Source: Geothrix fuzhouensis
GTDB taxonomy: Bacteria > Acidobacteriota > Holophagae > Holophagales > Holophagaceae
Length of the DNA: 64,000 bases
Direction of reading: 5' to 3'
Assembly (NCBI RefSeq): GCF_024609325.1
Contig: NZ_JANHMQ010000004.1
Location: 1 to 64,000, forward strand
Shown: in pieces, positions 1 to 64,000 of the stretch
How positions within the stretch are numbered: position 1 is the stretch's first letter
How the letters are laid out: each line of letters opens with the position of its first letter
Notes under the pieces: generated by a model
The model's input: only the letters and a program-made list of their open reading frames with translations
Database searches by the model: none
What the model was told of the DNA's origin: nothing
Position numbers and translations under genes: made by a program

Positions 1-122
1 CCCTTCGTCGTGGCTTTTCCCCAAGTGTCACACCCGTTCCCATCCCGAACACGGCAGTTAAGACTTGGAGGGCCGATGATACTGCTCCTCACAGGAGTGG
101 AAAAGTAGGTCGCTGCGACGTT
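1..122 (+). rRNA. rrf: 5S ribosomal RNA, end of an rRNA operon
   Basis: The stretch carries the conserved 5S core (CCCGTTCCCATCCCGAACA at about 33-51, then AGTTAAG, and GTAGGTCGCTGCGA near the 3' end). Bases 6-10 (CGTCG) pair with 116-120 (CGACG), which closes helix I, so the gene is complete or lacks at most a few 5' bases. It is followed by a terminator and then thrS, so the 16S and 23S genes presumably lie just outside the window. Confidence 0.95.
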
Positions 123-130
123 ATATCCCC

Positions 131-165
131 TCCGGGCCATCACAATTGATGGCCCGGAGCTGTTT
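131..165 (+). terminator. Rho-independent terminator of the rRNA operon
   Basis: A perfect 11-bp stem (131-141 pairing with 148-158) has a 6-nt loop and is followed by GCTGTTT. The U-tract is short, but the position directly after 5S rRNA makes the role likely. Confidence 0.8.
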
Positions 166-200
166 AATCGGTAAAATTCTTCTATTGTTTCGAGGAACCC

Positions 201-2114
201 ATGTCCATCGAGGTCCGACTTCCCGACGACTCCCTCCGGCAGCTGGCCGAGGGTGCCACCGGGGCCGACCTGGCGGCGGGCATTGGGGCCCGACTCCTGG
301 AGGCGGCGCTGGCTGTCAAGGTGGATGGCCACCTGGCGGACCTGAAGGCCCCCTTGGCGAATGGCGCCAAGGTCGAAATCGTCACCAGCAAGACGCCGGA
401 AAGCCTGGAATTGATCCGCCACTCCACGGCCCACCTGCTGGCCCACGCGGTGAAGCGGCTCTATCCGAACGCCCGGGTGGGCATCGGTCCGACCATCGAG
501 GACGGGTTCTACTACGACTTCTGGGTTGATAAACCCTTCACCCCCGAGGATCTGCCGGTCATCGAGGCCGAGATGCGGAAGATCGTGGCCGAGGGTGTCG
601 AGGTCGAACGGGAGGACCTAACACGGGATGCCGCCGTGGCTCGGTTCCAGGCCATGGGTGAACCCCTGAAGGTCGAGGTCGTGTCGGGGATCACCGCCGG
701 GGACATCATCAGCGGCTACAAGCAAGGGGACTTCTACGACCTCTGTCGCGGCCCCCATGTGCCCAACACTTCGAAGCTCAAGGCCTTCAAGCTGCTCAGC
801 ATTGCGGGTGCCTACTGGAAGGGTGACGAGAAGAACCAGATGCTCAGCCGCATCTACGGCACCGCCTTCCACACCCAGAAGGAGCTGGACGAGCATCTGA
901 AGCGGCTCGAGGAAGCCAAGGCACGCGATCATCGCAAGCTGGGCAAGGAACTGGGGCTCTATTCCTTCCACCCGGAAGCGCCAGCCTCACCCTTCTTCCA
1001 CCCCAAGGGCACCCAGGTCTACAACGAGCTCGTCACCTACATCCGTGAGCTGTACTTCAAGTACGGCTACGACGAGGTGATCACCCCCCAGATCCTGGAC
1101 GTGGCCCTCTGGAAGACCAGTGGCCACTACGAGAATTACGCCGAGAACATGTACTTCACCACCGCCGAGGAACGCGAGTACGCGGTGAAGCCCATGAACT
1201 GCCCCGGCCACTGCCTCATGTTTGGTGCCCAGAAGCACAGCTACCGTGACCTGCCCATCCGCTACGCGGACTTCGGCCGCCTGCACCGTTACGAGCGCAG
1301 CGGCGTCACGCACGGGCTGACGCGCGTGCGCACGTTCTGCCAGGACGATGCCCACATCTATTGCGCGCCCGAGCAGATCAAGACCGAGATGGCCGCCTTC
1401 CTGGCCCTGCTGAAAGAGGTCTACGACACCTTCGGCTTCGAAGGGATGCGCGTGGCGCTCTCCACCCGGCCCGAGAAGCGGCTGGGTTCGGACGAGATCT
1501 GGGATGCGGCCGAGAAGGCCCTGGGCGAGGCGCTGGACGAGGCCGGCATGCCCTACACCTTGAATCCCGGCGAAGGCGCCTTTTATGGGCCCAAGATCGA
1601 GTTCCAGATCCTGGATGCCCTCAAGCGGCCCTGGCAGCTGGGCACCCTCCAGGTGGACTACATGCTGCCGGAGCGCTTCGACTTGACCTACACGAAGGCC
1701 GATGGCACCGAGGGCCGTCCCGTGATGCTGCACCGGGCGATCCTGGGCAGTCTGGAGCGCTTCATGGGCATCCTGGTGGAGCACACCGCCGGGGCTTTCC
1801 CGGCTTGGCTAGCGCCCACGCAGGTGGCTATTCTGCCCATCACCGATCGGGCCAATGCCTTTGCCACCGAGGTCGCCGCTCGCGCGAAGGCTCTCGGGCT
1901 ACGGGCCGAGGTGGATCAACGCAACGAAAGCCTGAAGGCCAAGATCCGCGACGCCCAGCTGGCCAAGGTGCCCTACATGCTGGTGATCGGGGATCGCGAG
2001 GCCGAGGCGGGCACGGTGTCCGTCCGGCACCGCCACCGGGGTGACCTGGGCGTGCAGCCCCTGGATGGGTTCCTGGCAACCCTGGCGAGCGAAGTGCGGG
2101 GGCGGCAGCGTTGA
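201..2114 (+). CDS. thrS: Threonyl-tRNA synthetase
   Basis: Cytoplasmic class II synthetase that charges tRNA-Thr and edits mischarged Ser-tRNA-Thr. The 637-aa protein is full length. It has an N-terminal TGS domain (about 1-62), the second additional (editing) domain (about 65-225), the catalytic core (about 245-535) and the HGTP anticodon-binding domain (about 540-635). The zinc ligands Cys334, His385 and His511 fall at the same numbers as in E. coli. The motif 2 region (RYERSG..HGLTRVR) is intact. The ATG at 201 follows CGAGGAACCC. It is the first gene after the rRNA operon and precedes infC by 74 bp, the common thrS-infC-rpmI-rplT arrangement. Confidence 0.98.
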   Translation: MSIEVRLPDDSLRQLAEGATGADLAAGIGARLLEAALAVKVDGHLADLKAPLANGAKVEIVTSKTPESLELIRHSTAHLLAHAVKRLYPNARVGIGPTIEDGFYYDFWVDKPFTPEDLPVIEAEMRKIVAEGVEVEREDLTRDAAVARFQAMGEPLKVEVVSGITAGDIISGYKQGDFYDLCRGPHVPNTSKLKAFKLLSIAGAYWKGDEKNQMLSRIYGTAFHTQKELDEHLKRLEEAKARDHRKLGKELGLYSFHPEAPASPFFHPKGTQVYNELVTYIRELYFKYGYDEVITPQILDVALWKTSGHYENYAENMYFTTAEEREYAVKPMNCPGHCLMFGAQKHSYRDLPIRYADFGRLHRYERSGVTHGLTRVRTFCQDDAHIYCAPEQIKTEMAAFLALLKEVYDTFGFEGMRVALSTRPEKRLGSDEIWDAAEKALGEALDEAGMPYTLNPGEGAFYGPKIEFQILDALKRPWQLGTLQVDYMLPERFDLTYTKADGTEGRPVMLHRAILGSLERFMGILVEHTAGAFPAWLAPTQVAILPITDRANAFATEVAARAKALGLRAEVDQRNESLKAKIRDAQLAKVPYMLVIGDREAEAGTVSVRHRHRGDLGVQPLDGFLATLASEVRGRQR

Positions 2115-2188
2115 GCTTGTTTTCCTTGCTTGGCGAGAATCCATCCAAGTGGTAAACTTTTTGTCCTTGTGCAACTAGGGGAGGAACC

Positions 2189-2773
2189 ATTCGTCCTAAT
2201 GAGACTCGCATCAACGACGGCATCCGGGCCCCCGAGGTCCGCGTCATCTCCGAAGATGGCGAACAGCTCGGCTTGATGCCCCCAAACCAGGCCATCCGGA
2301 TCGCGGAAGAACGTGGTTTGGATCTGGTGGAAGTGGCCGGAAATGCCAACCCGCCCGTCTGCAGGATCATGGACTACGGCAAGTACAAGTTCATGGAAGC
2401 GAAGCGGGAACACGCCGCCCGAGCCAAGCAGAAGAACATCGTGGTCAAGGAAGTGAAGTTCCGCCCCAAGACCGATGACCACGACTTCGACTTCAAGGTG
2501 AAGCACATCCTGCGGTTCCTGGAGGAAGAAGACAAAGTCAAGGTGGTGGTCATGTTCCGCGGGCGCGAAGTCGTCCATCGCGACATCGGCTACCGGATCA
2601 TTGAGGAAGTCATCCAGCGGGTCGGGGACAAGGCCATCGTCGAGAAGGGCGCTGGCATTGATGGACGCGACATGCACGCCATCCTCGCCCCCCGGATCAT
2701 CGAAGTGCCCAAGGCGCCCAAGAAACCCAAGGCTGCCACACCCGAAACACCAGCTACCGAAGCTCCAATCTAG
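2189..2773 (+). CDS. infC: Translation initiation factor IF-3, ATT start
   Basis: IF-3 binds the 30S subunit, keeps subunits apart and proofreads the start codon. No ATG, GTG or TTG lies near the right place. In-frame homology runs upstream of the first ATG (2273) through [17 protein letters not shown] to an ATT at 2189, preceded by a strong ribosome-binding site (AGGGGAGG at 2177-2184). That gives 194 aa with the usual N domain, linker and C domain (ending near RIIEVPK). AUU starts on infC are a known autoregulatory device, because IF-3 discriminates against its own start. An ATG-only caller would truncate the protein by 28 residues. It ends 10 bp before rpmI. Confidence 0.95.
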
Positions 2774-2783
2774 CGAGGAACCC

Positions 2784-2987
2784 ATGAGCGGTTACAAGAT
2801 CAAGACCCACAAGGGCGCCCAGAAGCGGTTCAAGAAGACCGCCGGCGGCAAGTTCAAGCGCGGCTGCTCGCACCAGCGCCACATCCTGACCAAGAAGACC
2901 GCGAAGCGGAAGCGCCAGCTGGACATGGGTCGGATGGTGGCCAAGGCGGATCAGAAGGCCGTGGCGGCCATGCTTCCGTACGCGTGA
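2784..2987 (+). CDS. rpmI: 50S ribosomal protein bL35
   Basis: A 67-aa, strongly basic protein of the large subunit with the family signature [11 protein letters not shown] near the N terminus and [13 protein letters not shown] in the middle. The ATG at 2784 has GCGAGGAA upstream. It sits 10 bp after infC and about 190 bp before rplT. That gap is unusually wide for this operon and contains two structured elements. Confidence 0.97.
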
Positions 2988-2993
2988 TGTCGT

Positions 2994-3025
2994 TTGGGGG
3001 TTCCGCGCTGCGCGCACACCCCCAA
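2994..3025 (+). repeat. Post-stop hairpin repeat, copy 1
   Basis: TTGGGGGT (2994-3001) pairs with ACCCCCAA (3018-3025) around an inner CGCGCTGCGCGC-like core. It begins 7 bp after the rpmI stop. The same outer design recurs after fusA and after rplX, where the arms are TCCGGGGGT/ACCCCCGGA, so the pair next to the G-run has changed on both sides. A second small hairpin, GCAGGC-ATA-GCCTGC, follows at 3041-3055. Confidence 0.75.
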
Positions 3026-3072
3026 GCCCCCGCGCGCCGCGCAGGCATAGCCTGCTTCGCGCTTGTTCTCCC

Positions 3073-3121
3073 CAGCCACCGGTCCTAGAATCAGTGGTTC
3101 AACCCGGTGGCTGAGGCCACC
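3073..3121 (+). promoter_or_regulatory. Candidate switch-like leader upstream of rplT
   Basis: Segment A (3073-3082, CAGCCACCGG) pairs perfectly with B (3104-3113, CCGGTGGCTG). The core of B (3106-3111) can instead pair with C (3116-3121, GCCACC) over a 4-nt loop. A:B and B:C exclude each other. L20 autoregulates this operon through leader RNA in other bacteria, so this is a plausible L20-responsive element. That function is inferred; only the pairing is seen. Confidence 0.45.
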
Positions 3122-3175
3122 CCCGATGAGGCCTTCAAATGCTCGTCCTGAGCTGCCTCGAGGAAAGGAAGCAAC

Positions 3176-3523
3176 ATGACTCGCGTTAAACGTGGTTTCA
3201 AGCGCGCCCAGCGCCGCAAGCGAATGATGAAGTTCGCCAAGGGCTTCTACGGCGCCAAGTCCCGTCTGTACCGCTCCGCCAAGGAAGCCGTCGAGAAGGC
3301 CCTCGGCTACGGCTACCGCGACCGCAAGGTCAAGAAGCGCGACTTCCGCCGCCTCTGGGTGGTGCGCATCAGCGCTGCCTGCACGCAGAACGGCACCAGC
3401 TACTCCAAGTTCATGGGAGGCCTGAAGAAGGCTTCCGTGGACCTGGATCGCAAGATCCTCGCGGACCTTGCCGTGCGCAATCCCGAAGCGTTTACCAAGC
3501 TCGTGGCCGTGGCCAAGGGCTGA
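3176..3523 (+). CDS. rplT: 50S ribosomal protein bL20
   Basis: A 115-aa basic protein needed early in 50S assembly. It has the family N terminus ([16 protein letters not shown]) and the conserved stretch ending [10 protein letters not shown], and is of normal length. The ATG at 3176 follows GAGGAAAGGAAGCAAC. In E. coli and Bacillus L20 represses its own operon. It is the last gene before a strong terminator. Confidence 0.98.
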
Positions 3524-3551
3524 TCGCGAACGCACCACATCGCCGATACCC

Positions 3552-3583
3552 GAAAGGCCGCGTGAGCGGCCTTTCTTTGTTTT
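3552..3583 (+). terminator. Rho-independent terminator after rplT
   Basis: GAAAGGCCGC-GTGA-GCGGCCTTTC forms a perfect 10-bp stem with a 4-nt loop, followed by TTTGTTTT. It separates the infC-rpmI-rplT transcript from pheS, which starts 24 bp downstream. Confidence 0.92.
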
Positions 3584-3607
3584 GAACCCCATGCCTCGAG
3601 GCTTGTC

Positions 3608-4678
3608 ATGGACCATCTGCTGCCGCCGGAGATCGTCGAGGCGGGCCGCGCCTTCCCGCAGGCCCTGGCGGCTTGCGCCGACCTGGATGGCCTGCTGCGC
3701 CTGAAGGGCGCTTACGTGGGCCGCGAGGGTAGCCACGCCGCGCGCCTCATGGATCTGCTGAAGGCCGCGCCCAAGGAGCAGAAGCGCGACCTGGGTGCCG
3801 CCATCAATGGCCTCAAGCAGGAGTGGGAGGAGGGCCTGAAGGCCCGCCAGACCGAACTGGAAACGGCGAAGAAGAACCTGACTGCGCTGGCCTCAAACTG
3901 GGACCCCTCGCTGCCGCCGCCCGTCCCGGCCCGCGGTGCGCTCCATCCCTTGAACCGCCTCATGGACCGCCTGGTGGAGGTCTTCCGCCCGTTGGGTTTC
4001 CATGTGGAGGAGGGCCCGGAGGTCGAGACCGAGGTCCACAACTTCGATGGCCTGAACATCCCCGAGGATCATCCGGCCAAGGCTTCCTCGGATACCTTCT
4101 ACCTCGCGGCCCATCCGGAATTGCTGCTTCGCACGCACACCAGTCCCGTGCAGGTGCGCACCCTTCTGCGCGTGGCACCGGACCTCGTGAGGCTCGGCGG
4201 TACCCGCTTCCTGGCGCCGGGGCGCGTGTACCGCAAGGACGAGATCGACCCCACCCACAGCCCCATGTTCCACCAGGTCGAGGGCATGCTCGTGGGCCAT
4301 GGCATCGGCATGCAGCACCTCAAAGGCACGTTGGAATACGCGCTGCGAGCGCTCTTCGGGCCCCACACCGAGATCCGCCTGCGGCCCTCGTACTTCCCCT
4401 TCGTGGAACCCGGATGTGAAGTCGACGTGAGCTGTCCCCTCTGCGGCGCGAAGGGCTGCCGCGTGTGCAAGGGCTCCGGCTGGGTCGAAATCCTGGGCGC
4501 AGGTCTCCTCCATCCGAACGTGCTGAGGCACGCGGGCATCGACCCCGAGGAATGGTCCGGCTGGGCCTTCGGCATGGGCGTGGAGCGCATGGCCATGATG
4601 CTGAGCCAGACACCCGATCTGCGGCTGTTCTTCGAAAACGATCAGCGCTTCCTCAAGGCCATGGGAGGGCTCGACTGA
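3608..4678 (+). CDS. pheS: Phenylalanyl-tRNA synthetase alpha subunit
   Basis: Catalytic subunit of the heterotetrameric class II synthetase for tRNA-Phe. The 356-aa protein has an N-terminal coiled coil (about 1-90) that grips tRNA, then the class II core with motif 2 (FLAPGRVYRKDEIDPTHS) and motif 3 (GMGVERMAMM). A CPLCGAKGCRVCKGSGW segment near residue 280 carries two CxxC-like pairs, seen in some bacterial PheS proteins. Its TGA overlaps the pheT ATG by one base, so the subunits are probably translationally coupled. Confidence 0.97.
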   Translation: MDHLLPPEIVEAGRAFPQALAACADLDGLLRLKGAYVGREGSHAARLMDLLKAAPKEQKRDLGAAINGLKQEWEEGLKARQTELETAKKNLTALASNWDPSLPPPVPARGALHPLNRLMDRLVEVFRPLGFHVEEGPEVETEVHNFDGLNIPEDHPAKASSDTFYLAAHPELLLRTHTSPVQVRTLLRVAPDLVRLGGTRFLAPGRVYRKDEIDPTHSPMFHQVEGMLVGHGIGMQHLKGTLEYALRALFGPHTEIRLRPSYFPFVEPGCEVDVSCPLCGAKGCRVCKGSGWVEILGAGLLHPNVLRHAGIDPEEWSGWAFGMGVERMAMMLSQTPDLRLFFENDQRFLKAMGGLD

Positions 4679-6600
4679 TGTGGATTGAACGCAAGGCCCT
4701 GGCCGCTGAAATCCCGGCCGCCGCTGCCCTGGACACGCGCCAGCTCTGCGAATTGCTGGCCGCCCTCGGCTTTCCCGTGGATGGCGTCGCGTCTCGGGAA
4801 GGCACCGAGGTGCTGGACGTGGACATCACCGCCAACCGCGGCGACGCCATGTCCCACCGTGGCGTGGCCCGGGAGGTGGCGGCGAAGCTGCAGCAGCCCC
4901 TGACGCCCCTGGCTCCACCCCCTGCGGCCGAAGGCGCACCCAAGGTGACCGTGCGCCTCGAGAGCCCCGCCTGCCCCATCTACGCCACGGCCCTGCTCAG
5001 CCTCGGGGCGGGCGGAACGCCGATGGAAACCCAAGCCTTCCTGCTGGCCCTCGAGTCCTCGCCCAAGGGGTTGCCGGCCGTCGACGCCTCGAATGAATTG
5101 CTGCACCGCTACGGTCATCCCACCCACGCCTTCGATGCGGATCGCATCCAGGGCGCGGTCTCCGTGCGCTGGGCGAAGGCCGGGGAGAAGCTGGTGACGC
5201 TGGATGGCGTGATCCGTTCACTCACGGCCCAGGATCTCGTCATCGCCGATGAGGCCGGGCCCATCGCCCTGGCGGGGGTCATGGGCGGCGAGGGAACCAA
5301 GGTGACGGAAGCCACCAGGCGCGTGTTGCTGGAGAGCGCCTGGTTCGATCCGAAGACGGTGCGCGCGACGGCGCGGCGCCACAGCCTGCATACGGACGCC
5401 TCCCACCGGTTCGGCCGAGGCGCCGATGCCGCCATGGCCTCGGTGGCCCGGGACCTCCTGGTGGCTCGGCTTCAGACCTGGGCCGGCGCCACCCTGGAAG
5501 GCGCCTGGACGGTGGGTTCCCTGCCCACACCGGACGCCAAAGTTTTGCTTCCCGAGGCCATGCTCACCCGCGTGGCTGGCGAGCCGTTGACCCTGACCGA
5601 AGCATCTGAAATCCTGCACCGCCTGGGTTGCACGGTGGAACTGCATCCGGAGGCCCTGGTCGCCCAGCCCCCCACGTGGCGCCACGACCTCACCATCCCG
5701 GATGATCTGGCTGAGGAGGTCCTGCGCCTTCGTGGCTACGAGCACATCCCGTCAGTGCTGCCGGCCCTGGAAGGTCCGCCGCGGCCCCTTGCCCCGGCCT
5801 ACCTCCAGCGGCAGGCCCTGGCCCGGCGCCTGGCTCACCTGGGGTACCTCCAGACCGTGACTTACGGCTTCATCAGCCCCGAGGCGGACGCCGCCTTCGC
5901 GGTGGTCGGCAACGCCCCCGAAGGGCGCACCCTGGCCAATCCCCTCGGCCAGGAATACTCGGTGCTGCGCGGGACGCTCCTGTCGAGCCTGCGGGCCACC
6001 GCCGAGCAGAACCTCCGCCAGGGCGTGCGGGAGATCCGCCTCTTCGAAGTGGCACCCACCTTCACCAGCGGTCCCCAGGGCCCCACAGAGAGCTACACCC
6101 TCGGCGTCGTCTGGGGCGGCACGTTGGGGGGCGAGGACTACCTGAGTCCCGCCCGCCCCGTGCGGGAAGCCGATCTGGTCGGCATCGCCTGGGATCTGGG
6201 GCTGGACTCGCGTCCCGAGGTGCGTTCGCTGGGTGAGGGCCTGTTCGGGTTCGAGCTTCCCGTCTCGGACCTGCCCCAGGCGGGGGCGCGGATCATCCCG
6301 GCCTTCCGGGCGTTCAGCCGCTTCCCCGCCGTGGAACGCGACCTGTCCCTCCTGGTGAACCTGGGCCAGTCCTATGAGGCCCTGGCTTCGGCCATGCGGG
6401 CGGCCCTGCCTGGAACCATGCTCCAGGATCTGCGTTGCGTGGACGTGTTCCGGCACAAGAGCCTGCCGGAGGGTCGCCAGGCCTGGTTGATGCGCCTGCG
6501 CTTCCAGGGGGACCGCACGTTGGTCGGAGGCGAGGTCGACGGCTGGGTGGCCTCGGCCTTGGCTGCGGCGGAAGCGCTCGGGGCGAAGCTCCGGGCGTAA
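4678..6600 (+). CDS. pheT: Phenylalanyl-tRNA synthetase beta subunit, short form
   Basis: The beta subunit supports tRNA-Phe recognition and edits Tyr-tRNA-Phe. At 640 aa it is about 150 residues shorter than the typical subunit of roughly 790-800. The start of B1 (1-35) runs straight into VLDVDITANRGD (46-56), which normally follows the EMAP-like OB domain B2, so B2 is absent. The B3/B4 editing region (HAFD, GVMGG, FDPKTVRATARR), the class II-like core and the C-terminal ferredoxin-like anticodon domain (about 545-640) are present. There is no frameshift, and the reading frame is intact from the ATG that overlaps pheS, so the short form looks natural. Confidence 0.95.
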   Translation: MWIERKALAAEIPAAAALDTRQLCELLAALGFPVDGVASREGTEVLDVDITANRGDAMSHRGVAREVAAKLQQPLTPLAPPPAAEGAPKVTVRLESPACPIYATALLSLGAGGTPMETQAFLLALESSPKGLPAVDASNELLHRYGHPTHAFDADRIQGAVSVRWAKAGEKLVTLDGVIRSLTAQDLVIADEAGPIALAGVMGGEGTKVTEATRRVLLESAWFDPKTVRATARRHSLHTDASHRFGRGADAAMASVARDLLVARLQTWAGATLEGAWTVGSLPTPDAKVLLPEAMLTRVAGEPLTLTEASEILHRLGCTVELHPEALVAQPPTWRHDLTIPDDLAEEVLRLRGYEHIPSVLPALEGPPRPLAPAYLQRQALARRLAHLGYLQTVTYGFISPEADAAFAVVGNAPEGRTLANPLGQEYSVLRGTLLSSLRATAEQNLRQGVREIRLFEVAPTFTSGPQGPTESYTLGVVWGGTLGGEDYLSPARPVREADLVGIAWDLGLDSRPEVRSLGEGLFGFELPVSDLPQAGARIIPAFRAFSRFPAVERDLSLLVNLGQSYEALASAMRAALPGTMLQDLRCVDVFRHKSLPEGRQAWLMRLRFQGDRTLVGGEVDGWVASALAAAEALGAKLRA

Positions 6601-6619
6601 GATGGGCACAGAGGCAGCC

Positions 6620-6856
6620 ATGGACCTTTTGAAACAGCTCGAAACCAAGATGCAGGCCCTTGTGCAGCAGCGTAACCAGCTGAAAGAAGAGCTAGATGCG
6701 CTGAAGTCTGCCGGGGCCGCTGGAGATCAGGAACTGCAGTCCCTCCGTGCTCGGTTGGAGGAAGCCGTGGCGGAGAAGGCGGCCCTGGAGAAGGACCGCG
6801 AAGCGGTGAAGGCGCAGGTGGCCGCCATTCTGCAGGCACTGGAGGCGTTGGGATGA
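6620..6856 (+). CDS. Small coiled-coil protein, ZapB-like
   Basis: A 78-aa protein predicted to be almost entirely one coiled coil, rich in Gln, Glu, Lys, Ala and Leu heptads. The ATG at 6620 has GAGG five bases upstream. An in-frame ATG at 6602 lacks a site, so the shorter form is preferred. Its stop overlaps the start of zapA (ATGA), so the two are co-translated. Size, coiled coil and partner suggest a ZapB-like division accessory protein, but coiled coils give little sequence proof. Confidence 0.75.
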   Translation: MDLLKQLETKMQALVQQRNQLKEELDALKSAGAAGDQELQSLRARLEEAVAEKAALEKDREAVKAQVAAILQALEALG

Positions 6857-7212
6857 AGCCCCAGCCGCCCCTGCCGGGGGTCCGGGCCGCCACGGTTTCA
6901 GTCCTGGGGCGGGAGCTCCAGGTCCAGACGGACCGGCCCGAAACCCTGGCGGGGGCCGTCCGGATCCTGGAAGACACCTTCCGCGACATGGACTCGCAAT
7001 GCCAGCTAAGATGGGGGAGCGTCCCGAAGGGCCTCGACACCCCGTCTTGGTACCTCCTGGGCGCCCTGAACCTGGCGCACCGTGTGGCGCGCCTGGAGCA
7101 GGAAGCCAACCAGCACAACCAGAACCTGGAACAGACTCTTTCAAAGTTGCTGAACGATGTTCCGGACGAACCTTCCGCCCCCGTGCCCTTCCTCGACGAG
7201 GACGGAGACTGA
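6853..7212 (+). CDS. zapA: Cell division protein ZapA
   Basis: ZapA promotes bundling of FtsZ at the division ring. This 119-aa protein has the N-terminal strand pattern around VSVLGRELQVQTD (about 15-27), a central helical segment (YLLGALNLAHRVARLEQE) and a coiled-coil tail, as in the family. The acidic, Pro-rich C terminus is unconserved. The ATGA overlap with the upstream coiled-coil gene indicates a two-gene unit. A structured RNA region follows before rny. Confidence 0.85.
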   Translation: MKPQPPLPGVRAATVSVLGRELQVQTDRPETLAGAVRILEDTFRDMDSQCQLRWGSVPKGLDTPSWYLLGALNLAHRVARLEQEANQHNQNLEQTLSKLLNDVPDEPSAPVPFLDEDGD

Positions 7213-7213
7213 T

Positions 7214-7386
7214 TTTCCCTGCGAGGCCCGTGATCATGGCCAAGCGCTTGTTCCGTAAGTCGACCTGGGAGACCTTCCCCCTGTCCTGTGCGTTCCGCGC
7301 GTCGGCGCGCCTTAGCCAGGGATTCTGGTTTCCCCCCTACAAGTTAGGGAACTCGGCAAGCCTCCACGACTGAGCGGGGATTTTCT
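7214..7386 (+). ncRNA. ssrS: Probable 6S RNA
   Basis: The 226-bp zapA-rny gap codes for no convincing protein and can fold into a rod. CCCTGC (7217-7222) pairs with GCGGGG (7374-7379, one G-U), and GAGGC (7223-7227) with GCCTC (7360-7364). An inner CCTGG/CCAGG stem (7264-7268 with 7316-7320) is capped by a GC hairpin near 7295-7310. Long unpaired stretches on both sides of the middle would form the bubble that mimics an open promoter. The zapA-6S-rny order is known in several phyla. The assignment rests on position and hand folding only. Confidence 0.6.
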
Positions 7387-7438
7387 TTCACATTCTGATG
7401 CTGGTGGCTCTTCGGATCCCAATTCCCTGGAGTCGCCC

Positions 7439-9079
7439 ATGAACCTGATCAGCTGGATTTTTCTCCTCCTCTTCTTCGCCGCGGCCGGGGTGGGACTCCT
7501 CATGGCCCTGCGGGCCCAGAAGGCCACGGTGGAGGCCTCCCAGGCTCAGGCCCGTGCTGAAGCCGATGTCAAGGTCCAGCGCGAGCAGCTGCTGGAAGAA
7601 GCCAAGCGTGAAGCCCAGCGCCTTCGGGAGCGGGGCGAGCAGGAGGTGGAGGCCCTGCGGAAGGAATCCGATCTGAGGGCCAAGGAGCAGGCCCTTCAGG
7701 CGCGGCAGGAGGCGGAAAAGCTCCTGGCTGAGCGCCAGGCCAACCTGGAAAAGCAGGAACAGCGGCTCCAGTCGAAGGAAACCGGCCTCCAGTCCAAAGA
7801 GGAGGGTCTCGACAAGAAGCTCCAGCAGGTGGAATTGAAGGCCAAGGATCTTGAGACCCTGGCCGAGAAGCGCAAAGCCGAGCTCGAAAAGCTGGAAGCC
7901 CAGCAGGCCGAGGCGAAGCAGCTGGTGGAGGCCCAGGCCAAGCGGTTGGAGGAGGTCGCCGGGCTCACCCGCGAGGATGCCAAGAAAGAGCTGATCAGCC
8001 AGCTGGAATACGCCGCCAAGATGGACGCCGCCAAGCTGGTGCGGCGCATCGACGAAGAGGCCCAGGAGGAGGCGGCCAAAAAGGCCCGCTGGACCATCGG
8101 CGCTGCCATCCAGCGCGTGGCCTCGGACGTGGTGGCCGAACAATCGGTCAGTTCCGTGCAGCTGCCCAGCGACGATCTCAAGGGCCGCATCATCGGCCGT
8201 GAGGGCCGCAACATCCGGGCCCTGGAAAAGGCCACGGGCTGCGATCTCATCGTGGACGACACACCCGAGAGCATCGTCGTGTCCAGCTTCGACCCCATCC
8301 GCCGCGAGGTGGCGCGCCAGGCCATCCTCAAGCTCCTGGCCGACGGCCGCATCCACCCCGCCCGCATCGAGGAGGTGGTGGAGAAGGTGAAGGTGGACAT
8401 GGACCAGCACCTCAAGGAGATCGGCGAGGCCGCCTGCATCGAGCTGGGCTTTCCCGACGTGCACCCTAAGCTGCACAAGCTGGTGGGCCGCCTGAACTAC
8501 CGCACCTCCTACGGCCAGAACGTGCTGGAGCACACCAAGGAAGTCGCCCGCATCGCCGAGTACATGGCCGGCGAGATGGGCTCGGATGCACGGCTGGCGC
8601 GGCGGGCGGGACTCTTTCACGACATCGGCAAGGCCATCGACCGCGAGGTGGAAGGCACGCACATCGAGATCGGCATGCAGCTGATGCAGCGCTATGGCGA
8701 GAAGGAAGAGGTCATCCACGCCATGAGCTGCCACCACGGGGACTTCGAACCCCGCACGGTGGAGGCCATGCTCATCACCGCCGCGGACGCCCTTAGTGCC
8801 GCGCGCCCCGGCGCCCGCCGCGAGATGCTGGAGACCTACGTCAAGCGCCTGGAGAAGCTCGAGGAGATCGCCAGCAGCTACAAGGGCGTGCAGAAGAGCT
8901 ACGCCATGCAGGCCGGCCGTGAGATCCGCATCCTGGTGGATGCGGGTTCCGTGAACGACGACCAGGCCTACTGGATCGCCAAGGACGTCTCGCGCCGCAT
9001 CGAATCGGAAATGCAGTACCCCGGCCAGATCAAGGTCACGGTCATGCGGGAGTTGCGTGCGGTGGAAATCGCACGGTAG
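7439..9079 (+). CDS. rny: Ribonuclease Y
   Basis: Membrane-anchored endoribonuclease that starts mRNA decay. The 546-aa protein has one N-terminal transmembrane helix (about 5-24) and a long charged coiled coil (about 28-200). A KH RNA-binding domain (GRIIGREGRNIRALE, about 243-260) and an HD metal-dependent phosphohydrolase domain follow, with the catalytic His394-Asp395 in HDIGKAID. Length and domain order match the family. The start at 7439 lies after the 6S-like region. Confidence 0.97.
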   Translation: MNLISWIFLLLFFAAAGVGLLMALRAQKATVEASQAQARAEADVKVQREQLLEEAKREAQRLRERGEQEVEALRKESDLRAKEQALQARQEAEKLLAERQANLEKQEQRLQSKETGLQSKEEGLDKKLQQVELKAKDLETLAEKRKAELEKLEAQQAEAKQLVEAQAKRLEEVAGLTREDAKKELISQLEYAAKMDAAKLVRRIDEEAQEEAAKKARWTIGAAIQRVASDVVAEQSVSSVQLPSDDLKGRIIGREGRNIRALEKATGCDLIVDDTPESIVVSSFDPIRREVARQAILKLLADGRIHPARIEEVVEKVKVDMDQHLKEIGEAACIELGFPDVHPKLHKLVGRLNYRTSYGQNVLEHTKEVARIAEYMAGEMGSDARLARRAGLFHDIGKAIDREVEGTHIEIGMQLMQRYGEKEEVIHAMSCHHGDFEPRTVEAMLITAADALSAARPGARREMLETYVKRLEKLEEIASSYKGVQKSYAMQAGREIRILVDAGSVNDDQAYWIAKDVSRRIESEMQYPGQIKVTVMRELRAVEIAR

Positions 9080-9138
9080 GGACGGGCACCCTCTGATACA
9101 GTCCAGGCATCTTCCTACCCACTTGGCCTGGAATCACC

Positions 9139-11790
9139 TTGGACGTCCCTCCGCGCCAGCCCTCCGATTCCGCCCGCTCCGATGAAGCTGCGGGCTCTGA
9201 GTCGTTGCAGCGCCATCTGGCGGAGGGTATCTACGCCCTGAGCCTGGCCCGCAGCCGGGAGGAGGTCTACCGGGTGTTGCTGGACCGCGCGTCGGAGGCC
9301 CTGCCAAGCGGCCACTGGTTCCTGGGTCAGATCGAGGAGCGGGAAGGCCCTCGGTCGGTGGATCTGGTGGCCGCGACCCCCTTGGCGAAGGTGCGCCTCG
9401 GCACCGCGATCCAGGGCCCCGGCTTGTCGCTCTTCGACTCGGGGCTGGTACAAGAGATCTGCACACACCTGCGGTCGGGCTGGATCGCCGATGCCCGGAC
9501 CTCGCCCGATATGGTGCCGCCGGTGCTGGTGGAAACGACCGGCCTACGGAGCCTGCTGGGCCTCCCCCTGGCGTTCGAGGGGCGCCTGTCCGGGCTGCTC
9601 TTCGCTGCGGCCTTCCAGGATGAAGCGGCCTTCCTGCCCGGTGAAGAAGGATTGGCGGTACTCCAGAGTCTGGCCCGGATCGGCGCCCTGGCCCTCGAGC
9701 GCCTCCAGGCGGAGGCGCGCCTCGCGGAAACGGCTTTGTTGTTCCGGGACTTGGCCAAGGCGGTGCGCGACCTGGCGGAGGCGACGGATGAGGATGCCCT
9801 GGTGGCCCGGCTGTTCCAGTGGGCTGTGCGACTCGGCCCCCTCACGGAGTGGTGGTTCAACCGGTACGACCCCTCGACCCGCACCTGCCGGACGACCCAT
9901 TGGACCCCAGGCCTGGAGGCCTACGGCTCGGTCGAAGGCATCCGTCGGCCCGATCCCGTGGATGGGGATCCCATCCTCGAGCGAGTCCACTTGCAGCAGA
10001 AGGCTGTCCTCATCCCCCGTTGGGAGGACCTTCCGACCAGCCCCGGCCGGTTCGGCTGGCCGGGGCCCCTTCACACCTGGGTGGGTCTGCCCCTGGCCCA
10101 CGAGGGCAGCGTGGCCGGGTCGCTCAGTGGCGGATCCTATGGGGATCAGGGCCACGTGGTGATCTCCGAGGAACAGTTCGAAGCACTCCAAAGCCTGGCG
10201 GAAACGGCCGGTCTGGTGCTGAACCGTCTGTATGCTCGCAAGGCTCTGGAAGCCCAGGAGACCCGCTTCCGTCTGCTGTTTGAGCAATCGCCGGATGCCA
10301 CGGCGCTCCTGGCCCAGGGCCTGATCATGGACGTAAACAAGGCCACGGTGGCGTTGCTCGGATACCCGAGGCAGGCCCTGTTGGGGGTCGATCCGACCCG
10401 GCTGAGCCCGGCCCGGCAGCCCACAGGAGCCTCCAGCCGGGAGGCCGCCTTGGCGCTCCTGGCGGAGGTGAAGTCAGGGCTGCGCAATCGGTTCGAGTGG
10501 ACCTTTCTCCACGCCAGTGGTCACGAAATTCCCTGCGACGTGGCCATCACCCAGTACCTCCTGGGTTCCCAGCACATCTACCACGCCGTCTTCCGCGATC
10601 TCACGGACCAGAAGCGCGTCGGGGCGGAGCACGCGGCCCTGGAGCGGCAGCTTTTCCAGGCCCAGAAGATGGAGAGCCTGGGGGTCCTGGCCGGCGGCAT
10701 CGCTCACGACTTCAACAACCTGCTCATGGGTGTCCTTGGGCACGCGGGGTTGGCGCTGGAGCAACTGAATCCGCTGCACCCGGCCAGGCGCAACCTGGAA
10801 TCCATCCAGAAGGCGGGCCAGCGGGCCGCGGACCTGACCCGCCAGATGCTGGCCTATTCGGGGCGCGGGCGGTTCGAGGTGCGGAACCTCGACCTCAGCG
10901 CCCAGGTGGAGGAGATGCTCCACCTGTTGGAGGTGAGCCTGCCGAAGACCGTGGTGCTCAACCTGGGGCTGAAGAAGGGCCTGCCGGCGGTGTCGGCGGA
11001 CGCCTCTCAGATCCAGCAGGTGATCATGAACCTGGTGATCAACGCGGCCGAGGCCATTGGCGAGGCGTCTGGCTCGATCACCATTGCCACTGGGGCCCAG
11101 AACGTGACCGAGGCCGCCGCTCAGACCATGCTAGTGGGCCAGGACGTGGCGCCTGGAATCTATGTGTATCTTGAGGTCGCCGACACCGGGTGCGGCATGG
11201 ATTCCGACACCCTGAACCGCATCTTCGAACCCTTTTTCACCACGAAGTTCACGGGCCGTGGCCTGGGGCTTTCCGCGATCATGGGCATCGTCCGCGGCCA
11301 CAAGGGGGCCCTGCGCGTCTACTCGGAGATGGGCCACGGAACCACCTTCAAGGTGCTCTTACCGGCCCTGAGTGCCGGCGCTGAGGCCGCGGCCGTGCCG
11401 ATGGAGGAGCCATCCTGGGCTGGTACCGGGATCGTCCTGGTGGTGGATGACGACGAGACCGTGCGGGCCGTGGCCCGGCAGACGTTGGAGATGAAGGGAT
11501 TCCAGGTGCTGGAAGCCCAGGATGGGATAGAGGCCGTGGATCTGGTGCGCACCCAGGGGGCGGCCATCGGGGTCGTCATCCTGGACATGACCATGCCGCG
11601 CATGGGGGGCGAAGAAGCCTTCCGGGAGATGCGCCTGCTCCACCCAGAGATCCGCGTGATCCTGAGCTCGGGCTACAACGAGGTCGAGGCCATGAGCCGC
11701 TTCATGGGCAAGGGGCTGAAGGGCTTCATCCAGAAGCCGTATGGCCCCAGGGAACTGCTGGCCAAGATTCAGGACAGCCTGCAAAGTTGA
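9139..11790 (+). CDS. Soluble hybrid histidine kinase (GAF-GAF-PAS-HK-receiver)
   Basis: An 883-aa signalling protein with no membrane segment, so probably cytoplasmic. In order it has two GAF-like domains (about 30-190 and 200-370), a PAS domain (about 375-495), a phosphoacceptor helix with His523 in GGIAHDFNNLL, and a HATPase domain (NLVINAAEA, DTGCGMD, GRGLGLS). A C-terminal receiver carries Asp816 in VVILDMTMP. The best start is a TTG at 9139 with only a weak upstream site, so the N terminus is uncertain. No output domain is present; phosphate probably passes to a separate partner. It is followed after 3 bp by the DUF486 gene. Confidence 0.9.
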   Translation: MDVPPRQPSDSARSDEAAGSESLQRHLAEGIYALSLARSREEVYRVLLDRASEALPSGHWFLGQIEEREGPRSVDLVAATPLAKVRLGTAIQGPGLSLFDSGLVQEICTHLRSGWIADARTSPDMVPPVLVETTGLRSLLGLPLAFEGRLSGLLFAAAFQDEAAFLPGEEGLAVLQSLARIGALALERLQAEARLAETALLFRDLAKAVRDLAEATDEDALVARLFQWAVRLGPLTEWWFNRYDPSTRTCRTTHWTPGLEAYGSVEGIRRPDPVDGDPILERVHLQQKAVLIPRWEDLPTSPGRFGWPGPLHTWVGLPLAHEGSVAGSLSGGSYGDQGHVVISEEQFEALQSLAETAGLVLNRLYARKALEAQETRFRLLFEQSPDATALLAQGLIMDVNKATVALLGYPRQALLGVDPTRLSPARQPTGASSREAALALLAEVKSGLRNRFEWTFLHASGHEIPCDVAITQYLLGSQHIYHAVFRDLTDQKRVGAEHAALERQLFQAQKMESLGVLAGGIAHDFNNLLMGVLGHAGLALEQLNPLHPARRNLESIQKAGQRAADLTRQMLAYSGRGRFEVRNLDLSAQVEEMLHLLEVSLPKTVVLNLGLKKGLPAVSADASQIQQVIMNLVINAAEAIGEASGSITIATGAQNVTEAAAQTMLVGQDVAPGIYVYLEVADTGCGMDSDTLNRIFEPFFTTKFTGRGLGLSAIMGIVRGHKGALRVYSEMGHGTTFKVLLPALSAGAEAAAVPMEEPSWAGTGIVLVVDDDETVRAVARQTLEMKGFQVLEAQDGIEAVDLVRTQGAAIGVVILDMTMPRMGGEEAFREMRLLHPEIRVILSSGYNEVEAMSRFMGKGLKGFIQKPYGPRELLAKIQDSLQS

Positions 11791-11793
11791 TCC

Positions 11794-12123
11794 ATGCGCA
11801 CGGTCCTGCTGCTCGTCCTCAGCAACATTTTTATGACCTTCGCCTGGTACGGGCACCTGAAGCACCACCGGGACAGCCCGCTATGGATCGCGATCCTGGC
11901 CAGCTGGGGCATCGCCTTCTTCGAATACTGCCTGATGGTCCCCGCGAACCGCTTCGGCTACGGGCGCTTCAGCCTGCCGCAGCTGAAGGTGATCCAGGAG
12001 GTGGTGACGCTCCTGGTGTTCGCGGTGTTCACGGTGGCCTGGATGCGGGAGCGGCTGCACCTCAACCACCTGTGGGCCGGGCTCTGCCTGGTGGGGGCGG
12101 TGTTCTTCACCTTCCGGAGATAG
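11794..12123 (+). CDS. DUF486 / DMT-like small membrane protein
   Basis: A 109-aa hydrophobic protein with four predicted membrane helices. It matches the DUF486 family, related to small drug/metabolite transporters (FMTFAWYGHLKH near the N terminus, EYCLMVPANRFGY in the middle, WAGLCLVGAVFF near the end). Substrate unknown. It starts 3 bp after the hybrid kinase stop, so it is probably co-transcribed, and it converges on the response regulator gene downstream. Confidence 0.85.
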   Translation: MRTVLLLVLSNIFMTFAWYGHLKHHRDSPLWIAILASWGIAFFEYCLMVPANRFGYGRFSLPQLKVIQEVVTLLVFAVFTVAWMRERLHLNHLWAGLCLVGAVFFTFRR

Positions 12124-12136
12124 GTCGGAGGGCCGC

Positions 12137-12790
12137 TCAAGGCTCCATGTGGATGATGCCCCGGCGCAACGCGACCATGGTGGCTTCGGTACGGTCCTTC
12201 ACCTGGAGCTTCCGCAGCAGGTTGTTCACGTGGATCTTCACCGTGGGTTCGGCCAGTCCCAGGGAGTCCGCGATCTCGCGGTTCCGGTGGCCCTGGGCCA
12301 GCAGCTTCAGCACATCCAGTTCACGGGCCGTGAGGCGCTCGGACTCCATGCCCTCCACCAGCCGGGCGGCGGTGGCGGGCGGCAGGTACCGCTGCCCGGC
12401 GGCCACGGCGCGGACCGCCTCGATGAGGGTGCCCCGCCGCATGTTCTTCAGCAGGTAACCTCGGGCTCCGGCCTCCAGGGCCCGCTGGATGTCGGCGTCG
12501 CCATCGAAGGTGGTCAGCACCAGCACGCGAGCATCCGGATCCTCCCGCCGGATGGCGGCGATGGCCTCCACACCCGACTGCCCGGGCAGCTGAAGGTCCA
12601 TGATGGTGACCGTGGGACGCAGGGTGCGCCAGGCCGTCACGGCCTCCTTGCCGTTGCCCACCTCGCCGACCACCTCGAGATCAGGTTCACCCTGGTGCAG
12701 GATGGCCACGAGACCATCGCGCACCACCGGGTGGTCGTCCACGATGAGCAGGCGGATTGGGGTGGAGGGGGTCATGGTCATGGGCGCCAC
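12137..12790 (-). CDS. NarL/LuxR-type response regulator
   Basis: A 217-aa two-component regulator: receiver domain (about 12-130) with phosphoacceptor Asp in VTIMDLQLPG, then a LuxR-type helix-turn-helix (LTARELDVLKLLAQGHRNREIA, about 150-205). The start overlaps the end of the upstream beta-propeller kinase by 13 bp, so the kinase and this regulator form a coupled pair. In-frame ATGs at 12781 and 12775 are alternative starts. Confidence 0.95.
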   Translation of the reverse strand: MAPMTMTPSTPIRLLIVDDHPVVRDGLVAILHQGEPDLEVVGEVGNGKEAVTAWRTLRPTVTIMDLQLPGQSGVEAIAAIRREDPDARVLVLTTFDGDADIQRALEAGARGYLLKNMRRGTLIEAVRAVAAGQRYLPPATAARLVEGMESERLTARELDVLKLLAQGHRNREIADSLGLAEPTVKIHVNNLLRKLQVKDRTEATMVALRRGIIHMEP

Positions 12791-15762
12791 CTTCGAAGGG
12801 GTAGGATGATGGTGATGCGGGTTCCCTGGCCCAGTCCACTGTCGATGTCGATGTGGCCCCGGAGCTTCCTCAGGGTTTCACGGATGCTGCGAAGACCATA
12901 GCCCGCGGCTCCGGCGGCGGGATCGAAGCCCTGGCCATCATCCTCGATGCGCAGGCCCACCTGGCGCGCGCCGTGCTGGACGGTCACGCGCACCCATTTT
13001 GCCTTCCCATGGCGGAGGGCGTTGGTGAGGGCCTCCTGAGCCATGCGCAGCAGCTCTGCTTCCAATTGGGGATCCAGGCGCTTTGGCTCGCCCGTCTGGG
13101 CCAGCTCCACCTGGATGCCCGTGCCCGCAAGGAGGCGATCCGAGAGGAAGCGAAGGGCCCCCAGCAGATCGGTCCCCTCGGGCCGGCGGGGGCTCAGGGC
13201 CATCACGGACCGGCGGGCCTCCTGGAGGCTGGCGGCGGCCAGTTCGCGGGCGTGGCCCAGGCGCGTGAGCACCGGCTCGGGGTCACCCTGCATCCGGGCC
13301 AGCCTGGCCTCGGCGGCTTCGAGTTGGAGCAGGACACCGGTGAAACCCTGGGCCAGGTGGTCATGGATCTCCCGGGCCATGCGATTGCGCTCGTCGAGCA
13401 CGGCCGAGCGAGCCTCCACCTGCTGGAGGCGAAGGTGAACCAGCCACCATCCGAAGAGTCCGGCTCCCACGGTACACAGGAGCCAGAACACCGGCCGCTG
13501 GTGGAAAAAGGGCTGGACCGCGATGTCCAGGGACACTTCCTCGGGAGGCCTATCTTCCCCGGGCCGCCAGGCCTGGAGGAGGAAACGGCGCTGGCCGGGG
13601 GGCAAGTTCGAGTACACCGCGAACCGCCGATCGCCTACTTCGTTCCAGCCCGGATCGATCCCCTCCATGCGATACCGGAACCGCACCTTCTCGGCCCCCC
13701 TGAGGCTGATGCCCGTGTAGTGGATCTCCAGCCGGTGGCTGCCGGGCGCCAGGTTCAGGGGGCCTTTGAGGGGAAGCATTGATTCGTCGCTCAGAACTTT
13801 CACCAGGCTCAAGCGGAGGGGCGCCGGGGCGGGTGGCAGGTCGCGGGTGTTCGCGCGGGCCATGCCCCGGCTGGTGGGAACCCAGATCTCTCCGTCGCGG
13901 GTGAGCCAGGCGACGGGTTGGGGGCCCCCGTGGGTTTCCCGGGCCGGCAGGCCGTCCGTGTGGTCGAAGACGGTGAGAGAAGAGGGGCCGGAGGTCGGGA
14001 GGCCCTGGAACAAGGCCGACCGGGGTACCCGGAGCATGCCCTGGCTGGTGCTGAGCCAGAGGTTCTGGTTCGCGTCCTCCAGGACGGCGTGGATGCCGAT
14101 CTTCAGAAGGCCTTCGGGGCCGGTGAACCCGCGGAACGAATCATTCTGGAAGAGGCGCAGGCCATCCGGCGTGCCGACCCAGAGCCCACCCGAGGCATCG
14201 AGATGCAGGGCCTGAGCGCCAGCGGATCCCAGCCCCTGGGCCGGCCCGAACCAGTGCAGGCCTTTGGCATCCAGGATGCCAAGGCCTTGGGAGGGGCTGG
14301 CCAGGTAGAGCGGCTCGGGGCCACCGCCCGTCATGGCGATCACGCCCCGGGCCACGGGGAAGACCTGGGGGGCCCCGTCAGCGGGAAGCTTCAGCAGGCC
14401 CTGGCGGGGGGTGGCGATCCACAGGTCGCCAGAAGGATCTTCGTAGAGGGAGAGGATGCCGTCGGGCTGCGACGTGCCGTGGAAGGCCACACCTCGAGCT
14501 TTTTCCTGCTCCAGGAGGAACAGGCCACCGCCGCGGGTGCCCAGCCAAAGGCCACCACCGCGATGGGGCCACAAGGCGGAGATGGGCCCCGGGCCCACGG
14601 GCCCGCGGAGGGTCACGGGATCAACGCGGCCCTCCCGGATCTGGCCGAGGGTCTGATCGCCCGTCAGGCACCACACGGTGCCGGCGGCATCCTGGCAGAC
14701 CATCCGGCCCGCCTCTTCGGGTTCCGGGCCCTTCACGGGCACGGCCCGGAACGGAACCGTGAAGGTGGCGCGAAGGCCCCGGTCCTCGCTCCCCACCCAC
14801 AGGGTGCCCGCGTGATCCTCCAGCAGGCAGAGCACGGTCCACCGGGAAGGCGGCCCGTCGGGCATCGCTTCCATCTGGCTGTCGCGAGTCCGATGGAAAA
14901 GGCCCCCCCGTTCGGTCCCGATCCAGAGGCCGCCATCCCGATCGGCTCGCAGGGTGGTGATGGGTCGCGCCGGAAGAGCCTTGGTGCCGGTCGAGGGTTC
15001 CAGGCGGCCCTCCACGAGGGTGAGCAGTCCCTGGGTGCGGGTTCCCACCCATACCGTCCCATTGGCATCGACGTCGAGGGCCGTGATGTCTCCCACCACC
15101 AGGGAGACCAGCTCCAGCCGCCGATCCCTGAGGCGCCACAGTCCGGATCCGCCCGTGCCGATCCAGAGGGTGCCCTCGCGGTCCGCGGCCATGGCCTGGA
15201 TCCGGAGCTGGGCGGCATCACACGGGACCGGCTGGAATCGTTCCCCCACCAGCCGGAGCAGGGGCCCGTCGGCCGGGGCGGCCCAGAGGGTTCCCTGGGT
15301 GTCAGCCAGGAGGCGGAGGATGGGCTTGTCGGGCAGCCCCTCCGTGGGGCCGAGGGAGCTGAAGGTGCCATCCTTCAGACGAAAGAGGCCCGACTGCGAG
15401 GTGCCGATCCAAAGGCTGCCATCCGGGGTCTCGGCCAGGCATCGCACATCGTCGTGAGAGAAGGCGGGTGCCTCAGTCCGGGAGAAGCGTTCGAACCGGG
15501 CCCCATCGAAGCGGACCAGACCATCCTCGGTGCCGACCCACAGGAAGCCATCCCGGCCCTCCAGGAGGGCCGTGGCCGTGTCCTGGGAGAGGCCTGCCTC
15601 GGTGCGCCAGATCCGATGGGTGGCGGCCTGCGGGCGGGCGCGGGGGGAAGCCGAGGCCACGAACGGGCTGGAAAGAATCACCCAAAGCCACAGGGCGACG
15701 GCAGAACGCCATCCAACGCAGCCCCAGCCTCGGCGGCGGAATCCTGTCCATCCCGTGATCAT
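12778..15762 (-). CDS. Beta-propeller sensor histidine kinase (Reg_prop, Y_Y_Y, HisKA_3)
   Basis: A 994-aa membrane sensor. A signal peptide (about 15-40) is followed by two periplasmic seven-bladed propellers built from repeats of the GLWIGT/TLWVGT kind (about 45-640). Next come a Y_Y_Y domain (about 660-740), one membrane helix (about 755-775), a HisKA_3 phosphoacceptor (REIHDHLAQGF, His near 800) and a HATPase domain. This layout resembles one-piece polysaccharide sensors of Bacteroidota, but here the DNA-binding output is a separate NarL-type protein. The ligand is unknown. Confidence 0.93.
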   Translation of the reverse strand: MITGWTGFRRRGWGCVGWRSAVALWLWVILSSPFVASASPRARPQAATHRIWRTEAGLSQDTATALLEGRDGFLWVGTEDGLVRFDGARFERFSRTEAPAFSHDDVRCLAETPDGSLWIGTSQSGLFRLKDGTFSSLGPTEGLPDKPILRLLADTQGTLWAAPADGPLLRLVGERFQPVPCDAAQLRIQAMAADREGTLWIGTGGSGLWRLRDRRLELVSLVVGDITALDVDANGTVWVGTRTQGLLTLVEGRLEPSTGTKALPARPITTLRADRDGGLWIGTERGGLFHRTRDSQMEAMPDGPPSRWTVLCLLEDHAGTLWVGSEDRGLRATFTVPFRAVPVKGPEPEEAGRMVCQDAAGTVWCLTGDQTLGQIREGRVDPVTLRGPVGPGPISALWPHRGGGLWLGTRGGGLFLLEQEKARGVAFHGTSQPDGILSLYEDPSGDLWIATPRQGLLKLPADGAPQVFPVARGVIAMTGGGPEPLYLASPSQGLGILDAKGLHWFGPAQGLGSAGAQALHLDASGGLWVGTPDGLRLFQNDSFRGFTGPEGLLKIGIHAVLEDANQNLWLSTSQGMLRVPRSALFQGLPTSGPSSLTVFDHTDGLPARETHGGPQPVAWLTRDGEIWVPTSRGMARANTRDLPPAPAPLRLSLVKVLSDESMLPLKGPLNLAPGSHRLEIHYTGISLRGAEKVRFRYRMEGIDPGWNEVGDRRFAVYSNLPPGQRRFLLQAWRPGEDRPPEEVSLDIAVQPFFHQRPVFWLLCTVGAGLFGWWLVHLRLQQVEARSAVLDERNRMAREIHDHLAQGFTGVLLQLEAAEARLARMQGDPEPVLTRLGHARELAAASLQEARRSVMALSPRRPEGTDLLGALRFLSDRLLAGTGIQVELAQTGEPKRLDPQLEAELLRMAQEALTNALRHGKAKWVRVTVQHGARQVGLRIEDDGQGFDPAAGAAGYGLRSIRETLRKLRGHIDIDSGLGQGTRITIILPLRRWRP

Positions 15763-15894
15763 GGAAGCAGCAGATTAGGCCATCGGTGCCCGCGCAGCAA
15801 TGAAGAACCCGGGGCGAAGGATCGGTGGGTCGGCGCGGCGCGGAGGAAGGGTCCTGGCAGAAGCCGCTGGGAATCGGTGGAGAGGCTGGAGTCT

Positions 15895-18216
15895 CTAGTT
15901 TTTCCGAAGGGCCAGCATCTCGGTCATGAGGGCGAGGAGCCGGGACAACTCGAAGGGTTTAGGCAGCAGTCGAACCCGAGGCACCAAGGCCAGAGCCGCT
16001 TCCATGCCCTCCAGGCCCTGGCCACTTACCAGGATGAAGGGGACCTCCGAGCCCGTGGCGCGGATGCGTTCCAGCAGCTCGAGGCCCGTGCAGTCCGGCA
16101 TGCGGTGATCGCTCAACACCAGGTCGAAGCTGCCCGTCTGCCACGCCCGCCAGGCCACCTCGCCATCCGGGGCCACGGTGACCTGAGCCCGGGCCCGGGT
16201 GAGGGCGTCGGCCAGCATGTCGCGGAGCAGGGCCTCGTCTTCGGCCACCAGGATCCGCTGCCCGGCGAGGGCTGTTTCCTTGCCTGCGGGATCCACCTGG
16301 AGCCGGGCATCGGGCGCCGCCTCCCGGTGGGCCGGAGGGAGGCTCACGACGAAGCGGGCCCCGCCGCCCGGGACGTTCTCGGCGCTGACCCGCCCTTGAT
16401 GGGCCTTCACGATGCCGAAGACCATGGCCAGCCCGAGCCCCGTTCCCTTGGTGGAGTCCTTGGTGGTGACAAAGGGTTCGAAGATGTGCGGCAACAGGTC
16501 CCCGGCGATCCCTGTGCCCGTATCCTGGACCTCCACGCAGATCCAGCCGGCCTCATCCTGGAAGGTTCGAAGGCTGAGGTTGCCCCCGCCCGGCATGGCA
16601 TCCCGGGCATTCACCGCCAGGTTCATGAGGATCTGTTCCAGCTGCACCGAATCTCCGGAAACCTGCGGAAGGTTCGGCTGGAGGGTCAGCTGGAGGCGGA
16701 TGAGCCCGCCCAGCAGACGGTCCAGGATGTCCGCCGTGTCCTGGACGAGCCCATTCAGGTCGAGGGACTTGAGCTCGGGGCGCGACTGGTGGCTGAAGGA
16801 GAGCAGCGCCTTGGTGGTCTGGGCGCAGCGTCGGGTGGCCTCCTCGGCCCGCTGGATCCGGGTCAGAACGGGATGCCCTTCCGGCAACTGCTCGCGGCTC
16901 AGGTGGAGCTGACCCAGAATGGTGGCCAACTGGTTGTTGACGTCATGGGCGATGCCCCCGGCCAGGGTTCCCACGGTTTCCATGCGCTGGCTGTGCTCCA
17001 GCTGGCTCTGCAGGCGGGCCTGGTCCGCGAGGCTTTCCTCGGCCTGGAGCAGGGCCCGCTCCAGACTGCGGATCTCCTGGATATCCGAGTGGATCCTTGG
17101 GGCCCGCCCGCCCTGACCCAGGGTCTCGGCGAAGGCCCCGAGGGCCGCGATGGGTTCCGTCACCCGCCGGGCGATGTACCGGATGCGCCAGGCTGCCAGC
17201 CCGAGCCCGAGGATGGCCAGGCCCAGCATGCTCGCCACCCGGAAGCCTGCAGGTCCGAGCAGATCATCTTCGGGGATGGTCAGGATCAACCGCCAGCGGA
17301 GGCCGGGAAGCCCCTCAAAGGTCCGGGACAGCCCCATGACCGCCTGGCCCTGGGAGGTGACCCGGTGGGGTTGGCCGCCCTTGGCGTCGTCCTGGAGACG
17401 GTCCACCTCGAGATGCGGGAACTGGTTTCCAAGGGGTTGGAGGAAGGCGGTCCGGCGGCTTTCGGTGGATTCGAAAGCCGGATCCCGCGGGAGGATCAGG
17501 GCGCGTTTCTCGGCGTCCACCACGAGAGACCGGCTCCCAGGTGTAGGCTGGGCGGCCCAGACCCGATGGGTGAGGTCATCGAGCATGAAGTCCAGGGCCG
17601 CCACGCCCCGGAGGCCGGAGCCATCGCGGACAGGCAGCGTGAAGGTGATGCCCGGATCGTGGGTGGTGTAGAAGGCATAGGGGGCCGTCCAGGTGGGGGT
17701 GGCCGCCGCCGCCCCTGCCAGATACCAGGGCCGGGTGCGGGGATCATAGGCCATGGGCTCCCAGGCTTCGCCGGTCGATATCTGCCCGTTCGGATCCGGG
17801 TGCCACCAACGGATGCGCGCCACGGGGCCGGCCTTCTCCAGTTCCCGCATGGACCAGGTCCCCTCGGACTGCAGGAAAAGGAGAGAGCGGCCATCGGCTT
17901 GGGCCAGGTTGAGGCTGGTGATGCTGTGCTGGGTGGTCAGCAGGGGCAGGATCAGCTGGGCCGCCCGCTGGGGCTGCGTGGGGTCAAGCATTCCTGCCAG
18001 CCACCAGTCGTGAATCACCTGGCCCAGGGACTGGGAGGCCTCAAGATCGATCCGCAGCGCTTCATCCAGATGGCGCAGCGCAGCCTGGGCGCGGGCGCCG
18101 GCTTGGCGTTCCAGGGCCTGTTGCTGGCCCCACCAGGACAGACCCAGGAGGAGCGCGGACAGCCCGGCCATGAGGATCAGGAGGTCGCGCGACAGCAGCC
18201 GGCGGATGGGAAGCAT
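15895..18216 (-). CDS. Membrane hybrid histidine kinase with Cache-like sensor and receiver
   Basis: A 773-aa protein. It has an N-terminal membrane helix, a long extracytoplasmic region resembling a Cache domain (with DPRTRPWYLAG), a second membrane helix near residue 340, and a HAMP-like segment. A HisKA/HATPase kinase follows (GGIAHDVNNQLATILG; DTGTGI; GTGLGLAM), then a C-terminal receiver (LVLSDHRMPDC). Cache domains usually bind small organic acids or amino acids. A GTG at 18243 would add 9 residues; the ATG at 18216 gives a more normal signal anchor and is preferred. No partner regulator is adjacent. Confidence 0.9.
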   Translation of the reverse strand: MLPIRRLLSRDLLILMAGLSALLLGLSWWGQQQALERQAGARAQAALRHLDEALRIDLEASQSLGQVIHDWWLAGMLDPTQPQRAAQLILPLLTTQHSITSLNLAQADGRSLLFLQSEGTWSMRELEKAGPVARIRWWHPDPNGQISTGEAWEPMAYDPRTRPWYLAGAAAATPTWTAPYAFYTTHDPGITFTLPVRDGSGLRGVAALDFMLDDLTHRVWAAQPTPGSRSLVVDAEKRALILPRDPAFESTESRRTAFLQPLGNQFPHLEVDRLQDDAKGGQPHRVTSQGQAVMGLSRTFEGLPGLRWRLILTIPEDDLLGPAGFRVASMLGLAILGLGLAAWRIRYIARRVTEPIAALGAFAETLGQGGRAPRIHSDIQEIRSLERALLQAEESLADQARLQSQLEHSQRMETVGTLAGGIAHDVNNQLATILGQLHLSREQLPEGHPVLTRIQRAEEATRRCAQTTKALLSFSHQSRPELKSLDLNGLVQDTADILDRLLGGLIRLQLTLQPNLPQVSGDSVQLEQILMNLAVNARDAMPGGGNLSLRTFQDEAGWICVEVQDTGTGIAGDLLPHIFEPFVTTKDSTKGTGLGLAMVFGIVKAHQGRVSAENVPGGGARFVVSLPPAHREAAPDARLQVDPAGKETALAGQRILVAEDEALLRDMLADALTRARAQVTVAPDGEVAWRAWQTGSFDLVLSDHRMPDCTGLELLERIRATGSEVPFILVSGQGLEGMEAALALVPRVRLLPKPFELSRLLALMTEMLALRKN

Positions 18217-18290
18217 GGGGCAGGCGTCTCCGAGGAGGTGCACCTACATCTTGTCGGAAGCAAGCGGCGAGAGATGATCTCTGGGGTGGA

Positions 18291-20912
18291 TTACAACACT
18301 GAACGCAGGGCCGCGAAGGCTTCGGGCAGGCCGGCGGGGTTGGTGCCGCCCCCCTGGGCCAGGTCCTTCTTGCCACCGCCCCGGCCATTCAAGGCCGGCA
18401 GCATGGTCTTGAAGAGCGCGCCGGCGTCGTAGGGCAGATCCGGCGACACGGACACCAGGGCGGCCACTTTGTCGTCGGCGGCTTTGGAGGCCAGGACGAT
18501 GACGGCACTGTGGTGGCGGGTGCGGACCTGGTCCATGAATTCGCGCAGGGCATTGCCTTCCAGCCCTTCCACGGCGGCCGTGACCAGCGTGATGCCCTTC
18601 ACCTGTTCCACCTGCTCGGCGCTGCCCCCGCCGCTGGCGGCCTTGAGCTTGGCCTCCTTCAGATCGCGCTCCAGCTGGGTGATGCGCTGGTCCTTGGCCG
18701 AGAGCAGGTCGGGCAGGGCTTCCCGCCCGGAGTTGGCCTGCCGAGAGAGACCGTGGATCATGGCCTCGTCGGCCTGGAGCAGTTCCAGGGCCATCTCGCC
18801 AGCCACGGCCTCGATGCGGCGCACCCCGGCGGCGACCGCGCCCTCGGAAAGGATCTTCACCACGCCGATCTCCCCGGTGTTGGCCACGTGGGTGCCGCCG
18901 CACAGTTCGGTGGAGAAGCCCGGCACCTGCACCACGCGCACCACATCGCCATATTTCTCGCCGAAGAGGGCCATGGCCCCGAAGGATAGGGCCTCCTCGA
19001 TGTCCATCTCGTCTACCTGGGTGGGGATCGATTTCAGAGCCTGACGGGTGGTCAGGCGCTCGATCTCCGCGATCTGTTCGGGCTCCAGGGGCGCGAAGTG
19101 GGTGAAGTCGAAGCGCAGCCGGTTCTCGTCCACCACGCTCCCTGCCTGCTTCACGTGGGTGCCCAGCACCTCGCGCAGAGCCGCATGCAGCAGGTGGGTG
19201 GCCGTGTGGTGAGCCCGCACCCGCCGGCGGCGGATGGGATGGACCAGGGCGTTGACCGGCGTGTTTTCCAGGAGGATGCCCGTCACAGCAACTTTGTGCA
19301 GGTGCCGCCTCTGGGCCGGGGCCGTGCAATCCAGCACCTCCGCGTGCCCGCCCTCGAAGCGGAGCTGGCCCGTGTCACCCACCTGGCCGCCAGATTGGGC
19401 GTAGAAGGGGGTGCGATCCAGCAGGACATAGCCCTCGCCGGTGAGGTGCGGGACGCGATGGAAGGCCGCATCGAAGAGGGCGACCACATGGGCCTGACCG
19501 TCCAAATGTTCGTAGCCCGTGAAGGCGGTGGGGGGCAGTTCCGCCAGCACGGCCAGGTCGCCCGCCAGACGCAGATCGTGGGACTTCATGGCGGCCCGGG
19601 CCCGGGTGCGCTGGGCGTTCAGCTCCTGCTGGAAGCCACCCAGGTCCGGCGTGATGCTCCGCTCCCGGCACCAGTCCTCCACGAGATCCACCGGGAAACC
19701 GTAGGTGTCGTAGAGGCGGAAGATGTCGGATCCGGCCAGCTTTCCGCCCGTGATGTCGCTGGCCTCGAGGATCTTGAGGCCCGTGGACAGCGTCTGGCTG
19801 AACTGCTGCTCCTCCCGGTGGAGGGACTTCTGGATGCGGCCCAGCTCGCCCAGCAGCTCAGGGTACTGATCGCCCATGGCCTGGGCCACCGCCGGCGCCA
19901 GGTCCGCGAAGAAGAGCCCCTCGATGCCGAGCTTGCGGCCGAAGCGCAGGGCGCGGCGCACGATCTTGCGCAGCACATAGCCGCGTCCTTCGTTGCTGGG
20001 CACCACGCCGTCGTAGCACATGAAGGTGGCCGCGCGGATGTGGTCCGCGATGACCTGGGAAGCCGTGCGGTTCGTGTGTTCGCGGCGCTCCTCCGGCCTG
20101 ACCTTGGCGGCTTTCCAGATGGCTTCGAAGATGGGCTCGAACAGGTCGATCTCGTAGTTGGTGTCGACGTTCTGGAGGATGCTCGCCGTGCGTTCCAGGC
20201 CCATGCCCGTGTCGATGCTGGGGCGGGGCAGCGGCGTGAGGACGCCCTTGGCGTCGCGCTCGTACTGCATGAAGACGAGGTTCCAGATCTCCATGACCCG
20301 GTCGCCTTCGCCATTGGGCGTGGCATCGCCGAGGAGGTGGGCGCCGCGGTCGTAGTGCATCTCCGAGCAGGGGCCGCAGGGGCCGGTGTCGCCCATCTGC
20401 CAGAAGTTGTCCTTCTTGCCGAAGCGCATGATGCGGTCGGGTCGCACGCCGGCGGCCTTCCACAGTTCCTCGGCCTCGGTGTCGGCGGGCACGCCGTCGG
20501 CGCCCTCGAAGACGGTGATCCAGAGATGGGCCGGATCCAGGCCCAGGTTGCCCTGGTCCACGGGGCCCGTGACGAACTCCCAGGCGAAGCGGATGGCGTC
20601 GGCCTTGAAGTAGTCCCCGAAGCTGAAGTTGCCGAGCATCTCGAAGAACGTGTGGTGGCGGGCCGTGAAGCCCACCTGATCCAGGTCGTTGTGCTTGCCG
20701 CCAGCGCGCAGGCACTTCTGGCTGGTGGTGGCGCGGCTGTAGTCCCGCTTCTCCTTGCCCAGGAAGACATCCTTGAACTGGATCATCCCCGAGTTCGTCC
20801 ACATCACCGTGGGGTCGTCCGCCGGCCCGATGACCGCGCTGGAGGCCACCCGCCGGTGCCCCTGGCGCTCGAAGTACTGCAGGAATCGCTGGCGGAGTTC
20901 AGAGGTTTTCAT
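18291..20912 (-). CDS. alaS: Alanyl-tRNA synthetase
   Basis: An 873-aa class II synthetase of full length: catalytic core (RFLQYFERQGHRRV at the N terminus, TNSGM motif), tRNA-recognition domain, editing domain with the HTATHLLH zinc/editing motif (about 565-575) and the CGGTH motif (about 668), and the C-terminal oligomerisation domain. The frame stays open 306 bp upstream, but that part is translated repeat and purH antisense. The ATG at 20912 begins the family N terminus, MKTSELRQRF. Confidence 0.98.
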   Translation of the reverse strand: MKTSELRQRFLQYFERQGHRRVASSAVIGPADDPTVMWTNSGMIQFKDVFLGKEKRDYSRATTSQKCLRAGGKHNDLDQVGFTARHHTFFEMLGNFSFGDYFKADAIRFAWEFVTGPVDQGNLGLDPAHLWITVFEGADGVPADTEAEELWKAAGVRPDRIMRFGKKDNFWQMGDTGPCGPCSEMHYDRGAHLLGDATPNGEGDRVMEIWNLVFMQYERDAKGVLTPLPRPSIDTGMGLERTASILQNVDTNYEIDLFEPIFEAIWKAAKVRPEERREHTNRTASQVIADHIRAATFMCYDGVVPSNEGRGYVLRKIVRRALRFGRKLGIEGLFFADLAPAVAQAMGDQYPELLGELGRIQKSLHREEQQFSQTLSTGLKILEASDITGGKLAGSDIFRLYDTYGFPVDLVEDWCRERSITPDLGGFQQELNAQRTRARAAMKSHDLRLAGDLAVLAELPPTAFTGYEHLDGQAHVVALFDAAFHRVPHLTGEGYVLLDRTPFYAQSGGQVGDTGQLRFEGGHAEVLDCTAPAQRRHLHKVAVTGILLENTPVNALVHPIRRRRVRAHHTATHLLHAALREVLGTHVKQAGSVVDENRLRFDFTHFAPLEPEQIAEIERLTTRQALKSIPTQVDEMDIEEALSFGAMALFGEKYGDVVRVVQVPGFSTELCGGTHVANTGEIGVVKILSEGAVAAGVRRIEAVAGEMALELLQADEAMIHGLSRQANSGREALPDLLSAKDQRITQLERDLKEAKLKAASGGGSAEQVEQVKGITLVTAAVEGLEGNALREFMDQVRTRHHSAVIVLASKAADDKVAALVSVSPDLPYDAGALFKTMLPALNGRGGGKKDLAQGGGTNPAGLPEAFAALRSVL

Positions 20913-20936
20913 GGGATACCCGAAAAGATAAAGCGA

Positions 20937-21044
20937 ACCACCAAGGCACCAAGACACCAAGAGTTCTGTTTGTCTCGTGTATCGCAGGATGCGATACCGA
21001 GAGGGGAAACCAAGCAGTTCTTGGTGTCTTGGTGTCTTGGTGGT
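20937..21044. repeat. Inverted-repeat element with CACCAAGA-type arms
   Basis: Left arm 20937-20962 and right arm 21019-21044 are inverted copies, 26 bp each with one mismatch. Each is built from iterated ACCAAG-like words. The 56-bp centre holds a second hairpin (GTATCGC/GCGATAC, 20969-21002) that also occurs inside the large element at 38134-38541. It lies between purH and alaS and has no coding potential of its own. Confidence 0.85.
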
Positions 21045-21054
21045 GAATCTTTCC

Positions 21055-22599
21055 CTAATGCCTAAAGTGGCGCATGCCCGTGAAGAAGAGCCAGACACGG
21101 AGTTTCTGGGCGGCGGCGATGACTTCGTTGTCGCGGAGGCTGCCACCGGGTTCCACGAAGGCGGTGACCCCGTGGCTGGCGGCCAGCTCGAGGCCGTCGG
21201 CGAAAGGGAAGAAGGCATCGCTGCCCAACACGGAGCCCCGGGCCCGGGTCCCGGCTTTGCGGCAGGCGATCTCCACGGAATCCACGCGGCTCATCTGACC
21301 CGCGCCGATGCCCACCGTGGCGCCGTCCTTCACCAGCACGATGGCATTGGACTTCACGGCCTTGGCCACTCGCTGGGCCAGCATCAGATCCTCGGCGAGG
21401 GGCTTCGTGCCGGGGCCAGTGGCCTTCACCTCCCAATCCTCGAAGGGGACGAAGCCGTCATCCGCCCGCTGCACCAGATAGCCACCCCCGATAGAGCGGG
21501 CATCCAGACCCTCAGCGCTCTGGGGCCATTGGTCCGGCGTCTGGAGGATGCGCAGCTGCTTCTTGGCTGCGAAAACCTCGAGGGCCTCGCCCGTGAAGGC
21601 CGGGGCCAGAATCACCTCCCAGAAGTTCTGGGCCATGATACGGGCCACTTCGACGCCCACAGGCCGGTTGAAGGCCACGATGCCTCCGAAGGCGCTGACG
21701 GGGTCGCCCGCCTGGGCACGCATGAAGGCCTCCAGCGCATGGGGGCCCTGCCCCACGCCGCAGGGATTGTTGTGCTTGACGATGACGCAGGCCGGGGCCG
21801 GGAACTGCCAGACCAGGCGAGCGCAGGCGTCGGCATCGAGCAGGTTGTTGAAGCTGAGCTCCTTGCCCTGGTGCTGCTGGCAGGCGGCCATGCCCTCCAC
21901 CTTGCGGCCGGGTTCGACGAAGAAGGCCGCGGCCTGGTGGGGGTTCTCGCCATAGCGCAGGCCCTGCTTCTGCACCAGGTTCAGGCAGAGGTGGTGGGGC
22001 AGGTCCTTGGACTTGTCCCGGGTCAATTCCCGCTCCATCCAGGCGGAGATGGCGGCATCGTAGGCGGCGGTGCGCCGGAAGGCCTCCAGGGCGCAGCGAC
22101 GGCGATCCTCCAGGCCCCAGGAACCAGCCTTGAGCTTGTCGAGGAAGGGGTCGTACTGGTCGGGGCTGGTCAGCACCGTGACCGACGCATGGTTCTTCGA
22201 GGCGCTGCGGATCATGCTGGGGCCGCCGATGTCGATCTGCTCGATGGCTTCGGCGGCGGTCACGCCTTCCCGGGCGATGGTGGCTTCAAAGGGGTAGAGG
22301 TTGATCACCACCAGATCGATGGGCTCGATGCCCTGGGCCTTGGCGTCGTTCACATGTTCCGGCAGGTCGCGCCGATAGAGGAGTCCGCCGTGGATGCGGG
22401 GGTGCAGGGTCTTCACCCGGCCATCGAAGCACTCGGGGGCGCCCGTGTAGGCCGCCACTTCCTGGGCTTCCAGCTTCGCCTCCTGCAGGGCGCGCAAGGT
22501 CCCGCCCGTGGCCAGCAGCCGCCAGCCCTGGGCCAGCAGGCCCTTGGCCAGGGGCATGAGCCCTGTCTTGTCGTACACCGAGATCAATGCCGTCGGCAT
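21055..22599 (-). CDS. purH: Bifunctional AICAR formyltransferase / IMP cyclohydrolase
   Basis: Catalyses the last two steps of IMP synthesis. The 514-aa protein has the N-terminal MGS-fold cyclohydrolase (ALISVYDKTGL at the start, about 1-195) and the C-terminal transformylase with the catalytic KHNNPCGVG motif and SAFGGIVAFN. The chosen ATG at 22599 has GGGGGCGG upstream; a start 30 bp earlier would add MGKSRVQGAD, which the family lacks. It diverges from nuoG and is followed by the inverted-repeat element. Confidence 0.97.
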   Translation of the reverse strand: MPTALISVYDKTGLMPLAKGLLAQGWRLLATGGTLRALQEAKLEAQEVAAYTGAPECFDGRVKTLHPRIHGGLLYRRDLPEHVNDAKAQGIEPIDLVVINLYPFEATIAREGVTAAEAIEQIDIGGPSMIRSASKNHASVTVLTSPDQYDPFLDKLKAGSWGLEDRRRCALEAFRRTAAYDAAISAWMERELTRDKSKDLPHHLCLNLVQKQGLRYGENPHQAAAFFVEPGRKVEGMAACQQHQGKELSFNNLLDADACARLVWQFPAPACVIVKHNNPCGVGQGPHALEAFMRAQAGDPVSAFGGIVAFNRPVGVEVARIMAQNFWEVILAPAFTGEALEVFAAKKQLRILQTPDQWPQSAEGLDARSIGGGYLVQRADDGFVPFEDWEVKATGPGTKPLAEDLMLAQRVAKAVKSNAIVLVKDGATVGIGAGQMSRVDSVEIACRKAGTRARGSVLGSDAFFPFADGLELAASHGVTAFVEPGGSLRDNEVIAAAQKLRVWLFFTGMRHFRH

Positions 22600-22882
22600 G
22601 TCCGCCCCCTGAACCCTTGATTTTCCCATGCTGTAAGGCCTTTCGGAAGGGCTGGATGTCCGGGGCCGACTTTGATGTGGGGCCTGCAGCGTTGGGCGGC
22701 CTCCAGAAAGCCGCCCCCATCTCGAATGTGATCCCTGCCACAGGAGGCCGGGACGCGTTGGATCTGACGGATTCCCTGGACTTCAGGCTCCTCCGTGGAG
22801 CTGGTGCCCGCGGTAGGGGCTGGGGCGTCCACCTTTACCTGCAGAGCCCCAAGCCCCATTCTGGAAAGCCTGGAGTGGGCCC
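22600..22882. other. Divergent purH-nuoG intergenic region
   Basis: These 283 bp must contain the purH and nuoG promoters. No clear -35/-10 pair was recognised. A GGGCGGC/GCCGCCC hairpin (22694-22700 with 22710-22716) is the clearest structure. No riboswitch fold was recognised and no ORF is convincing. Confidence 0.5.
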
Positions 22883-24331
22883 ATGCCGACGATCAAGATC
22901 AACGATGTCGAACTGCGCGTGACCCCCGGCACGCTGGTGCTGGATGCCTGCCGCACCGTGGGCATCGACATCCCGCACTACTGCTACCACCCGGCGCTCA
23001 CGCCCGTGGCCACCTGCCGCATGTGCCTCGTGGAGATCAAGGGCCAGCCCAAGCTTGCCACCAGCTGCACGACTACCGTTCCGCCCGCGCCCAAAGACAA
23101 CCCCGAGGCCGTGGTGATGGAGGTCTTCACCAACACGCCCGCCGTGGCTGATGCGCGGGCCGGCGTGATGGAATTCCTGCTGATGAACCACCCGCTGGAC
23201 TGCCCCATTTGCGACCAGGCCGGCGAGTGCAAGCTCCAGGACTACTCGTACAACTACGGCAGTGGCGATTCCCGCATGTTCGAAGTGAAGCGCCGCTACC
23301 GCTACGAGGACCTGGGCGCCAAGATCGTCATCGACAAGAACCGCTGCATCCACTGCACCCGCTGCGTGCGCTTCACCCGCGAGATCAGCGGCGGCGGTGA
23401 GCTCATTGTGGCCAACCGCGGCGCGCATCTCGAAGTCACCACCTACGAAGGCAGATCCCTGGACCAAAACCCCTACGCGGGCAACGTGGTGGACCTCTGC
23501 CCCGTGGGCGCCCTCACCAGCCGCGACTTCCGCTTCCGCAAGCGGGTCTGGTACCTCAAGAACACGCCCTCAATCAGCCGTCACTCGGCCCTGGGCAACC
23601 CCATCTGGATCGACCACGAAGCCAACCAGATCCACCGCTTCCGGCCCCGTCCCCTAGAAGGCAAGGAGACGACGCACTTCATCAGCGACGCGGAGCGCTA
23701 CGCCTACACGCACTACAACCGTATGGGCCAGGCCCCTGTGCCCACGCTCAAGGGCGCGCCGGCCGCTCTGGATGCCATCCGCGACGCCCTCCAGGCCGCC
23801 GGTCCTGTGGCCGTCATCGGCCAGGGCACCTTCGGCTGCGACACGGCCCAGCGGCTGGGTGAGCTGGCTGCCTCTCCGGATCTGCGCTACGGCAGCGGCG
23901 ACAACACCATCTCGGTGGTGCTGCCCAAGTACCAGACCAGCAGCGACGGCATCCTGAACCGTCGGGGCTTCACGGAGCGGGGCTTCCGTTTCGGCGCCCT
24001 GGAGGAGCTGCTAGCCAAGGTGCAGAAGGGCGAGGTCAAGGCCGTGGTGCTGCTGCACGACGCCGCCTTCACCAGCGCGAAGGAGATGGACCTGCTGGGC
24101 CAGATCCTCAAGGCCGCGGCCTTCAGCCTGGCCTTCGAAGCGGAGGCCTCGGACCTGGGCCGCACCGCCACGGCCTGGCTGCCCGTCACCAACTACGCCG
24201 AGGAAAGCGATTTCATCGTCAACCACGAAGGCGAGCTCCGCCGCTACCAGAAGGCCCTGCAGGCGCCCAAGGGCGTCCGCACCGTCCCGGCCTGGGCGAA
24301 GGAACTGGCCGCCGTCCCCGCCGCCGTCTAG
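22883..24331 (+). CDS. nuoG: NuoG-like NADH-quinone oxidoreductase subunit, short form
   Basis: An iron-sulfur electron carrier of the complex I peripheral arm type. The 482-aa protein has all ligands for three clusters: [2Fe-2S] Cys34, Cys45, Cys48, Cys62; the His-ligated [4Fe-4S] motif (HPLDCPICDQAGEC); and a further [4Fe-4S] (CIHCTRCVRF with CPVGAL). After about residue 230 the molybdopterin-oxidoreductase-like part is strongly shortened, and no N7 cysteine motif is seen. Typical NuoG is about 780-910 aa. No other nuo gene is nearby, so it may serve a split complex I or another oxidoreductase. Confidence 0.88.
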   Translation: MPTIKINDVELRVTPGTLVLDACRTVGIDIPHYCYHPALTPVATCRMCLVEIKGQPKLATSCTTTVPPAPKDNPEAVVMEVFTNTPAVADARAGVMEFLLMNHPLDCPICDQAGECKLQDYSYNYGSGDSRMFEVKRRYRYEDLGAKIVIDKNRCIHCTRCVRFTREISGGGELIVANRGAHLEVTTYEGRSLDQNPYAGNVVDLCPVGALTSRDFRFRKRVWYLKNTPSISRHSALGNPIWIDHEANQIHRFRPRPLEGKETTHFISDAERYAYTHYNRMGQAPVPTLKGAPAALDAIRDALQAAGPVAVIGQGTFGCDTAQRLGELAASPDLRYGSGDNTISVVLPKYQTSSDGILNRRGFTERGFRFGALEELLAKVQKGEVKAVVLLHDAAFTSAKEMDLLGQILKAAAFSLAFEAEASDLGRTATAWLPVTNYAEESDFIVNHEGELRRYQKALQAPKGVRTVPAWAKELAAVPAAV

Positions 24332-24350
24332 CGGAGAACGGGAGGGACCC

Positions 24351-25127
24351 ATGTTCCTCCATGACGCACTGACCCGTGGGCTGGTGCATTACCTCACGGC
24401 CGAGCTGCCCAGCTACCAGCGGCGCGTACCCAACGATGTGGACCGGCTCCGGGCCGGCCTCCGCCCCGGGGATGTGGTGCTGGTCGAAGGCAAGTCCCGC
24501 ATCAGCCGCATGATCATGACGCTCAGCCAGAGCTCCTGGAGCCACGCGGGGATGTATATCGGCGATGCTCTGCTCCGCTGGGGTGGTCCCCATGCCGAGG
24601 AAGCCCTGGAGCAGTTCGGTGTTGAGGCACCGTACCTCGTGCTGGAAAGTGATATGGCCGAAGGCGTGCAGGTGAAGCCCGTGGCCTGGTACGCGGACCA
24701 CAACCTCCGGATCTGTCGTCCCCAGGGCCTCTCCACCGGGGAACTGGAGCAGGTGGTGGCCGAGATGCTGCGCCACCTGGGCCTGCGCTATGACCGGCGC
24801 AACATCTTCGATCTGGGGCGCTACCTCACCCCCGTCCACCTGCTGCCGGCCCGCTGGCGGCGGCGCCCCTTGTACCTGGGCAGCTCCAGCAGCCGGGAGG
24901 TCATCTGCTCGGCCCTGATCGCCAAGGCCTTCTACCGGGTGGGTTTTCCCGTGCAGCCCCTGGTTGATGAAACGGCGGGGTCGGAAGCGCACCCCGTGGT
25001 CGCCCGGCATCCGAGCTACATCATGCCTCGGGATTTCGACCTGAGCGCCAACTTCGAAGTCTTGAAAGTCAACCTGGCCCCGCCCAAAAAAGCGGGCGCC
25101 TGGGGGCGCCCGCTGTCTGGATCGTGA
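24351..25127 (+). CDS. YiiX-like papain-fold (permuted NlpC/P60) hydrolase
   Basis: A 258-aa protein resembling the YiiX/YebB group of permuted NlpC/P60 enzymes. The likely catalytic His lies in SWSHAGMYIG (about residue 66) and the Cys in EVICSALIAKAF (about 184). Substrates in this group are amides or lipid-linked bonds and are mostly unknown. No signal peptide is evident. It begins 19 bp after nuoG and may share its transcript. Its last 13 codons overlap the terminator of the opposing lipoprotein gene, so the C-terminal sequence is probably unconserved. Confidence 0.8.
   Translation: MFLHDALTRGLVHYLTAELPSYQRRVPNDVDRLRAGLRPGDVVLVEGKSRISRMIMTLSQSSWSHAGMYIGDALLRWGGPHAEEALEQFGVEAPYLVLESDMAEGVQVKPVAWYADHNLRICRPQGLSTGELEQVVAEMLRHLGLRYDRRNIFDLGRYLTPVHLLPARWRRRPLYLGSSSSREVICSALIAKAFYRVGFPVQPLVDETAGSEAHPVVARHPSYIMPRDFDLSANFEVLKVNLAPPKKAGAWGRPLSGS
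25086..25114 (-). terminator. Rho-independent terminator of the lipoprotein gene, inside the opposing CDS
   Basis: Read on the minus strand, AGCGGGCGCC-CCCA-GGCGCCCGCT is followed by TTTTT: a perfect 10-bp stem and U-tract. It ends the lipoprotein transcript but lies inside the 3' end of the plus-strand YiiX-like gene. Confidence 0.9.
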
Positions 25128-25137
25128 GGACTGAAGG

Positions 25138-25890
25138 CTACTTCTTCACCACCTTGGCGTCTTCGACGAGGACCGCGTAGGAATAGCCCGAACCGAAGTC
25201 CTTGTCCAGGCGCACCACGCCCGTGACGGTGACGGTATCGCCCTTGGCGGCCCCGTCGTTGCTGGTGACGGTGATGTCGTTGGTGCCAGCCTTCGCATCG
25301 CCGCTGCCGTCCTGAAGATGCAGCCAGTTCTTGCCCATGATGCCGGCGTTGTACTTCACGACCTTGCCGCGCACGGTGACCGTCTTTCCCTTGAGGCTGC
25401 CCTTCTGGGCCCAGACTTCGGCCACGGTGCGAGCGTCTGCTCCGGAAGCCTTCTCGACCTTGCCCACTTCCACGGCCGCCGCCGGCTGGCCTGCGGAGGC
25501 ATGCGGATCGCCTGCGGGAGCAGCGGCCGGGCCAGTGCCGGCCAGGGTGCCGAAATAGATCTGGGCGAAGGTCCGCTTCAAAGTCTTGGATTCGAAGTCC
25601 CGCATGATCATGGCGCCGGTCACCGTGACCTCGGCACCCTTCTCGACCTTGGTTTCGGGCACGGCGGCCCAGACTTCGCCCTGGGCCGTCTGGATTCGCA
25701 GGTAGGAATAGGGTGAGGCGGCGATGCGCTCCAGGAGCTTCCCGGTGACGGACAGGCCGGCGGAAGGCGCGGGGGCCGGCGTGGTGGCCTGGCCCTGGAT
25801 GGGGGCGGCCACCACGGGGGCCTGGGACTTGTTGGAATTGCAGCCGATGATGGCCGCGGCGATGAGCAGAACAGGAAGGGCGCTGCGCAT
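25138..25890 (-). CDS. Putative lipoprotein with two OB-like domains
   Basis: A 250-aa protein with a lipoprotein signal peptide (LLIAAAIIGC, lipidated Cys near residue 17), a low-complexity Ala/Pro linker and two strand-rich segments. The segments (about 45-115 and 145-250) contain VTVTGAMIM and KTVTVRGKVVKYN, which resemble tRNA_anti-like OB folds of secreted proteins. The start at 25890 follows AAGGAG. The role is unknown; such domains usually bind metabolites or nucleic acid at the envelope. Confidence 0.8.
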   Translation of the reverse strand: MRSALPVLLIAAAIIGCNSNKSQAPVVAAPIQGQATTPAPAPSAGLSVTGKLLERIAASPYSYLRIQTAQGEVWAAVPETKVEKGAEVTVTGAMIMRDFESKTLKRTFAQIYFGTLAGTGPAAAPAGDPHASAGQPAAAVEVGKVEKASGADARTVAEVWAQKGSLKGKTVTVRGKVVKYNAGIMGKNWLHLQDGSGDAKAGTNDITVTSNDGAAKGDTVTVTGVVRLDKDFGSGYSYAVLVEDAKVVKK

Positions 25891-25946
25891 GGATGGGACT
25901 CCTTGTTGGGACCGGAAACAGGTCACGGGGACCCTGAAGCTTAAGG

Positions 25947-26951
25947 TCAAACGCCTATGACCGTCGACAAAGGCCCCGCCGGGGTGGTTTTTCCCTCGCC
26001 TTGGGGGGCAGGCTCGCGCGCGGGGTCGTCCCAGAAGGGGTAGAAGCAGTACCACTGGCTGGGATGCCGGCGGATCAGCGTCTCCAGATCGGCCACGTAG
26101 GATCGCATCCCGGCCTCGATGGCCGCCATCCGTTCTCCGCGGCCCCCCAGGATGTGGAGGGGTGCCCCGAAGTGGGCATGGAAGCGCCGGGCTTCGTCCG
26201 TATAGAAGAAGCTGGTGACGATCGGAGCACCGGTCATGGCCGCCAGTTCCCAGGGCCCCCGGGGGAAGGGCACTTCCCGGCCGAAAAAGGGCATGGGTAC
26301 GCCGTTCAGGCTGAAGTCCCGGTCTCCCTGCATGCCGATCAGCCGCCCTTCGCGGAGGAGCTTCACCAGGGGCAGGGTGGAAAACCCCACCCCGTCTACA
26401 GGCAGGCCCACCACGCCGCCCTGGGCGCGCAGGCGTTCCCGGAGGCGCTCTACCGCTTCAAAGCGGTCGGGCTTGTAGACCGCGTGGACCTTCAAGTTCC
26501 GGGCCTTCAGCAGCAGCCCGCCCAATTCGTAGTTACCGGCGTGGGCCGTGAGGAGGATGACACCTTTGCCCTCGGCCATGGCCGCATCCATGTGCTCCAG
26601 CCCATCAATGCTCGCGAACTGCGCCAGGGCGTCTTCTGCGGGTCGCTGGCCGTAGAAAAAGAAATCCACCCAGGCGCGGGCGTGCTGGCGAACCATCTCG
26701 CGGGCGGTGCGCTCCACATCGGGATGGGTGGGCCGCAGCCCGAGCACCCGCGAGGTGTTGCCGAGGATCGCCTCAAGGTATTTGGGCCGAAGCGTCATGA
26801 AGGCGTTGGCGACCTGATCCGCAATCTCGTGGGCCCGCTCTCGCCGGGCGAAGGATCGTGCGGCGAAGAAGAAGAGCGGAAACAGGGACCCGAAGACGGC
26901 CCCGTAGACGAGGCCAAGGAGCCTGGAATCGGACTGCATGCGGTCCTGCAT
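25947..26951 (-). CDS. LpxL/HtrB-family lipid acyltransferase
   Basis: A 334-aa acyltransferase of the lysophospholipid / lipid A biosynthesis family. It has an N-terminal membrane anchor (about 15-35) and the HxxxxE catalytic motif (TAHAGNYE), followed by conserved DRDFSLNGVPMPFFGR. In Gram-negative bacteria such enzymes add secondary acyl chains to lipid A at the inner membrane. The ATG at 26951 has TAGGAG at good spacing. Nine bp separate it from the rsgA stop, so the two are probably one transcript. Confidence 0.88.
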   Translation of the reverse strand: MQDRMQSDSRLLGLVYGAVFGSLFPLFFFAARSFARRERAHEIADQVANAFMTLRPKYLEAILGNTSRVLGLRPTHPDVERTAREMVRQHARAWVDFFFYGQRPAEDALAQFASIDGLEHMDAAMAEGKGVILLTAHAGNYELGGLLLKARNLKVHAVYKPDRFEAVERLRERLRAQGGVVGLPVDGVGFSTLPLVKLLREGRLIGMQGDRDFSLNGVPMPFFGREVPFPRGPWELAAMTGAPIVTSFFYTDEARRFHAHFGAPLHILGGRGERMAAIEAGMRSYVADLETLIRRHPSQWYCFYPFWDDPAREPAPQGEGKTTPAGPLSTVIGV

Positions 26952-26959
26952 CCCGACTC

Positions 26960-28099
26960 CTAGCGCCACACGTTCTGGTTGGGGTTGCGGTCTTCCATCT
27001 CCAGCCACAGGCGCTGGAGGCTCTGGAGGCGCTCGGGGTAATCAAGTTCCAGTTGGTCCAGGGTCGCCTCGTCCTCGGCGTCGAAGGCGCAGGGATCTGC
27101 CAGGACTTCCGCCGGGAATTCGGGAAACACGGTGGCCAGGAGGGTGCGATCGAACCCCCGGACGCTGAGGGTGCGGATGCCGGGCGTGTCCACCAGGGTG
27201 CCGCCGGAGGCCAGCGCCAGCCAACGGGCGGCGGTGGTGGTCTGCTTGCCCGTGCCGAACTTGGTGAGGCCACCGGTCTTCAAGGCCATCTCGGGCTGGA
27301 GGGCGTTCAGCAGGGTGCTCTTGCCCACGCCGCTGTGACCCAAGAGCACCACCACCTTGCCCTGGATCAGCTCGCGCAGGGGTTCGAGGCCCTCGCCTTT
27401 CAGGGCCGAGGTCTCGTGGATGAAGATCCCCTGCTCACGCAGCGGGTCCAGTTCCGGCAGGGTGTCCTTCTTCGAAGCCCGGTCCCGCTTGGTGATGAGC
27501 ACGCGGAAGGTGAGACCCGCATCGAGGGCCAGCACCTGGGCCCGCTCCAGCAGACCGGGGCGGAGGGGGGGGTCCACCACGGCGGCGCAGATCCAGAGTT
27601 CGTCGGCGTTGGCGCAGATGAGCTGCCAGGGTTCCCGGTCGTCGATGCCGCCCCGCTTGAGCAGGGTCTTGCGTGGCATCACGGCCACGACCTGGGCCTC
27701 GGGGGAACCGCCGTCACCACGCACCGGGAGGTGGGCGGGGAATCTGGGATCGTCCGGTTCGACGGGGACGACCGAGTAGCGCACCCGGTCGCCGCAGACG
27801 AGGCGCACGCCCTTGAGTTTGCCGCCCAGGGTAGCCCGCATCACCGTGCGATCGGCCAGCTCCAGGTCCACCCACTGGCTATGGCGCTGGATGAGGGTGG
27901 CCTCGGGCAGGTGCATCCAGGGCGTGGGATCGGGCAGGCGCAGCAGCGAGTTGGCATCATGCGACTCGATGCCGGTCTCCAACCGCTCGGCATGGCGTTG
28001 CCGCCGCTTGCTGTCCGTCGACCGCTCGCGGGAGTAGGCTTCCCGATGGTCCAGGTCGTGGGCCTCCCGGCTCTGGCCGAGGCGGAACTTGCGGGTCAT
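26960..28099 (-). CDS. rsgA: Ribosome small subunit GTPase RsgA, lacking the zinc knuckle
   Basis: A circularly permuted GTPase that helps 30S maturation. The 379-aa protein has an OB-like N-terminal domain. The G motifs follow in permuted order: TKRD (G4), SALKG (G5), GHSGVGKST (G1) and DTPG (G3). The C-terminal region, usually a zinc knuckle with three Cys and one His, here retains only one Cys (DPCAF) before the final helices. The first 70 residues are unusually basic and charged. The ATG at 28099 is preferred over one 48 bp upstream that lies in repeat sequence. Confidence 0.93.
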   Translation of the reverse strand: MTRKFRLGQSREAHDLDHREAYSRERSTDSKRRQRHAERLETGIESHDANSLLRLPDPTPWMHLPEATLIQRHSQWVDLELADRTVMRATLGGKLKGVRLVCGDRVRYSVVPVEPDDPRFPAHLPVRGDGGSPEAQVVAVMPRKTLLKRGGIDDREPWQLICANADELWICAAVVDPPLRPGLLERAQVLALDAGLTFRVLITKRDRASKKDTLPELDPLREQGIFIHETSALKGEGLEPLRELIQGKVVVLLGHSGVGKSTLLNALQPEMALKTGGLTKFGTGKQTTTAARWLALASGGTLVDTPGIRTLSVRGFDRTLLATVFPEFPAEVLADPCAFDAEDEATLDQLELDYPERLQSLQRLWLEMEDRNPNQNVWR

Positions 28100-28120
28100 G
28101 GCCGAACCATGAAAAAGAGC

Positions 28121-28261
28121 GGGAACACAGAAGACGCAGAAAACCACAGAAGGCGCAGAGGGAAAGCAGAATGAGCGTGGTGGCCTCGAATGAATCCCAT
28201 CAATCGCCTCATGCCCTTCTCTTCTGTGTCCTCTGTGCGAATTCTGTGCCCTCTGTGCTCC
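28121..28261. repeat. Inverted-repeat element with CACAGAG-type arms
   Basis: Between rsgA and efp, 28121-28167 and the reverse complement of 28213-28261 align along nearly their whole length as imperfect copies rich in CACAGAGG/CACAGAAG words. They flank about 45 bp of unrelated sequence. There is no coding potential. Iterated words of this kind produce spurious translated stretches in many genomes. Confidence 0.75.
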
Positions 28262-28268
28262 AAAAGCT

Positions 28269-28844
28269 TTAGGCCCTGCCCGCGAACTCGCCGGTTTCGG
28301 TGCTCACCTTGATCTTCTCGCCCTCCTTGATGAAGAGGGGCACCTTGATCTCGATGCCGGTCTCGAGCTTGGCGGGCTTGGTGACGTTGCCGCTGGCGGT
28401 GTCGCCCCGGGCACCAGGTTCGGTGTAGGTGACGGCCAGTTCGACTTGGCTGGGCATCTGGAGGCCGATGGGATTGCCGTTGAATTTCTGGATCTGCACG
28501 ATGAGGCCTTCGGTCAGGTAATCGAGCGCATCGCCCATGAGCGTGGCACCCAGCGTGTGGGTCTCGTAGGTCTCCTGGTCCATGAAGTGCGATCCGTCGC
28601 CGTCGCTGTAGAGGTAGCTGGCGGGGGCGAGGACGAGGTCGGGTTCCTTGAACTTGTCACCGGCCTTGAAGGTCTTGTCGAAGACGGCTCGGGTGAGGAG
28701 ATTCCGCATCTTGATCCGGACCAGGGTCTGGCCGCCCCGGGCTGTGGGCGTTGAAATCTCCACATCCAGGCAGTGAAAAGGCGTGTCTTCGAGTTCGAAG
28801 AACATCTTGCGTTTGATCTCGATGGCTTCGAGCAGGGCGGCCAT
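28269..28844 (-). CDS. efp: Elongation factor P, with an EfpL/YeiP-like tip loop
   Basis: Promotes peptide-bond formation at polyproline stalls. The 191-aa protein has the three-domain EF-P layout and the C-terminal signature around GIEIKVPLFIKEGEKI. The tip loop of domain I reads STPTARGG (Arg36 at or next to the tip) rather than the PGKG loop modified by EpmA. The same loop occurs in YeiP/EfpL. The body resembles ordinary EF-P (NLLTRAVFDKTFKAGDK). The ATG at 28844 is correct; the frame runs open into the antisense of the divergent kinase gene. Confidence 0.93.
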   Translation of the reverse strand: MAALLEAIEIKRKMFFELEDTPFHCLDVEISTPTARGGQTLVRIKMRNLLTRAVFDKTFKAGDKFKEPDLVLAPASYLYSDGDGSHFMDQETYETHTLGATLMGDALDYLTEGLIVQIQKFNGNPIGLQMPSQVELAVTYTEPGARGDTASGNVTKPAKLETGIEIKVPLFIKEGEKIKVSTETGEFAGRA

Positions 28845-28919
28845 GGGAACTCCAGAATGTCGAATCTTCCATTCTAGCCCGGCTTGGGACGGGGATCTCG
28901 TGGTTAGAATTTCAGTTCC

Positions 28920-30134
28920 ATGGCGGATCCAAGAACCATCGGCAGGTACCAAGTTGTACGGCCCATCGGACAGGGCGGCATGGGGACCGTCTATCTGGCC
29001 GAGGACCCGCTGCTCAAGCGTCGCGTGGCCATCAAGGTGGTACGGGTCACAGGCGCTGCGCGGCACCAGGCCACCTTGCGCTTCCGCCGCGAGGCCGAGA
29101 TCAGCGCCCAGCTCAACCATCCGAATCTGGTGACGATCTTCGATGTAGGCGTGGAAGAAGATCTGGGGCCCTTCCTGGCCATGGAATATGTGGAGGGCAA
29201 AAGCCTCGGTCGGCACATCAAGGACCGGGACCTGGACACGGAAACCAGCGCCCGCGTGCTGATCCAGGCCATGCGTGCCCTGCGCGCCGCCCACCGCCGG
29301 GCCATCGTGCACCGTGACGTGAAACCCGAGAACATCCTGCTCAGCGAAGAGGGCCGGGCCAAGCTCATGGACTTCGGCATCGCCCGGACCCTGGGCCACA
29401 TGAGCCTCAGTCCCGAGCAGTCCTTGGACCTGGCTCCGATGGACGAGGGTGAGGTGGCTCTGGCCCAGACACTGGCGCTCCGACTGACTTCCTCAGGCGA
29501 TTTCCTGGGATCTCCCGCTTACGCACCGCCGGAGGTGCTCCGGGGCAGCGAGGGAACACCGGCCTCGGACCGCTACAGCTTCGCGGCCACGGCTTTCGAA
29601 TTGCTTACGGGCAAGCTGCCCCATCCGGGCGGCGGGCTCACCGAGATCATCCTTCACATCCTCCAGGAGCCGGTCGCCCTCCCACCGGACCTCTCTCCCC
29701 GCATGGCAGCTGTGTTCAAGCGGGCCCTGGCGGCCGATCCGGACGATCGCTACACCACCCTGCCGGAGTTCATGGAGGAACTGATCGACGCGTTGCCAGG
29801 CCCTGTCAGCATGCGGGCCCGGCTCTTCACCTTCCTGGGTCAGGATGAGGACGGCAGCGGGAGCGTCTCCATGACCCGGTTCCGACCCACCGAACCCGCA
29901 CCAGCCGAGGGTTCCGGAGCCCATGATTCACGGGCCCGCCGCACCGCGCCCGTGAAGATCACCCTGGCCGAGGATCCCGTGGAGACCTACCTCTCCACCC
30001 GGAAACCCACCCGGCGCGAGCTTCGCTCCGGAGGTACGGACTGGGGCCAGGTGTTGAAATGGGTTGTTCTGGCCTTCCTGGTCCTCCAGCTGTTCTGGTG
30101 GCTGGCGCCCTTCCTCTCGCGCCTCCAGCTCTAA
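28920..30134 (+). CDS. Membrane-anchored Ser/Thr protein kinase
   Basis: A 404-aa Hanks-type kinase with glycine loop GQGGMGTVY (about 18-26), VAIK lysine, HRDVKPEN catalytic loop, DFG and a GSPAYAPPE activation segment. The stretch between DFG and APPE is about 25-30 residues longer than usual and acidic, which is odd. A low-complexity linker leads to one C-terminal membrane helix (about 380-398) with almost no extracytoplasmic domain, so no ligand sensor is evident. It diverges from efp by 75 bp and converges on the CPBP gene. Confidence 0.93.
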   Translation: MADPRTIGRYQVVRPIGQGGMGTVYLAEDPLLKRRVAIKVVRVTGAARHQATLRFRREAEISAQLNHPNLVTIFDVGVEEDLGPFLAMEYVEGKSLGRHIKDRDLDTETSARVLIQAMRALRAAHRRAIVHRDVKPENILLSEEGRAKLMDFGIARTLGHMSLSPEQSLDLAPMDEGEVALAQTLALRLTSSGDFLGSPAYAPPEVLRGSEGTPASDRYSFAATAFELLTGKLPHPGGGLTEIILHILQEPVALPPDLSPRMAAVFKRALAADPDDRYTTLPEFMEELIDALPGPVSMRARLFTFLGQDEDGSGSVSMTRFRPTEPAPAEGSGAHDSRARRTAPVKITLAEDPVETYLSTRKPTRRELRSGGTDWGQVLKWVVLAFLVLQLFWWLAPFLSRLQL

Positions 30135-30144
30135 TCGGGCCCGG

Positions 30145-31491
30145 TCAGGCGAAGGCCCGCATCAACAGGAAGAGCGTTCCGTTCCAGCAGGCATGCACCA
30201 GGATGGCGGGCCATAGGCTTCCAGTCCGGCGCACAGCCAGGGCGAGCACCAGCCCCAGGGTGCTGAGGATGGGCAGGCCGGCGGGCTGCAGATGGATGAC
30301 CCCAAAGAGGAGGGCGGAGGCGAACAAGGCGACGGTGACCCGGCCCTGGCGTGCCATCACGGGGAACAGGAAGCCTCGGAACAGCAGCTCCTCGAAGAAG
30401 GGGGCCAGGCCAGCCACCACGGCGAACATGGCCAGGCTGGGGCCCCACCCGGTCAGCCCCCGCAGGAGCTCCTGCAGGTCCCGCTGGGGGCTCTGGTCGG
30501 GCCTCATCACCAGGCTCGTGACCATCGCCACAGTCAGCACCAGGAAGACCGCCAGGGCCAGGAAGGCCGCGCCCCAGGCCAGGTTCTGCCGGAGAGAACC
30601 TGGGGCCAGCCGCCGCCACAGCTCGGTGAAGCTGAGCCCTTCGGCCCAGCAGAGCAGGCGAACCCCGATGGTGGCGTGGAAGAGGGTGCCCACGGGCACG
30701 ACGGCCCAGCGGAGGGCGGGCCAGGGCATGAGAGCCAGCGATGCCAGATTGCCTGCGGCGAAGAAGGCCATGAACCAGCCGAGGAAGACGAGGGTTGCCG
30801 CCCGGCCCGACAAGCCCCAATCCGGCAAGGGCCGGGTTGGCCGCTGTCGGCGGGTGGTCCAGAGGTAGATCCCCATGACGAGGCCCCCCACCGCCAGGCC
30901 CAGCACCAGCAAGCCGAGGCTGCCAAGCGTCGCGAGGCGGGTCAGCAGGGTGGTGCGAGCCTGAGCGCGCAGGGCCGCGCCAGAGGCGGGGCCCCCCTCT
31001 CGGTCCTGGAGCCTGGCCTCCAGCAGGGTGGCGGTATAGCCATTCCCCAGTCGCCGCCGCACATCCTCGCGGCTGGGGGTGTCTGGGATGGGATCGTTTC
31101 CGTAGGCCGCAGCGAAGGCCTTTCGGAAATGCTCGCCACCGATCCCGGCCGGGCTGCCCTCCGCGACGAGCGCGCGAGCCTCGTCAGGATCGCCCAATTC
31201 CGCCATGAGCACCGCCAGCAGGGCCCGATCCCAGGGCTCCACCAGCTGTGTCCGCGCCCTGCTCCACTCCTTCTGCCCGACTTTGGCGCCATCCAGCAGC
31301 CGGGGGCCTGCCAGGGCTGCCTCCAGCATCTGGCCTTGGAGGCTGGTCCGCGCAGAGGGCCGGTCATTCGCCACCTGGCGGGTATGGAGGGTGAAGTTCA
31401 CGACCAGCAGGGTGATGAGGGCCAGGAACGCGATGAGGGGGTCTGCCCAGCGGCGGTCGGGGTGCCAGGGGCTAGGAGGGATGGGATCCAT
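30145..31491 (-). CDS. CPBP-family intramembrane protease
   Basis: A 448-aa polytopic membrane protein. The C-terminal half has the CPBP (CAAX protease and bacteriocin-processing) motifs: EELLFRGF (Glu-Glu and Arg), FGVIHLQ and ILVHACWN. The N-terminal part has one helix and a soluble, Ala/Arg-rich segment (about 50-190) not seen in minimal members. The bacterial substrate is unknown. Confidence 0.88.
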   Translation of the reverse strand: MDPIPPSPWHPDRRWADPLIAFLALITLLVVNFTLHTRQVANDRPSARTSLQGQMLEAALAGPRLLDGAKVGQKEWSRARTQLVEPWDRALLAVLMAELGDPDEARALVAEGSPAGIGGEHFRKAFAAAYGNDPIPDTPSREDVRRRLGNGYTATLLEARLQDREGGPASGAALRAQARTTLLTRLATLGSLGLLVLGLAVGGLVMGIYLWTTRRQRPTRPLPDWGLSGRAATLVFLGWFMAFFAAGNLASLALMPWPALRWAVVPVGTLFHATIGVRLLCWAEGLSFTELWRRLAPGSLRQNLAWGAAFLALAVFLVLTVAMVTSLVMRPDQSPQRDLQELLRGLTGWGPSLAMFAVVAGLAPFFEELLFRGFLFPVMARQGRVTVALFASALLFGVIHLQPAGLPILSTLGLVLALAVRRTGSLWPAILVHACWNGTLFLLMRAFA

Positions 31492-31501
31492 GGCTTCCAG
31501 G

Positions 31502-31870
31502 CTACGCGAAGGGTGGGCGCCCGGTGCGCCGGAAGCGCCAGACTGCCACCCAGAGATACACGGCGTTCAGCAGGCGGGGCAGGCCGGGGATGGCCAACAG
31601 GGGGACCGCCCACCGCCAGCCTGGCAACCGGCGCGCGATGGGCCGAAGGAGATCCACCCCGGCCCAGATTTTCCGCGTGCCCAGATCAAGGCCGTGGATC
31701 TCCTTCTCGATCGGCCTCCCGGCCAGTTCGGGTGCCAGCGCCAACAGGTCGGGATCCCGGAGGGAGACCAGGTGCAGCAGCCCTTGTCGATCCCGCCGGG
31801 CCAGCCACAGGGCCATGCGACAGCAGAGGGTGCAGGCGGGGTCGTAGGCGAGGAGGAGGGGGGCGGGCAT
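31502..31870 (-). CDS. DCC-family (DUF393) thiol-disulfide protein
   Basis: A 122-aa protein with the DxxCxxC-type motif (DPACTLCC, residues about 10-17) that defines the DCC family of predicted thiol-disulfide oxidoreductases, and a hydrophobic C-terminal helix. The physiological partner is unknown. It lies 10 bp upstream of the CPBP protease on the same strand and is probably co-transcribed. Confidence 0.88.
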   Translation of the reverse strand: MPAPLLLAYDPACTLCCRMALWLARRDRQGLLHLVSLRDPDLLALAPELAGRPIEKEIHGLDLGTRKIWAGVDLLRPIARRLPGWRWAVPLLAIPGLPRLLNAVYLWVAVWRFRRTGRPPFA

Positions 31871-31943
31871 CGGAAGGCATCATGCCACGGCCGAGGCGCA
31901 TCGTCCCGCGGGATGACGGTAAGGTTGAAGGTCCGGAGGCCCC

Positions 31944-32339
31944 ATGCCCTTCTCCCATCCCATTGAAGTACGGTTCAGTGACCTGGACGCCATGGGCCAC
32001 GTGAACAATGCGGTGGTCGTGAGCTTCATGGAGCAGGGGCGGTTCCAGTGGTGGCGCAGCTTCCTGGGCGGCCGGAAATTCCAGGAAGAGGGTTTCCTGA
32101 TCGCCCGGATCGAAGTGGACTACCGGATGCCGATTCTCCTGGGCGACGATGTGCGCGTGGAATTGCATTGCACGAAGGTGGGCAACAGCTCCTTCGACCT
32201 CAGCTACCGCCTGACCAAGGGCCTCGGTGGCGAGCTGTTCGCAGAAGGGAGGAGCGTGCAGGTGATGCTCGACTTCGCCACCAATCGGCCGAAACCGCTG
32301 GTGCCCACCACGCGCGAATGGCTCGAAGCGCAGGTCTGA
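31944..32339 (+). CDS. Acyl-CoA thioesterase, 4HBT hotdog family (YbgC-like)
   Basis: A 131-aa hotdog-fold protein with the family active-site stretch RFSDLDAMGHVNNAV (catalytic Asp near residue 15) and the core helix segment. Members hydrolyse acyl-CoA thioesters in the cytoplasm; the chain preference cannot be read from sequence. The ATG at 31944 begins the conserved strand after a weak site. The next gene starts 4 bp after its stop. Confidence 0.88.
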   Translation: MPFSHPIEVRFSDLDAMGHVNNAVVVSFMEQGRFQWWRSFLGGRKFQEEGFLIARIEVDYRMPILLGDDVRVELHCTKVGNSSFDLSYRLTKGLGGELFAEGRSVQVMLDFATNRPKPLVPTTREWLEAQV

Positions 32340-32343
32340 TTCC

Positions 32344-33093
32344 ATGTTGCTGGGTACCGCCGCCTGGTCCGAAGGCCCTGTGGAGCGCCGCGCCTTGGTG
32401 GGCCGCCTGGGCTCGGGCCGCCTGGCGGACTTGAACCGCATCGAGGCCATCCGCCTGCGCAAGCTCGGCGAGGGCGATCCGGACCGGCTGGCGGATGCCC
32501 TGGTGCCGTCCAGCCTCCGGCGACTGCTGGAAGGCGGATCCAGGGCCCTGGCCCGGGCGAAGCAGACCTTGGCCTACGCGGAAAAGTGGGATCGCCGGGA
32601 CACCCTGCCGACCTCCCTCGCCCCCCTCCCGGACACCGTGGAGCTGCTGCCCTGCCTCCCCCGGCCCTCGGCCCTGCATCGGGCCGACGGGACTGCCCTT
32701 GATCGCCTTGCGGTGCGGGGCCCGGGCGCGGAACTCTCGGAGCTGCCCCGCCCTGGGCTGGCGGTCCTGGGCCTGGCCGGTGGGGGTGTCGCAGGATTCT
32801 GCCTGGCGCTGGAGGACGGCGGCAGCGCCCTGCTGGGAGCCTGGATGGTGGATGCCTGGCCAGAAGGAGACCTGGAACTGAGAGCCGGCGCGATTCGCCG
32901 CAGCACGCCCCTTGGGGCTTGGGAGGGGCTGGATCAGCCGGGTCTCCGTCCCGGGGAAGTCCGGTTGCTTCTCGTCCCCAAGCTGAAGCCCCTCCAGGAG
33001 TTGCTGCCGGAGGCCGAGGTTCGCGTGGCGACGGCCTTCGAGACCCTGGTCCTCCGGGCGGGGCCGGAGGGCATCCACCCCACCGTGCACTGA
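32344..33093 (+). CDS. Unknown protein with FAH-like N-terminal segment
   Basis: A 249-aa protein that I do not firmly recognise. Residues about 20-80 (DLN near the start, DALVPSSLRRLLEGG, then an Ala/Arg helix) resemble the N-terminal domain of fumarylacetoacetate hydrolase family enzymes. The rest lacks the acidic metal-binding motifs of an active FAH fold, so an enzymatic role is doubtful. It is tightly coupled to the thioesterase (4-bp gap). Confidence 0.6.
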   Translation: MLLGTAAWSEGPVERRALVGRLGSGRLADLNRIEAIRLRKLGEGDPDRLADALVPSSLRRLLEGGSRALARAKQTLAYAEKWDRRDTLPTSLAPLPDTVELLPCLPRPSALHRADGTALDRLAVRGPGAELSELPRPGLAVLGLAGGGVAGFCLALEDGGSALLGAWMVDAWPEGDLELRAGAIRRSTPLGAWEGLDQPGLRPGEVRLLLVPKLKPLQELLPEAEVRVATAFETLVLRAGPEGIHPTVH

Positions 33094-33171
33094 AACGGTT
33101 GGTGTCACGACACCTCCGGCGGTGCACTCGTGCAAGGCTCTCGGGATTCCCCACGCTGAAGGGGGCCGGGC

Positions 33172-33391
33172 CATGTCGAGGAACGCCCGCCGCACGGACA
33201 GGTTCGTTGATCCAAACCTGCCCGGAGAGATGCACACGACCATCTCCCTGAAGCCTATGTCCTGCGGTACCGAGGTGACCATCGTCCAGGAGGCGATCCC
33301 CGACGTCATCCCACCGGAGGCCGGCCAGCTCGGCTGGCAGGAGTCGCTCCTGCTGCTGGCACAGCTGGTTGAACCTGATATCCCGGACTGA
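33172..33391 (+). pseudogene. SRPBCC/AHSA1 family remnant (C-terminal third only)
   Basis: From about 33205 the reading frame matches the C-terminal part of AHSA1-like SRPBCC proteins: a strand pair around GTEVTIVQE, then IPDVIPPE, then the long helix LGWQESLLLLAQLVE ending at the stop. The N-terminal two thirds are absent in every frame upstream, and no good start or ribosome-binding site is visible. The upstream 78 bp look like random non-coding sequence. It is best read as a decayed gene fragment. Confidence 0.7.
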
Positions 33392-33397
33392 GAGCCT

Positions 33398-34726
33398 TCA
33401 ACCCCGCATCATCTCCGCGATGAGGAAGGCCATCTCCAGGCTCTGGGTGCCGTTCAGACGCGGGTCGCAGCCGGTCTCGTAGGACTTGGCGAGGTCAGCC
33501 TCGGAGAGGCCCTCGCTGCCCCCGGTGCACTCGGTGACGGCTTCGCCGGTGAGCTCGATGTGGACACCGCCCAGGTGTGAACCGTGGGTTCGGTGGATCT
33601 CAAAGGCCTGGCGCAGTTCGGAAAGAATGGCCCCGAAGTCGCGGGTTTTCAGGCCGCCGGCGCTTTCGATGCCGTTGCCGTGCATGGGGTCGCAGCTCCA
33701 GAGCACGGGACGGCCTGTGTCCTGGACGGCCTTCAATAAGGGCGGCAGGGCAGCCTGGATCTTCGCGGCGCCGAAGCGGGAGATGAGCGTGATGCGGCCC
33801 GGTTCGCGGCCTGGGTCCAGGTGCTCCAGCAGGGCCAGCAGATGCTCGGGCGAGGCGCTGGGACCCACTTTCACGCCGATGGGGTTGCGGAGGCCGCGGA
33901 GGTATTCGATGTGGGCCCCGTCCAGCTGGCGCGTGCGCTCCCCCACCCAGAGGGTGTGGGCGCCCAGGTTGTAGTAGGCGGAAGCATCATCGACCCAGCG
34001 GGTGAGCGCTTCTTCATAAGGCAACAGCAAGGCTTCGTGGCTGGTGAAGAAATCGATGCGCTCCAGCACGTCCCGCTGCACACCGCCCAAGGCCTCGAGG
34101 AAATCGAGGGACTCGCGCACGTGGTCCAGGGTGCGCCGGTACTCGGGCACCTGCCCGGTGCCGCCCGGCAGCTCCCAGCGTTCCGGGTGGTGCAGATCCG
34201 CGAAACCGCCCGCCGTGAGGGCTCGCAGATGGTTCAGCGTGGCAGAAGCATGGAAGTAGGCTTCCAGCATGCGGCCGGGATCGGGCCGCCGGACGACTTC
34301 ATCCGCACCCAGGCCATTGATGAGGTCGCCCCGGTAGCTGGGCAGGTCGCGGCCGCCCACTGTCTCGGTGGGCTTGCTGCGGGGTTTGGCAAACTGGCCG
34401 GCGATGCGGCCCACGCGGACCACGGGCTTTCGACCGCCGTGGGTGAGGGCCACGGACATCTGGAGCAGGACGCGCAGCTTGCCTTCGATGGATTCTGGGG
34501 TGCAGTCCTTGAACTGCTCGGCGCAATCGCCGCCCTGGAGGAGGAAGCGCCGCCCCGCGGCCGCCTCCGCCAGCAGGCTGCGAAGCCGGTCGACCTCCTG
34601 AGGCACCACCAGCGGGGGCAGGCGACGCAGGCGGGCCAGCACGGCCTCCAGCTCGGAGGGGTCGGCATAATCCGGCTGCTGCATCGCAGGAAAACGTTGC
34701 CAGCTGTGGGGATTCCAGGGTGACAT
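33398..34726 (-). CDS. aroF: Class II DAHP synthase (3-deoxy-7-phosphoheptulonate synthase)
   Basis: First step of the shikimate pathway, from phosphoenolpyruvate and erythrose 4-phosphate. The 442-aa protein is the plant/mycobacterial type II form: metal-binding Cys in LLQGGDCAEQF, PVVRVGRIAGQFAKPRS, the phosphate-binding region and CDPMHGN. It lies 19 bp downstream of the OmpR-type regulator on the same strand and may be read from the same transcript. The exact symbol is a convention, since type II forms carry several names. Confidence 0.95.
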   Translation of the reverse strand: MSPWNPHSWQRFPAMQQPDYADPSELEAVLARLRRLPPLVVPQEVDRLRSLLAEAAAGRRFLLQGGDCAEQFKDCTPESIEGKLRVLLQMSVALTHGGRKPVVRVGRIAGQFAKPRSKPTETVGGRDLPSYRGDLINGLGADEVVRRPDPGRMLEAYFHASATLNHLRALTAGGFADLHHPERWELPGGTGQVPEYRRTLDHVRESLDFLEALGGVQRDVLERIDFFTSHEALLLPYEEALTRWVDDASAYYNLGAHTLWVGERTRQLDGAHIEYLRGLRNPIGVKVGPSASPEHLLALLEHLDPGREPGRITLISRFGAAKIQAALPPLLKAVQDTGRPVLWSCDPMHGNGIESAGGLKTRDFGAILSELRQAFEIHRTHGSHLGGVHIELTGEAVTECTGGSEGLSEADLAKSYETGCDPRLNGTQSLEMAFLIAEMMRG

Positions 34727-34745
34727 CGGACCTCGGGACGAGGGC

Positions 34746-35474
34746 TCAGTCTACCCGCTCGGCCCATCCGCCAGCCTGGGTGCTTGGTTCCGGTTCCACG
34801 GGCGTGATCCAGCGGTAGCCCTCGCCACCCACCGTGGTGATCCAGGCGGCACCCAGCTCTTCGCCCAGCTTGCGGCGCAGGTTCGCGATGTGGACATCGA
34901 CGGTGCGGGCGCTGGGGCGCGCATCCGGCTCCCAGGCCAGCTGCAGCAACTCCTTGCGGCTGTGGGTGCGGCCGGCGTGGGTGATGAGGATCTCCAGCAG
35001 CCGGAACTCGCGGGGCGTCAGCTCCAGTGGCCGGCCGTCCCGCCGGGCCTCCAGGCGGGGCAGGTTGAACTGGAAGGGGCCGGAGCGCAACCGAGGCGGC
35101 CGGTCCACGGGGCGGGTCCGCCGCAGGATGGCCTTCACCCGGGCCATGAGCTCGAGCACGGAGAAGGGCTTCACCAGGTAGTCGTCGGCCCCCAGGCTCA
35201 GGCCCTTCACCCGGTCGGTCTCCTCGCCCCGGGCGGTGAGGAGGAGCACCGGCACTTCGTCTTTCCGGTCCCGCAGGGTGCGGAGGACCTCGAATCCATC
35301 GAGCTGGGGCAGCATCAGGTCAAGCACGATGAGGTCGGCCCGGTGGGCCCCATGGGCCGCCAGGGCGGGCACACCATCATCTACCGCCTCGACGGAATAG
35401 CCTTCGAAGCCCAGGTTGTTGACGAGGAGCTGGCAGAGGGAGGGCTCGTCCTCTACCACGAGGATGTGGATCAC
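34746..35474 (-). CDS. OmpR/PhoB-type response regulator
   Basis: A 242-aa regulator with an N-terminal receiver (LIVLDLMLPQLDG, phosphoacceptor Asp about 51; conserved Lys in LVKPFS) and a C-terminal winged helix (LTPREFRLLEILITHAG; TVDVHIANLRRKLG). The sensor kinase expected as its partner lies two genes upstream, separated by a dihaem cytochrome gene. The downstream gene is DAHP synthase. Confidence 0.95.
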   Translation of the reverse strand: MIHILVVEDEPSLCQLLVNNLGFEGYSVEAVDDGVPALAAHGAHRADLIVLDLMLPQLDGFEVLRTLRDRKDEVPVLLLTARGEETDRVKGLSLGADDYLVKPFSVLELMARVKAILRRTRPVDRPPRLRSGPFQFNLPRLEARRDGRPLELTPREFRLLEILITHAGRTHSRKELLQLAWEPDARPSARTVDVHIANLRRKLGEELGAAWITTVGGEGYRWITPVEPEPSTQAGGWAERVD

Positions 35475-35568
35475 GGCGTCTCACTCAAGGAACAGATGAT
35501 CCAAAGATGCACGCATTGCCTTGGAAGAGCAAGTGAGGATGGCTGCAATTTCCAAGGCTGGGTGGAAT

Positions 35569-36369
35569 TCAATACCGGCTGTCCGCAGGTTTCCCGCCGC
35601 GGGGCCAATCGTTCACCTTCCCAGGGAAATCCGGTCGGGGCAGGTGGGTGAAGTAGGCGGGCACATCGTAGGTCTCTTGGGGGGTGAGGGGTTCGGATCC
35701 GCCGAGGCCGCTCATGTTGGCTTTCACGAAGGCCGCGGCCTTGCTGGTGCGGGCCATGCCGGCTCCGAGGTTGAAGGACCGGGGACCCCAGAGCGGCGGA
35801 ATGTCTGCGGAGCCCTGGCCGTCCTCCCCGTGGCAGGCCGCGCAGGCCCGGGCATAGACCGCCTTGCCGCGCGCCGGATCCGCGGGTGCCGGGGCCTGCA
35901 GGGGTGGATTGCCCCGGCCCTCCACCTCGGCGCCCACCGGGACCTCCTTGGACAGCCACCAGATGTAGGCGAGCAGCCCGCGCATCTCCTCGCTGTTGGT
36001 CGGCAGGGGCTTGCCGTTCATGGAGCGCAAGAAGCAGCCGTTGATGCGGTCTTCCATGGTGCCCACGCGGCCCGCCCGGGGCAGGTAGGTGGGGAAGACG
36101 GCCCAGAGGCCGACCATGGGGGACGCGTTGGGCGCGCGCCCGGCGTCCAGGTGGCAGCTGCTGCAGCTGAGGGCATTTCCGGAATACGCCGGGGCGTACT
36201 TGGGGGTGTTCGTGAAGATCTTTTGGCCGAGGCGGATCGCCTCACCGACAGGCCCCTGGGGGATGGTCGCCTCCTTCGGTGCCTTCAGTGGCACCTGGGC
36301 GGGCTTTGGCGGCTCGGCGGCCACCAGGCCCAGGCTGAGAACCACGAGGCCCATCCATGAACGCGCCAT
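35569..36369 (-). CDS. TsdA-like periplasmic dihaem c-type cytochrome
   Basis: A 266-aa exported protein with a signal peptide (about 1-18) and two haem c sites: Cys69-Cys72-His73 (CSSCH) and Cys176-Cys179-His180 (CAACH). The first domain carries SCHLDAG, RINGCFLRSMNG and an EMRGLLAYIWWLS helix, the pattern of the thiosulfate dehydrogenase / tetrathionate reductase TsdA. Cys112 in the second motif sits where TsdA has its unusual cysteine haem ligand (from memory of the family). The ATG at 36369 follows GGGGGA. It lies between a sensor kinase and its likely response regulator. Confidence 0.88.
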   Translation of the reverse strand: MARSWMGLVVLSLGLVAAEPPKPAQVPLKAPKEATIPQGPVGEAIRLGQKIFTNTPKYAPAYSGNALSCSSCHLDAGRAPNASPMVGLWAVFPTYLPRAGRVGTMEDRINGCFLRSMNGKPLPTNSEEMRGLLAYIWWLSKEVPVGAEVEGRGNPPLQAPAPADPARGKAVYARACAACHGEDGQGSADIPPLWGPRSFNLGAGMARTSKAAAFVKANMSGLGGSEPLTPQETYDVPAYFTHLPRPDFPGKVNDWPRGGKPADSRY

Positions 36370-36496
36370 GACATCCCCCATCGGGCGGGCATCGCCCGCC
36401 CTGATGGTAGGCCTGGGGAGGTGTCGTGCCTGGTGATCCTGGTCATCTCGGGAGGTGCCAGGCGAGTGGGAACGGAGTGGGGACAGGGCCTTCGGA

Positions 36497-38068
36497 TCAG
36501 GCGACCGGAACCTCCAGAAGGGCCGAGAACCCCTCGCCGGGGGCTGAGGTGAAGGAGAGGCCCCAGCCTTCCTGGTCGGCGACCTGCACCAGCAGGCTCA
36601 GGCCGAGGCCCTGGCCTTCCCGCATGAAGCCCTCCTTGCCTCTGGGCCGCAGGCGCTGGAAGGGCTTGCCGAGAGCCTTGAGCTGGTGCGGCTCCAGGCC
36701 ATCCCCTTCGTCGGTGACCCGGAGGCAGAGGCGACGGCGGGTCCGCCAGGATTCCAGGGTGACCCGGCCCCGCCCGTGGGTCAGTGCGTTTTCCACCAGG
36801 GTGAGCAGCGCCGAGCGCAGCGAGGGCAGCGGGGCGCGTCCGGGCGCTTCCGCCAGGCGGAGCTCCAGCGGGCGCTCCTCGACCTCGAACCCGGGCCGCA
36901 GATCCTCCACCACCTCCCGGATCCAGGCGGGCGTGGCCAGGCCGTGGGGGCCGGAGGCGCCGCCGCCGCGGATGACCCGAAGGCCGGTCTCGATGATGGT
37001 CGTGAGGTGGTCCACCTCCTCGCCGATCTTGAGCAGCTCCTCATCGGCGCGCTCGGGGCTGAGGCGGCCCAGGCGGAGGGAGTCGCAGCGGAACTTGAGG
37101 ATGGCCAGGGGCGTCTTGAGGCTGTGGGTCATGGAGGCCATGCGGTCGGCGTCCAGCTCGGCCTTGCGGCGGGTGCGGTGCCGCAGCCACAGGCCCAGCA
37201 GCAAGGCCAGGCCCACGGAAAGGGCCACGCCGGAGACTAGGCGCCGCTGGGATCTGAGCGTCCGGCGGAAGGCGGCCTGGTCGTCATCGAAGGCCACGCC
37301 CGCCAGGGTCCACCCTTCCCCGAAGGCGTTGGTCTTGGTGATGGAGCCCAGGGGGAGGGCGACGAGCCTCTGAGGATCGGCCTGGAGGTGGGGTTGGGCC
37401 CCCCAAGGTTCCGGCTTCAGGTCTGTCCGGTTGGCGTCCGATTCGCGGAGAAGGCCCATGCGCAGGGCCCGGCGCGGAGCCAAGGCGATGCCCAGCTCGC
37501 GCTCCACGTCCGGAGCGCCGGGCCGCCAGCGCTTGATCACCAGCCAGCGGTCCGACAGCAGCACCACCGTGGCCACCTTCCCGAAGTCGGGGTCCTGCTC
37601 CCGGGGCGGGTTCCACTCGAAGCGCTGGGCCATCTCGGCGTGGGTCATCCATCCCAGGTACTGCTGGATCTGAGCGGGATCCCGGGGAGGAACCAGGCGG
37701 TCGCCTTCCCGGACCCAGAGGTGGCGCCCCTCGAAGCGGTCCAGCAGGGCCACCACCAGGGGCTGGTCGCTGAGAAAGCGCCGGAGATCCTCTTCGTCGC
37801 CACGTTGGATGCTGTGGAGAAGCGGCAGGCTCTTCCAGTGCCGTTCGACGGCCTCGAAGTCCACCCAGTGGGCCTCCATATAGGCCTGCTGGGCGTTGCC
37901 GATCTGGTCCATCAGGTAGTACCGGGGGGCGAAATACAGCATCCCCGCCGTCAGCAGACCGGCCAGGGCCAGGAGGACGATGCCGCTCTGCTGCTGGAGG
38001 CGCTGCCACCGGGAAGGCCCGAGGCCGGGATGGAGGACACGGAAGCGGGACGTGCGGTGACGATGCAT
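36497..38068 (-). CDS. Membrane sensor histidine kinase
   Basis: A 523-aa kinase with an N-terminal membrane helix (about 28-48), a periplasmic region of about 220 residues of no recognised family, and a second helix (about 278-296). The HisKA phosphoacceptor follows (ASMTHSLKTPLAILKF), then HATPase motifs (LVENALTHG, DEGDGL, GQGLGLSL). There is no HAMP domain to speak of. It heads a kinase-cytochrome-regulator run on the minus strand. The start has no strong ribosome-binding site, so the first 20 residues are uncertain. Confidence 0.9.
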   Translation of the reverse strand: MHRHRTSRFRVLHPGLGPSRWQRLQQQSGIVLLALAGLLTAGMLYFAPRYYLMDQIGNAQQAYMEAHWVDFEAVERHWKSLPLLHSIQRGDEEDLRRFLSDQPLVVALLDRFEGRHLWVREGDRLVPPRDPAQIQQYLGWMTHAEMAQRFEWNPPREQDPDFGKVATVVLLSDRWLVIKRWRPGAPDVERELGIALAPRRALRMGLLRESDANRTDLKPEPWGAQPHLQADPQRLVALPLGSITKTNAFGEGWTLAGVAFDDDQAAFRRTLRSQRRLVSGVALSVGLALLLGLWLRHRTRRKAELDADRMASMTHSLKTPLAILKFRCDSLRLGRLSPERADEELLKIGEEVDHLTTIIETGLRVIRGGGASGPHGLATPAWIREVVEDLRPGFEVEERPLELRLAEAPGRAPLPSLRSALLTLVENALTHGRGRVTLESWRTRRRLCLRVTDEGDGLEPHQLKALGKPFQRLRPRGKEGFMREGQGLGLSLLVQVADQEGWGLSFTSAPGEGFSALLEVPVA

Positions 38069-38133
38069 GGGGTCTCGGCGGAAAGGGAGGTGACAGCCAG
38101 CTTAGCGGCCGGCGGTCGCTTCCGGGGCGCCTA

Positions 38134-38541
38134 AGAGTGCCTAACAAAACCCCCAGGGGGCCGCGCGAGGGCCGCCGGGCGAGCGAAGCGAGGAACGCGA
38201 GGGAGCCTCCGGCTCCACGAGCCGCAGGCGAGTGGGAGGCACGCAAAGCGTGCCGTCAGACGGAGGGCGTAGCGGCATCGCCCTCCACCTGATGGGCCCT
38301 GCCCCGCAGGGCCCTCCCGCTCGCAAGCTCGCAGAGGTGGAGCCTCCCCGCCGGTCCTCGCCCGGAGGGAGAAAGCCGGGTGGGCGCCCCGCGGCGTCAG
38401 GTCCCTTGAACGATGTCCCGCATCGCCCTGCGGGCCCTTCCTTCTCGGTATCGCCTTCGGCGATACGCGAGACAAACTGATATCTGCGGTGCATCCCACC
38501 TGGCTTTCTCGCGGCCCCGTCGGGGTTTTGTTAGGCACTCT
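38134..38541. repeat. 0.4-kb terminal-inverted-repeat element, non-coding
   Basis: Perfect 20-bp terminal inverted repeats (AGAGTGCCTAACAAAACCCC at 38134-38153, its complement at 38522-38541) continue inward imperfectly through GGGCCGCG. The interior is GC-rich and packed with small palindromes, including GGCACGC/GCGTGCC and GTATCGC/GCGATAC. The latter unit (38443-38476) matches one in the purH-alaS element. TA occurs at both outer edges (38132-38133 and 38541-38542). Several overlapping frames are open, but none looks like a protein. The right end overlaps the last base of the nadA stop codon. Confidence 0.85.
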
Positions 38542-39508
38542 AGCCCAAGGCCAGCATCCGCTCCAGGGGTTTCAGGGCCTTCAGCCGTACGGTCTCGTCC
38601 AGGTGGATCTCGGGTTTCAAATCCCGCAGGCAGAGGTAGAGCTTTTCGAGGTTGTTGAGCTTCATGTAGGGGCAGAGGCTGCAGTTGCAGCCGCTGTCCG
38701 CCGGGGCGGGGATCAGCTCGGCCTCAGGCCGCCGCTGGCGCATCTGATGGAGGATGCCGGCTTCCGTGGCCACGATGAACGCCTTGGCGCTGTCTTTGGC
38801 GACGTAGTTCAGCAGGGCCGCGGTGGAACCCACGAAGTCCGCCAGTTGGCTCACAGTGGCGTCGCACTCGGGGTGGGCGATGAGCTTGGCCTCGGGGTGC
38901 TGGGCCTTCAGGGCCGCCAAGCGCTTGGCCGTGAACTGCTCGTGCACGATGCAGAAGCCCGGGAACAGCACCATGTCGCGGCCCGTCTGTTTCATGACCC
39001 ACTTGCCCAGGTGGCGGTCCGGAGCGAACACGATCTTGCGCTCCTTCGGAAGGCTTTCCACCACACGGACGGCGTTGCTGCTGGTGCAGATGACTGTGCT
39101 GAGGGCCTTCACCCCCACGGAGCAGTTGATGTAGCTGACGACGTCGTGATCCGGGTACTGCTTGAGCCACTGCTCGAAGTAGTCCGCCGGGCAGCGGTCC
39201 GCCAGGCTGCAGCCGGCGTCCATGTCGGGGATGACCACCCGCTTGGCGGGGTTGAGGATCTTGGCGGTCTCGGCCATGAAATGAACCCCGCAGAAGGCGA
39301 TGACATCGGCATCCGCCTTGGCGGCCTGCTGGCTGAGCTGGAGGCTGTCGCCCACGAAGTCGGCCAGGTCCTGGATCTCCGGCTCCTGGTAGTAGTGGGC
39401 CAGGAGCACGGCCCGCCGCTCGGCCTTGAGGCGCCGGATCTCGGCGGGGAGATCAAGCCCGGCGGGAATGCTCTCGAGGTCGGGGACGTAGGGGGCGGTC
39501 AGGTCCAT
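38540..39508 (-). CDS. nadA: Quinolinate synthase
   Basis: Condenses iminoaspartate with dihydroxyacetone phosphate in NAD synthesis, using an oxygen-sensitive [4Fe-4S] cluster. The 322-aa protein has all three pseudo-repeat domains and the three cluster cysteines (in [20 protein letters not shown] and [11 protein letters not shown]), plus [11 protein letters not shown] near the N terminus. nadB and nadC are not in the window. The stop codon abuts the terminal-inverted-repeat element. Confidence 0.97.
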
Positions 39509-39517
39509 GAACCCATT

Positions 39518-39694
39518 CTAAGTCTTCTCCAGGAAGTGGCGGATGCGTTCGCCCGGCCCATCATGGTCGAAGACCTCGGCAAAAGCCGCCCGTTCCCAGG
39601 CCAGGGCGGCAGGGCGAGACACCCTCTCCTGATGCCGTTGAAGGTTCTCGAGGAGGGAAAGCGCGCGTTCGGAAGCTGAAAATCCTGTTGTCAC
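39518..39694 (-). CDS. Small hypothetical ORF upstream of nadA
   Basis: A possible 58-aa product from a GTG at 39694, 9 bp upstream of nadA on the same strand, with AGGAACC ahead of it. The C-terminal half (ALAWERAAFAEVFDH, then RIRHFLEKT) looks like the tail of an enoyl-CoA hydratase/crotonase-type protein, so this may be a remnant rather than a gene. The frame is open further upstream to 39802, but that part covers the glnN leader. Confidence 0.35.
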   Translation of the reverse strand: MTTGFSASERALSLLENLQRHQERVSRPAALAWERAAFAEVFDHDGPGERIRHFLEKT

Positions 39695-39709
39695 AAACGA
39701 GGTTCCTGT

Positions 39710-39793
39710 ATCCTGTGGGTGGATCGCAGGATCCAAGTGGATGTGGGAATCCGATGGCTGCCCCCGAGGGGCGGACATCGGTTTATTTTTATT
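39710..39793 (+). promoter_or_regulatory. Attenuator-like leader of glnN
   Basis: Upstream of glnN a weak hairpin (ATCCTG 39710-39715 with CAGGAT 39727-39732) is followed by a strong one. CCGATG (39751-39756) pairs with CATCGG (39776-39781), enclosing CTGCCCC/GGGGCGG, and TTTATTTTTATTT comes directly after. It has the form of a plus-strand terminator, yet no plus-strand gene lies upstream. It therefore most likely controls glnN itself. A possible promoter is TTGTCA (39688) with TATCCT (39709), spacing 15. Confidence 0.5.
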
Positions 39794-39826
39794 TACATTC
39801 ATCGTTCAACGTCCAAAGGGGGACAC

Positions 39827-41986
39827 ATGGCCAAGGCGCAGGCGCCAGACACTTCCAGCATCTCACGGCTGGATCAGATCAAAATCAGCCAGTACTTCGG
39901 CTGCAACACCTTCAGCGAGCGCACCATGCGCGACCGCCTGCAGAAGGATGTCTACAAGGCCTACCGCCAGGCATTGAAGCGCGGCGAGCCCCTGTCCCCG
40001 GAAGTGGCCAAGAGCGTGGCCCAGGCCATGAAGGATTGGGCCCTCGAGCAGGGCTGCACCCACTTCACCCACTGGTTCCTGCCCATGACCGGGGCCACCG
40101 CCGAGAAGCACGACGCCTTCATCTCCTGGGACGAGCCGGGCCAGGTCATCGAGCGCTTCAGCGGCAGCCAGCTCATCCAGGGCGAGCCCGACGCCAGCTC
40201 CTTCCCCAGCGGTGGCCTGCGCGCCACCTTCGAGGCCCGCGGCTACACCGCCTGGGATCCCGCCAGCCCGGCCTTCCTCATAGAAGGCCCCATCGGCAAG
40301 ACCCTCTGCATCCCCACGGCCTTCGTGGGGTACCACGGCGAGGCTCTGGACCACAAAGTGCCCCTCCTTCGCTCCATGGAAGTGGTGTCCCGCCGGGCGG
40401 TCGAGGGCCTGGCCCACTTCGGCGTGAAGGCCGAGGCGGTGGTGGCCCAGTGCGGCCCCGAGCAGGAGTACTTCGCCGTGGACCTGGAACTGGCCCAGCA
40501 GCGGCCAGACCTCATGTTCGCCAACCGTACCCTTCAGGGCGCCAAGCCTCCCAAGGGCCAGGAGCTGGAAGACCACTACTTCGGCAGCATCAAGGAGCGC
40601 GTCCTCGGGTTCATGCAGGAGGTCGAACTGGAGTGCTTCAAGCTGGGCATCCCCGCCAAGACCCGCCACAACGAAGTCGCCCCCAACCAGTTCGAGATCG
40701 CACCCATCTACGAGGCCGCGAACATCGCCAGCGACCACAACCAGCTGCTCATGGAGATCCTCAAGTCCGTGGGTGAGCGGCATGGCCTGGCCATCCTGCT
40801 CCATGAGAAGCCCTTCGCCGGCGTCAACGGCAGCGGCAAGCACGTGAACTGGAGCCTGGCCACGGACGAGGGCCAGAACCTGCTGGAGCCCGGGCAGACC
40901 CCGGAGCAGAACCTGCAGTTCCTCTACTTCCTCAGCGCCACCCTGAAGGCCATCCACACCCATGGCGGCTTGCTCCGCGCCGCCATCGCCAGCGCCGGCA
41001 ACGACCACCGCCTGGGTGCCAACGAGGCCCCACCGGCCATCATGTCGGCCTTCCTCGGGGCCCAGCTGAACCACATCCTCGACGCCATCGAGAAGGGCGA
41101 CGTGGCGGATGCCTCCACCCAGCGCATCCTCGATCTGGGCATCGGCAACTTGCCCCGCATCGAGAAGGACGCCACAGACCGCAACCGGACCAGCCCCTTC
41201 GCCTTCACGGGCAACAAGTTCGAGTTCCGCGCCGTGGGCTCCAGCCAACCCATCGCCCTGCCGCTGACGGTGATCAATGCCGCCGTGGCCGAGGCGCTGG
41301 ACGGGTTGAACGCCAAGCTCGACGGGGAGATCAAGTCCGGCAAAGAACACCGTGCCGCCGTGCTGTCTGTGGTGCGCCAGGCCATCATCGAGACCAAGGC
41401 CATCCGCTTCGAGGGCAACGGCTACTCCGAGGAGTGGAAGGCCGAAGCTGAGCGCCGTGGCCTCCCCCACGCCAAGGATACGGTGGCGGCTCTCCACACC
41501 TGGGAAGGGGCCGCCTCGAAGGCCGTGTTCACCAAGTCCGGCATCCTCTCCGAGGGTGAGCTGGAATCGCGCATCCACATCCGCCACGAGCAGTACCAGA
41601 AGGCCATCGCCATCGAGACCCAGGTCCTGCGCGAGATGGCCGAGACCCAGATCCTGCCCTCCATCACCGCCGATCTCGGCGCTCGCGCCAAGAGCCTCGG
41701 CAGGTTGGCAGCCGCCGGCATCGCGGTGCCCGAGACCCTCAAGGTCGCCCTCCAGGCCCAGGCCACCCTTGCCGGTGAAGCCCAGGCACGCCTTTCCGCC
41801 ATGAAGGTCGCCTTGGCCGCAGCGGAAGCGGTCGAAGACAACCATGCCCGCACCGAGGCCTTCGGCAACCAAGTCAATGAGGCCAAGCACGCCCTGCGCG
41901 AAGTGCTGGACCACCTGGAAGAGGCCTGCGATGCCGACCTCTGGCCCCTGCCGAAGTACTGGCAGCTGCTGTCCCCGCTGCTCTAG
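39827..41986 (+). CDS. glnN: Glutamine synthetase type III
   Basis: Makes glutamine from glutamate and ammonia. The 719-aa length is typical of the dodecameric type III enzyme, much longer than GlnA. Recognisable blocks include EQEYFAVD, KTRHNEVAPNQFEIAP, HEKPFAGVNGSGKH and the NDHRLGANEAPPA loop, and the long C-terminal helical region is present. The ATG at 39827 follows AAGGGGG; the frame is open 108 bp further upstream through the leader hairpin. It is followed by a perfect bidirectional terminator. Confidence 0.97.
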   Translation: MAKAQAPDTSSISRLDQIKISQYFGCNTFSERTMRDRLQKDVYKAYRQALKRGEPLSPEVAKSVAQAMKDWALEQGCTHFTHWFLPMTGATAEKHDAFISWDEPGQVIERFSGSQLIQGEPDASSFPSGGLRATFEARGYTAWDPASPAFLIEGPIGKTLCIPTAFVGYHGEALDHKVPLLRSMEVVSRRAVEGLAHFGVKAEAVVAQCGPEQEYFAVDLELAQQRPDLMFANRTLQGAKPPKGQELEDHYFGSIKERVLGFMQEVELECFKLGIPAKTRHNEVAPNQFEIAPIYEAANIASDHNQLLMEILKSVGERHGLAILLHEKPFAGVNGSGKHVNWSLATDEGQNLLEPGQTPEQNLQFLYFLSATLKAIHTHGGLLRAAIASAGNDHRLGANEAPPAIMSAFLGAQLNHILDAIEKGDVADASTQRILDLGIGNLPRIEKDATDRNRTSPFAFTGNKFEFRAVGSSQPIALPLTVINAAVAEALDGLNAKLDGEIKSGKEHRAAVLSVVRQAIIETKAIRFEGNGYSEEWKAEAERRGLPHAKDTVAALHTWEGAASKAVFTKSGILSEGELESRIHIRHEQYQKAIAIETQVLREMAETQILPSITADLGARAKSLGRLAAAGIAVPETLKVALQAQATLAGEAQARLSAMKVALAAAEAVEDNHARTEAFGNQVNEAKHALREVLDHLEEACDADLWPLPKYWQLLSPLL

Positions 41987-42002
41987 CTTTTCGATTGACT
42001 CA

Positions 42003-42034
42003 AAAAAACGGGCCGCGATCGCGGCCCGTTTTTT
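42003..42034. terminator. Perfectly palindromic bidirectional terminator, copy 1
   Basis: A 32-bp perfect palindrome: six A, CGGGCCGCGA and its complement, six T. It lies 16 bp after glnN. The same 28-bp core recurs at 42741-42769. Confidence 0.93.
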
Positions 42035-42202
42035 GGTGGTGGGACCTGATGGAGGGAATATCCGATTCGTTCAAGCCAGTAGATGGGTTTATGGGATGGC
42101 CGTTCGGCGGGCGAAAACGACCGTTCGACTGGAGTCCATAGCCTGGAAAGCCATGATGACTTATCCATGATCTATGCTTCGCCCTTGTTCCCAGGAGATT
42201 CG

Positions 42203-42706
42203 ATGAATCGGACAGCATGGCGCCAGATCCTCGTCCTTTGCGTGTGCTTCCATTCGATGGCCTTGAGGGCGGAGGCCCCGGCGGCCGAATCGTTCCGCGT
42301 CGGCATCCTCGGCAGCGCGCCCCTGGGCGGTTTCAAGGACCTCGCCTCTTCCTCGGCGGGCTTCGGAGTCGCGGCTGGTTGGCGGTTCTGGGATATGTCG
42401 CCCGACTGCCGTGTGGGGCTTTTCCTGGAGCATCGTGTCTATTCCACGGCAACGGACCGGGCGGCCCTCACGGATCTCGGCGTCGATCTCCGCACCCGCA
42501 TCCGCGGTGGGTTCTACAACCGGCTGGGGCTGGGCGGAGAAAGGGTGGATTTCCCCGGTGACCGGACCACCACGAAGCTCGGGGGTGTGTTCGGTTTTGG
42601 ATACCGTACCTCCGGCCCGCTGGGGTTCGAGCTCTACACCACCCACCTGGCGGCCTCGCACCCTTCCGCCACCACCCTGAGCGCCGCCGTGATGTGGCAT
42701 TTTTGA
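42203..42706 (+). CDS. Predicted outer-membrane beta-barrel protein
   Basis: A 167-aa protein with a signal peptide (about 1-22, cut after LRA) and alternating polar/hydrophobic strands. It is rich in Gly and aromatic residues and ends in a C-terminal Phe (AVMWHF), the usual outer-membrane assembly signature. An eight-stranded barrel is plausible. The ATG at 42203 follows CAGGAGATTCG. It is bracketed by two identical terminators, so it is probably a single-gene unit. Function unknown. Confidence 0.75.
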   Translation: MNRTAWRQILVLCVCFHSMALRAEAPAAESFRVGILGSAPLGGFKDLASSSAGFGVAAGWRFWDMSPDCRVGLFLEHRVYSTATDRAALTDLGVDLRTRIRGGFYNRLGLGGERVDFPGDRTTTKLGGVFGFGYRTSGPLGFELYTTHLAASHPSATTLSAAVMWHF

Positions 42707-42740
42707 TCTGATCCGGGCATACGGGATCTTGCTGGTAACG

Positions 42741-42769
42741 AAAACGGGCCGCGATCGCGGCCCGTTTTT
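42741..42769. terminator. Palindromic bidirectional terminator, copy 2
   Basis: Identical in its 28-bp core to the terminator at 42003-42034. It lies between two convergent genes, so it can serve both. Confidence 0.93.
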
Positions 42770-42786
42770 CTTGAGTAGAAGAAAGC

Positions 42787-43362
42787 CTATCGGCCGAACC
42801 GGAACACGGCGCTCACCTGGGCCCAGGTGGCGGTGTCGAAGCCAACTCCATCGCTGCCGTTCTTGTCCACGAACACCTGGTTCAGCGTGCCTTCCAGAGA
42901 GAACATCCGATTGAAGGTGTAACCGCCGCCGCCGCGGAGGCCCAGCTTGCCGCTCTGGCTGGCGCTGCCGCTGAAGCCATTGCCGCTGTAGTCGTCCTTG
43001 ACGCTGTTGATGGAGGCACCGGCGATGGTGTACCAGCCCTGGTTGGGGCTCTGGAAGTTGTAGACCCAGTCGGCACCGACTTGCAGGATCTTGAAGTCGT
43101 TCTTGACGTCGTCGACGCCGCCCCACCCGGAGCCCGGGAGGCTGTGGTAGGTCAGCTGGGCGCGGACCTGGTGGTGGGAGGTGATGTTGAAATCGAGGTG
43201 ACCGCCAATGTGGGCACCGAAGAACTGGTTGGTGCCGAAATCGGTCTTGTCCTTCAGGTCCCCGACCGGCAGGGACAGGCCCGTCTGCAGACCGCCGGTG
43301 ATGTCCTGGGCAGCGAGGGGCAAGCCCAGAAGGGCGAGGGAAAGGGCAATGCGATGACGCAT
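42787..43362 (-). CDS. Outer-membrane beta-barrel protein
   Basis: A 191-aa protein with a signal peptide (LSLALLGLPLAAQ, about 6-18) and amphipathic strands with Gly/aromatic alternation, ending AVFRFGR. It is similar in size to OmpX/OmpA-barrel type proteins. The ATG at 43362 follows GGAGG; an in-frame start 27 bp upstream would put nine residues ahead of a good signal peptide. It converges with the smaller barrel gene. Confidence 0.8.
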   Translation of the reverse strand: MRHRIALSLALLGLPLAAQDITGGLQTGLSLPVGDLKDKTDFGTNQFFGAHIGGHLDFNITSHHQVRAQLTYHSLPGSGWGGVDDVKNDFKILQVGADWVYNFQSPNQGWYTIAGASINSVKDDYSGNGFSGSASQSGKLGLRGGGGYTFNRMFSLEGTLNQVFVDKNGSDGVGFDTATWAQVSAVFRFGR

Positions 43363-43445
43363 GAAACCTCCGACAATAACGGGCCCCAAAGCGAGGCCGC
43401 CCCCAGCCTAGCGGGTAACTGTCACAACTGGATCATCCGAACGGT

Positions 43446-43943
43446 CTACCCGCGCGGCTCGAGCGTGACACCGCGGCCGCTGAGGATGCGCTGTTCGATG
43501 CGCGAGGTGCTATGCCCCGGGAGGAAGGGCAGAAGCACCAGCTTGCCACCCCGACCTTCTACGATCTCGCGGCCCACCACGGTCTCAGGCGTGTAGTCGC
43601 CGCCCTTCACCAGCACATCGGGCTGGAGGGCTCGGATGAGTTCCAGCGGCGTGTCTTCGTCGAAACGGATGACCGCGTCCACACTGCGAAGGGCCAGCAG
43701 GATGGCGGCGCGGGCTGCCTCGTCCTGGAGGGGGCGGCTGGGGCCCTTGAGCCGGGCCACCGAGGCGTCACTGTTGAGGCCCACCACGAGGAAGTCGCCC
43801 AAGGCGCGGGCCTCGGCGAGGTACTGCACATGCCCGGGATGGATCAGATCAAAACAGCCGTTCGTGAAGCAGAGAACCTCCGGCCGGGGGACGGCCGCGA
43901 GAAAGGCTTCAGCGATCTGGAAGAAACGGGTCGGTGTTGGCAT
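43446..43943 (-). CDS. rfaE2: D-glycero-beta-D-manno-heptose 1-phosphate adenylyltransferase (RfaE2/HldE C-terminal type)
   Basis: A 165-aa nucleotidyltransferase making ADP-heptose precursors for the lipopolysaccharide core. The signature [16 protein letters not shown] contains the HxGH motif, and the GHSTS motif lies near the C terminus. Only the adenylyltransferase half is present; the sugar kinase half of HldE must be encoded elsewhere if the pathway is complete. Its presence supports a Gram-negative envelope. Confidence 0.93.
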
Positions 43944-43999
43944 CTCAAGAATCGGGATAAAATGATCGGTTCAGGGAGAAGTCCCAGGAGAAGTCTGCC

Positions 44000-44263
44000 A
44001 TGCCCCTCTACGAATACCTTTGTGAAGCTTGCGGCCAGCCTGAAGAGAAGCTGGAAAGCCTGTCCGCGCCTGACACGCATGTCTGCCCGGCCTGCGGGGC
44101 GGCCGAGGGCATGAAGCGCCAGGTATCCGTGTCGGCTTTCACCCTGGCCGGGGGAGGGTGGTACAAGAGCTCGGCCTCCGAGCCCCCAGCCGCGGCCCCA
44201 GAGGCCCCCAAGAGCGGCCATGGCTGCGCCGCTGGCGGTTGCGGGTGCCCCCTGGCCGGGTGA
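44000..44263 (+). CDS. FmdB-family zinc-ribbon protein
   Basis: An 87-aa protein with the FmdB N terminus MPLYEYLCEACG and a second Cys pair (CPACG), a predicted zinc ribbon. The C-terminal tail is Ala/Pro-rich and ends in a Cys-rich GCAAGGCGCP stretch that may bind metal. The family is named as a putative regulator, but its function is unproven. It diverges from the heptose adenylyltransferase and precedes the rpsL promoter. Confidence 0.88.
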   Translation: MPLYEYLCEACGQPEEKLESLSAPDTHVCPACGAAEGMKRQVSVSAFTLAGGGWYKSSASEPPAAAPEAPKSGHGCAAGGCGCPLAG

Positions 44264-44291
44264 TGCCGGTCTCTTGTTTCGGCTTGGCGCG

Positions 44292-44319
44292 TTGACTTTC
44301 CTGGCCATTCCGTTAGCCT
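44292..44319 (+). promoter_or_regulatory. Predicted promoter of rpsL-rpsG
   Basis: TTGACT (44292-44297) and TAGCCT (44314-44319) are spaced 16 bp apart, a good sigma70-type pair. The roughly 115-nt leader holds two GC hairpins, CCGGCCC-CGT-GGGCCGG (44328-44344) and CGGGCC-CA-GGCCCG (about 44400-44413). Confidence 0.65.
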
Positions 44320-44443
44320 AGATGGTTCCGGCCCCGTGGGCCGGCGCAAGATTTCATCCGTCCGACGTTCTCCGATGTCTTTGGTGTTGGCGAACCTCTC
44401 GGGCCCAGGCCCGGAAAACCCGGTGCCTTCCTTGGAGGATGGT

Positions 44444-44842
44444 GTGCCTACCATCAATCAGTTGATCCGCCTCGGGCGGAAGACGTTCCAGAACAAGACC
44501 AAGAGCCCCGCGCTCGACGCCTGCCCGCAGAAGCGTGGCGTGTGCACCCGCGTGTTCACCACCACCCCGAAGAAGCCGAACTCCGCGCTTCGCAAGGTGG
44601 CCCGTGTGCGCCTCACCAACGGCATCGAGTGCACGACCTACATCCCGGGCGTGGGCCACAACCTGCAGGAGCACAGCATCGTGCTCATCCGCGGCGGCCG
44701 CGTGAAGGATCTGCCGGGCGTGCGCTATCACGTGGTGCGCGGCACCCTGGACGCCACCGGCGTCGCGGGCCGCAACCAGTCCCGCTCCAAGTACGGCGCC
44801 AAGCGCCCCAAGGCTGGCGCTGCGCCGGCCAAGAAGAAGTAG
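44444..44842 (+). CDS. rpsL: 30S ribosomal protein uS12, GTG start
   Basis: A decoding-centre protein of 132 aa, a few residues longer than E. coli because of a basic C-terminal tail. The GTG at 44444 begins [12 protein letters not shown] and follows TTGGAGGAT; the open frame further upstream is leader sequence. The streptomycin-relevant lysines in [13 protein letters not shown] and GRVKDLPGV are the wild-type sensitive residues. It is the first gene of the str cluster, 13 bp before rpsG. Confidence 0.97.
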
Positions 44843-44855
44843 GGGGAGGTAAACC

Positions 44856-45326
44856 ATGGCCCGTCGTTCCGCACCTGCCAAGCGTGAGATCCTCCCGGAT
44901 CCCGTCTACAACAGCCTCACCGTCTCCAAGTTCGTGAACATCCTCATGGAGCGCGGCAAGAAGGCCACCGCCGAGCGCATCCTCTACGGCGCACTGGAGA
45001 TCGTCGCCAAGAAGTCCGGCGAAGAGGCTCTCGAGGCCTTCCAGAAAGCCCTGAACAACATCAAGCCCTCGGTGGAGGTGAAATCCCGCCGCGTGGGTGG
45101 TGCCACCTACCAGGTGCCCGTGGAGGTTCCCCAGAACCGCCGCCAGTCCCTGGCCATGCGCTGGCTGAAGACCTACTCGGCCTCCCGCGGCGAGCGCACC
45201 ATGCGCGACAAGCTGGCGGGCGAGATCCTGGACGCCATGAACTTCCGCGGCGCCGCCATCAAGAAGAAGGACGACGTCCACAAGATGGCCGAGGCCAACA
45301 AGGCCTTCGCGCACTTCCGCTGGTAG
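44856..45326 (+). CDS. rpsG: 30S ribosomal protein uS7
   Basis: A 156-aa primary 16S-binding protein of the 30S head, of normal length, with the signatures [14 protein letters not shown] near the N terminus and [14 protein letters not shown] in the middle. The ATG at 44856 follows GGGGAGG. S7 represses str translation in E. coli; whether it does so here is unknown. A strong hairpin separates it from fusA. Confidence 0.98.
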
Positions 45327-45339
45327 CAGCCCATCCGAC

Positions 45340-45372
45340 CGGAAGGAGCCGCCAACCCGGCGGCTCCTTCCG
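45340..45372 (+). terminator. Strong hairpin between rpsG and fusA
   Basis: A perfect 14-bp stem (45340-45353 with 45359-45372) has a 5-nt loop. There is no U-tract (CGATGATCTTTG follows), so it may act as a processing or partial termination site rather than a full terminator. Confidence 0.6.
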
Positions 45373-45431
45373 CGATGATCTTTGAAGTACCCCCGATTCC
45401 GATTCTGTTTTGATCCTTTCAGGAGGCCGCT

Positions 45432-47540
45432 GTGGCCCGTCAGACCCCCCTCGAGCGCTACCGGAATATCGGCATCATGGCGCACATCGATGCCGGCAAG
45501 ACCACCACGACGGAGCGCATCCTCTACTACACCGGCAAGATCCACAAGATCGGCGAGGTGCATGAGGGTGCTGCCACCACCGACTGGATGGTGCAGGAGC
45601 AGGAGCGGGGCATCACCATCACTTCCGCTGCCATTACGGCTGCCTGGACCCCCCAGACCGGCCAGCTGAAGGGCGTGGAACACCGCATCAACATCATCGA
45701 CACCCCCGGCCACGTGGACTTCACGGCCGAGGTGGAGCGTTCCCTGCGTGTGCTGGACGGCGCCTGCGCTGTCTTCTGCGCGGTGGGCGGCGTCGAGCCC
45801 CAGTCCGAAACCGTGTGGCGCCAGGCCGACAAGTACGGTGTGCCCCGCATGGCCTTCGTGAACAAGATGGACCGCCCCGGCGCGGACTTCTTCCGCGTGG
45901 TCGAGATGATGAAGACCCGCCTGAAGGCGCGTCCCATGCCGATCCAGGTCCCCATCGGGGCCGAGGAAGATTTCAAGGGCGTGATCGATCTCGTGCTGAT
46001 GAAGGCCCTGACCTTCGACGAAGGCGACAAGGGCTTCAAGGTGCTCTACAGCGAGATCCCCGCGGATCTGCTGGACACCGCCAAGGAGTGGCGCGAGAAG
46101 ATGATCGAGATGGTCGCCGAGACCGACGACACGCTCATGGACAAATATCTCGGCGGCGTCGAACTGACCGAAGATGAGCTCCGTAGCGGCATCCGCAAAG
46201 GCTGCATCGCGCTCACGTTCACGCCGATGATGTGCGGCTCCGCCTTCAAGAACAAAGGCGTCCAGCCCATGCTCGACGCGGTGGTGAGCTACATGCCTTC
46301 GCCCCTGGACATCGCCGCCATCAAGGGCGTCGATTCCGATGGCAACGAGGTCGAGCGCAAAGCGGAAGACAAGGAGCCCTTCTCGGCCCTCATCTTCAAG
46401 ATCATGGCCGATCCCTTCGTGGGTTCGCTCGCCTTCATCCGCGTCTACTCTGGCGTTCTCGCTGCGGGCTCCGGCGTCTACAACGCCGCCAAGGGCCGCC
46501 GCGAGCGCATCGGCCGCCTGCTGCAGATGCACGCGAACAAGCGCGAGGACATCGAGGAAGTCCGCACCGGCGACATCGCTGCCGCCGTGGGCCTGAAGGA
46601 TGTGCTCACGGGCCAGACCATCTGCGACGAGAACCACCCCGTGATCCTCGAGTCCATGGACTTCCCGGATCCCGTGATCCAGGTGGCCATCGAGCCCAAG
46701 ACCAAGGCTGACCAGGAGAAGATGGGCGTGGCCCTGAGCCGTCTGGCGCAGGAAGATCCCACCTTCAAGGTGAAGTCCGATCCCGAGACGAACCAGACGA
46801 TCATCGCTGGCATGGGCGAGCTGCACCTCGAGATCATCGTCGACCGCATGATGCGTGAGTTCAAGGTGGAAGCCAACGTGGGCAAGCCCATGGTGGCCTA
46901 CCGCGAGACCATCCGGAAGCGCGTGGACGCTGAAGGCAAGTTCGTCCGTCAGTCCGGCGGCCGCGGCCAGTACGGCCACGTGAAGATGTATGTCGAGCCC
47001 AACGAAGCTGGCAAGGGCTACGAGTTCATCAACGACATCAAGGGCGGCGTGATCCCCAAGGAATACATCAAGCCCATCGACCAGGGCATCCAGGAGGCCA
47101 TGCAGTCCGGTGTCCTCGCCGGCTATCCCTGCGTCGACATCAAGATCACCATCTACGACGGCAGCTACCACGACGTGGACTCCAACGAAATGGCGTTCAA
47201 GATTGCCGGCTCCATGGGCTTCAAGGCGGGCTGCGAGAAGGCCTCCCCTGTGATCCTCGAACCCATCATGGCCGTCGAGGTCGTGGTACCCGAGGACTAC
47301 ATGGGTGATGTCATCGGCAACCTGAACAGCCGGCGTGGGCGCATCGAGAACATGGAGGACCGCTCCGGTTCCAAGGTGGTCACCGCCAAGGTGCCTCTGG
47401 CCGAGATGTTCGCCTACTCCACCACCCTCCGCGGCATGACCCAGGGCCGCGGCAACTACACCATGCAGTTCTCGCACTACGAAGAAGCTCCCCGGAACGT
47501 GGCCGAAGAAATCGTGGCCAAAGTCAAGGGTGCCAAGTAG
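45432..47540 (+). CDS. fusA: Elongation factor G, GTG start
   Basis: A 702-aa translocation GTPase with [12 protein letters not shown] (G1), DTPGHVDF (G3) and NKMD (G4), followed by domains II-V. The GTG at 45432 has AGGAGG five bases upstream of its spacer. tuf, which usually follows fusA, is absent; the next gene is rpsJ, 348 bp downstream. A hairpin repeat begins 10 bp after the stop. Confidence 0.98.
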
Positions 47541-47550
47541 GTCAATGTTC

Positions 47551-47584
47551 TCCGGGGGTTCCGTGCTTCGCACACACCCCCGGA
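47551..47584 (+). repeat. Post-stop hairpin repeat, copy 2
   Basis: TCCGGGGGT (47551-47559) pairs perfectly with ACCCCCGGA (47576-47584), and the loop contains a smaller GTGC-TTC-GCAC hairpin. CCCCCGCG follows, as after copy 1. It starts 10 bp after the fusA stop. Confidence 0.8.
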
Positions 47585-47763
47585 CCCCCGCGATTCGGCT
47601 TGGCCAAGCCAGCCCTCATCGCCATCAAATTCAGCATCACTAGTCATTCTTTGCTTTACCTGTTGTTTCAGCCCCTTTCGGGGTGAGGTCATTCTTCGAA
47701 CCTTCGGGTTGCCGGGCCTCTTGATCCACCGCTTCCTCCTCCGGGAGGTCGTGCGTTCTCTCA

Positions 47764-47799
47764 AAAAGCCGTTGATTTTACAGCGGCTTTTGTTATGCT
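47764..47799 (+). promoter_or_regulatory. Predicted S10-operon promoter, overlapping a terminator-like hairpin
   Basis: TTGATT (47772-47777) and TATGCT (47794-47799) are spaced 16 bp apart, and a TG just ahead of the -10 extends it. AAAAGCCG (47764-47771) pairs with CGGCTTTT (47784-47791), so read-through RNA from fusA would form a terminator-like hairpin exactly across the promoter. The sequence between the upstream repeat and 47763 shows nothing clear beyond a GGCTTGGCCAAGCC palindrome near 47598. Confidence 0.65.
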
Positions 47800-47809
47800 G
47801 ATCAGCCCT

Positions 47810-47876
47810 GTCCCTGTCGTTGGGACGGATTTACATGGGCGGTCAGCGCCCCACGTCTATGGACGGTTTCCGTCCC
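47810..47876 (+). promoter_or_regulatory. Candidate switch-like leader of rpsJ
   Basis: GTCCC (47810-47814) can pair with GGGAC (47822-47826). Alternatively GGGACGGA (47822-47829) can pair with TCCGTCCC (47869-47876), enclosing a GGGCG/CGCCC hairpin (47837-47851). The two folds exclude each other. The second ends 12 bases before the rpsJ start. Leader control by L4 is known for the S10 operon in E. coli; whether the same applies here is inference. Confidence 0.45.
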
Positions 47877-47888
47877 AATGGAGTGAGC

Positions 47889-48215
47889 ATGAAAGACAAC
47901 ATCCGCATCCGTTTGCGTGCCTTCGACCACCGTCTGCTCGATCAGAGCACCCGCGAGATCGTGGACACCGCCAAGCGCACGGGCGCCTCGGTGGCCGGGC
48001 CCATCCCCCTGCCCACCCGGACGAACAAGTACACCGTGAACCGTTCCCCCCACGTGGACAAGAAGAGCCGGGACCAGTTCGAGATCCGCACGCACAAGCG
48101 GCTGCTCGACATCCTGAACCCGACTCAGAACACCGTGGACACTCTCATGCGCCTGGACCTGCCCGCTGGCGTTGACGTGGAGATCAAGGTCTTCAGCCGT
48201 CAGGGCAACCGGTAG
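47889..48215 (+). CDS. rpsJ: 30S ribosomal protein uS10
   Basis: A 108-aa head protein, also the NusE antitermination factor. It has [17 protein letters not shown] near the start and the [18 protein letters not shown] loop. The ATG at 47889 follows GGAGTGAGC. It is the first gene of the S10 operon, 14 bp before rplC. Confidence 0.97.
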
Positions 48216-48229
48216 AGGGGGGAGAAAAC

Positions 48230-48856
48230 ATGTCCAAAGGAATCATCGGAAAGAAGCTGGGGATGACCCAGATCTTCAATGAGCAGGGCCAGGTCGTCCC
48301 CGTGACGGTCATCCAGGCCGGCCCCTGCGTGGTCGTGCAGCGCAAGACCTCCGCCAAGGATGGCTACGAGGCCGTCCAGATCGGCTTCGTGGACCCCAAC
48401 GGCGGCAAGCGCGCCTCCAAGGCCGAAAAGGGCCACTGCGAGAAGCTGGGTGTCGCTCCGGTCCGCGTGCTCCGCGAGATCAAGGTGGACGCGGCTGACG
48501 CCTCCAAGCCCGGTGACAGCGTCCTGGCCAGCGCCTTCGAGGCGAAGACCAAGGTGAACGTCACCGGCATCAGCAAGGGCAAGGGTTTCGCAGGCGTCAT
48601 CAAGCGGCACCACTTCGCCGGCGGCCGCGCGACTCACGGCTCCATGTTCCACCGCGCGCCCGGCTCCATCGGCCAGTCCAGCTACCCCAGCCGCGTGTTC
48701 CCCGGCATGCGCATGGCCGGCCACATGGGCGATGCCCAGGTGACCGTGCGCAACCTGGAGATCGCCAAGGTGGATGTCGAGAACAACCTGCTGCTCATCA
48801 AGGGCGCCGTCCCCGGCCCCAAGGGTGGGTACATCGTCATCAAGCAGGAGGCCTAG
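48230..48856 (+). CDS. rplC: 50S ribosomal protein uL3
   Basis: A 208-aa early assembly protein with the N terminus [17 protein letters not shown] and the central [13 protein letters not shown] loop that reaches the peptidyl-transferase centre. The ATG at 48230 follows GGGGAGAAAAC. rplD begins one base after its stop codon. Confidence 0.98.
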
Positions 48857-48857
48857 G

Positions 48858-49493
48858 ATGGCAGCGTTCCAGCACCCCGTCGTCAACCTCGAGAACAAGC
48901 AGGTCGGCACCGTTGAACTGCTGCCCGAGGTGTTCAAGCTTGAGGACCTGAACGAGCACCTGATCTGGGAAGCGGTTCGCCACTTCCTGGCCAAGCGCCG
49001 CGCCGGCACCGCCAAAACCAAGGACAAATGGGAAGTCAGCGGCTCCGGCAAGAAGCTCTGGAAGCAGAAGGGCACCGGCCGCGCCCGCGTGGGTTCCATC
49101 CGCAGCCCGCTGTGGAAGGGCGGTGGCACCACCCACGGTCCGCACCCCCGTTCCTACGATTACGCGTTCCCCAAGAAGGCCCGGCGCGCCGCCCTGCGTA
49201 ACGCGCTGTCCGCCAAGTTGGCCAGTGGCCAGATCACCGTGGTCGAGAGCTGGGATGTCGAGTCCCACAAGACCAAGGCCCTGATCCAGACCCTGGGCAA
49301 GCTCGGCGTCACCGGCTCTGCGCTCCTGGTGGGCACCGAGGCCAGCGAAAAGCTCACCATGGCCGCCGGCAACAACCCGAAGCTGCAGACCATCGAGAGC
49401 CTGGGCGTCAACGTCTATGAGCTCCTCAAGTACGACCAGGTGATCTTCTCCAAGGAAGCCGTCCTGGCCCTCCAAGAGGTGGTGAAGCCATGA
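48858..49493 (+). CDS. rplD: 50S ribosomal protein uL4
   Basis: A 211-aa protein whose extended loop (about 45-100, with KQKGTGRARVGSIRSP and GGGTTHGP) lines the exit tunnel. The start is the ATG at 48858; the frame is open further upstream inside rplC, but the family begins here. L4 represses this operon in E. coli. The stop overlaps the rplW ATG (ATGA). Confidence 0.97.
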   Translation: MAAFQHPVVNLENKQVGTVELLPEVFKLEDLNEHLIWEAVRHFLAKRRAGTAKTKDKWEVSGSGKKLWKQKGTGRARVGSIRSPLWKGGGTTHGPHPRSYDYAFPKKARRAALRNALSAKLASGQITVVESWDVESHKTKALIQTLGKLGVTGSALLVGTEASEKLTMAAGNNPKLQTIESLGVNVYELLKYDQVIFSKEAVLALQEVVKP

Positions 49494-49765
49494 CCAAGAT
49501 TTTTGACGTGATCCGCAAGCCCCTCCTTACCGAGAAGGGACAGATCCTGCGCGAGAAGAACATCCAGGTGTTCGAAGTGGCCACCTGGGCCACCAAGCAC
49601 CAGATCAAGGAAGCCGTGGAGCTCCTGCTCCAGTCCAAGGTGAAGGGCATCCGCACCGTGCGGATCCCCAGCCGGACCAAGCGTCTGGGCCGTTTCGTGG
49701 GGACTTCCAGCCCCCGCAAGAAGGCCTATGTCGAACTCGTCGAGGGCGCTTCCGCGTCCGAATAA
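49490..49765 (+). CDS. rplW: 50S ribosomal protein uL23
   Basis: A 91-aa tunnel-exit protein, the docking site for SRP and trigger factor. It has VIRKPLLTEKG at the N terminus and a core strand-helix pattern. The 4-bp overlap with rplD indicates coupled translation. A 75-bp gap with no feature I can name separates it from rplB. Confidence 0.96.
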   Translation: MTKIFDVIRKPLLTEKGQILREKNIQVFEVATWATKHQIKEAVELLLQSKVKGIRTVRIPSRTKRLGRFVGTSSPRKKAYVELVEGASASE

Positions 49766-49840
49766 GGCGACTTCATGGCGGACGGAAAAGCTTTGCCCAC
49801 TATCGCCCGCCCCTTTCAACCCTGAGGCAAGAGGACAACC

Positions 49841-50662
49841 ATGAGCATCAAGCAGCTCAAGCCCACGACCCCCGGTCAGCGCGGCATGTCCAAGTTCGGC
49901 TTCGAGGAAATCACGACGGATACGCCTGAGCGTTCCCTGATTGCCAAGAAGAACCGCACTGGAGGCCGTTCCAACACCGGTCGGATCACCACCCGCCACA
50001 TCGGCGGTGGCCACAAGCGCCAGTACCGCGTCATCGACTTCAAGCGCAACAAGCTCGAGGTGCCCGCCAAGGTGGCCACCATCGAGTACGATCCCAACCG
50101 CACCGCCCGCATCGCCCTGCTGGTCTACGCGGACGGCGAGAAGCGCTACATCCTGGCCCCCGATGGCCTGGAAGTGGGCCGCACCGTGGTGGCCGGCAAG
50201 AACGCCGACATCCTGGTGGGCAACGCGCTCCCCCTGCGGAACATCCCCGTGGGCAACACGGTGCACAACATCGAGATGAAGCCCGGCAAGGGTGGCCAGA
50301 TTGCCCGCGCCGCCGGCACGTTCGCCCAGCTCGTGGCCAAGGAAGACGACTACGCCCAGCTCCGCATGCCCTCCGGTGAGATCCGCAAGATCCATCTCGA
50401 GTGCTACGCGACCATCGGCACCGTCGGCAACCTGCAGCACGAGAACATCCAGATCGGCAAGGCCGGCCGCACCCGCTGGAAGGGCATCCGCCCGACCGTC
50501 CGCGGCGTGGTCATGAACCCCGTCGACCACCCGCACGGTGGTGGCGAGGGCCGAACCTCCGGTGGCCGTCACCCTGTGACGCCCTGGGGTCAGCCGACCC
50601 GTGGCTACAAGACCCGTGGCAACCGTCGCACGGACAAGTTCATCGTCAAGCGGATCAACTAG
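49841..50662 (+). CDS. rplB: 50S ribosomal protein uL2
   Basis: A 273-aa protein close to the peptidyl-transferase centre, with the signatures [13 protein letters not shown] and, near residue 225, [16 protein letters not shown], which contains the conserved His. The ATG at 49841 follows AAGAGGACAACC. It is full length. Confidence 0.98.
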
Positions 50663-50673
50663 GAGACACGACA

Positions 50674-50958
50674 ATGGCACGATCCCTGAAAAAAGGCCCG
50701 TTCATTGACGCCCACCTCCAGAAGAAGGTGGAAGTCGCCCAGGCGGCCAACGACAAGCGCGTGATCAAGACGTGGTCTCGCCGGTCGACGGTCGTCCCGC
50801 AGATGATCGGACTGACCCTCGCCGTGCATAACGGCAACAAGTTCATTCCTGTGTATGTCACCGAGAACATGATCGGCCACAAGCTCGGCGAATTTTCGCT
50901 GACCCGCACCTTCAAGGGTCACGCCGGCAAGTCCGATTCCAAGGCGAAGGGGAAGTAG
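50674..50958 (+). CDS. rpsS: 30S ribosomal protein uS19
   Basis: A 94-aa head protein that contacts S13. It has [13 protein letters not shown] at the start and the conserved [16 protein letters not shown]. The ATG at 50674 follows AGGAGACACGACA. rplV begins 2 bp after its stop. Confidence 0.98.
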
Positions 50959-50960
50959 CG

Positions 50961-51317
50961 ATGGCTGATATCGTTTCCACCGCCACCGTTCGCCACCTGC
51001 GCGGTTCGGCCCAGAAGGCCCGCCTCGTGGTGGACTTGATCCGCGGCAAGCACGTCGGCGAGGCCCAGTGGGTACTCGCGCAGGCCAAGAAGTACGCTGC
51101 CGCCCCCATCCGCAAGCTCCTCGATTCCGCCGTGGCCAACGCCATCGACAAGAATCCTTCCGTCAACCCGGACGAGCTTTTGGTGAAGACCGCCTTCGTG
51201 GACGAGGGCTTCCGCATGAAGCGCGTCCGCCCTGCGCCCATGGGTCGCGCCTACCGGGTCCAGAAGCGCACCTGCCATATCACCATCCAGCTCGCGTCCG
51301 CGGCCGGGGAGGAGTAG
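50961..51317 (+). CDS. rplV: 50S ribosomal protein uL22
   Basis: A 118-aa protein with a globular domain and a long beta hairpin ([15 protein letters not shown]) that lines the exit tunnel, a site of macrolide resistance changes in other species. Length and order are normal, and rpsC follows after 2 bp. Confidence 0.97.
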
Positions 51318-51319
51318 TC

Positions 51320-51967
51320 ATGGGTCAGAAGGTCCACCCGTACGGGTTCCGCCTCATCTACCAGAAGAACTGGCACAGCAAGTGGTTCTCCAAGCGCGAC
51401 TACGCCACGCTGCTCCATGAGGACATCAAGCTCCGCCGCGAACTGAAGAAGCAGCTGCACAGCCTCAACGCGATGGTGTCGAAGATCGACATCGAGCGCG
51501 CTGCCGACAAGGTCACCGTGCGCATTTTCACTGCCCGCCCCGGCATCGTCATCGGCCGCAAGGGTGCTGAAATCGACAAGCTGCGCGAGGATCTCCAAAA
51601 GCGCCTGAACCGCCCCGTGTCCGTCGACATCCAGGAGATCAAGAAGCCTGAGGTCGATGCCCAGCTCGTGGCCGAGGGCGTCGCCCAGCAGCTTGAACGC
51701 CGCATCGCCTTCCGCCGCGCCATGCGCAAGGCGGAAGAGGCTGCGATCCGCTTCGGCGCCAAGGGTTTCAAGATCAAGGTCGCCGGCCGCCTGAACGGCG
51801 CGGAGATCGCCCGGACTGAGGATTACCTCTCCGGCCAGATGCCCCTGCAGACCATCCGCGCGGGCGTTGACTACGGTTTTGCCGAGGCCCATACGACCTA
51901 CGGGATCATCGGCATCAAGGTCTGGGTGAATCTGGGCGACCAGGTTGCCGAGACCGTGAAGCGCTGA
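51320..51967 (+). CDS. rpsC: 30S ribosomal protein uS3
   Basis: A 215-aa protein with an N-terminal KH domain ([15 protein letters not shown], about 73-87) and the C-terminal S3 domain; it helps mRNA entry and helicase activity. The true start is the ATG at 51320 ([12 protein letters not shown]); the open frame upstream runs through rplV out of phase. Confidence 0.98.
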
Positions 51968-51976
51968 GGTGAATCC

Positions 51977-52396
51977 ATGCTGATGCCCAAGAAGGTCAAG
52001 AACCGTAAAACCCAGAAGGGCCGCACCCGCGGCGTCGCCACCCGTGGCAACGATCTCGCGTTTGGTGACTATGGCCTCAAGGCGATCGAGCACTGCTGGC
52101 TCACGAACCGTGAGATCGAGGCCGCCCGTATTGCCATGACCCGCCACATCAAGCGCGGCGGCAAGATCTGGATCCGCATCTTCCCTGATCGTCCAACCAC
52201 CTCGAAGCCCGCGGAAACCCGCATGGGTTCCGGCAAGGGGGCTCCGGATGGCTGGGTGGCGGTGATCCGCCCCGGCCGCATCCTCTTCGAGATGGAGGGT
52301 GTGACCGAGGAAACCGCGCGTGAAGCCCTGCGCCTGGCCCAGATGAAGCTGTCCGTCGCGTCCGAGTTCGTCAGCCGCACGCCGCCGGAGGAGTGA
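51977..52396 (+). CDS. rplP: 50S ribosomal protein uL16
   Basis: A 139-aa protein near the A site. It starts [15 protein letters not shown], with [11 protein letters not shown] and the R(M)[12 protein letters not shown] motif that carries the arginine hydroxylated in E. coli. The ATG at 51977 follows GAGGTGAATCC. The next gene starts 5 bp after its stop if the ATG at 52402 is used. Confidence 0.97.
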
Positions 52397-52401
52397 GAGC
52401 C

Positions 52402-52602
52402 ATGACCAAGAAGAACCCCTTTTCCGAATTGACCGGCAAGAGTGTCGAGGAGCTGGCGCAGCTGGAGGCCGAACTGGCCGCCAAGCGCTTCACCCTCCGC
52501 TTCCAGCACGCTGTGGGCCAGGTCGAGAACACCGCCGAGATCCGCAAGACTCGCCGTGAGCTCGCCCGCGTCAAGAGCGCCCTGGCAACGAAGCTGGCCT
52601 AG
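52402..52602 (+). CDS. rpmC: 50S ribosomal protein uL29
   Basis: A 66-aa, two-helix protein next to the tunnel exit, with [18 protein letters not shown] and the C-terminal [11 protein letters not shown] helix. The ATG at 52402 has GGAGGAG at good spacing; a GTG at 52393 overlapping the rplP stop would add three residues and is less likely. Confidence 0.95.
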
Positions 52603-52610
52603 GAGACCCC

Positions 52611-52868
52611 ATGAGCCTCGAAAACAAGATGATTCGTAACGGCGTCGTGGTCTCCAACAAGGCCGACAAGACGGTGGTGGTAAAGGTGGAGCGCAAGTTC
52701 CAGCACCCGCTCTACCACCGCACGGTCAAGCAGACCGCCAAATTCATGGCTCACGATGAGACCAACGCCTGCGGTATCGGCGACGTGGTCAAGATCGTCG
52801 AGACCCGCCCCCTTTCCAAGCGCAAGCGCTGGATGGTCCTTGAGATCGTTCAGAAGGCCGGCGAGTAA
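52611..52868 (+). CDS. rpsQ: 30S ribosomal protein uS17
   Basis: An 85-aa OB-fold protein that binds 16S helix 11, with [18 protein letters not shown] and the C-terminal [11 protein letters not shown]. The ATG at 52611 follows AGGAGACCCC. Confidence 0.97.
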
Positions 52869-52877
52869 GGAGCTCAC

Positions 52878-53246
52878 ATGATTCAGATGGGAACCATGCT
52901 CATCGTTGCCGACAACTCCGGCGCCAAGAAGATCTGCTGCATCCTGCCCCTGGGCGGCGGTGTGGGCAAGATCGCCCAGCTTGGCGACGTGATCACCGCC
53001 TCTGTCAAGGAAGCGATTCCCGGCGGCACGGTCAAGAAGAAGGCCGTCGTCCAGGCCGTGATCGTTCGCCAGCGCAAGGCCTACCGCCGCAAGGACGGCT
53101 CCTACATCCGCTTCGACGAGAACGCCGCCGTCATCATCAAGAAGGATGGCGAGCCGGTCGGCACCCGCGTGTTCGGCCCCGTGGCCCGCGAGCTGCGCGA
53201 GCGGAAGTACATGAAGATCGTCTCCCTCGCCCCTGAGGTGCTGTAA
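52878..53246 (+). CDS. rplN: 50S ribosomal protein uL14
   Basis: A 122-aa intersubunit-bridge protein with [11 protein letters not shown] near the N terminus and [10 protein letters not shown] near the C terminus. The last base of its TAA is the first base of the rplX ATG. Confidence 0.98.
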
Positions 53247-53521
53247 TGGAAGCCACTACCATCAAGATGAAGCTGAAGAAGGGCGACCAGGTCGTCGTCA
53301 TCGCCGGCAAGGACAAGGGCAAGACCGGAACCGTCTCCAAGGTCAGCCCCGCCACCAACCGCGTGGTCATCGCCGGCATCAACATGATCAAGAAGGCGAC
53401 CAAGCCCAATCCCCAGACCGGCGAGGGTGGCGGGATCATCGAGAAGGAGGCCTCCATCCACGCCTCCAACGTGATGCTCCTGGACGCCAAGACCGGCAAG
53501 GGCACCCGCAAGCGCGTTTGA
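53246..53521 (+). CDS. rplX: 50S ribosomal protein uL24
   Basis: A 91-aa assembly initiator with the KOW motif ([18 protein letters not shown]) and the Asn/Pro-rich loop after [11 protein letters not shown]. It shares one base with rplN. After it the operon is interrupted by 310 bp of non-coding sequence before rplE, which is unusual. Confidence 0.97.
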
Positions 53522-53526
53522 CATTC

Positions 53527-53596
53527 TCCGGGGGTTCTCCTTGCAGCGCATGCGCTGCAAGGATCTAAGGGCGCTCTGCGACCTACGACCCCCGGA
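53527..53596 (+). repeat. Post-stop hairpin repeat, copy 3
   Basis: TCCGGGGGT (53527-53535) pairs perfectly with ACCCCCGGA (53588-53596), starting 5 bp after the rplX stop. The interior carries a perfect 20-bp palindrome (53541-53560, TTGCAGCGCA and its complement). The outer arms are identical to those of copy 2. Confidence 0.8.
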
Positions 53597-53831
53597 CCCC
53601 GAACTCTCGGAGGCAAAGCCTCCTCGGGCTTTTCCACGGGGTTTCTGCTTCCCAGGCACCTGCATTTATGGGAAGATTTTCGTTCTGCCCCGTGCGCGGG
53701 GTGGAGCTTCACGGCGCGTTCCGCGCCATGACAACTGAGGTTGGGGGGAAACGGGCCGGACCGCCGTTCCCAAGCCCCCCCGCTCTCCCGAACCCCTGGG
53801 GCATAGCCGCCCCACGGAAATGGAGGAATCC
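53597..53831 (+). other. Non-coding spacer inside the spc operon
   Basis: The remainder of the rplX-rplE gap holds several small hairpins: GGAGGC-AAA-GCCTCC near 53609, a GCCCCGTGCGCGGGG-type stem near 53686, and GGCGCG-TTC-CGCGCC near 53713. It ends in the rplE ribosome-binding site (TGGAGGAATCC). No ORF looks real and no promoter is convincing. Confidence 0.55.
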
Positions 53832-54395
53832 ATGACTGCCAAGCAGGACCACGCGGAGCCCCGCGTCAAGGCTCGCTACCACCAGGAGGTGGTGTCGAAG
53901 CTCAAGGAGGAATTCGCTTTCTCCTCCGCCATGCAGGTGCCCCGCCTGCAGAAGATTGTCATCAACATGGGCGTCGGCGATGCCATCCAGAACATCAAGG
54001 TCCTGGACGTCGCTGTCGACGAGCTGACCGCCATCGCCGGCCAGAAGGCCGTCGTGCGCAAGGCCAAGAAGAGTGTCGCCCAGTTCAAGCTGCGCGCCGG
54101 CATGCCCATCGCCTGCATGGTGACCCTGCGTGGGTCGCGCATGTGGGAGTTCTTCGACCGCCTGGTGACCCTGTCCCTTCCCCGCGTGCGGGATTTCCGG
54201 GGCGTGCCCACCAAGTCCTTTGACGGCCGCGGCAACTACACGCTGGGTCTCAAGGATCAGTTGATCTTCCAGGAGATCGACTACTCCCGGGTGGAAAAGA
54301 TGAAGGGCATGAACATCACGTTCGTGACCACCGCTGCCAACGACGCCGAAGCGCGGGCCCTCCTGGCCCACCTCGGTATGCCCTTCCGCAAATAG
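53832..54395 (+). CDS. rplE: 50S ribosomal protein uL5
   Basis: A 187-aa 5S-binding protein with [14 protein letters not shown], the P-site loop and [19 protein letters not shown]. The ATG at 53832 is preceded by TGGAGGAATCC; a start 12 bp upstream is possible but lies over the ribosome-binding site. It follows the spacer and precedes rpsN by 17 bp. Confidence 0.97.
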
Positions 54396-54412
54396 CCAAG
54401 GAGATCATACCG

Positions 54413-54598
54413 ATGGCCAAGATTTCCAAAATCGTCAAGGATTCGCGCAAGCCGAAGTTCTCGACCCAGCATCGCAATCGTTGCAAGTGCTGCGGCCGTC
54501 CCCGGGGTTATATGCGCAAGTTTGAACTCTGCCGTCTGTGCTTCCGCAAGTTCGCCCTCAATGGCGAGCTGCCGGGCGTCCAGAAGTCCAGCTGGTAA
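54413..54598 (+). CDS. rpsN: 30S ribosomal protein uS14, zinc (type Z) form
   Basis: A 61-aa short form with a CxxC...CxxC zinc ribbon ([12 protein letters not shown] and [12 protein letters not shown]). The short zinc-binding form replaces the longer zinc-free S14 of enterobacteria. Confidence 0.97.
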
Positions 54599-54610
54599 GG
54601 AGAGGGGACC

Positions 54611-55006
54611 ATGCATACCGATCCCATCGCTGACTACCTCACCCGCATTCGTAACGGCATCATGGCCGGTCACGATGCCGTGGTGGTGCCTGCCTCCAAG
54701 ATCAAGGCCGGTCTCTGCGGCATCTTGAAGCAGGAAGGCTACATCCATTCCTTCAAGCAGGTCGAGCATGAGAGTCGTGTCTATCTCATCGTCAACCTCA
54801 AGTACGTGAAGGATAAGGAAAACGTGATCCACGGCCTGCGCCGCGTGTCTCGTCCCGGCCTCCGCATCTACTCCGGCGCCCAGGAGATCCCTGAAGTTCA
54901 TGGGGGCCTCGGCATCGCCATCCTGTCCACCCCGAAGGGTCTCCTCACGGGCAAGGACGCCAAGAAGCAGAACGTCGGCGGCGAAATCCTCGCCCACGTC
55001 TGGTAA
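54611..55006 (+). CDS. rpsH: 30S ribosomal protein uS8
   Basis: A 131-aa 16S-binding protein with [13 protein letters not shown] at the start and a GGEILAHVW end. S8 is the spc-operon repressor in E. coli. The ATG at 54611 follows AGGAGAGGGG. Confidence 0.97.
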
Positions 55007-55020
55007 CCCAATCCTGAAAT

Positions 55021-55037
55021 GGGCGGAGCTTCCGCCC
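55021..55037 (+). promoter_or_regulatory. Intra-operon hairpin before rplF
   Basis: GGGCGGA-GCT-TCCGCCC forms a perfect 7-bp stem ending 18 bp before the rplF ATG. There is no U-tract, so it is more likely an RNA-processing or translation-tuning structure than a terminator. Confidence 0.5.
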
Positions 55038-55055
55038 TCATCTAAGGAATCAACC

Positions 55056-55592
55056 ATGTCTCGAATCGGAAAGAAGCCCGTGACGCTGCCCAAGGGCGTG
55101 AAAGTCACAGTCACCGGGTCCGAGGCCGTCGTCGAGGGCGCCAAGGGCAAGCTCACCTGCCCGATCCCCGCCGGGATCACGCTCGACATCCAGGCCGACT
55201 CCGTGAACCTCACCCGTGCCAACGATGAAGCCCAGACCCGTGCCTACCACGGCCTCACCCGCGCCCTGCTCGGCAACGCCGTCACCGGAGTGACCGAAGG
55301 GTGGAAGAAGGAACTGGACATCGTCGGCGTCGGTTACAAGGCCGCCATGGACGGTGCCAAGCTCAACCTCGAGCTCGGCTACAGCCACCCCATCAAGTAT
55401 GAGGCCCCTGCCGGCATCCAGATGGCCGTCGAGAAGACCACCCACATCGTCGTGACCGGCATCGACCGGCAGCTGGTGGGCCAGGTCGCCGCCGACATCC
55501 GGAAGTTCCGCAAGCCCGAGCCGTACAAGGGCAAGGGCGTCATGTACACCGGCGAAGTCATCCGCCGCAAGGCCGGCAAGACCGGGAAGTAA
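55056..55592 (+). CDS. rplF: 50S ribosomal protein uL6
   Basis: A 178-aa protein with two similar domains. It begins MSRIGKKPVTLPKGV and ends with the conserved RKPEPYKGKGVMYTGE stretch. The ATG at 55056 follows TCTAAGGAATCAACC. Confidence 0.98.
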   Translation: MSRIGKKPVTLPKGVKVTVTGSEAVVEGAKGKLTCPIPAGITLDIQADSVNLTRANDEAQTRAYHGLTRALLGNAVTGVTEGWKKELDIVGVGYKAAMDGAKLNLELGYSHPIKYEAPAGIQMAVEKTTHIVVTGIDRQLVGQVAADIRKFRKPEPYKGKGVMYTGEVIRRKAGKTGK

Positions 55593-55601
55593 GGGGAAAC
55601 C

Positions 55602-55964
55602 ATGGCGAATTCAATCACCATTCGACGCGACAAGACCAAGGCCCGCATCCGCGGCCGCGTGAGCGGGACGCCCGAGCGGCCCCGCCTCACCATCTACAAG
55701 AGCCTGAAGCGCATCTACGTGCAGGCGGTGGACGACACCCAGGGCATCACCCTGGCGTCCGCCAGCAGCCTGGAGAAGGATCTCCGGAGCTCGCTGAAGA
55801 ACGGCGCGAACATCGAGGCCGCCAAGGCCGTCGGTGCCAGCATCGCCGCTCGCCTGAAGGAGAAGGGCATCACGTCCGTGGTGTTCGACCGGAACGGCTA
55901 CGTTTACCACGGCCGCGTCAAGGCGCTGGCTGACAGCGCCCGCGAAGCCGGGCTCCAGTTCTAG
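55602..55964 (+). CDS. rplR: 50S ribosomal protein uL18
   Basis: A 120-aa 5S-binding protein with [20 protein letters not shown] and the C-terminal [20 protein letters not shown]. The ATG at 55602 follows AAGGGGAAACC. Confidence 0.97.
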
Positions 55965-55973
55965 GGGATGACC

Positions 55974-56498
55974 ATGGCGACTGCAGAGCTCAAAGACAAC
56001 AAGGAAACCCGCAACTCCGAAGCCGGGGAATTCAAGGACCAGGTCATCTACGTGGGCCGCGTCACCAAGGTGGTGAAGGGGGGCAAGAACTTCTCCTTCT
56101 CCGCGCTGGTGGTCGTGGGCGACGGCAACGGCAAGGTCGGTTTCGGTCTCGGCAAGGCCCTCGAAGTGCCCTCCGCCATCAAGAAGGGCATCGAGAGCGC
56201 CAAGCGCAACATGATCAAGGTCCCCGTCACCTCGAACGGCAGCCTGCCGCACCCGGTGACTGGCATCTTCGGCTCCGGCAGCGTGCTGCTGAAGCCCGCC
56301 CCCGAGGGCACCGGTATCATCGCCGGCGCCGCGGTCCGCGCGATCATGGAGGCCGCCGGCGTCCATAACGTGATGACGAAGAGCCTGGGCTCCTCCAATC
56401 CCCACAATGTGGTTCGCGCCACGTTCGAGGGCCTGAAGGAACTCATGGATCCCTACACGGTCCTGACCAATCGGGGCCTGGATCAGGCGGAGGTTTAA
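55974..56498 (+). CDS. rpsE: 30S ribosomal protein uS5
   Basis: A 174-aa fidelity protein with the N-terminal double-stranded RNA-binding domain ([19 protein letters not shown]) and [18 protein letters not shown]. The ATG at 55974 has AGGGG at proper spacing; a start at 55968 would place the site too close. Confidence 0.96.
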
Positions 56499-56499
56499 C

Positions 56500-56697
56500 A
56501 TGTCGCAGTTCATCGGCAAGCAGGTGGTGCTGACCCTCAAGCGCTCCATCATCTGCACCACTCCCAAGCACCGGGCCTTCATGCAGACCCTCGGTCTCAA
56601 GCGTCCCGGCGACACCCGCGAATGCGAATACACCCCCAACGTCCATGGGATGGTCAAGCTCGTGCCCCATCTCATCAGCGTTCAGGTGAAGGGGTAG
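56500..56697 (+). CDS. rpmD: 50S ribosomal protein uL30
   Basis: A 65-aa protein with the ferredoxin-like L30 fold. It has KRSIICTTPKHRAFMQTLGL and the Gly-Met-Val tail region; the Cys pattern is not a zinc site. It starts 1 bp after rpsE and ends 3 bp before rplO. Confidence 0.95.
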   Translation: MSQFIGKQVVLTLKRSIICTTPKHRAFMQTLGLKRPGDTRECEYTPNVHGMVKLVPHLISVQVKG

Positions 56698-56700
56698 ACC

Positions 56701-57162
56701 ATGAAGCTCAACGAACTCCGGCCCGCTGAGGGCGCCACCAAGAACCGCAAGCGCCTGGGCCGCGGCAAGGGCTCCGGTCTCGGCAAGACCTCCGGTCGCG
56801 GCGAGAAGGGCCAGAAGTCCCGCTCCGGCTACCGCAGCAAGCGCGGCTTCGAGGGCGGCCAGATGCCCCTCGTCCGCCGTCTGCCCAAGCGCGGCTTCAC
56901 CAACATCTTCGCTCCTGAAACGAAGGAGATCACCCTCAGCCTCATCTCCATCCACTTCAAGGATGGCGAGTCGGTCACCCTCGAGGCGCTTCGCGAGAAG
57001 AAGCTCGTCAACTCCCGCGTCGAGAAGATCGTGGTGTTGGCCAGCGGCGAACTCACCACCAAGGTGAATGTCGTCGCCGATCGCATCACCAAGGGCGCCC
57101 GGGAAGCCATCCTGGCCAAGGGCGGCACCATTCAGGAGCCCGCCGCGAAGTCTGCCGAGTAA
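56701..57162 (+). CDS. rplO: 50S ribosomal protein uL15
   Basis: A 153-aa protein with the Gly/Lys/Arg-rich N terminus (GRGKGSGLGKTSGRGEKGQ) and the FEGGQMPLVRRLPKRGF motif. It is followed after 6 bp by secY. Confidence 0.97.
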   Translation: MKLNELRPAEGATKNRKRLGRGKGSGLGKTSGRGEKGQKSRSGYRSKRGFEGGQMPLVRRLPKRGFTNIFAPETKEITLSLISIHFKDGESVTLEALREKKLVNSRVEKIVVLASGELTTKVNVVADRITKGAREAILAKGGTIQEPAAKSAE

Positions 57163-57168
57163 CGGCCG

Positions 57169-58520
<1,352 letters not shown>

Positions 58521-58524
<4 letters not shown>

Positions 58525-59180
58525 GCCTCATCGCTAACATTCTCCTCGGAGCCCCCGGCTCCGGGAAGGGCACCCAGGCCAAGCGCCTGGTGGAAACATT
58601 CTCTTTGACTCACCTCTCAACCGGTGACATTCTGAGAGATGCCGTCTCGAAAGGGACGGAGATCGGCCTGAGGGCGAAAGCCATCATGGCCGAAGGAAAA
58701 CTGGTGGACGACGACACCGTCAACGGCCTTGTCTTTGCGCGGCTGCTGGACGAGACCTCTGACGTGTTGTTCGACGGCTACCCACGAACCCTTCAGCAAG
58801 CTCAGGCCCTGGAAGACTTCCTCTCCTCCAAGGGCATGAAAGTGGGGCACGTGGTGCTGGTCGATGTCCCTCAGGAGGTGCTGGAAGCCCGCGTGGTGGG
58901 CCGGCGCGTCTGCAGCAACAACGCCTGCGGCGCCATCTACCACATGGAATCCAAGCCCCCCAAGCAGGCCGGTATTTGTGATCTGTGCGGAAGTCCCCTG
59001 AAGCACCGATCCGACGATACCGCTGAAGCCTTCCGGAGCAGGATGGCCGAGTTCCACTCGACCTTCCAGCCGCTCCTGGGTTTCTACAAGCATCGGCCGA
59101 CCTTCCGGAGCGTGGATGGCAATCGCGCGCCGGAGCTGGTGTTTGAATCGCTGCGTCACGTCTTCGGAGAGCGCGCTTGA
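58521..59180 (+). CDS. adk: Adenylate kinase, zinc-LID form
   Basis: A 219-aa enzyme interconverting AMP, ADP and ATP. It has the P-loop GAPGSGKG (residues 10-17), the AMP-binding FDGYPRT and the LID (about 128-165) with four cysteines in two CxxxxC/CxxC-like pairs (CSNNAC, CDLC), so the LID probably binds zinc. It overlaps secY by 4 bp and infA by 4 bp. map, usually next in this operon, is missing. Confidence 0.97.
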
Positions 59181-59395
59181 GCAAAGAAGAAGCCATTGAG
59201 CTCGAAGCCACAGTGGTCGAGGCCTTGCCCAACGCGGTGTTCCGGGTCGAACTGGAGAACAAGCACCAGGTGCTGGCGCACATCAGCGGGAAGATGCGCA
59301 AGAACTTCATCCGAATCCTTCCCGGTGACCGGGTGCTCGTAGAGGTGACCCCCTACGATCTCACCCGCGGCCGCATCATCTACCGATTCAAGTAA
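59177..59395 (+). CDS. infA: Translation initiation factor IF-1, TTG start
   Basis: A 72-aa S1-like OB-fold factor of exactly the usual length ([17 protein letters not shown] and the [17 protein letters not shown] core). The start is a TTG overlapping the adk stop (TTGA), with GGAGAG upstream. The rare start and the overlap suggest translation coupled to adk. Confidence 0.96.
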
Positions 59396-59408
59396 ACGAG
59401 AGGACACC

Positions 59409-59525
59409 ATGAAAGTACGGCCCTCCATCAAGAAGCTGTGCGAGCACTGCAAAGTGGTCCGGCGCGAAGGCATCAACCGGATCATCTGCAAGAAGAACCC
59501 CAAGCACAAGCAGCGTCAGGGTTAA
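59409..59525 (+). CDS. rpmJ: 50S ribosomal protein bL36
   Basis: A 38-aa zinc-ribbon protein (C+ form) with ligands Cys11, Cys14, Cys27 and His33, beginning [14 protein letters not shown]. It is the shortest gene in the window, with a good ribosome-binding site (GAGAGGACACC). It sits in its usual place between infA and rpsM. Confidence 0.97.
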
Positions 59526-59534
59526 GGAGAAACG

Positions 59535-59903
59535 ATGGCACGCATCTCAGGCATTGATCTGCCCATCGGAAAGCGCATCGAGATCGCGCTCACCTACATC
59601 TACGGCATCGGCCGCGCCAAGGCGCACAGCATCCTGACCCGTGCGAAGGTCGACTTCGGCACCAAGGTCCGGGATCTGACCGAGGACGAGGTCGGTCGCA
59701 TCCGCCGCGTCATCACCGCCGAGGAGACCGTGGAGGGTGACCTCCGCAAGAACATCTCCCTCGACATCAAGCGGCTCATGGACATCGGCTGCTACCGCGG
59801 CCTGCGCCACCGGAAGGGCCTGCCCGTCCGTGGTCAGCGCACGCACACCAACGCCCGCACCCGCAAGGGCAAGCGACGCACCGTAGCCGGCAAGAAGAAG
59901 TAA
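59535..59903 (+). CDS. rpsM: 30S ribosomal protein uS13
   Basis: A 122-aa head protein with [17 protein letters not shown] (the helix-hairpin-helix region) and the C-terminal [16 protein letters not shown] tail that reaches the P-site tRNA. The ATG at 59535 follows AAGGAGAAACG. Confidence 0.98.
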
Positions 59904-59915
59904 GGCGAGGAGCAC

Positions 59916-60323
59916 ATGGCCAAGACCCAGACCCGGACCGCCGGTAAGAAGGTGGTCAAGAAGAAAGAAAAGAAGAACGTTCCCCACGGCGTGGCTCACG
60001 TCCAGGCGTCCTTCAACAACACCATCATCTCCATCTCCGATCCCACGGGGAACATGCTCTGCTGGGCTTCCAGCGGCAACCAGAACTTCCGTGGCACCCG
60101 CAAGGGCACGCCCTTCGCAGCCCAGGTGGCCGCCGGCATCGCTGCCGAGGCCGCCAAGGAGCAGGGCGTCCGCTCGGTGGACGTTCGCGTCAAGGGCCCT
60201 GGTGCCGGTCGTGAGAGCGCCATCCGCGCCCTCAACGCCGCAGGCATCCAGGTGACCAGCATCCGCGACGTCACCCCCATCCCCCACAACGGCTGCCGGC
60301 CGCCCAAGCGGCGCCGGGTTTAA
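59916..60323 (+). CDS. rpsK: 30S ribosomal protein uS11
   Basis: A 135-aa platform protein with [28 protein letters not shown] and the invariant [12 protein letters not shown] terminus. The N-terminal 25 residues are very Lys-rich. The ATG at 59916 follows GGCGAGGAGCAC. Confidence 0.98.
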
Positions 60324-60338
60324 GAGAGGAGGAGAGAC

Positions 60339-60971
60339 ATGGCACGTTACACAGACGCCGTTTGCCGCCTCTGCCGCCGCGAGGGCATGAAGCTTTACCT
60401 CAAGGGCGAGCGCTGCTTCAAGGAAAAGTGCTCGTTCGAGACCCGCAAGGGCAAGATCCCTGGCCAGCACGGCGCGGGCAAGATCAAGAAGCCTACCGGC
60501 TACGCCTTGCAGCTTCGCGAGAAGCAGAAGGTGAAGCGCATCTACGGTGTGCTCGAGAAGCAGTTCCGCCACTACTTTGAGAAGGCTGACGCCAAGAAGG
60601 GCGTGACGGGCCACAACCTGCTCGGTTTCCTCGAAAGCCGCCTGGACAACGTGGTCTACCGCCTGGGCTTCGCGTCCAGCCGCTCCGCCGCGCGCCAGAT
60701 GGTCATGCACGGCCACGTGCGGATCAACGGCAAGCGGGTGGACATCCCCTCCTTCCAGGTGAAGCCTGGCCAGGCGGTGGAACTGGGCAGCCGCGCCCGC
60801 GAGAACGACGGGGTCAAGTCTTCCGTCGAAACCTCTGCCGGCCGCGGGATTCCCAAGTGGCTTTCTCTGGACTCCGCCGCCTTCAAGGGCCAGGTGCTTG
60901 CCGCACCGACCCGCGAGGACATCACTCTGGACATCAACGAGCAGCTGATCGTTGAACTGTATTCCAAGTAA
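60339..60971 (+). CDS. rpsD: 30S ribosomal protein uS4, zinc-binding form
   Basis: A 210-aa primary 16S-binding protein with a four-Cys N-terminal motif (Cys9, Cys12, Cys26, Cys31), so the C+ form, and an S4 RNA-binding domain (LGFASSRSAARQMVMHGHV). In E. coli S4 represses the alpha operon. The ATG at 60339 follows AGAGAGGAGGAGAGAC. Confidence 0.98.
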   Translation: MARYTDAVCRLCRREGMKLYLKGERCFKEKCSFETRKGKIPGQHGAGKIKKPTGYALQLREKQKVKRIYGVLEKQFRHYFEKADAKKGVTGHNLLGFLESRLDNVVYRLGFASSRSAARQMVMHGHVRINGKRVDIPSFQVKPGQAVELGSRARENDGVKSSVETSAGRGIPKWLSLDSAAFKGQVLAAPTREDITLDINEQLIVELYSK

Positions 60972-60980
60972 GGGGGCAGG

Positions 60981-61952
60981 ATGCTGAACCTCAGCGATTT
61001 CCAGAGGCCGCGATTCGCGGAGGTGACCCCCGGGTCCCTCACGGACTCCTACGGAGAATTCGTGGCCTACCCGTTTGAGCGTGGCTTCGCCACGACCGTC
61101 GGGCACAGTCTCCGCCGGGTGCTGCTCAGCAGCATCCAGGGCGCGGCGGTCACCAACGTCCGCATCAAGGGCGTTATGCATGAGTTCACCACCCTTCCCG
61201 GGGTCTGGGAGGACATCACCCACGTCCTCCTGAACCTCAAGGAAGTGCCGTTCAAGCTGCACAGCACCGAGCCCCAGACGGTGACCATCTCCGCCAAGGG
61301 CGAGGGCACGGTGACTTCGGCCGCCATCCGCTGCAACCAGAACGTGGAGGTCGTGGATCCCAACATCCACATCGCCACGCTGGGTGAAGAAGGCGAGTTG
61401 GAGATCGAGCTAGTGGTGCGTCCTGGCCGCGGCTTCGTGACCGCTGACCACAACCACGACGAGAGTCTGGGCCTGGGCTTCATCCCCATGGATGCCAACC
61501 ACAGCCCGATCATCCGCGTGAACTACATCGTCGAACCCGCCCGCGTGGGCCAGAGCACGGATTACGAGAAGCTCACGCTCCAGGTGTGGACCAACGGTGC
61601 CGTCAACCCCAAGGAAGCCGTCTCCGACGCGGCCCTCATCCTGCGCGACCACTTCCTCGTGTTCGCCCGCCAGGATGAGGACTTCACCGAGATGGAGATG
61701 GGTTCCGCGACCCTGGGTGCCGAGGCCGCCAACACCTGGCTGGGCAAGTCCGTCGAAGAACTCGAACTCTCCGTGCGGGCCAACAATTGCCTCCGCAACG
61801 CCAACATCACCACCATCGGCGAGCTGGTCCAGCGGACCGAGGCTGAGCTGATGAAAACCAAGAACTTCGGCAAGAAGTCGCTCCAGGAGATCAAGGACGA
61901 GCTCGCTCGTATCGGCCTCTCCCTCGGCATGCGGCTCGAGCAGGAAGTGTAA
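60981..61952 (+). CDS. rpoA: RNA polymerase alpha subunit
   Basis: A 323-aa subunit: N-terminal dimerisation domain (about 1-230, with the [19 protein letters not shown] core) and the C-terminal domain (about 248-315, with [20 protein letters not shown] and [16 protein letters not shown]). That domain binds UP elements and activators. It is full length and lies between rpsD and rplQ. Confidence 0.98.
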
Positions 61953-61961
61953 GGAGCCCCC

Positions 61962-62354
61962 ATGCGTCACAACGTTGCCGGCAAGCGCCTGGGCCGCACC
62001 ACCAACCAGCGCAAGGCCCTCATGAAGAACCTCGCGACCGCCCTGATCCAGAGCGAGCGCATCGAGACCACCCTCGTGAAGGCCAAGGAACTCCGCACCT
62101 ATGTGGAGCCCTTCATCACCCTCGCGAAGACCGATTCCGTGGCCAACCGCCGTCTGGCGATGGCCCGCCTCGGAAGCAGGGCCGCCGTCCAGAAGCTCTT
62201 CGGCGCCGACTTCCGCAAGCGTTTCGAAAGCCGCCCCGGTGGCTACACCCGCATCCTCAAGATGGCCCATCGCCTCGGCGACGCGGCTGACATGGCCCTC
62301 ATCGAGTTCGTGGACTACACCCTCCCCGAGCCCAAGGCCGAGGACGCTGAGTAG
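61962..62354 (+). CDS. rplQ: 50S ribosomal protein bL17
   Basis: A 130-aa tunnel-exit protein with [22 protein letters not shown] and a GGYTRILKM core. It is the last gene of the cluster, followed by a strong hairpin. The ATG at 61962 follows AAGGAGCCCCC. Confidence 0.98.
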
Positions 62355-62371
62355 ACCTCCACCGCCATGAT

Positions 62372-62401
62372 GGAAACGCCCCGGTCCGCCGGGGCGTTTC
62401 C
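62372..62401. terminator. Terminator hairpin after rplQ
   Basis: A perfect 13-bp stem (62372-62384 with 62389-62401) has a 4-nt loop; the 3' arm ends in GTTTCC. Its AAA/TTT ends give weak U-tracts both ways. The opposing kinase gene ends 14 bp downstream, so it probably serves both transcripts. Confidence 0.8.
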
Positions 62402-62414
62402 ACGTACCGAAGGA

Positions 62415-63878
62415 TCACCCCACCGTCCAGGGGACGTCGGACTGATCCTCAGGTTCCTGGCTGAAGTCCGACTTCCGCAGCCGACGGGAGCGGACCACCG
62501 TGACCGTGCAGGGGGCCTGAGCGGCGACCTGGCTGGAGACGCTGCCCAGGAGGGAACGGCGGAGGGAGCTGGCGCGGGCGCCAATCACCACGTGGTCCAC
62601 GCGGTTGGCGTTCACGTAATGGAGAATGGCCGAGGCGGAATCCGGAGACTGCAGCACATGGAAGCTGATCCGGCCCTCCTCCAGGCCCAGGCTTTCCGCC
62701 CAGTGACGGAGCTCCACCAGGCGCTGGAGGTGGATATTTCGGCCCTGGTCGTCCACGGTCTGATCCAGCGTGATGCGCCCCAGCTTGAACACGTTCAGGC
62801 AGGCCACCCGGGCCCCCGGGAGGGCGGGTAGCATGTGGGCCACCATGGTGCGAAGCAGCTCGGCGGTGGGAGCCGCTTCGGGGGAGAGATCGATGGCCAC
62901 CGCGAGGATGGGCGCGTCCCCATCGTGCTGAGTGGGGGTCTTGCCCGTGGGAATCGAGAGCTCCCGATCCGCGAAGCGGCGCCGGAGGACCGTGGTGAAG
63001 GAGTCCTGACGCAGCTTCTCCGAGCGGGCGGTCAGCTTCACCTGATCGGGGTGCCGAAGGGCCAGGGCCAGATGGGCGGCGGTGGGGTAGCGCCAGGCCG
63101 GATGCACCTCCAGGCAGCGCAGGATGATTTCCTGGAGCCAAGGCGGGCAGTCCGGGCGGAGCAGACGCGGAGGCACCGAATCCCGCCAGAGGCGGCGCTT
63201 CAGGCCGGACAGGCGCTGGGGATCGCCAAAGGGCCGCACGCCCGTAACGAAGAAATACATCAGCACGCCCAAGGCGAACTGGTCGCTGCGGGGGTCCTTC
63301 CGGAAGCCGAGGACCTGCTCCGGGGCCATGTAGGGCGCGGTGCCGTAGGGCAGCCGGAACTCCTCGCCCATCAAGTCGGGCAACTCATCGTGGTGCGACA
63401 GGCCGAAGTCGATAAGGACCATCTCGCCGGTGGGCCGGGTAAGGAGGTTGGAAGGCTTCACATCCAGGTGGACCACATGCTGGCGATGGAGGTCGTCCAG
63501 GGCCATGGCGATGCGTGCGCCCAGGGCCGCCACCTCCGCCCACGGCAGGGGCAGCTGGGTCAGTCTTGGCAGGAGGGAAGGGCCGGGGATCCGCTCCATG
63601 ACCAGGTAGGGTTGGAGGCCGGTGGTGCCTTGGGCGATGAACTTGGGCACATGGGGTCCCGACAGGCGCGGGAGGATCATCTGCTCCATCTCGAAGCCGA
63701 CGATGGCGGCAGGGTCGGTGCCTTCTGACAGGATCGGCGCCTTCACCAGCAGGGGGAACGGGATGTCGGGATGGGAGGCGGCCCAGAGCGAGGCCATGCC
63801 GCCCCGGTGAATGCGCTCACCGACGCAGAAGCCGTCGAGGATGGTTCCGGGTGCGATCGTCTCCGGGTGCATGCTCAT
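62415..63878 (-). CDS. Ser/Thr protein kinase fused to a universal stress protein domain
   Basis: A 487-aa soluble protein. The N-terminal Hanks-type kinase (about 18-285) has a glycine-rich loop (HRGGMASLW), the VK lysine, a non-RD catalytic loop (HLDVKPSN) and DFG in LIDFGLSHH. The C-terminal part (about 322-465) is a UspA-like domain beginning ILAVAIDLSPEA. It ends with the nucleotide-binding pattern GARASSLRRSLLGSVS...PCTVTVV. The ATGA overlap with the upstream gene indicates coupling. No membrane helix is present. Confidence 0.93.
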   Translation of the reverse strand: MSMHPETIAPGTILDGFCVGERIHRGGMASLWAASHPDIPFPLLVKAPILSEGTDPAAIVGFEMEQMILPRLSGPHVPKFIAQGTTGLQPYLVMERIPGPSLLPRLTQLPLPWAEVAALGARIAMALDDLHRQHVVHLDVKPSNLLTRPTGEMVLIDFGLSHHDELPDLMGEEFRLPYGTAPYMAPEQVLGFRKDPRSDQFALGVLMYFFVTGVRPFGDPQRLSGLKRRLWRDSVPPRLLRPDCPPWLQEIILRCLEVHPAWRYPTAAHLALALRHPDQVKLTARSEKLRQDSFTTVLRRRFADRELSIPTGKTPTQHDGDAPILAVAIDLSPEAAPTAELLRTMVAHMLPALPGARVACLNVFKLGRITLDQTVDDQGRNIHLQRLVELRHWAESLGLEEGRISFHVLQSPDSASAILHYVNANRVDHVVIGARASSLRRSLLGSVSSQVAAQAPCTVTVVRSRRLRKSDFSQEPEDQSDVPWTVG

Positions 63879-64000
63879 CGTCCTTCCCGGAGCCGCCTCG
63901 CCAGGGCCGGAGGCAGGCCAGCCTCCAGAATTGACGCGGCGGCCGCCTGGACATCATAGGGCACCCGGAAGTGGGTGATCTCGGAAGTGGTGGTGTCGAG
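63875..64000 (-). CDS. C-terminal end of an unidentified gene (partial)
   Basis: Minus-strand frame open to the window edge, giving 41 residues ending PALARRLREGR. The stop overlaps the kinase-Usp start (ATGA). Too little is visible to name the product. The coupling suggests a partner or substrate of the kinase-Usp protein. Confidence 0.75.
   Translation of the reverse strand, partial: LDTTTSEITHFRVPYDVQAAAASILEAGLPPALARRLREGR

Follow-up and report, generated by a model that had tools for sequence, protein, structure and literature searches.

The window, a stretch of 64,000 nucleotides of the Geothrix fuzhouensis genome, carries three hairpins behind rpmI, fusA and rplX, and a second hairpin, absent from the first-pass annotation, was found 3' of each (3032-3062, 47590-47622 and 53598-53628). 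The genes and features are as follows.

2784-2987, + strand: rpmI (ribosomal protein L35; PF01632, 5.6e-22), upstream of copy 1; stop codon at 2985-2987.
2994-3025, + strand: copy 1, hairpin 1; arm TTGGGGGT (2994-3001) pairs with ACCCCCAA (3018-3025), inner GCGC-TGC-GCGC; model match 2986-3067, 88.2 bits.
3032-3062, + strand: copy 1, hairpin 2; core GCAGGC-ATA-GCCTGC, covarying in the rpmI-site alignment (A3).
45432-47540, + strand: fusA (EF-G; EFG_IV, 2.8e-48 on the C-terminal 498 aa), upstream of copy 2; stop codon at 47538-47540.
47551-47584, + strand: copy 2, hairpin 1; arm TCCGGGGGT (47551-47559) pairs with ACCCCCGGA (47576-47584); model match 47544-47625, 85.0 bits.
47590-47622, + strand: copy 2, hairpin 2; core GGC-CAA-GCC.
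53246-53521, + strand: rplX (ribosomal protein L24; PF17136, 1.3e-17), upstream of copy 3; stop codon at 53519-53521.
53527-53596, + strand: copy 3, hairpin 1; arm TCCGGGGGT (53527-53535) pairs with ACCCCCGGA (53588-53596), long interior with a GCGCATGCGC palindrome; model match 53520-53633, 35.1 bits.
53598-53628, + strand: copy 3, hairpin 2; core GGAGGC-AAA-GCCTCC, then CTTTTCC.

The positions given for the three hairpins in the first-pass annotation proved correct, as did their placement 5-10 bp past the rpmI, fusA and rplX stops, with measured stop-to-arm gaps of 6, 10 and 5 nt, respectively. The annotation had also described arms common to copies 2 and 3 (TCCGGGGGT/ACCCCCGGA) and changed on both sides in copy 1 (TTGGGGGT/ACCCCCAA), and these compensatory changes are genuine. 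The whole structures are supported by a covariance model built from 10 copies, including the rpmI and fusA copies but not the rplX copy, which gave E-values of 6.6e-13, 2.5e-12 and 3.5e-3, respectively, in the 3.3-Mb genome. Folding z-scores were -2.7, -5.3 and -5.6 in the same order, and an Rfam search of the window at the gathering score returned 5S rRNA as the sole match, the hairpins matching no known RNA family. By themselves, the arms were not above chance in the window (TCCGGGGG, 7 occurrences vs 10.6 in shuffles; GGGGGTTC, 5 vs 5.2). The reported lack of a U-tract holds for hairpin 1 but not for hairpin 2 of the rplX copy, which has CTTTTCC after it. A promoter-like TTGTTC-17-TAGAAT was spotted by eye behind copy 1; a promoter scan did not find it.

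The covariance-model search that had been proposed as a check recovered further copies, with 30 matches in the genome itself at E<0.01 (best E-value 6.5e-15). At E<=0.001 the repeat was present in 47/47 genomes of the genus and in 12/30 genomes from other Holophagaceae genera; a search of 23 genomes outside the family found it in none. Copy numbers in Geothrix and its relatives ranged from a few to several dozen per genome. A scan of named genomes yielded at least 80 loci, all 80 titled Geothrix, Holophagaceae or Acidobacteria among the matches listed; these loci under-sample hairpin 1 variants because they were found by the exact hairpin 1 pattern. The window hairpins are members of one dispersed, Holophagaceae-wide repeat family. 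The element is not confined to ribosomal operons: its association with ribosomal and translation-factor genes holds for the window copies but not genome-wide, where only 7 of 25 scanned upstream genes were of that type. No earlier description of the repeat was found in the titles and abstract openings of part of the matching open-access literature.

The unit is approximately 82-120 nt long and consists of a stop codon, about 5 nt, hairpin 1, a linker rich in C (in most copies CCCCCRCG) and hairpin 2; base frequencies over 146 copies gave the leader consensus RATGYTSTCC. Hairpin 1 has the form TCCGGGGGT...ACCCCCGGA, with a variable interior and the conserved arm GGGGGT/ACCCCC, and its sequence is alike behind unrelated genes. 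Hairpin 2, which has a 13-bp variable stem and mostly a CNNAG triloop, is strongly divergent between dispersed copies.

We then compared the positions of the copies with the stop codons of upstream genes; outside the window, genes were called with a codon score that had been trained on window sequence. Of the 106 non-array copies counted, 55 shared exactly one register, with the G-run 8 nt past the stop, where 5000 simulations of the null gave 2.6 on average and 10 at most. A start within -7 to +6 was seen in 95 of the 106 (null mean 22.9, maximum 39), and 107 of 110 were in sense with the upstream gene; these counts include orthologs, and the copies are not independent. There were 116 non-array copies, six of which, lacking an upstream gene call, were left out of the orientation count and ten out of the register count. 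Among all 146 copies, 102 had a near stop, and in 60 of these the G-run lay exactly 8 nt past it. Three copies (L044, L166 and L177) had no called sense gene, and some copies, many of them later members of arrays, lay 32-554 nt from the nearest called stop. In the Geothrix fuzhouensis genome, 6/30 matches were off any called same-strand stop (L043, L044, L050, L054, L058 and L059), L054 and L058 overlapping called genes. By eye, L043, L050, L181 and L223 seem to come after a terminator-like stretch. Starts of ordinary 3' hairpins were widely spread in a control based on a rough text pattern (77 genes without the element, 23 with it), which is given little weight because the fold-based start also varied noisily among element genes (3 to 21).

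The leader tip itself bears on this register. A stop triplet stood there without an in-frame stop in 13/85 Geothrix rows, several of which are unresolved gene ends, vs about 1/85 at offsets -25 to -8. In G092, where copies occur in both orientations, 6 of 7 copies with a left neighbor on the other strand still begin with TGA or TAA, as read by eye. A probable contributor to the fixed register is that the leader tip either makes up a stop triplet (TRA) itself or is inserted at one.

At orthologous sites, one species had a copy where close relatives had none or a different hairpin. Of 41 genomes searched, 30 had an rplX match; the rplX site held a copy in 16 of them and none in 14, site states being read by eye, with L109, L110, L116, L120 and L124 taken as empty. 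Sites at dps, rplU/rpmA, fusA, acs and a T2SSF gene differed among the Geothrix fuzhouensis genome, G025 and G015, the T2SSF site of G015 consisting of 3 nt between two stop codons. Hairpins were exchanged at one site, and tandem arrays were present, those inspected being direct repeats. The filled and empty orthologous sites, hairpin exchange and arrays indicate that the repeat behaves as mobile DNA; together with the family-wide dispersal, they make the mobile palindrome the best fit of the three options offered in the first-pass annotation. Gain and loss are not fully separated, since some empty sites are probably secondary losses. Of 98 copies marked as non-array, 24 had a leader-like direct repeat after hairpin 2, against 3 in the control; several of the 24 have a further copy behind them, so the repeat fits decayed or unmarked tandem copies.

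As for an enzyme, no Y1 transposase was found in the Geothrix fuzhouensis genome. With the general Pfam model, 37 of 41 genomes of the genus had no Y1_Tnp match and 4/41 had any, while 6/16 family genomes had one. Around 25 Y1 loci no convincing repeat copies were seen (best match E 0.25), so that no dedicated Y1 transposase flanked by copies was found, and inspection of G092 by eye showed neither target duplication nor a terminal inverted repeat.

The Geothrix repeat resembles REP/BIME elements (GTAG, RAYT) in being a short, many-copy, dispersed imperfect palindrome that is mostly extragenic and near gene 3' ends. According to PMC3733652, REPs that in P. entomophila and S. wittichi separate unidirectional genes, or convergent ones, sit near ORF 3' ends, and the termini of GTAG REPs often supply the TAG stop codon. 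In contrast to these elements, the leader consensus of the 146 copies has no GTAG or GTGG at the hairpin foot, no RAYT partner was found, and the unit comprises two different hairpins, nearly all in sense and in one dominant stop register. The inverted doublets of REPIN/BIME were not seen in the arrays; the sole opposite-strand neighbors within 200 nt (L229) are, by eye, one stretch matched on both strands. A RAYT-driven REP was rejected, as neither tag, partner gene nor inverted pairs were found. CGTC-tagged REPs, as described in PMC3733652, are likewise palindromic repeats near 3' ends with no dedicated transposase found; unlike them, the Geothrix consensus and the units read have no CGTC at their ends, and they show a double hairpin and a fixed stop register. 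Repeats with the 5' foot CnGA, which according to PMC6006769 adjoin class 3 TnpA-Y1 genes and occur in Acidobacteria among others, are also palindromic structures, from the same phylum and possibly of high copy number, but 37/41 Geothrix-genus genomes were without a match to the general Y1_Tnp model.

Both sides had changed in 20 of 25 pairs, and a single orthologous site (rpmI) showed this for 15 of 25. At rpmI, 63 of 500 shuffles also attained one of five covariation measures ('further pair types'), and none attained any of the other four. The paired changes are genuine, yet they do not prove selection on RNA because G-U was no commoner than A-C in the stems (36 vs 46 cells); of the earlier proposal of selection on RNA or DNA structure, the RNA part is thus not shown, and a strictly sense-strand RNA element is unsupported by this test. 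In a conserved leader before rplE in the same genus, taken as a control and counted by eye, 13 pairs varied by G-U and 1 by A-C; this control is biased towards G-U because RNAalifold, which chose the pairs, allows G-U but rejects A-C. With only 10 stems, terminators did not suffice as a further control.

Hairpin 2 resembles an intrinsic terminator in its GC-rich stem and in the CTT(TT) that often comes after it. Unlike in such terminators, its U-tract is mostly weak (2.4-3.1 T of 8), many copies are located within operons, and hairpin 1 lacks a U-tract. The mean T content of the 8 nt after hairpin 2 was 2.41 in 34 operon copies, 3.0 in 31 copies and 3.06 in 32 convergent copies, vs a baseline of 1.52. 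Where rpmI and rplX sites lacked the family, 22 of 25 carried another stem scoring >=7 no more than 67 nt from the stop, and in 19 of the 25 it began within 14 nt; these sites are orthologs and not independent, and shuffles reached score >=7 in 3%. The annotation's suggestion of mRNA processing or stabilization is possible, being suggested by the sense orientation, stop register and stand-in hairpins and weakened by the G-U and A-C counts.

Altogether, we somewhat favor the view that this is a REP-like, non-autonomous Holophagaceae palindromic repeat, which would spread as mobile DNA and be kept at gene ends as a stop-proximal 3'-end structure. The unit would be moved by some enzyme, and copies would be retained where they provide the 3' end of the mRNA of the upstream gene. 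Hairpin 1 may block 3' exonucleases and also be a barrier close to the terminating ribosome's leading edge, and hairpin 2 may serve as a 3' hairpin with weak terminator character. However, simple copy-and-paste of the whole unit does not predict the strong divergence of hairpin 2, the G-U counts weaken a message-level role, no Y1 enzyme, target duplication (G092) or terminal inverted repeat (G092) was found, and six own-genome matches lie off called stops.

Alternatively, the copies might be translation-control elements whose position is selected, the hairpin, its G-run starting 8 nt past the stop, meeting the terminating ribosome's leading edge and slowing termination or release. For E. coli, PMC12306157 counts 446 of 4,072 REPs at most 15 nt from a stop codon, and such REPs have been linked to translation control (ref. 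17 cited there). The Geothrix repeat likewise places a stable hairpin a few nt past the stop; unlike in E. coli, 95 of 106 copies start within -7 to +6. The exact register with a partly variable 5-nt spacer speaks for this explanation, which we nevertheless consider unlikely: stalling behind rpmI, rplU, fusA and dnaK would presumably be costly, some copies, many of them later array members, lie 32-554 nt from the nearest called stop, and tips carrying stop triplets without an in-frame gene explain the register more simply.

Less probable still are ordinary, vertically inherited RNA 3' elements, in which hairpin 2 would be an intrinsic terminator, hairpin 1 an extra upstream hairpin and the dispersal convergence. 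The T enrichment and the both-side changes, also at the orthologous site, agree with this, but the likeness of hairpin 1 across unrelated genes, the tandem arrays and clean empty sites do not, nor do the mostly weak U-tracts and the lack of a G-U preference.

Insertion actively aimed at stop codons, for example into DNA left single-stranded just past the last ribosome or on the 3' side of a TRA target triplet, would account for the register, sense bias and stop-triplet tips. We regard it as doubtful, since no enzyme was found, G092 copies occur in both orientations, and a TRA target alone would also put copies at other TRA triplets in 3' regions. Similarly speculative is a stop-triplet-tipped mobile palindrome that some enzyme would deliver to ORF ends by a process sensing the translation stop (e.g., at single-stranded DNA past the last ribosome), giving genes a stop codon and a double-hairpin 3' end that host lineages would then exchange like cassettes. 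Finally, chance palindromes of a GC-rich genome, with which the lack of arm enrichment in the window would agree, are ruled out by the E-values down to 6.5e-15, the register null and the genus-wide presence.

The similar G-U and A-C counts suggest that compensatory changes in bacterial palindromes need not imply selection on RNA. The Geothrix repeat, a REP-like family for which no RAYT partner was found, is placed very regularly with respect to stop codons. It offers a way to test how palindromic repeats without a RAYT spread, and whether hairpins close to stop codons are retained because they serve the message, at its 3' end or in translation termination, or are only tolerated there.

The first-pass annotation had claimed three hairpins behind the stop codons of ribosomal and translation-factor genes, and all three were found to be present at their positions:

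2994-3025, hairpin 1 behind the rpmI stop
47551-47584, hairpin 1 behind the fusA stop
53527-53596, hairpin 1 behind the rplX stop

The hairpin arms by themselves showed no enrichment within the window. Across the genome of Geothrix fuzhouensis (3.32 Mb, 6 contigs), the pattern GGGGGT-N8..38-ACCCCC gave 18 matches versus 8 for the reversed control, with a few overlapping, and about ten of the matches were very similar to one another, close to GGGGGTTCCGCGCTGCGCGCACACCCCC. From the upstream stop codon, the unit consists of ~5 nt, hairpin 1 with its conserved arms, a C-rich linker, and hairpin 2, which has at most 13 pairs and a triloop, mostly CNNAG. The interior of hairpin 1 is short, long (CGCATGCG) or of the type GGGGGGACC. 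On the minus strand of locus L009, a gene end carries the family leader TGCTCTCCGG but another perfect hairpin, CCGGCGTATGCGCGC, suggestive of a wholesale exchange of hairpin 1.

A covariance model built from 10 own-genome copies returned 46 matches in this genome at E<=10, 30 of which were below 0.01; a search of this kind had been proposed for the genome and its relatives, and it yielded further copies in both. Among relatives, matches at E<=0.01 were found in 37/37 genomes of the genus and 0/23 others. The family-level search (E<=0.001), in which strict filters drop weak matches, gave 4 to 49 matches in each of 47/47 genus genomes, and 12 of the 30 genomes from other genera of the family had matches. 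Scanning named genomes by the exact hairpin-1 pattern, a choice in which position played no part, identified at least 80 loci, and all among the matches listed were titled Geothrix, Holophagaceae or Acidobacteria.

Most copies are placed precisely relative to a gene end. Twenty-four of the 30 own-genome matches begin -4 to +6 nt from where a stop codon on their strand ends; the remaining six have no such stop, and two of them overlap called genes. Of 146 copies (116 from named records and 30 own-genome), 102 were near a stop, and 60 of these have a G-run that begins 8 nt past the stop. Of the non-array copies, 106 had a called gene on either side; 55 of them shared one exact register (2.6 expected under uniform placing between genes) and 95 fell within -7..+6 (22.9 expected), although these counts include orthologs repeatedly and the events are not independent. 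The unit was in sense with the upstream gene in 107/110 copies, and the -2 register was shared by 11 of the 30 loci fetched from other genera.

Pfam matches were obtained for 22 of the 25 own-genome upstream genes scanned. The proposed placement behind translation genes applied to 7 of the 25 (L21, L24, L27, L31, L35, S15 and EF-G); the upstream genes are otherwise mixed, among them HSP70 (DnaK), two AMP-binding enzymes, OmpW, a BamD-like lipoprotein, a ferritin-like protein and transport genes. The copies L044, L166 and L177 are similar and apparently orthologous. Each lies behind a conserved stretch that contains AAAAAAGGTGGGNCGAACCCACC and possibly a small ORF (MAEL...) reading into the element.

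In G092, a genome of another genus, 20 stretches were read and 17 copies could be aligned (the divergent L317, L327 and L329 were excluded). The tip was TGA or TAA in 16/17 (by eye, with shifts of 1-3 nt tolerated). In seven copies, the left neighbor is on the other strand (L312, L314, L315, L316, L320, L322 and L323), and six of these have a TGA/TAA tip without a called gene end, the tip of L323 being CAA. Because such tips occur even where no gene was called to end, the triplet is part of the element or its target, and it probably accounts for some of the register; the remainder may come from selection on distance. The right tip is often CTA, and in L312, L313 and L322 this triplet coincides with the called stop of the other-strand gene. 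At L326, L327 and L328, open frames seem to run into the repeat, which may encode protein ends there.

Orthologous sites differed in state between genomes. Between rplX and rplE, where an rplX match was obtained in 30/41 genomes, the unit was present in 16/30 genus loci and absent in 14/30 (by eye), and these states were patchy on the tree of flanking genes. Between rpmI and rplT (39/41 genomes matched, 30 loci fetched), 19/30 loci had the family and most others a different short hairpin; at L128, L135, L139, L143-L146 and L149-L151 this is of the GCGGGNTTCCC-loop-GGGAANCCCG type, in nearly the same place. Ten own-genome sites compared by eye with the near relatives G015 and G025 were filled, empty or exchanged. 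Behind the T2SSF gene, our genome has a unit, the unit in G025 faces the other gene, and G015 has two convergent stop codons 3 nt apart; at bamD, both hairpins differ between our genome and G025 with the register unchanged (by eye). In several genomes, copies also form direct arrays, 2 to 8 at a time with a period of ~76-94 nt. An empty site may be either the original state or a loss; for the clade that holds G006, G018 and G026, loss is likelier.

The compensatory arm changes described in the first-pass annotation were borne out, with both-side changes at 20/25 pairs and 93.2% of cells pairing (80.5% in shuffles) in 116 copies, in an alignment fitted to the structure, and at 15/25 pairs in the orthologous rpmI site alone (21 rows, 2 of them another hairpin), where one arm pair was CG 10, AU 5, UG 3 and UA 2 times. 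Selection on sense RNA, an option that it had also raised, would be expected to make G-U exceed A-C; no clear excess was observed, G-U and A-C cells numbering 36 and 46 in the 116 copies, and 17 and 10 at rpmI (p 0.5 per hairpin). Thus, the stems resemble DNA palindromes more closely, perfect at birth and then evenly decaying. In the conserved rplE leader (27 loci), 13 pairs varied by G-U and 1 by A-C, although the folding program used to select these pairs allows G-U. Two leader-like stretches were also observed:

53676-53834, before rplE: CCCCGTGCGCGGGG ... GAGGTTGGGGGGAAACGGGCCGGACCGCCG ... GGGGCATAGCCGCCCC, nearly invariant in the 27 loci aligned out of 30 from the genus
3070-3175, before rplT: block GGTTCAACCCGGTGGCTGAGGCCACCCCCGATGAGGC, conserved in most of 30 genus loci read

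The former folds well, varies almost only by G-U and is likely a ribosomal-protein leader, which could be an S8-type spc control site; the latter is possibly an L20-type leader. Rfam gave no match in the window for either.

In form and place, the family resembles RAYT REPs. One study places the REPs of two species close to 3' ends, with GTAG REPs often supplying the TAG stop of ORFs and CGTC REPs having no dedicated transposase (PMC3733652), and E. coli REPs <=15 nt from a stop are described in another as stalling ribosomes or lowering translation (PMC12306157). Every RAYT gene is said to have a pair of inverted REPs at its flanks (PMC2817692), and REPINs are described as two inverted REPs (PMC3116915). 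However, this family lacks these tags, a RAYT and inverted pairs, and it is therefore not filed as a RAYT REP.

T after hairpin 2 was above baseline, but the run was mostly weak. Where the family is absent at rpmI or rplX, another stem scoring >=7 was found <=67 nt from the stop in 22/25 sites, and it began <=14 nt from the stop in 19 of the 25 (3% of shuffles reached the score), these sites being orthologs with common hairpins and few independent cases. This suggests that rpmI and rplX need, or tolerate, some hairpin there, the repeat being one supplier. No stand-in hairpin was seen by eye at the dps and T2SSF sites of G015. We therefore regard the family as a REP-like mobile palindrome retained as a 3'-end structure, for which we infer a function at the level of the message.
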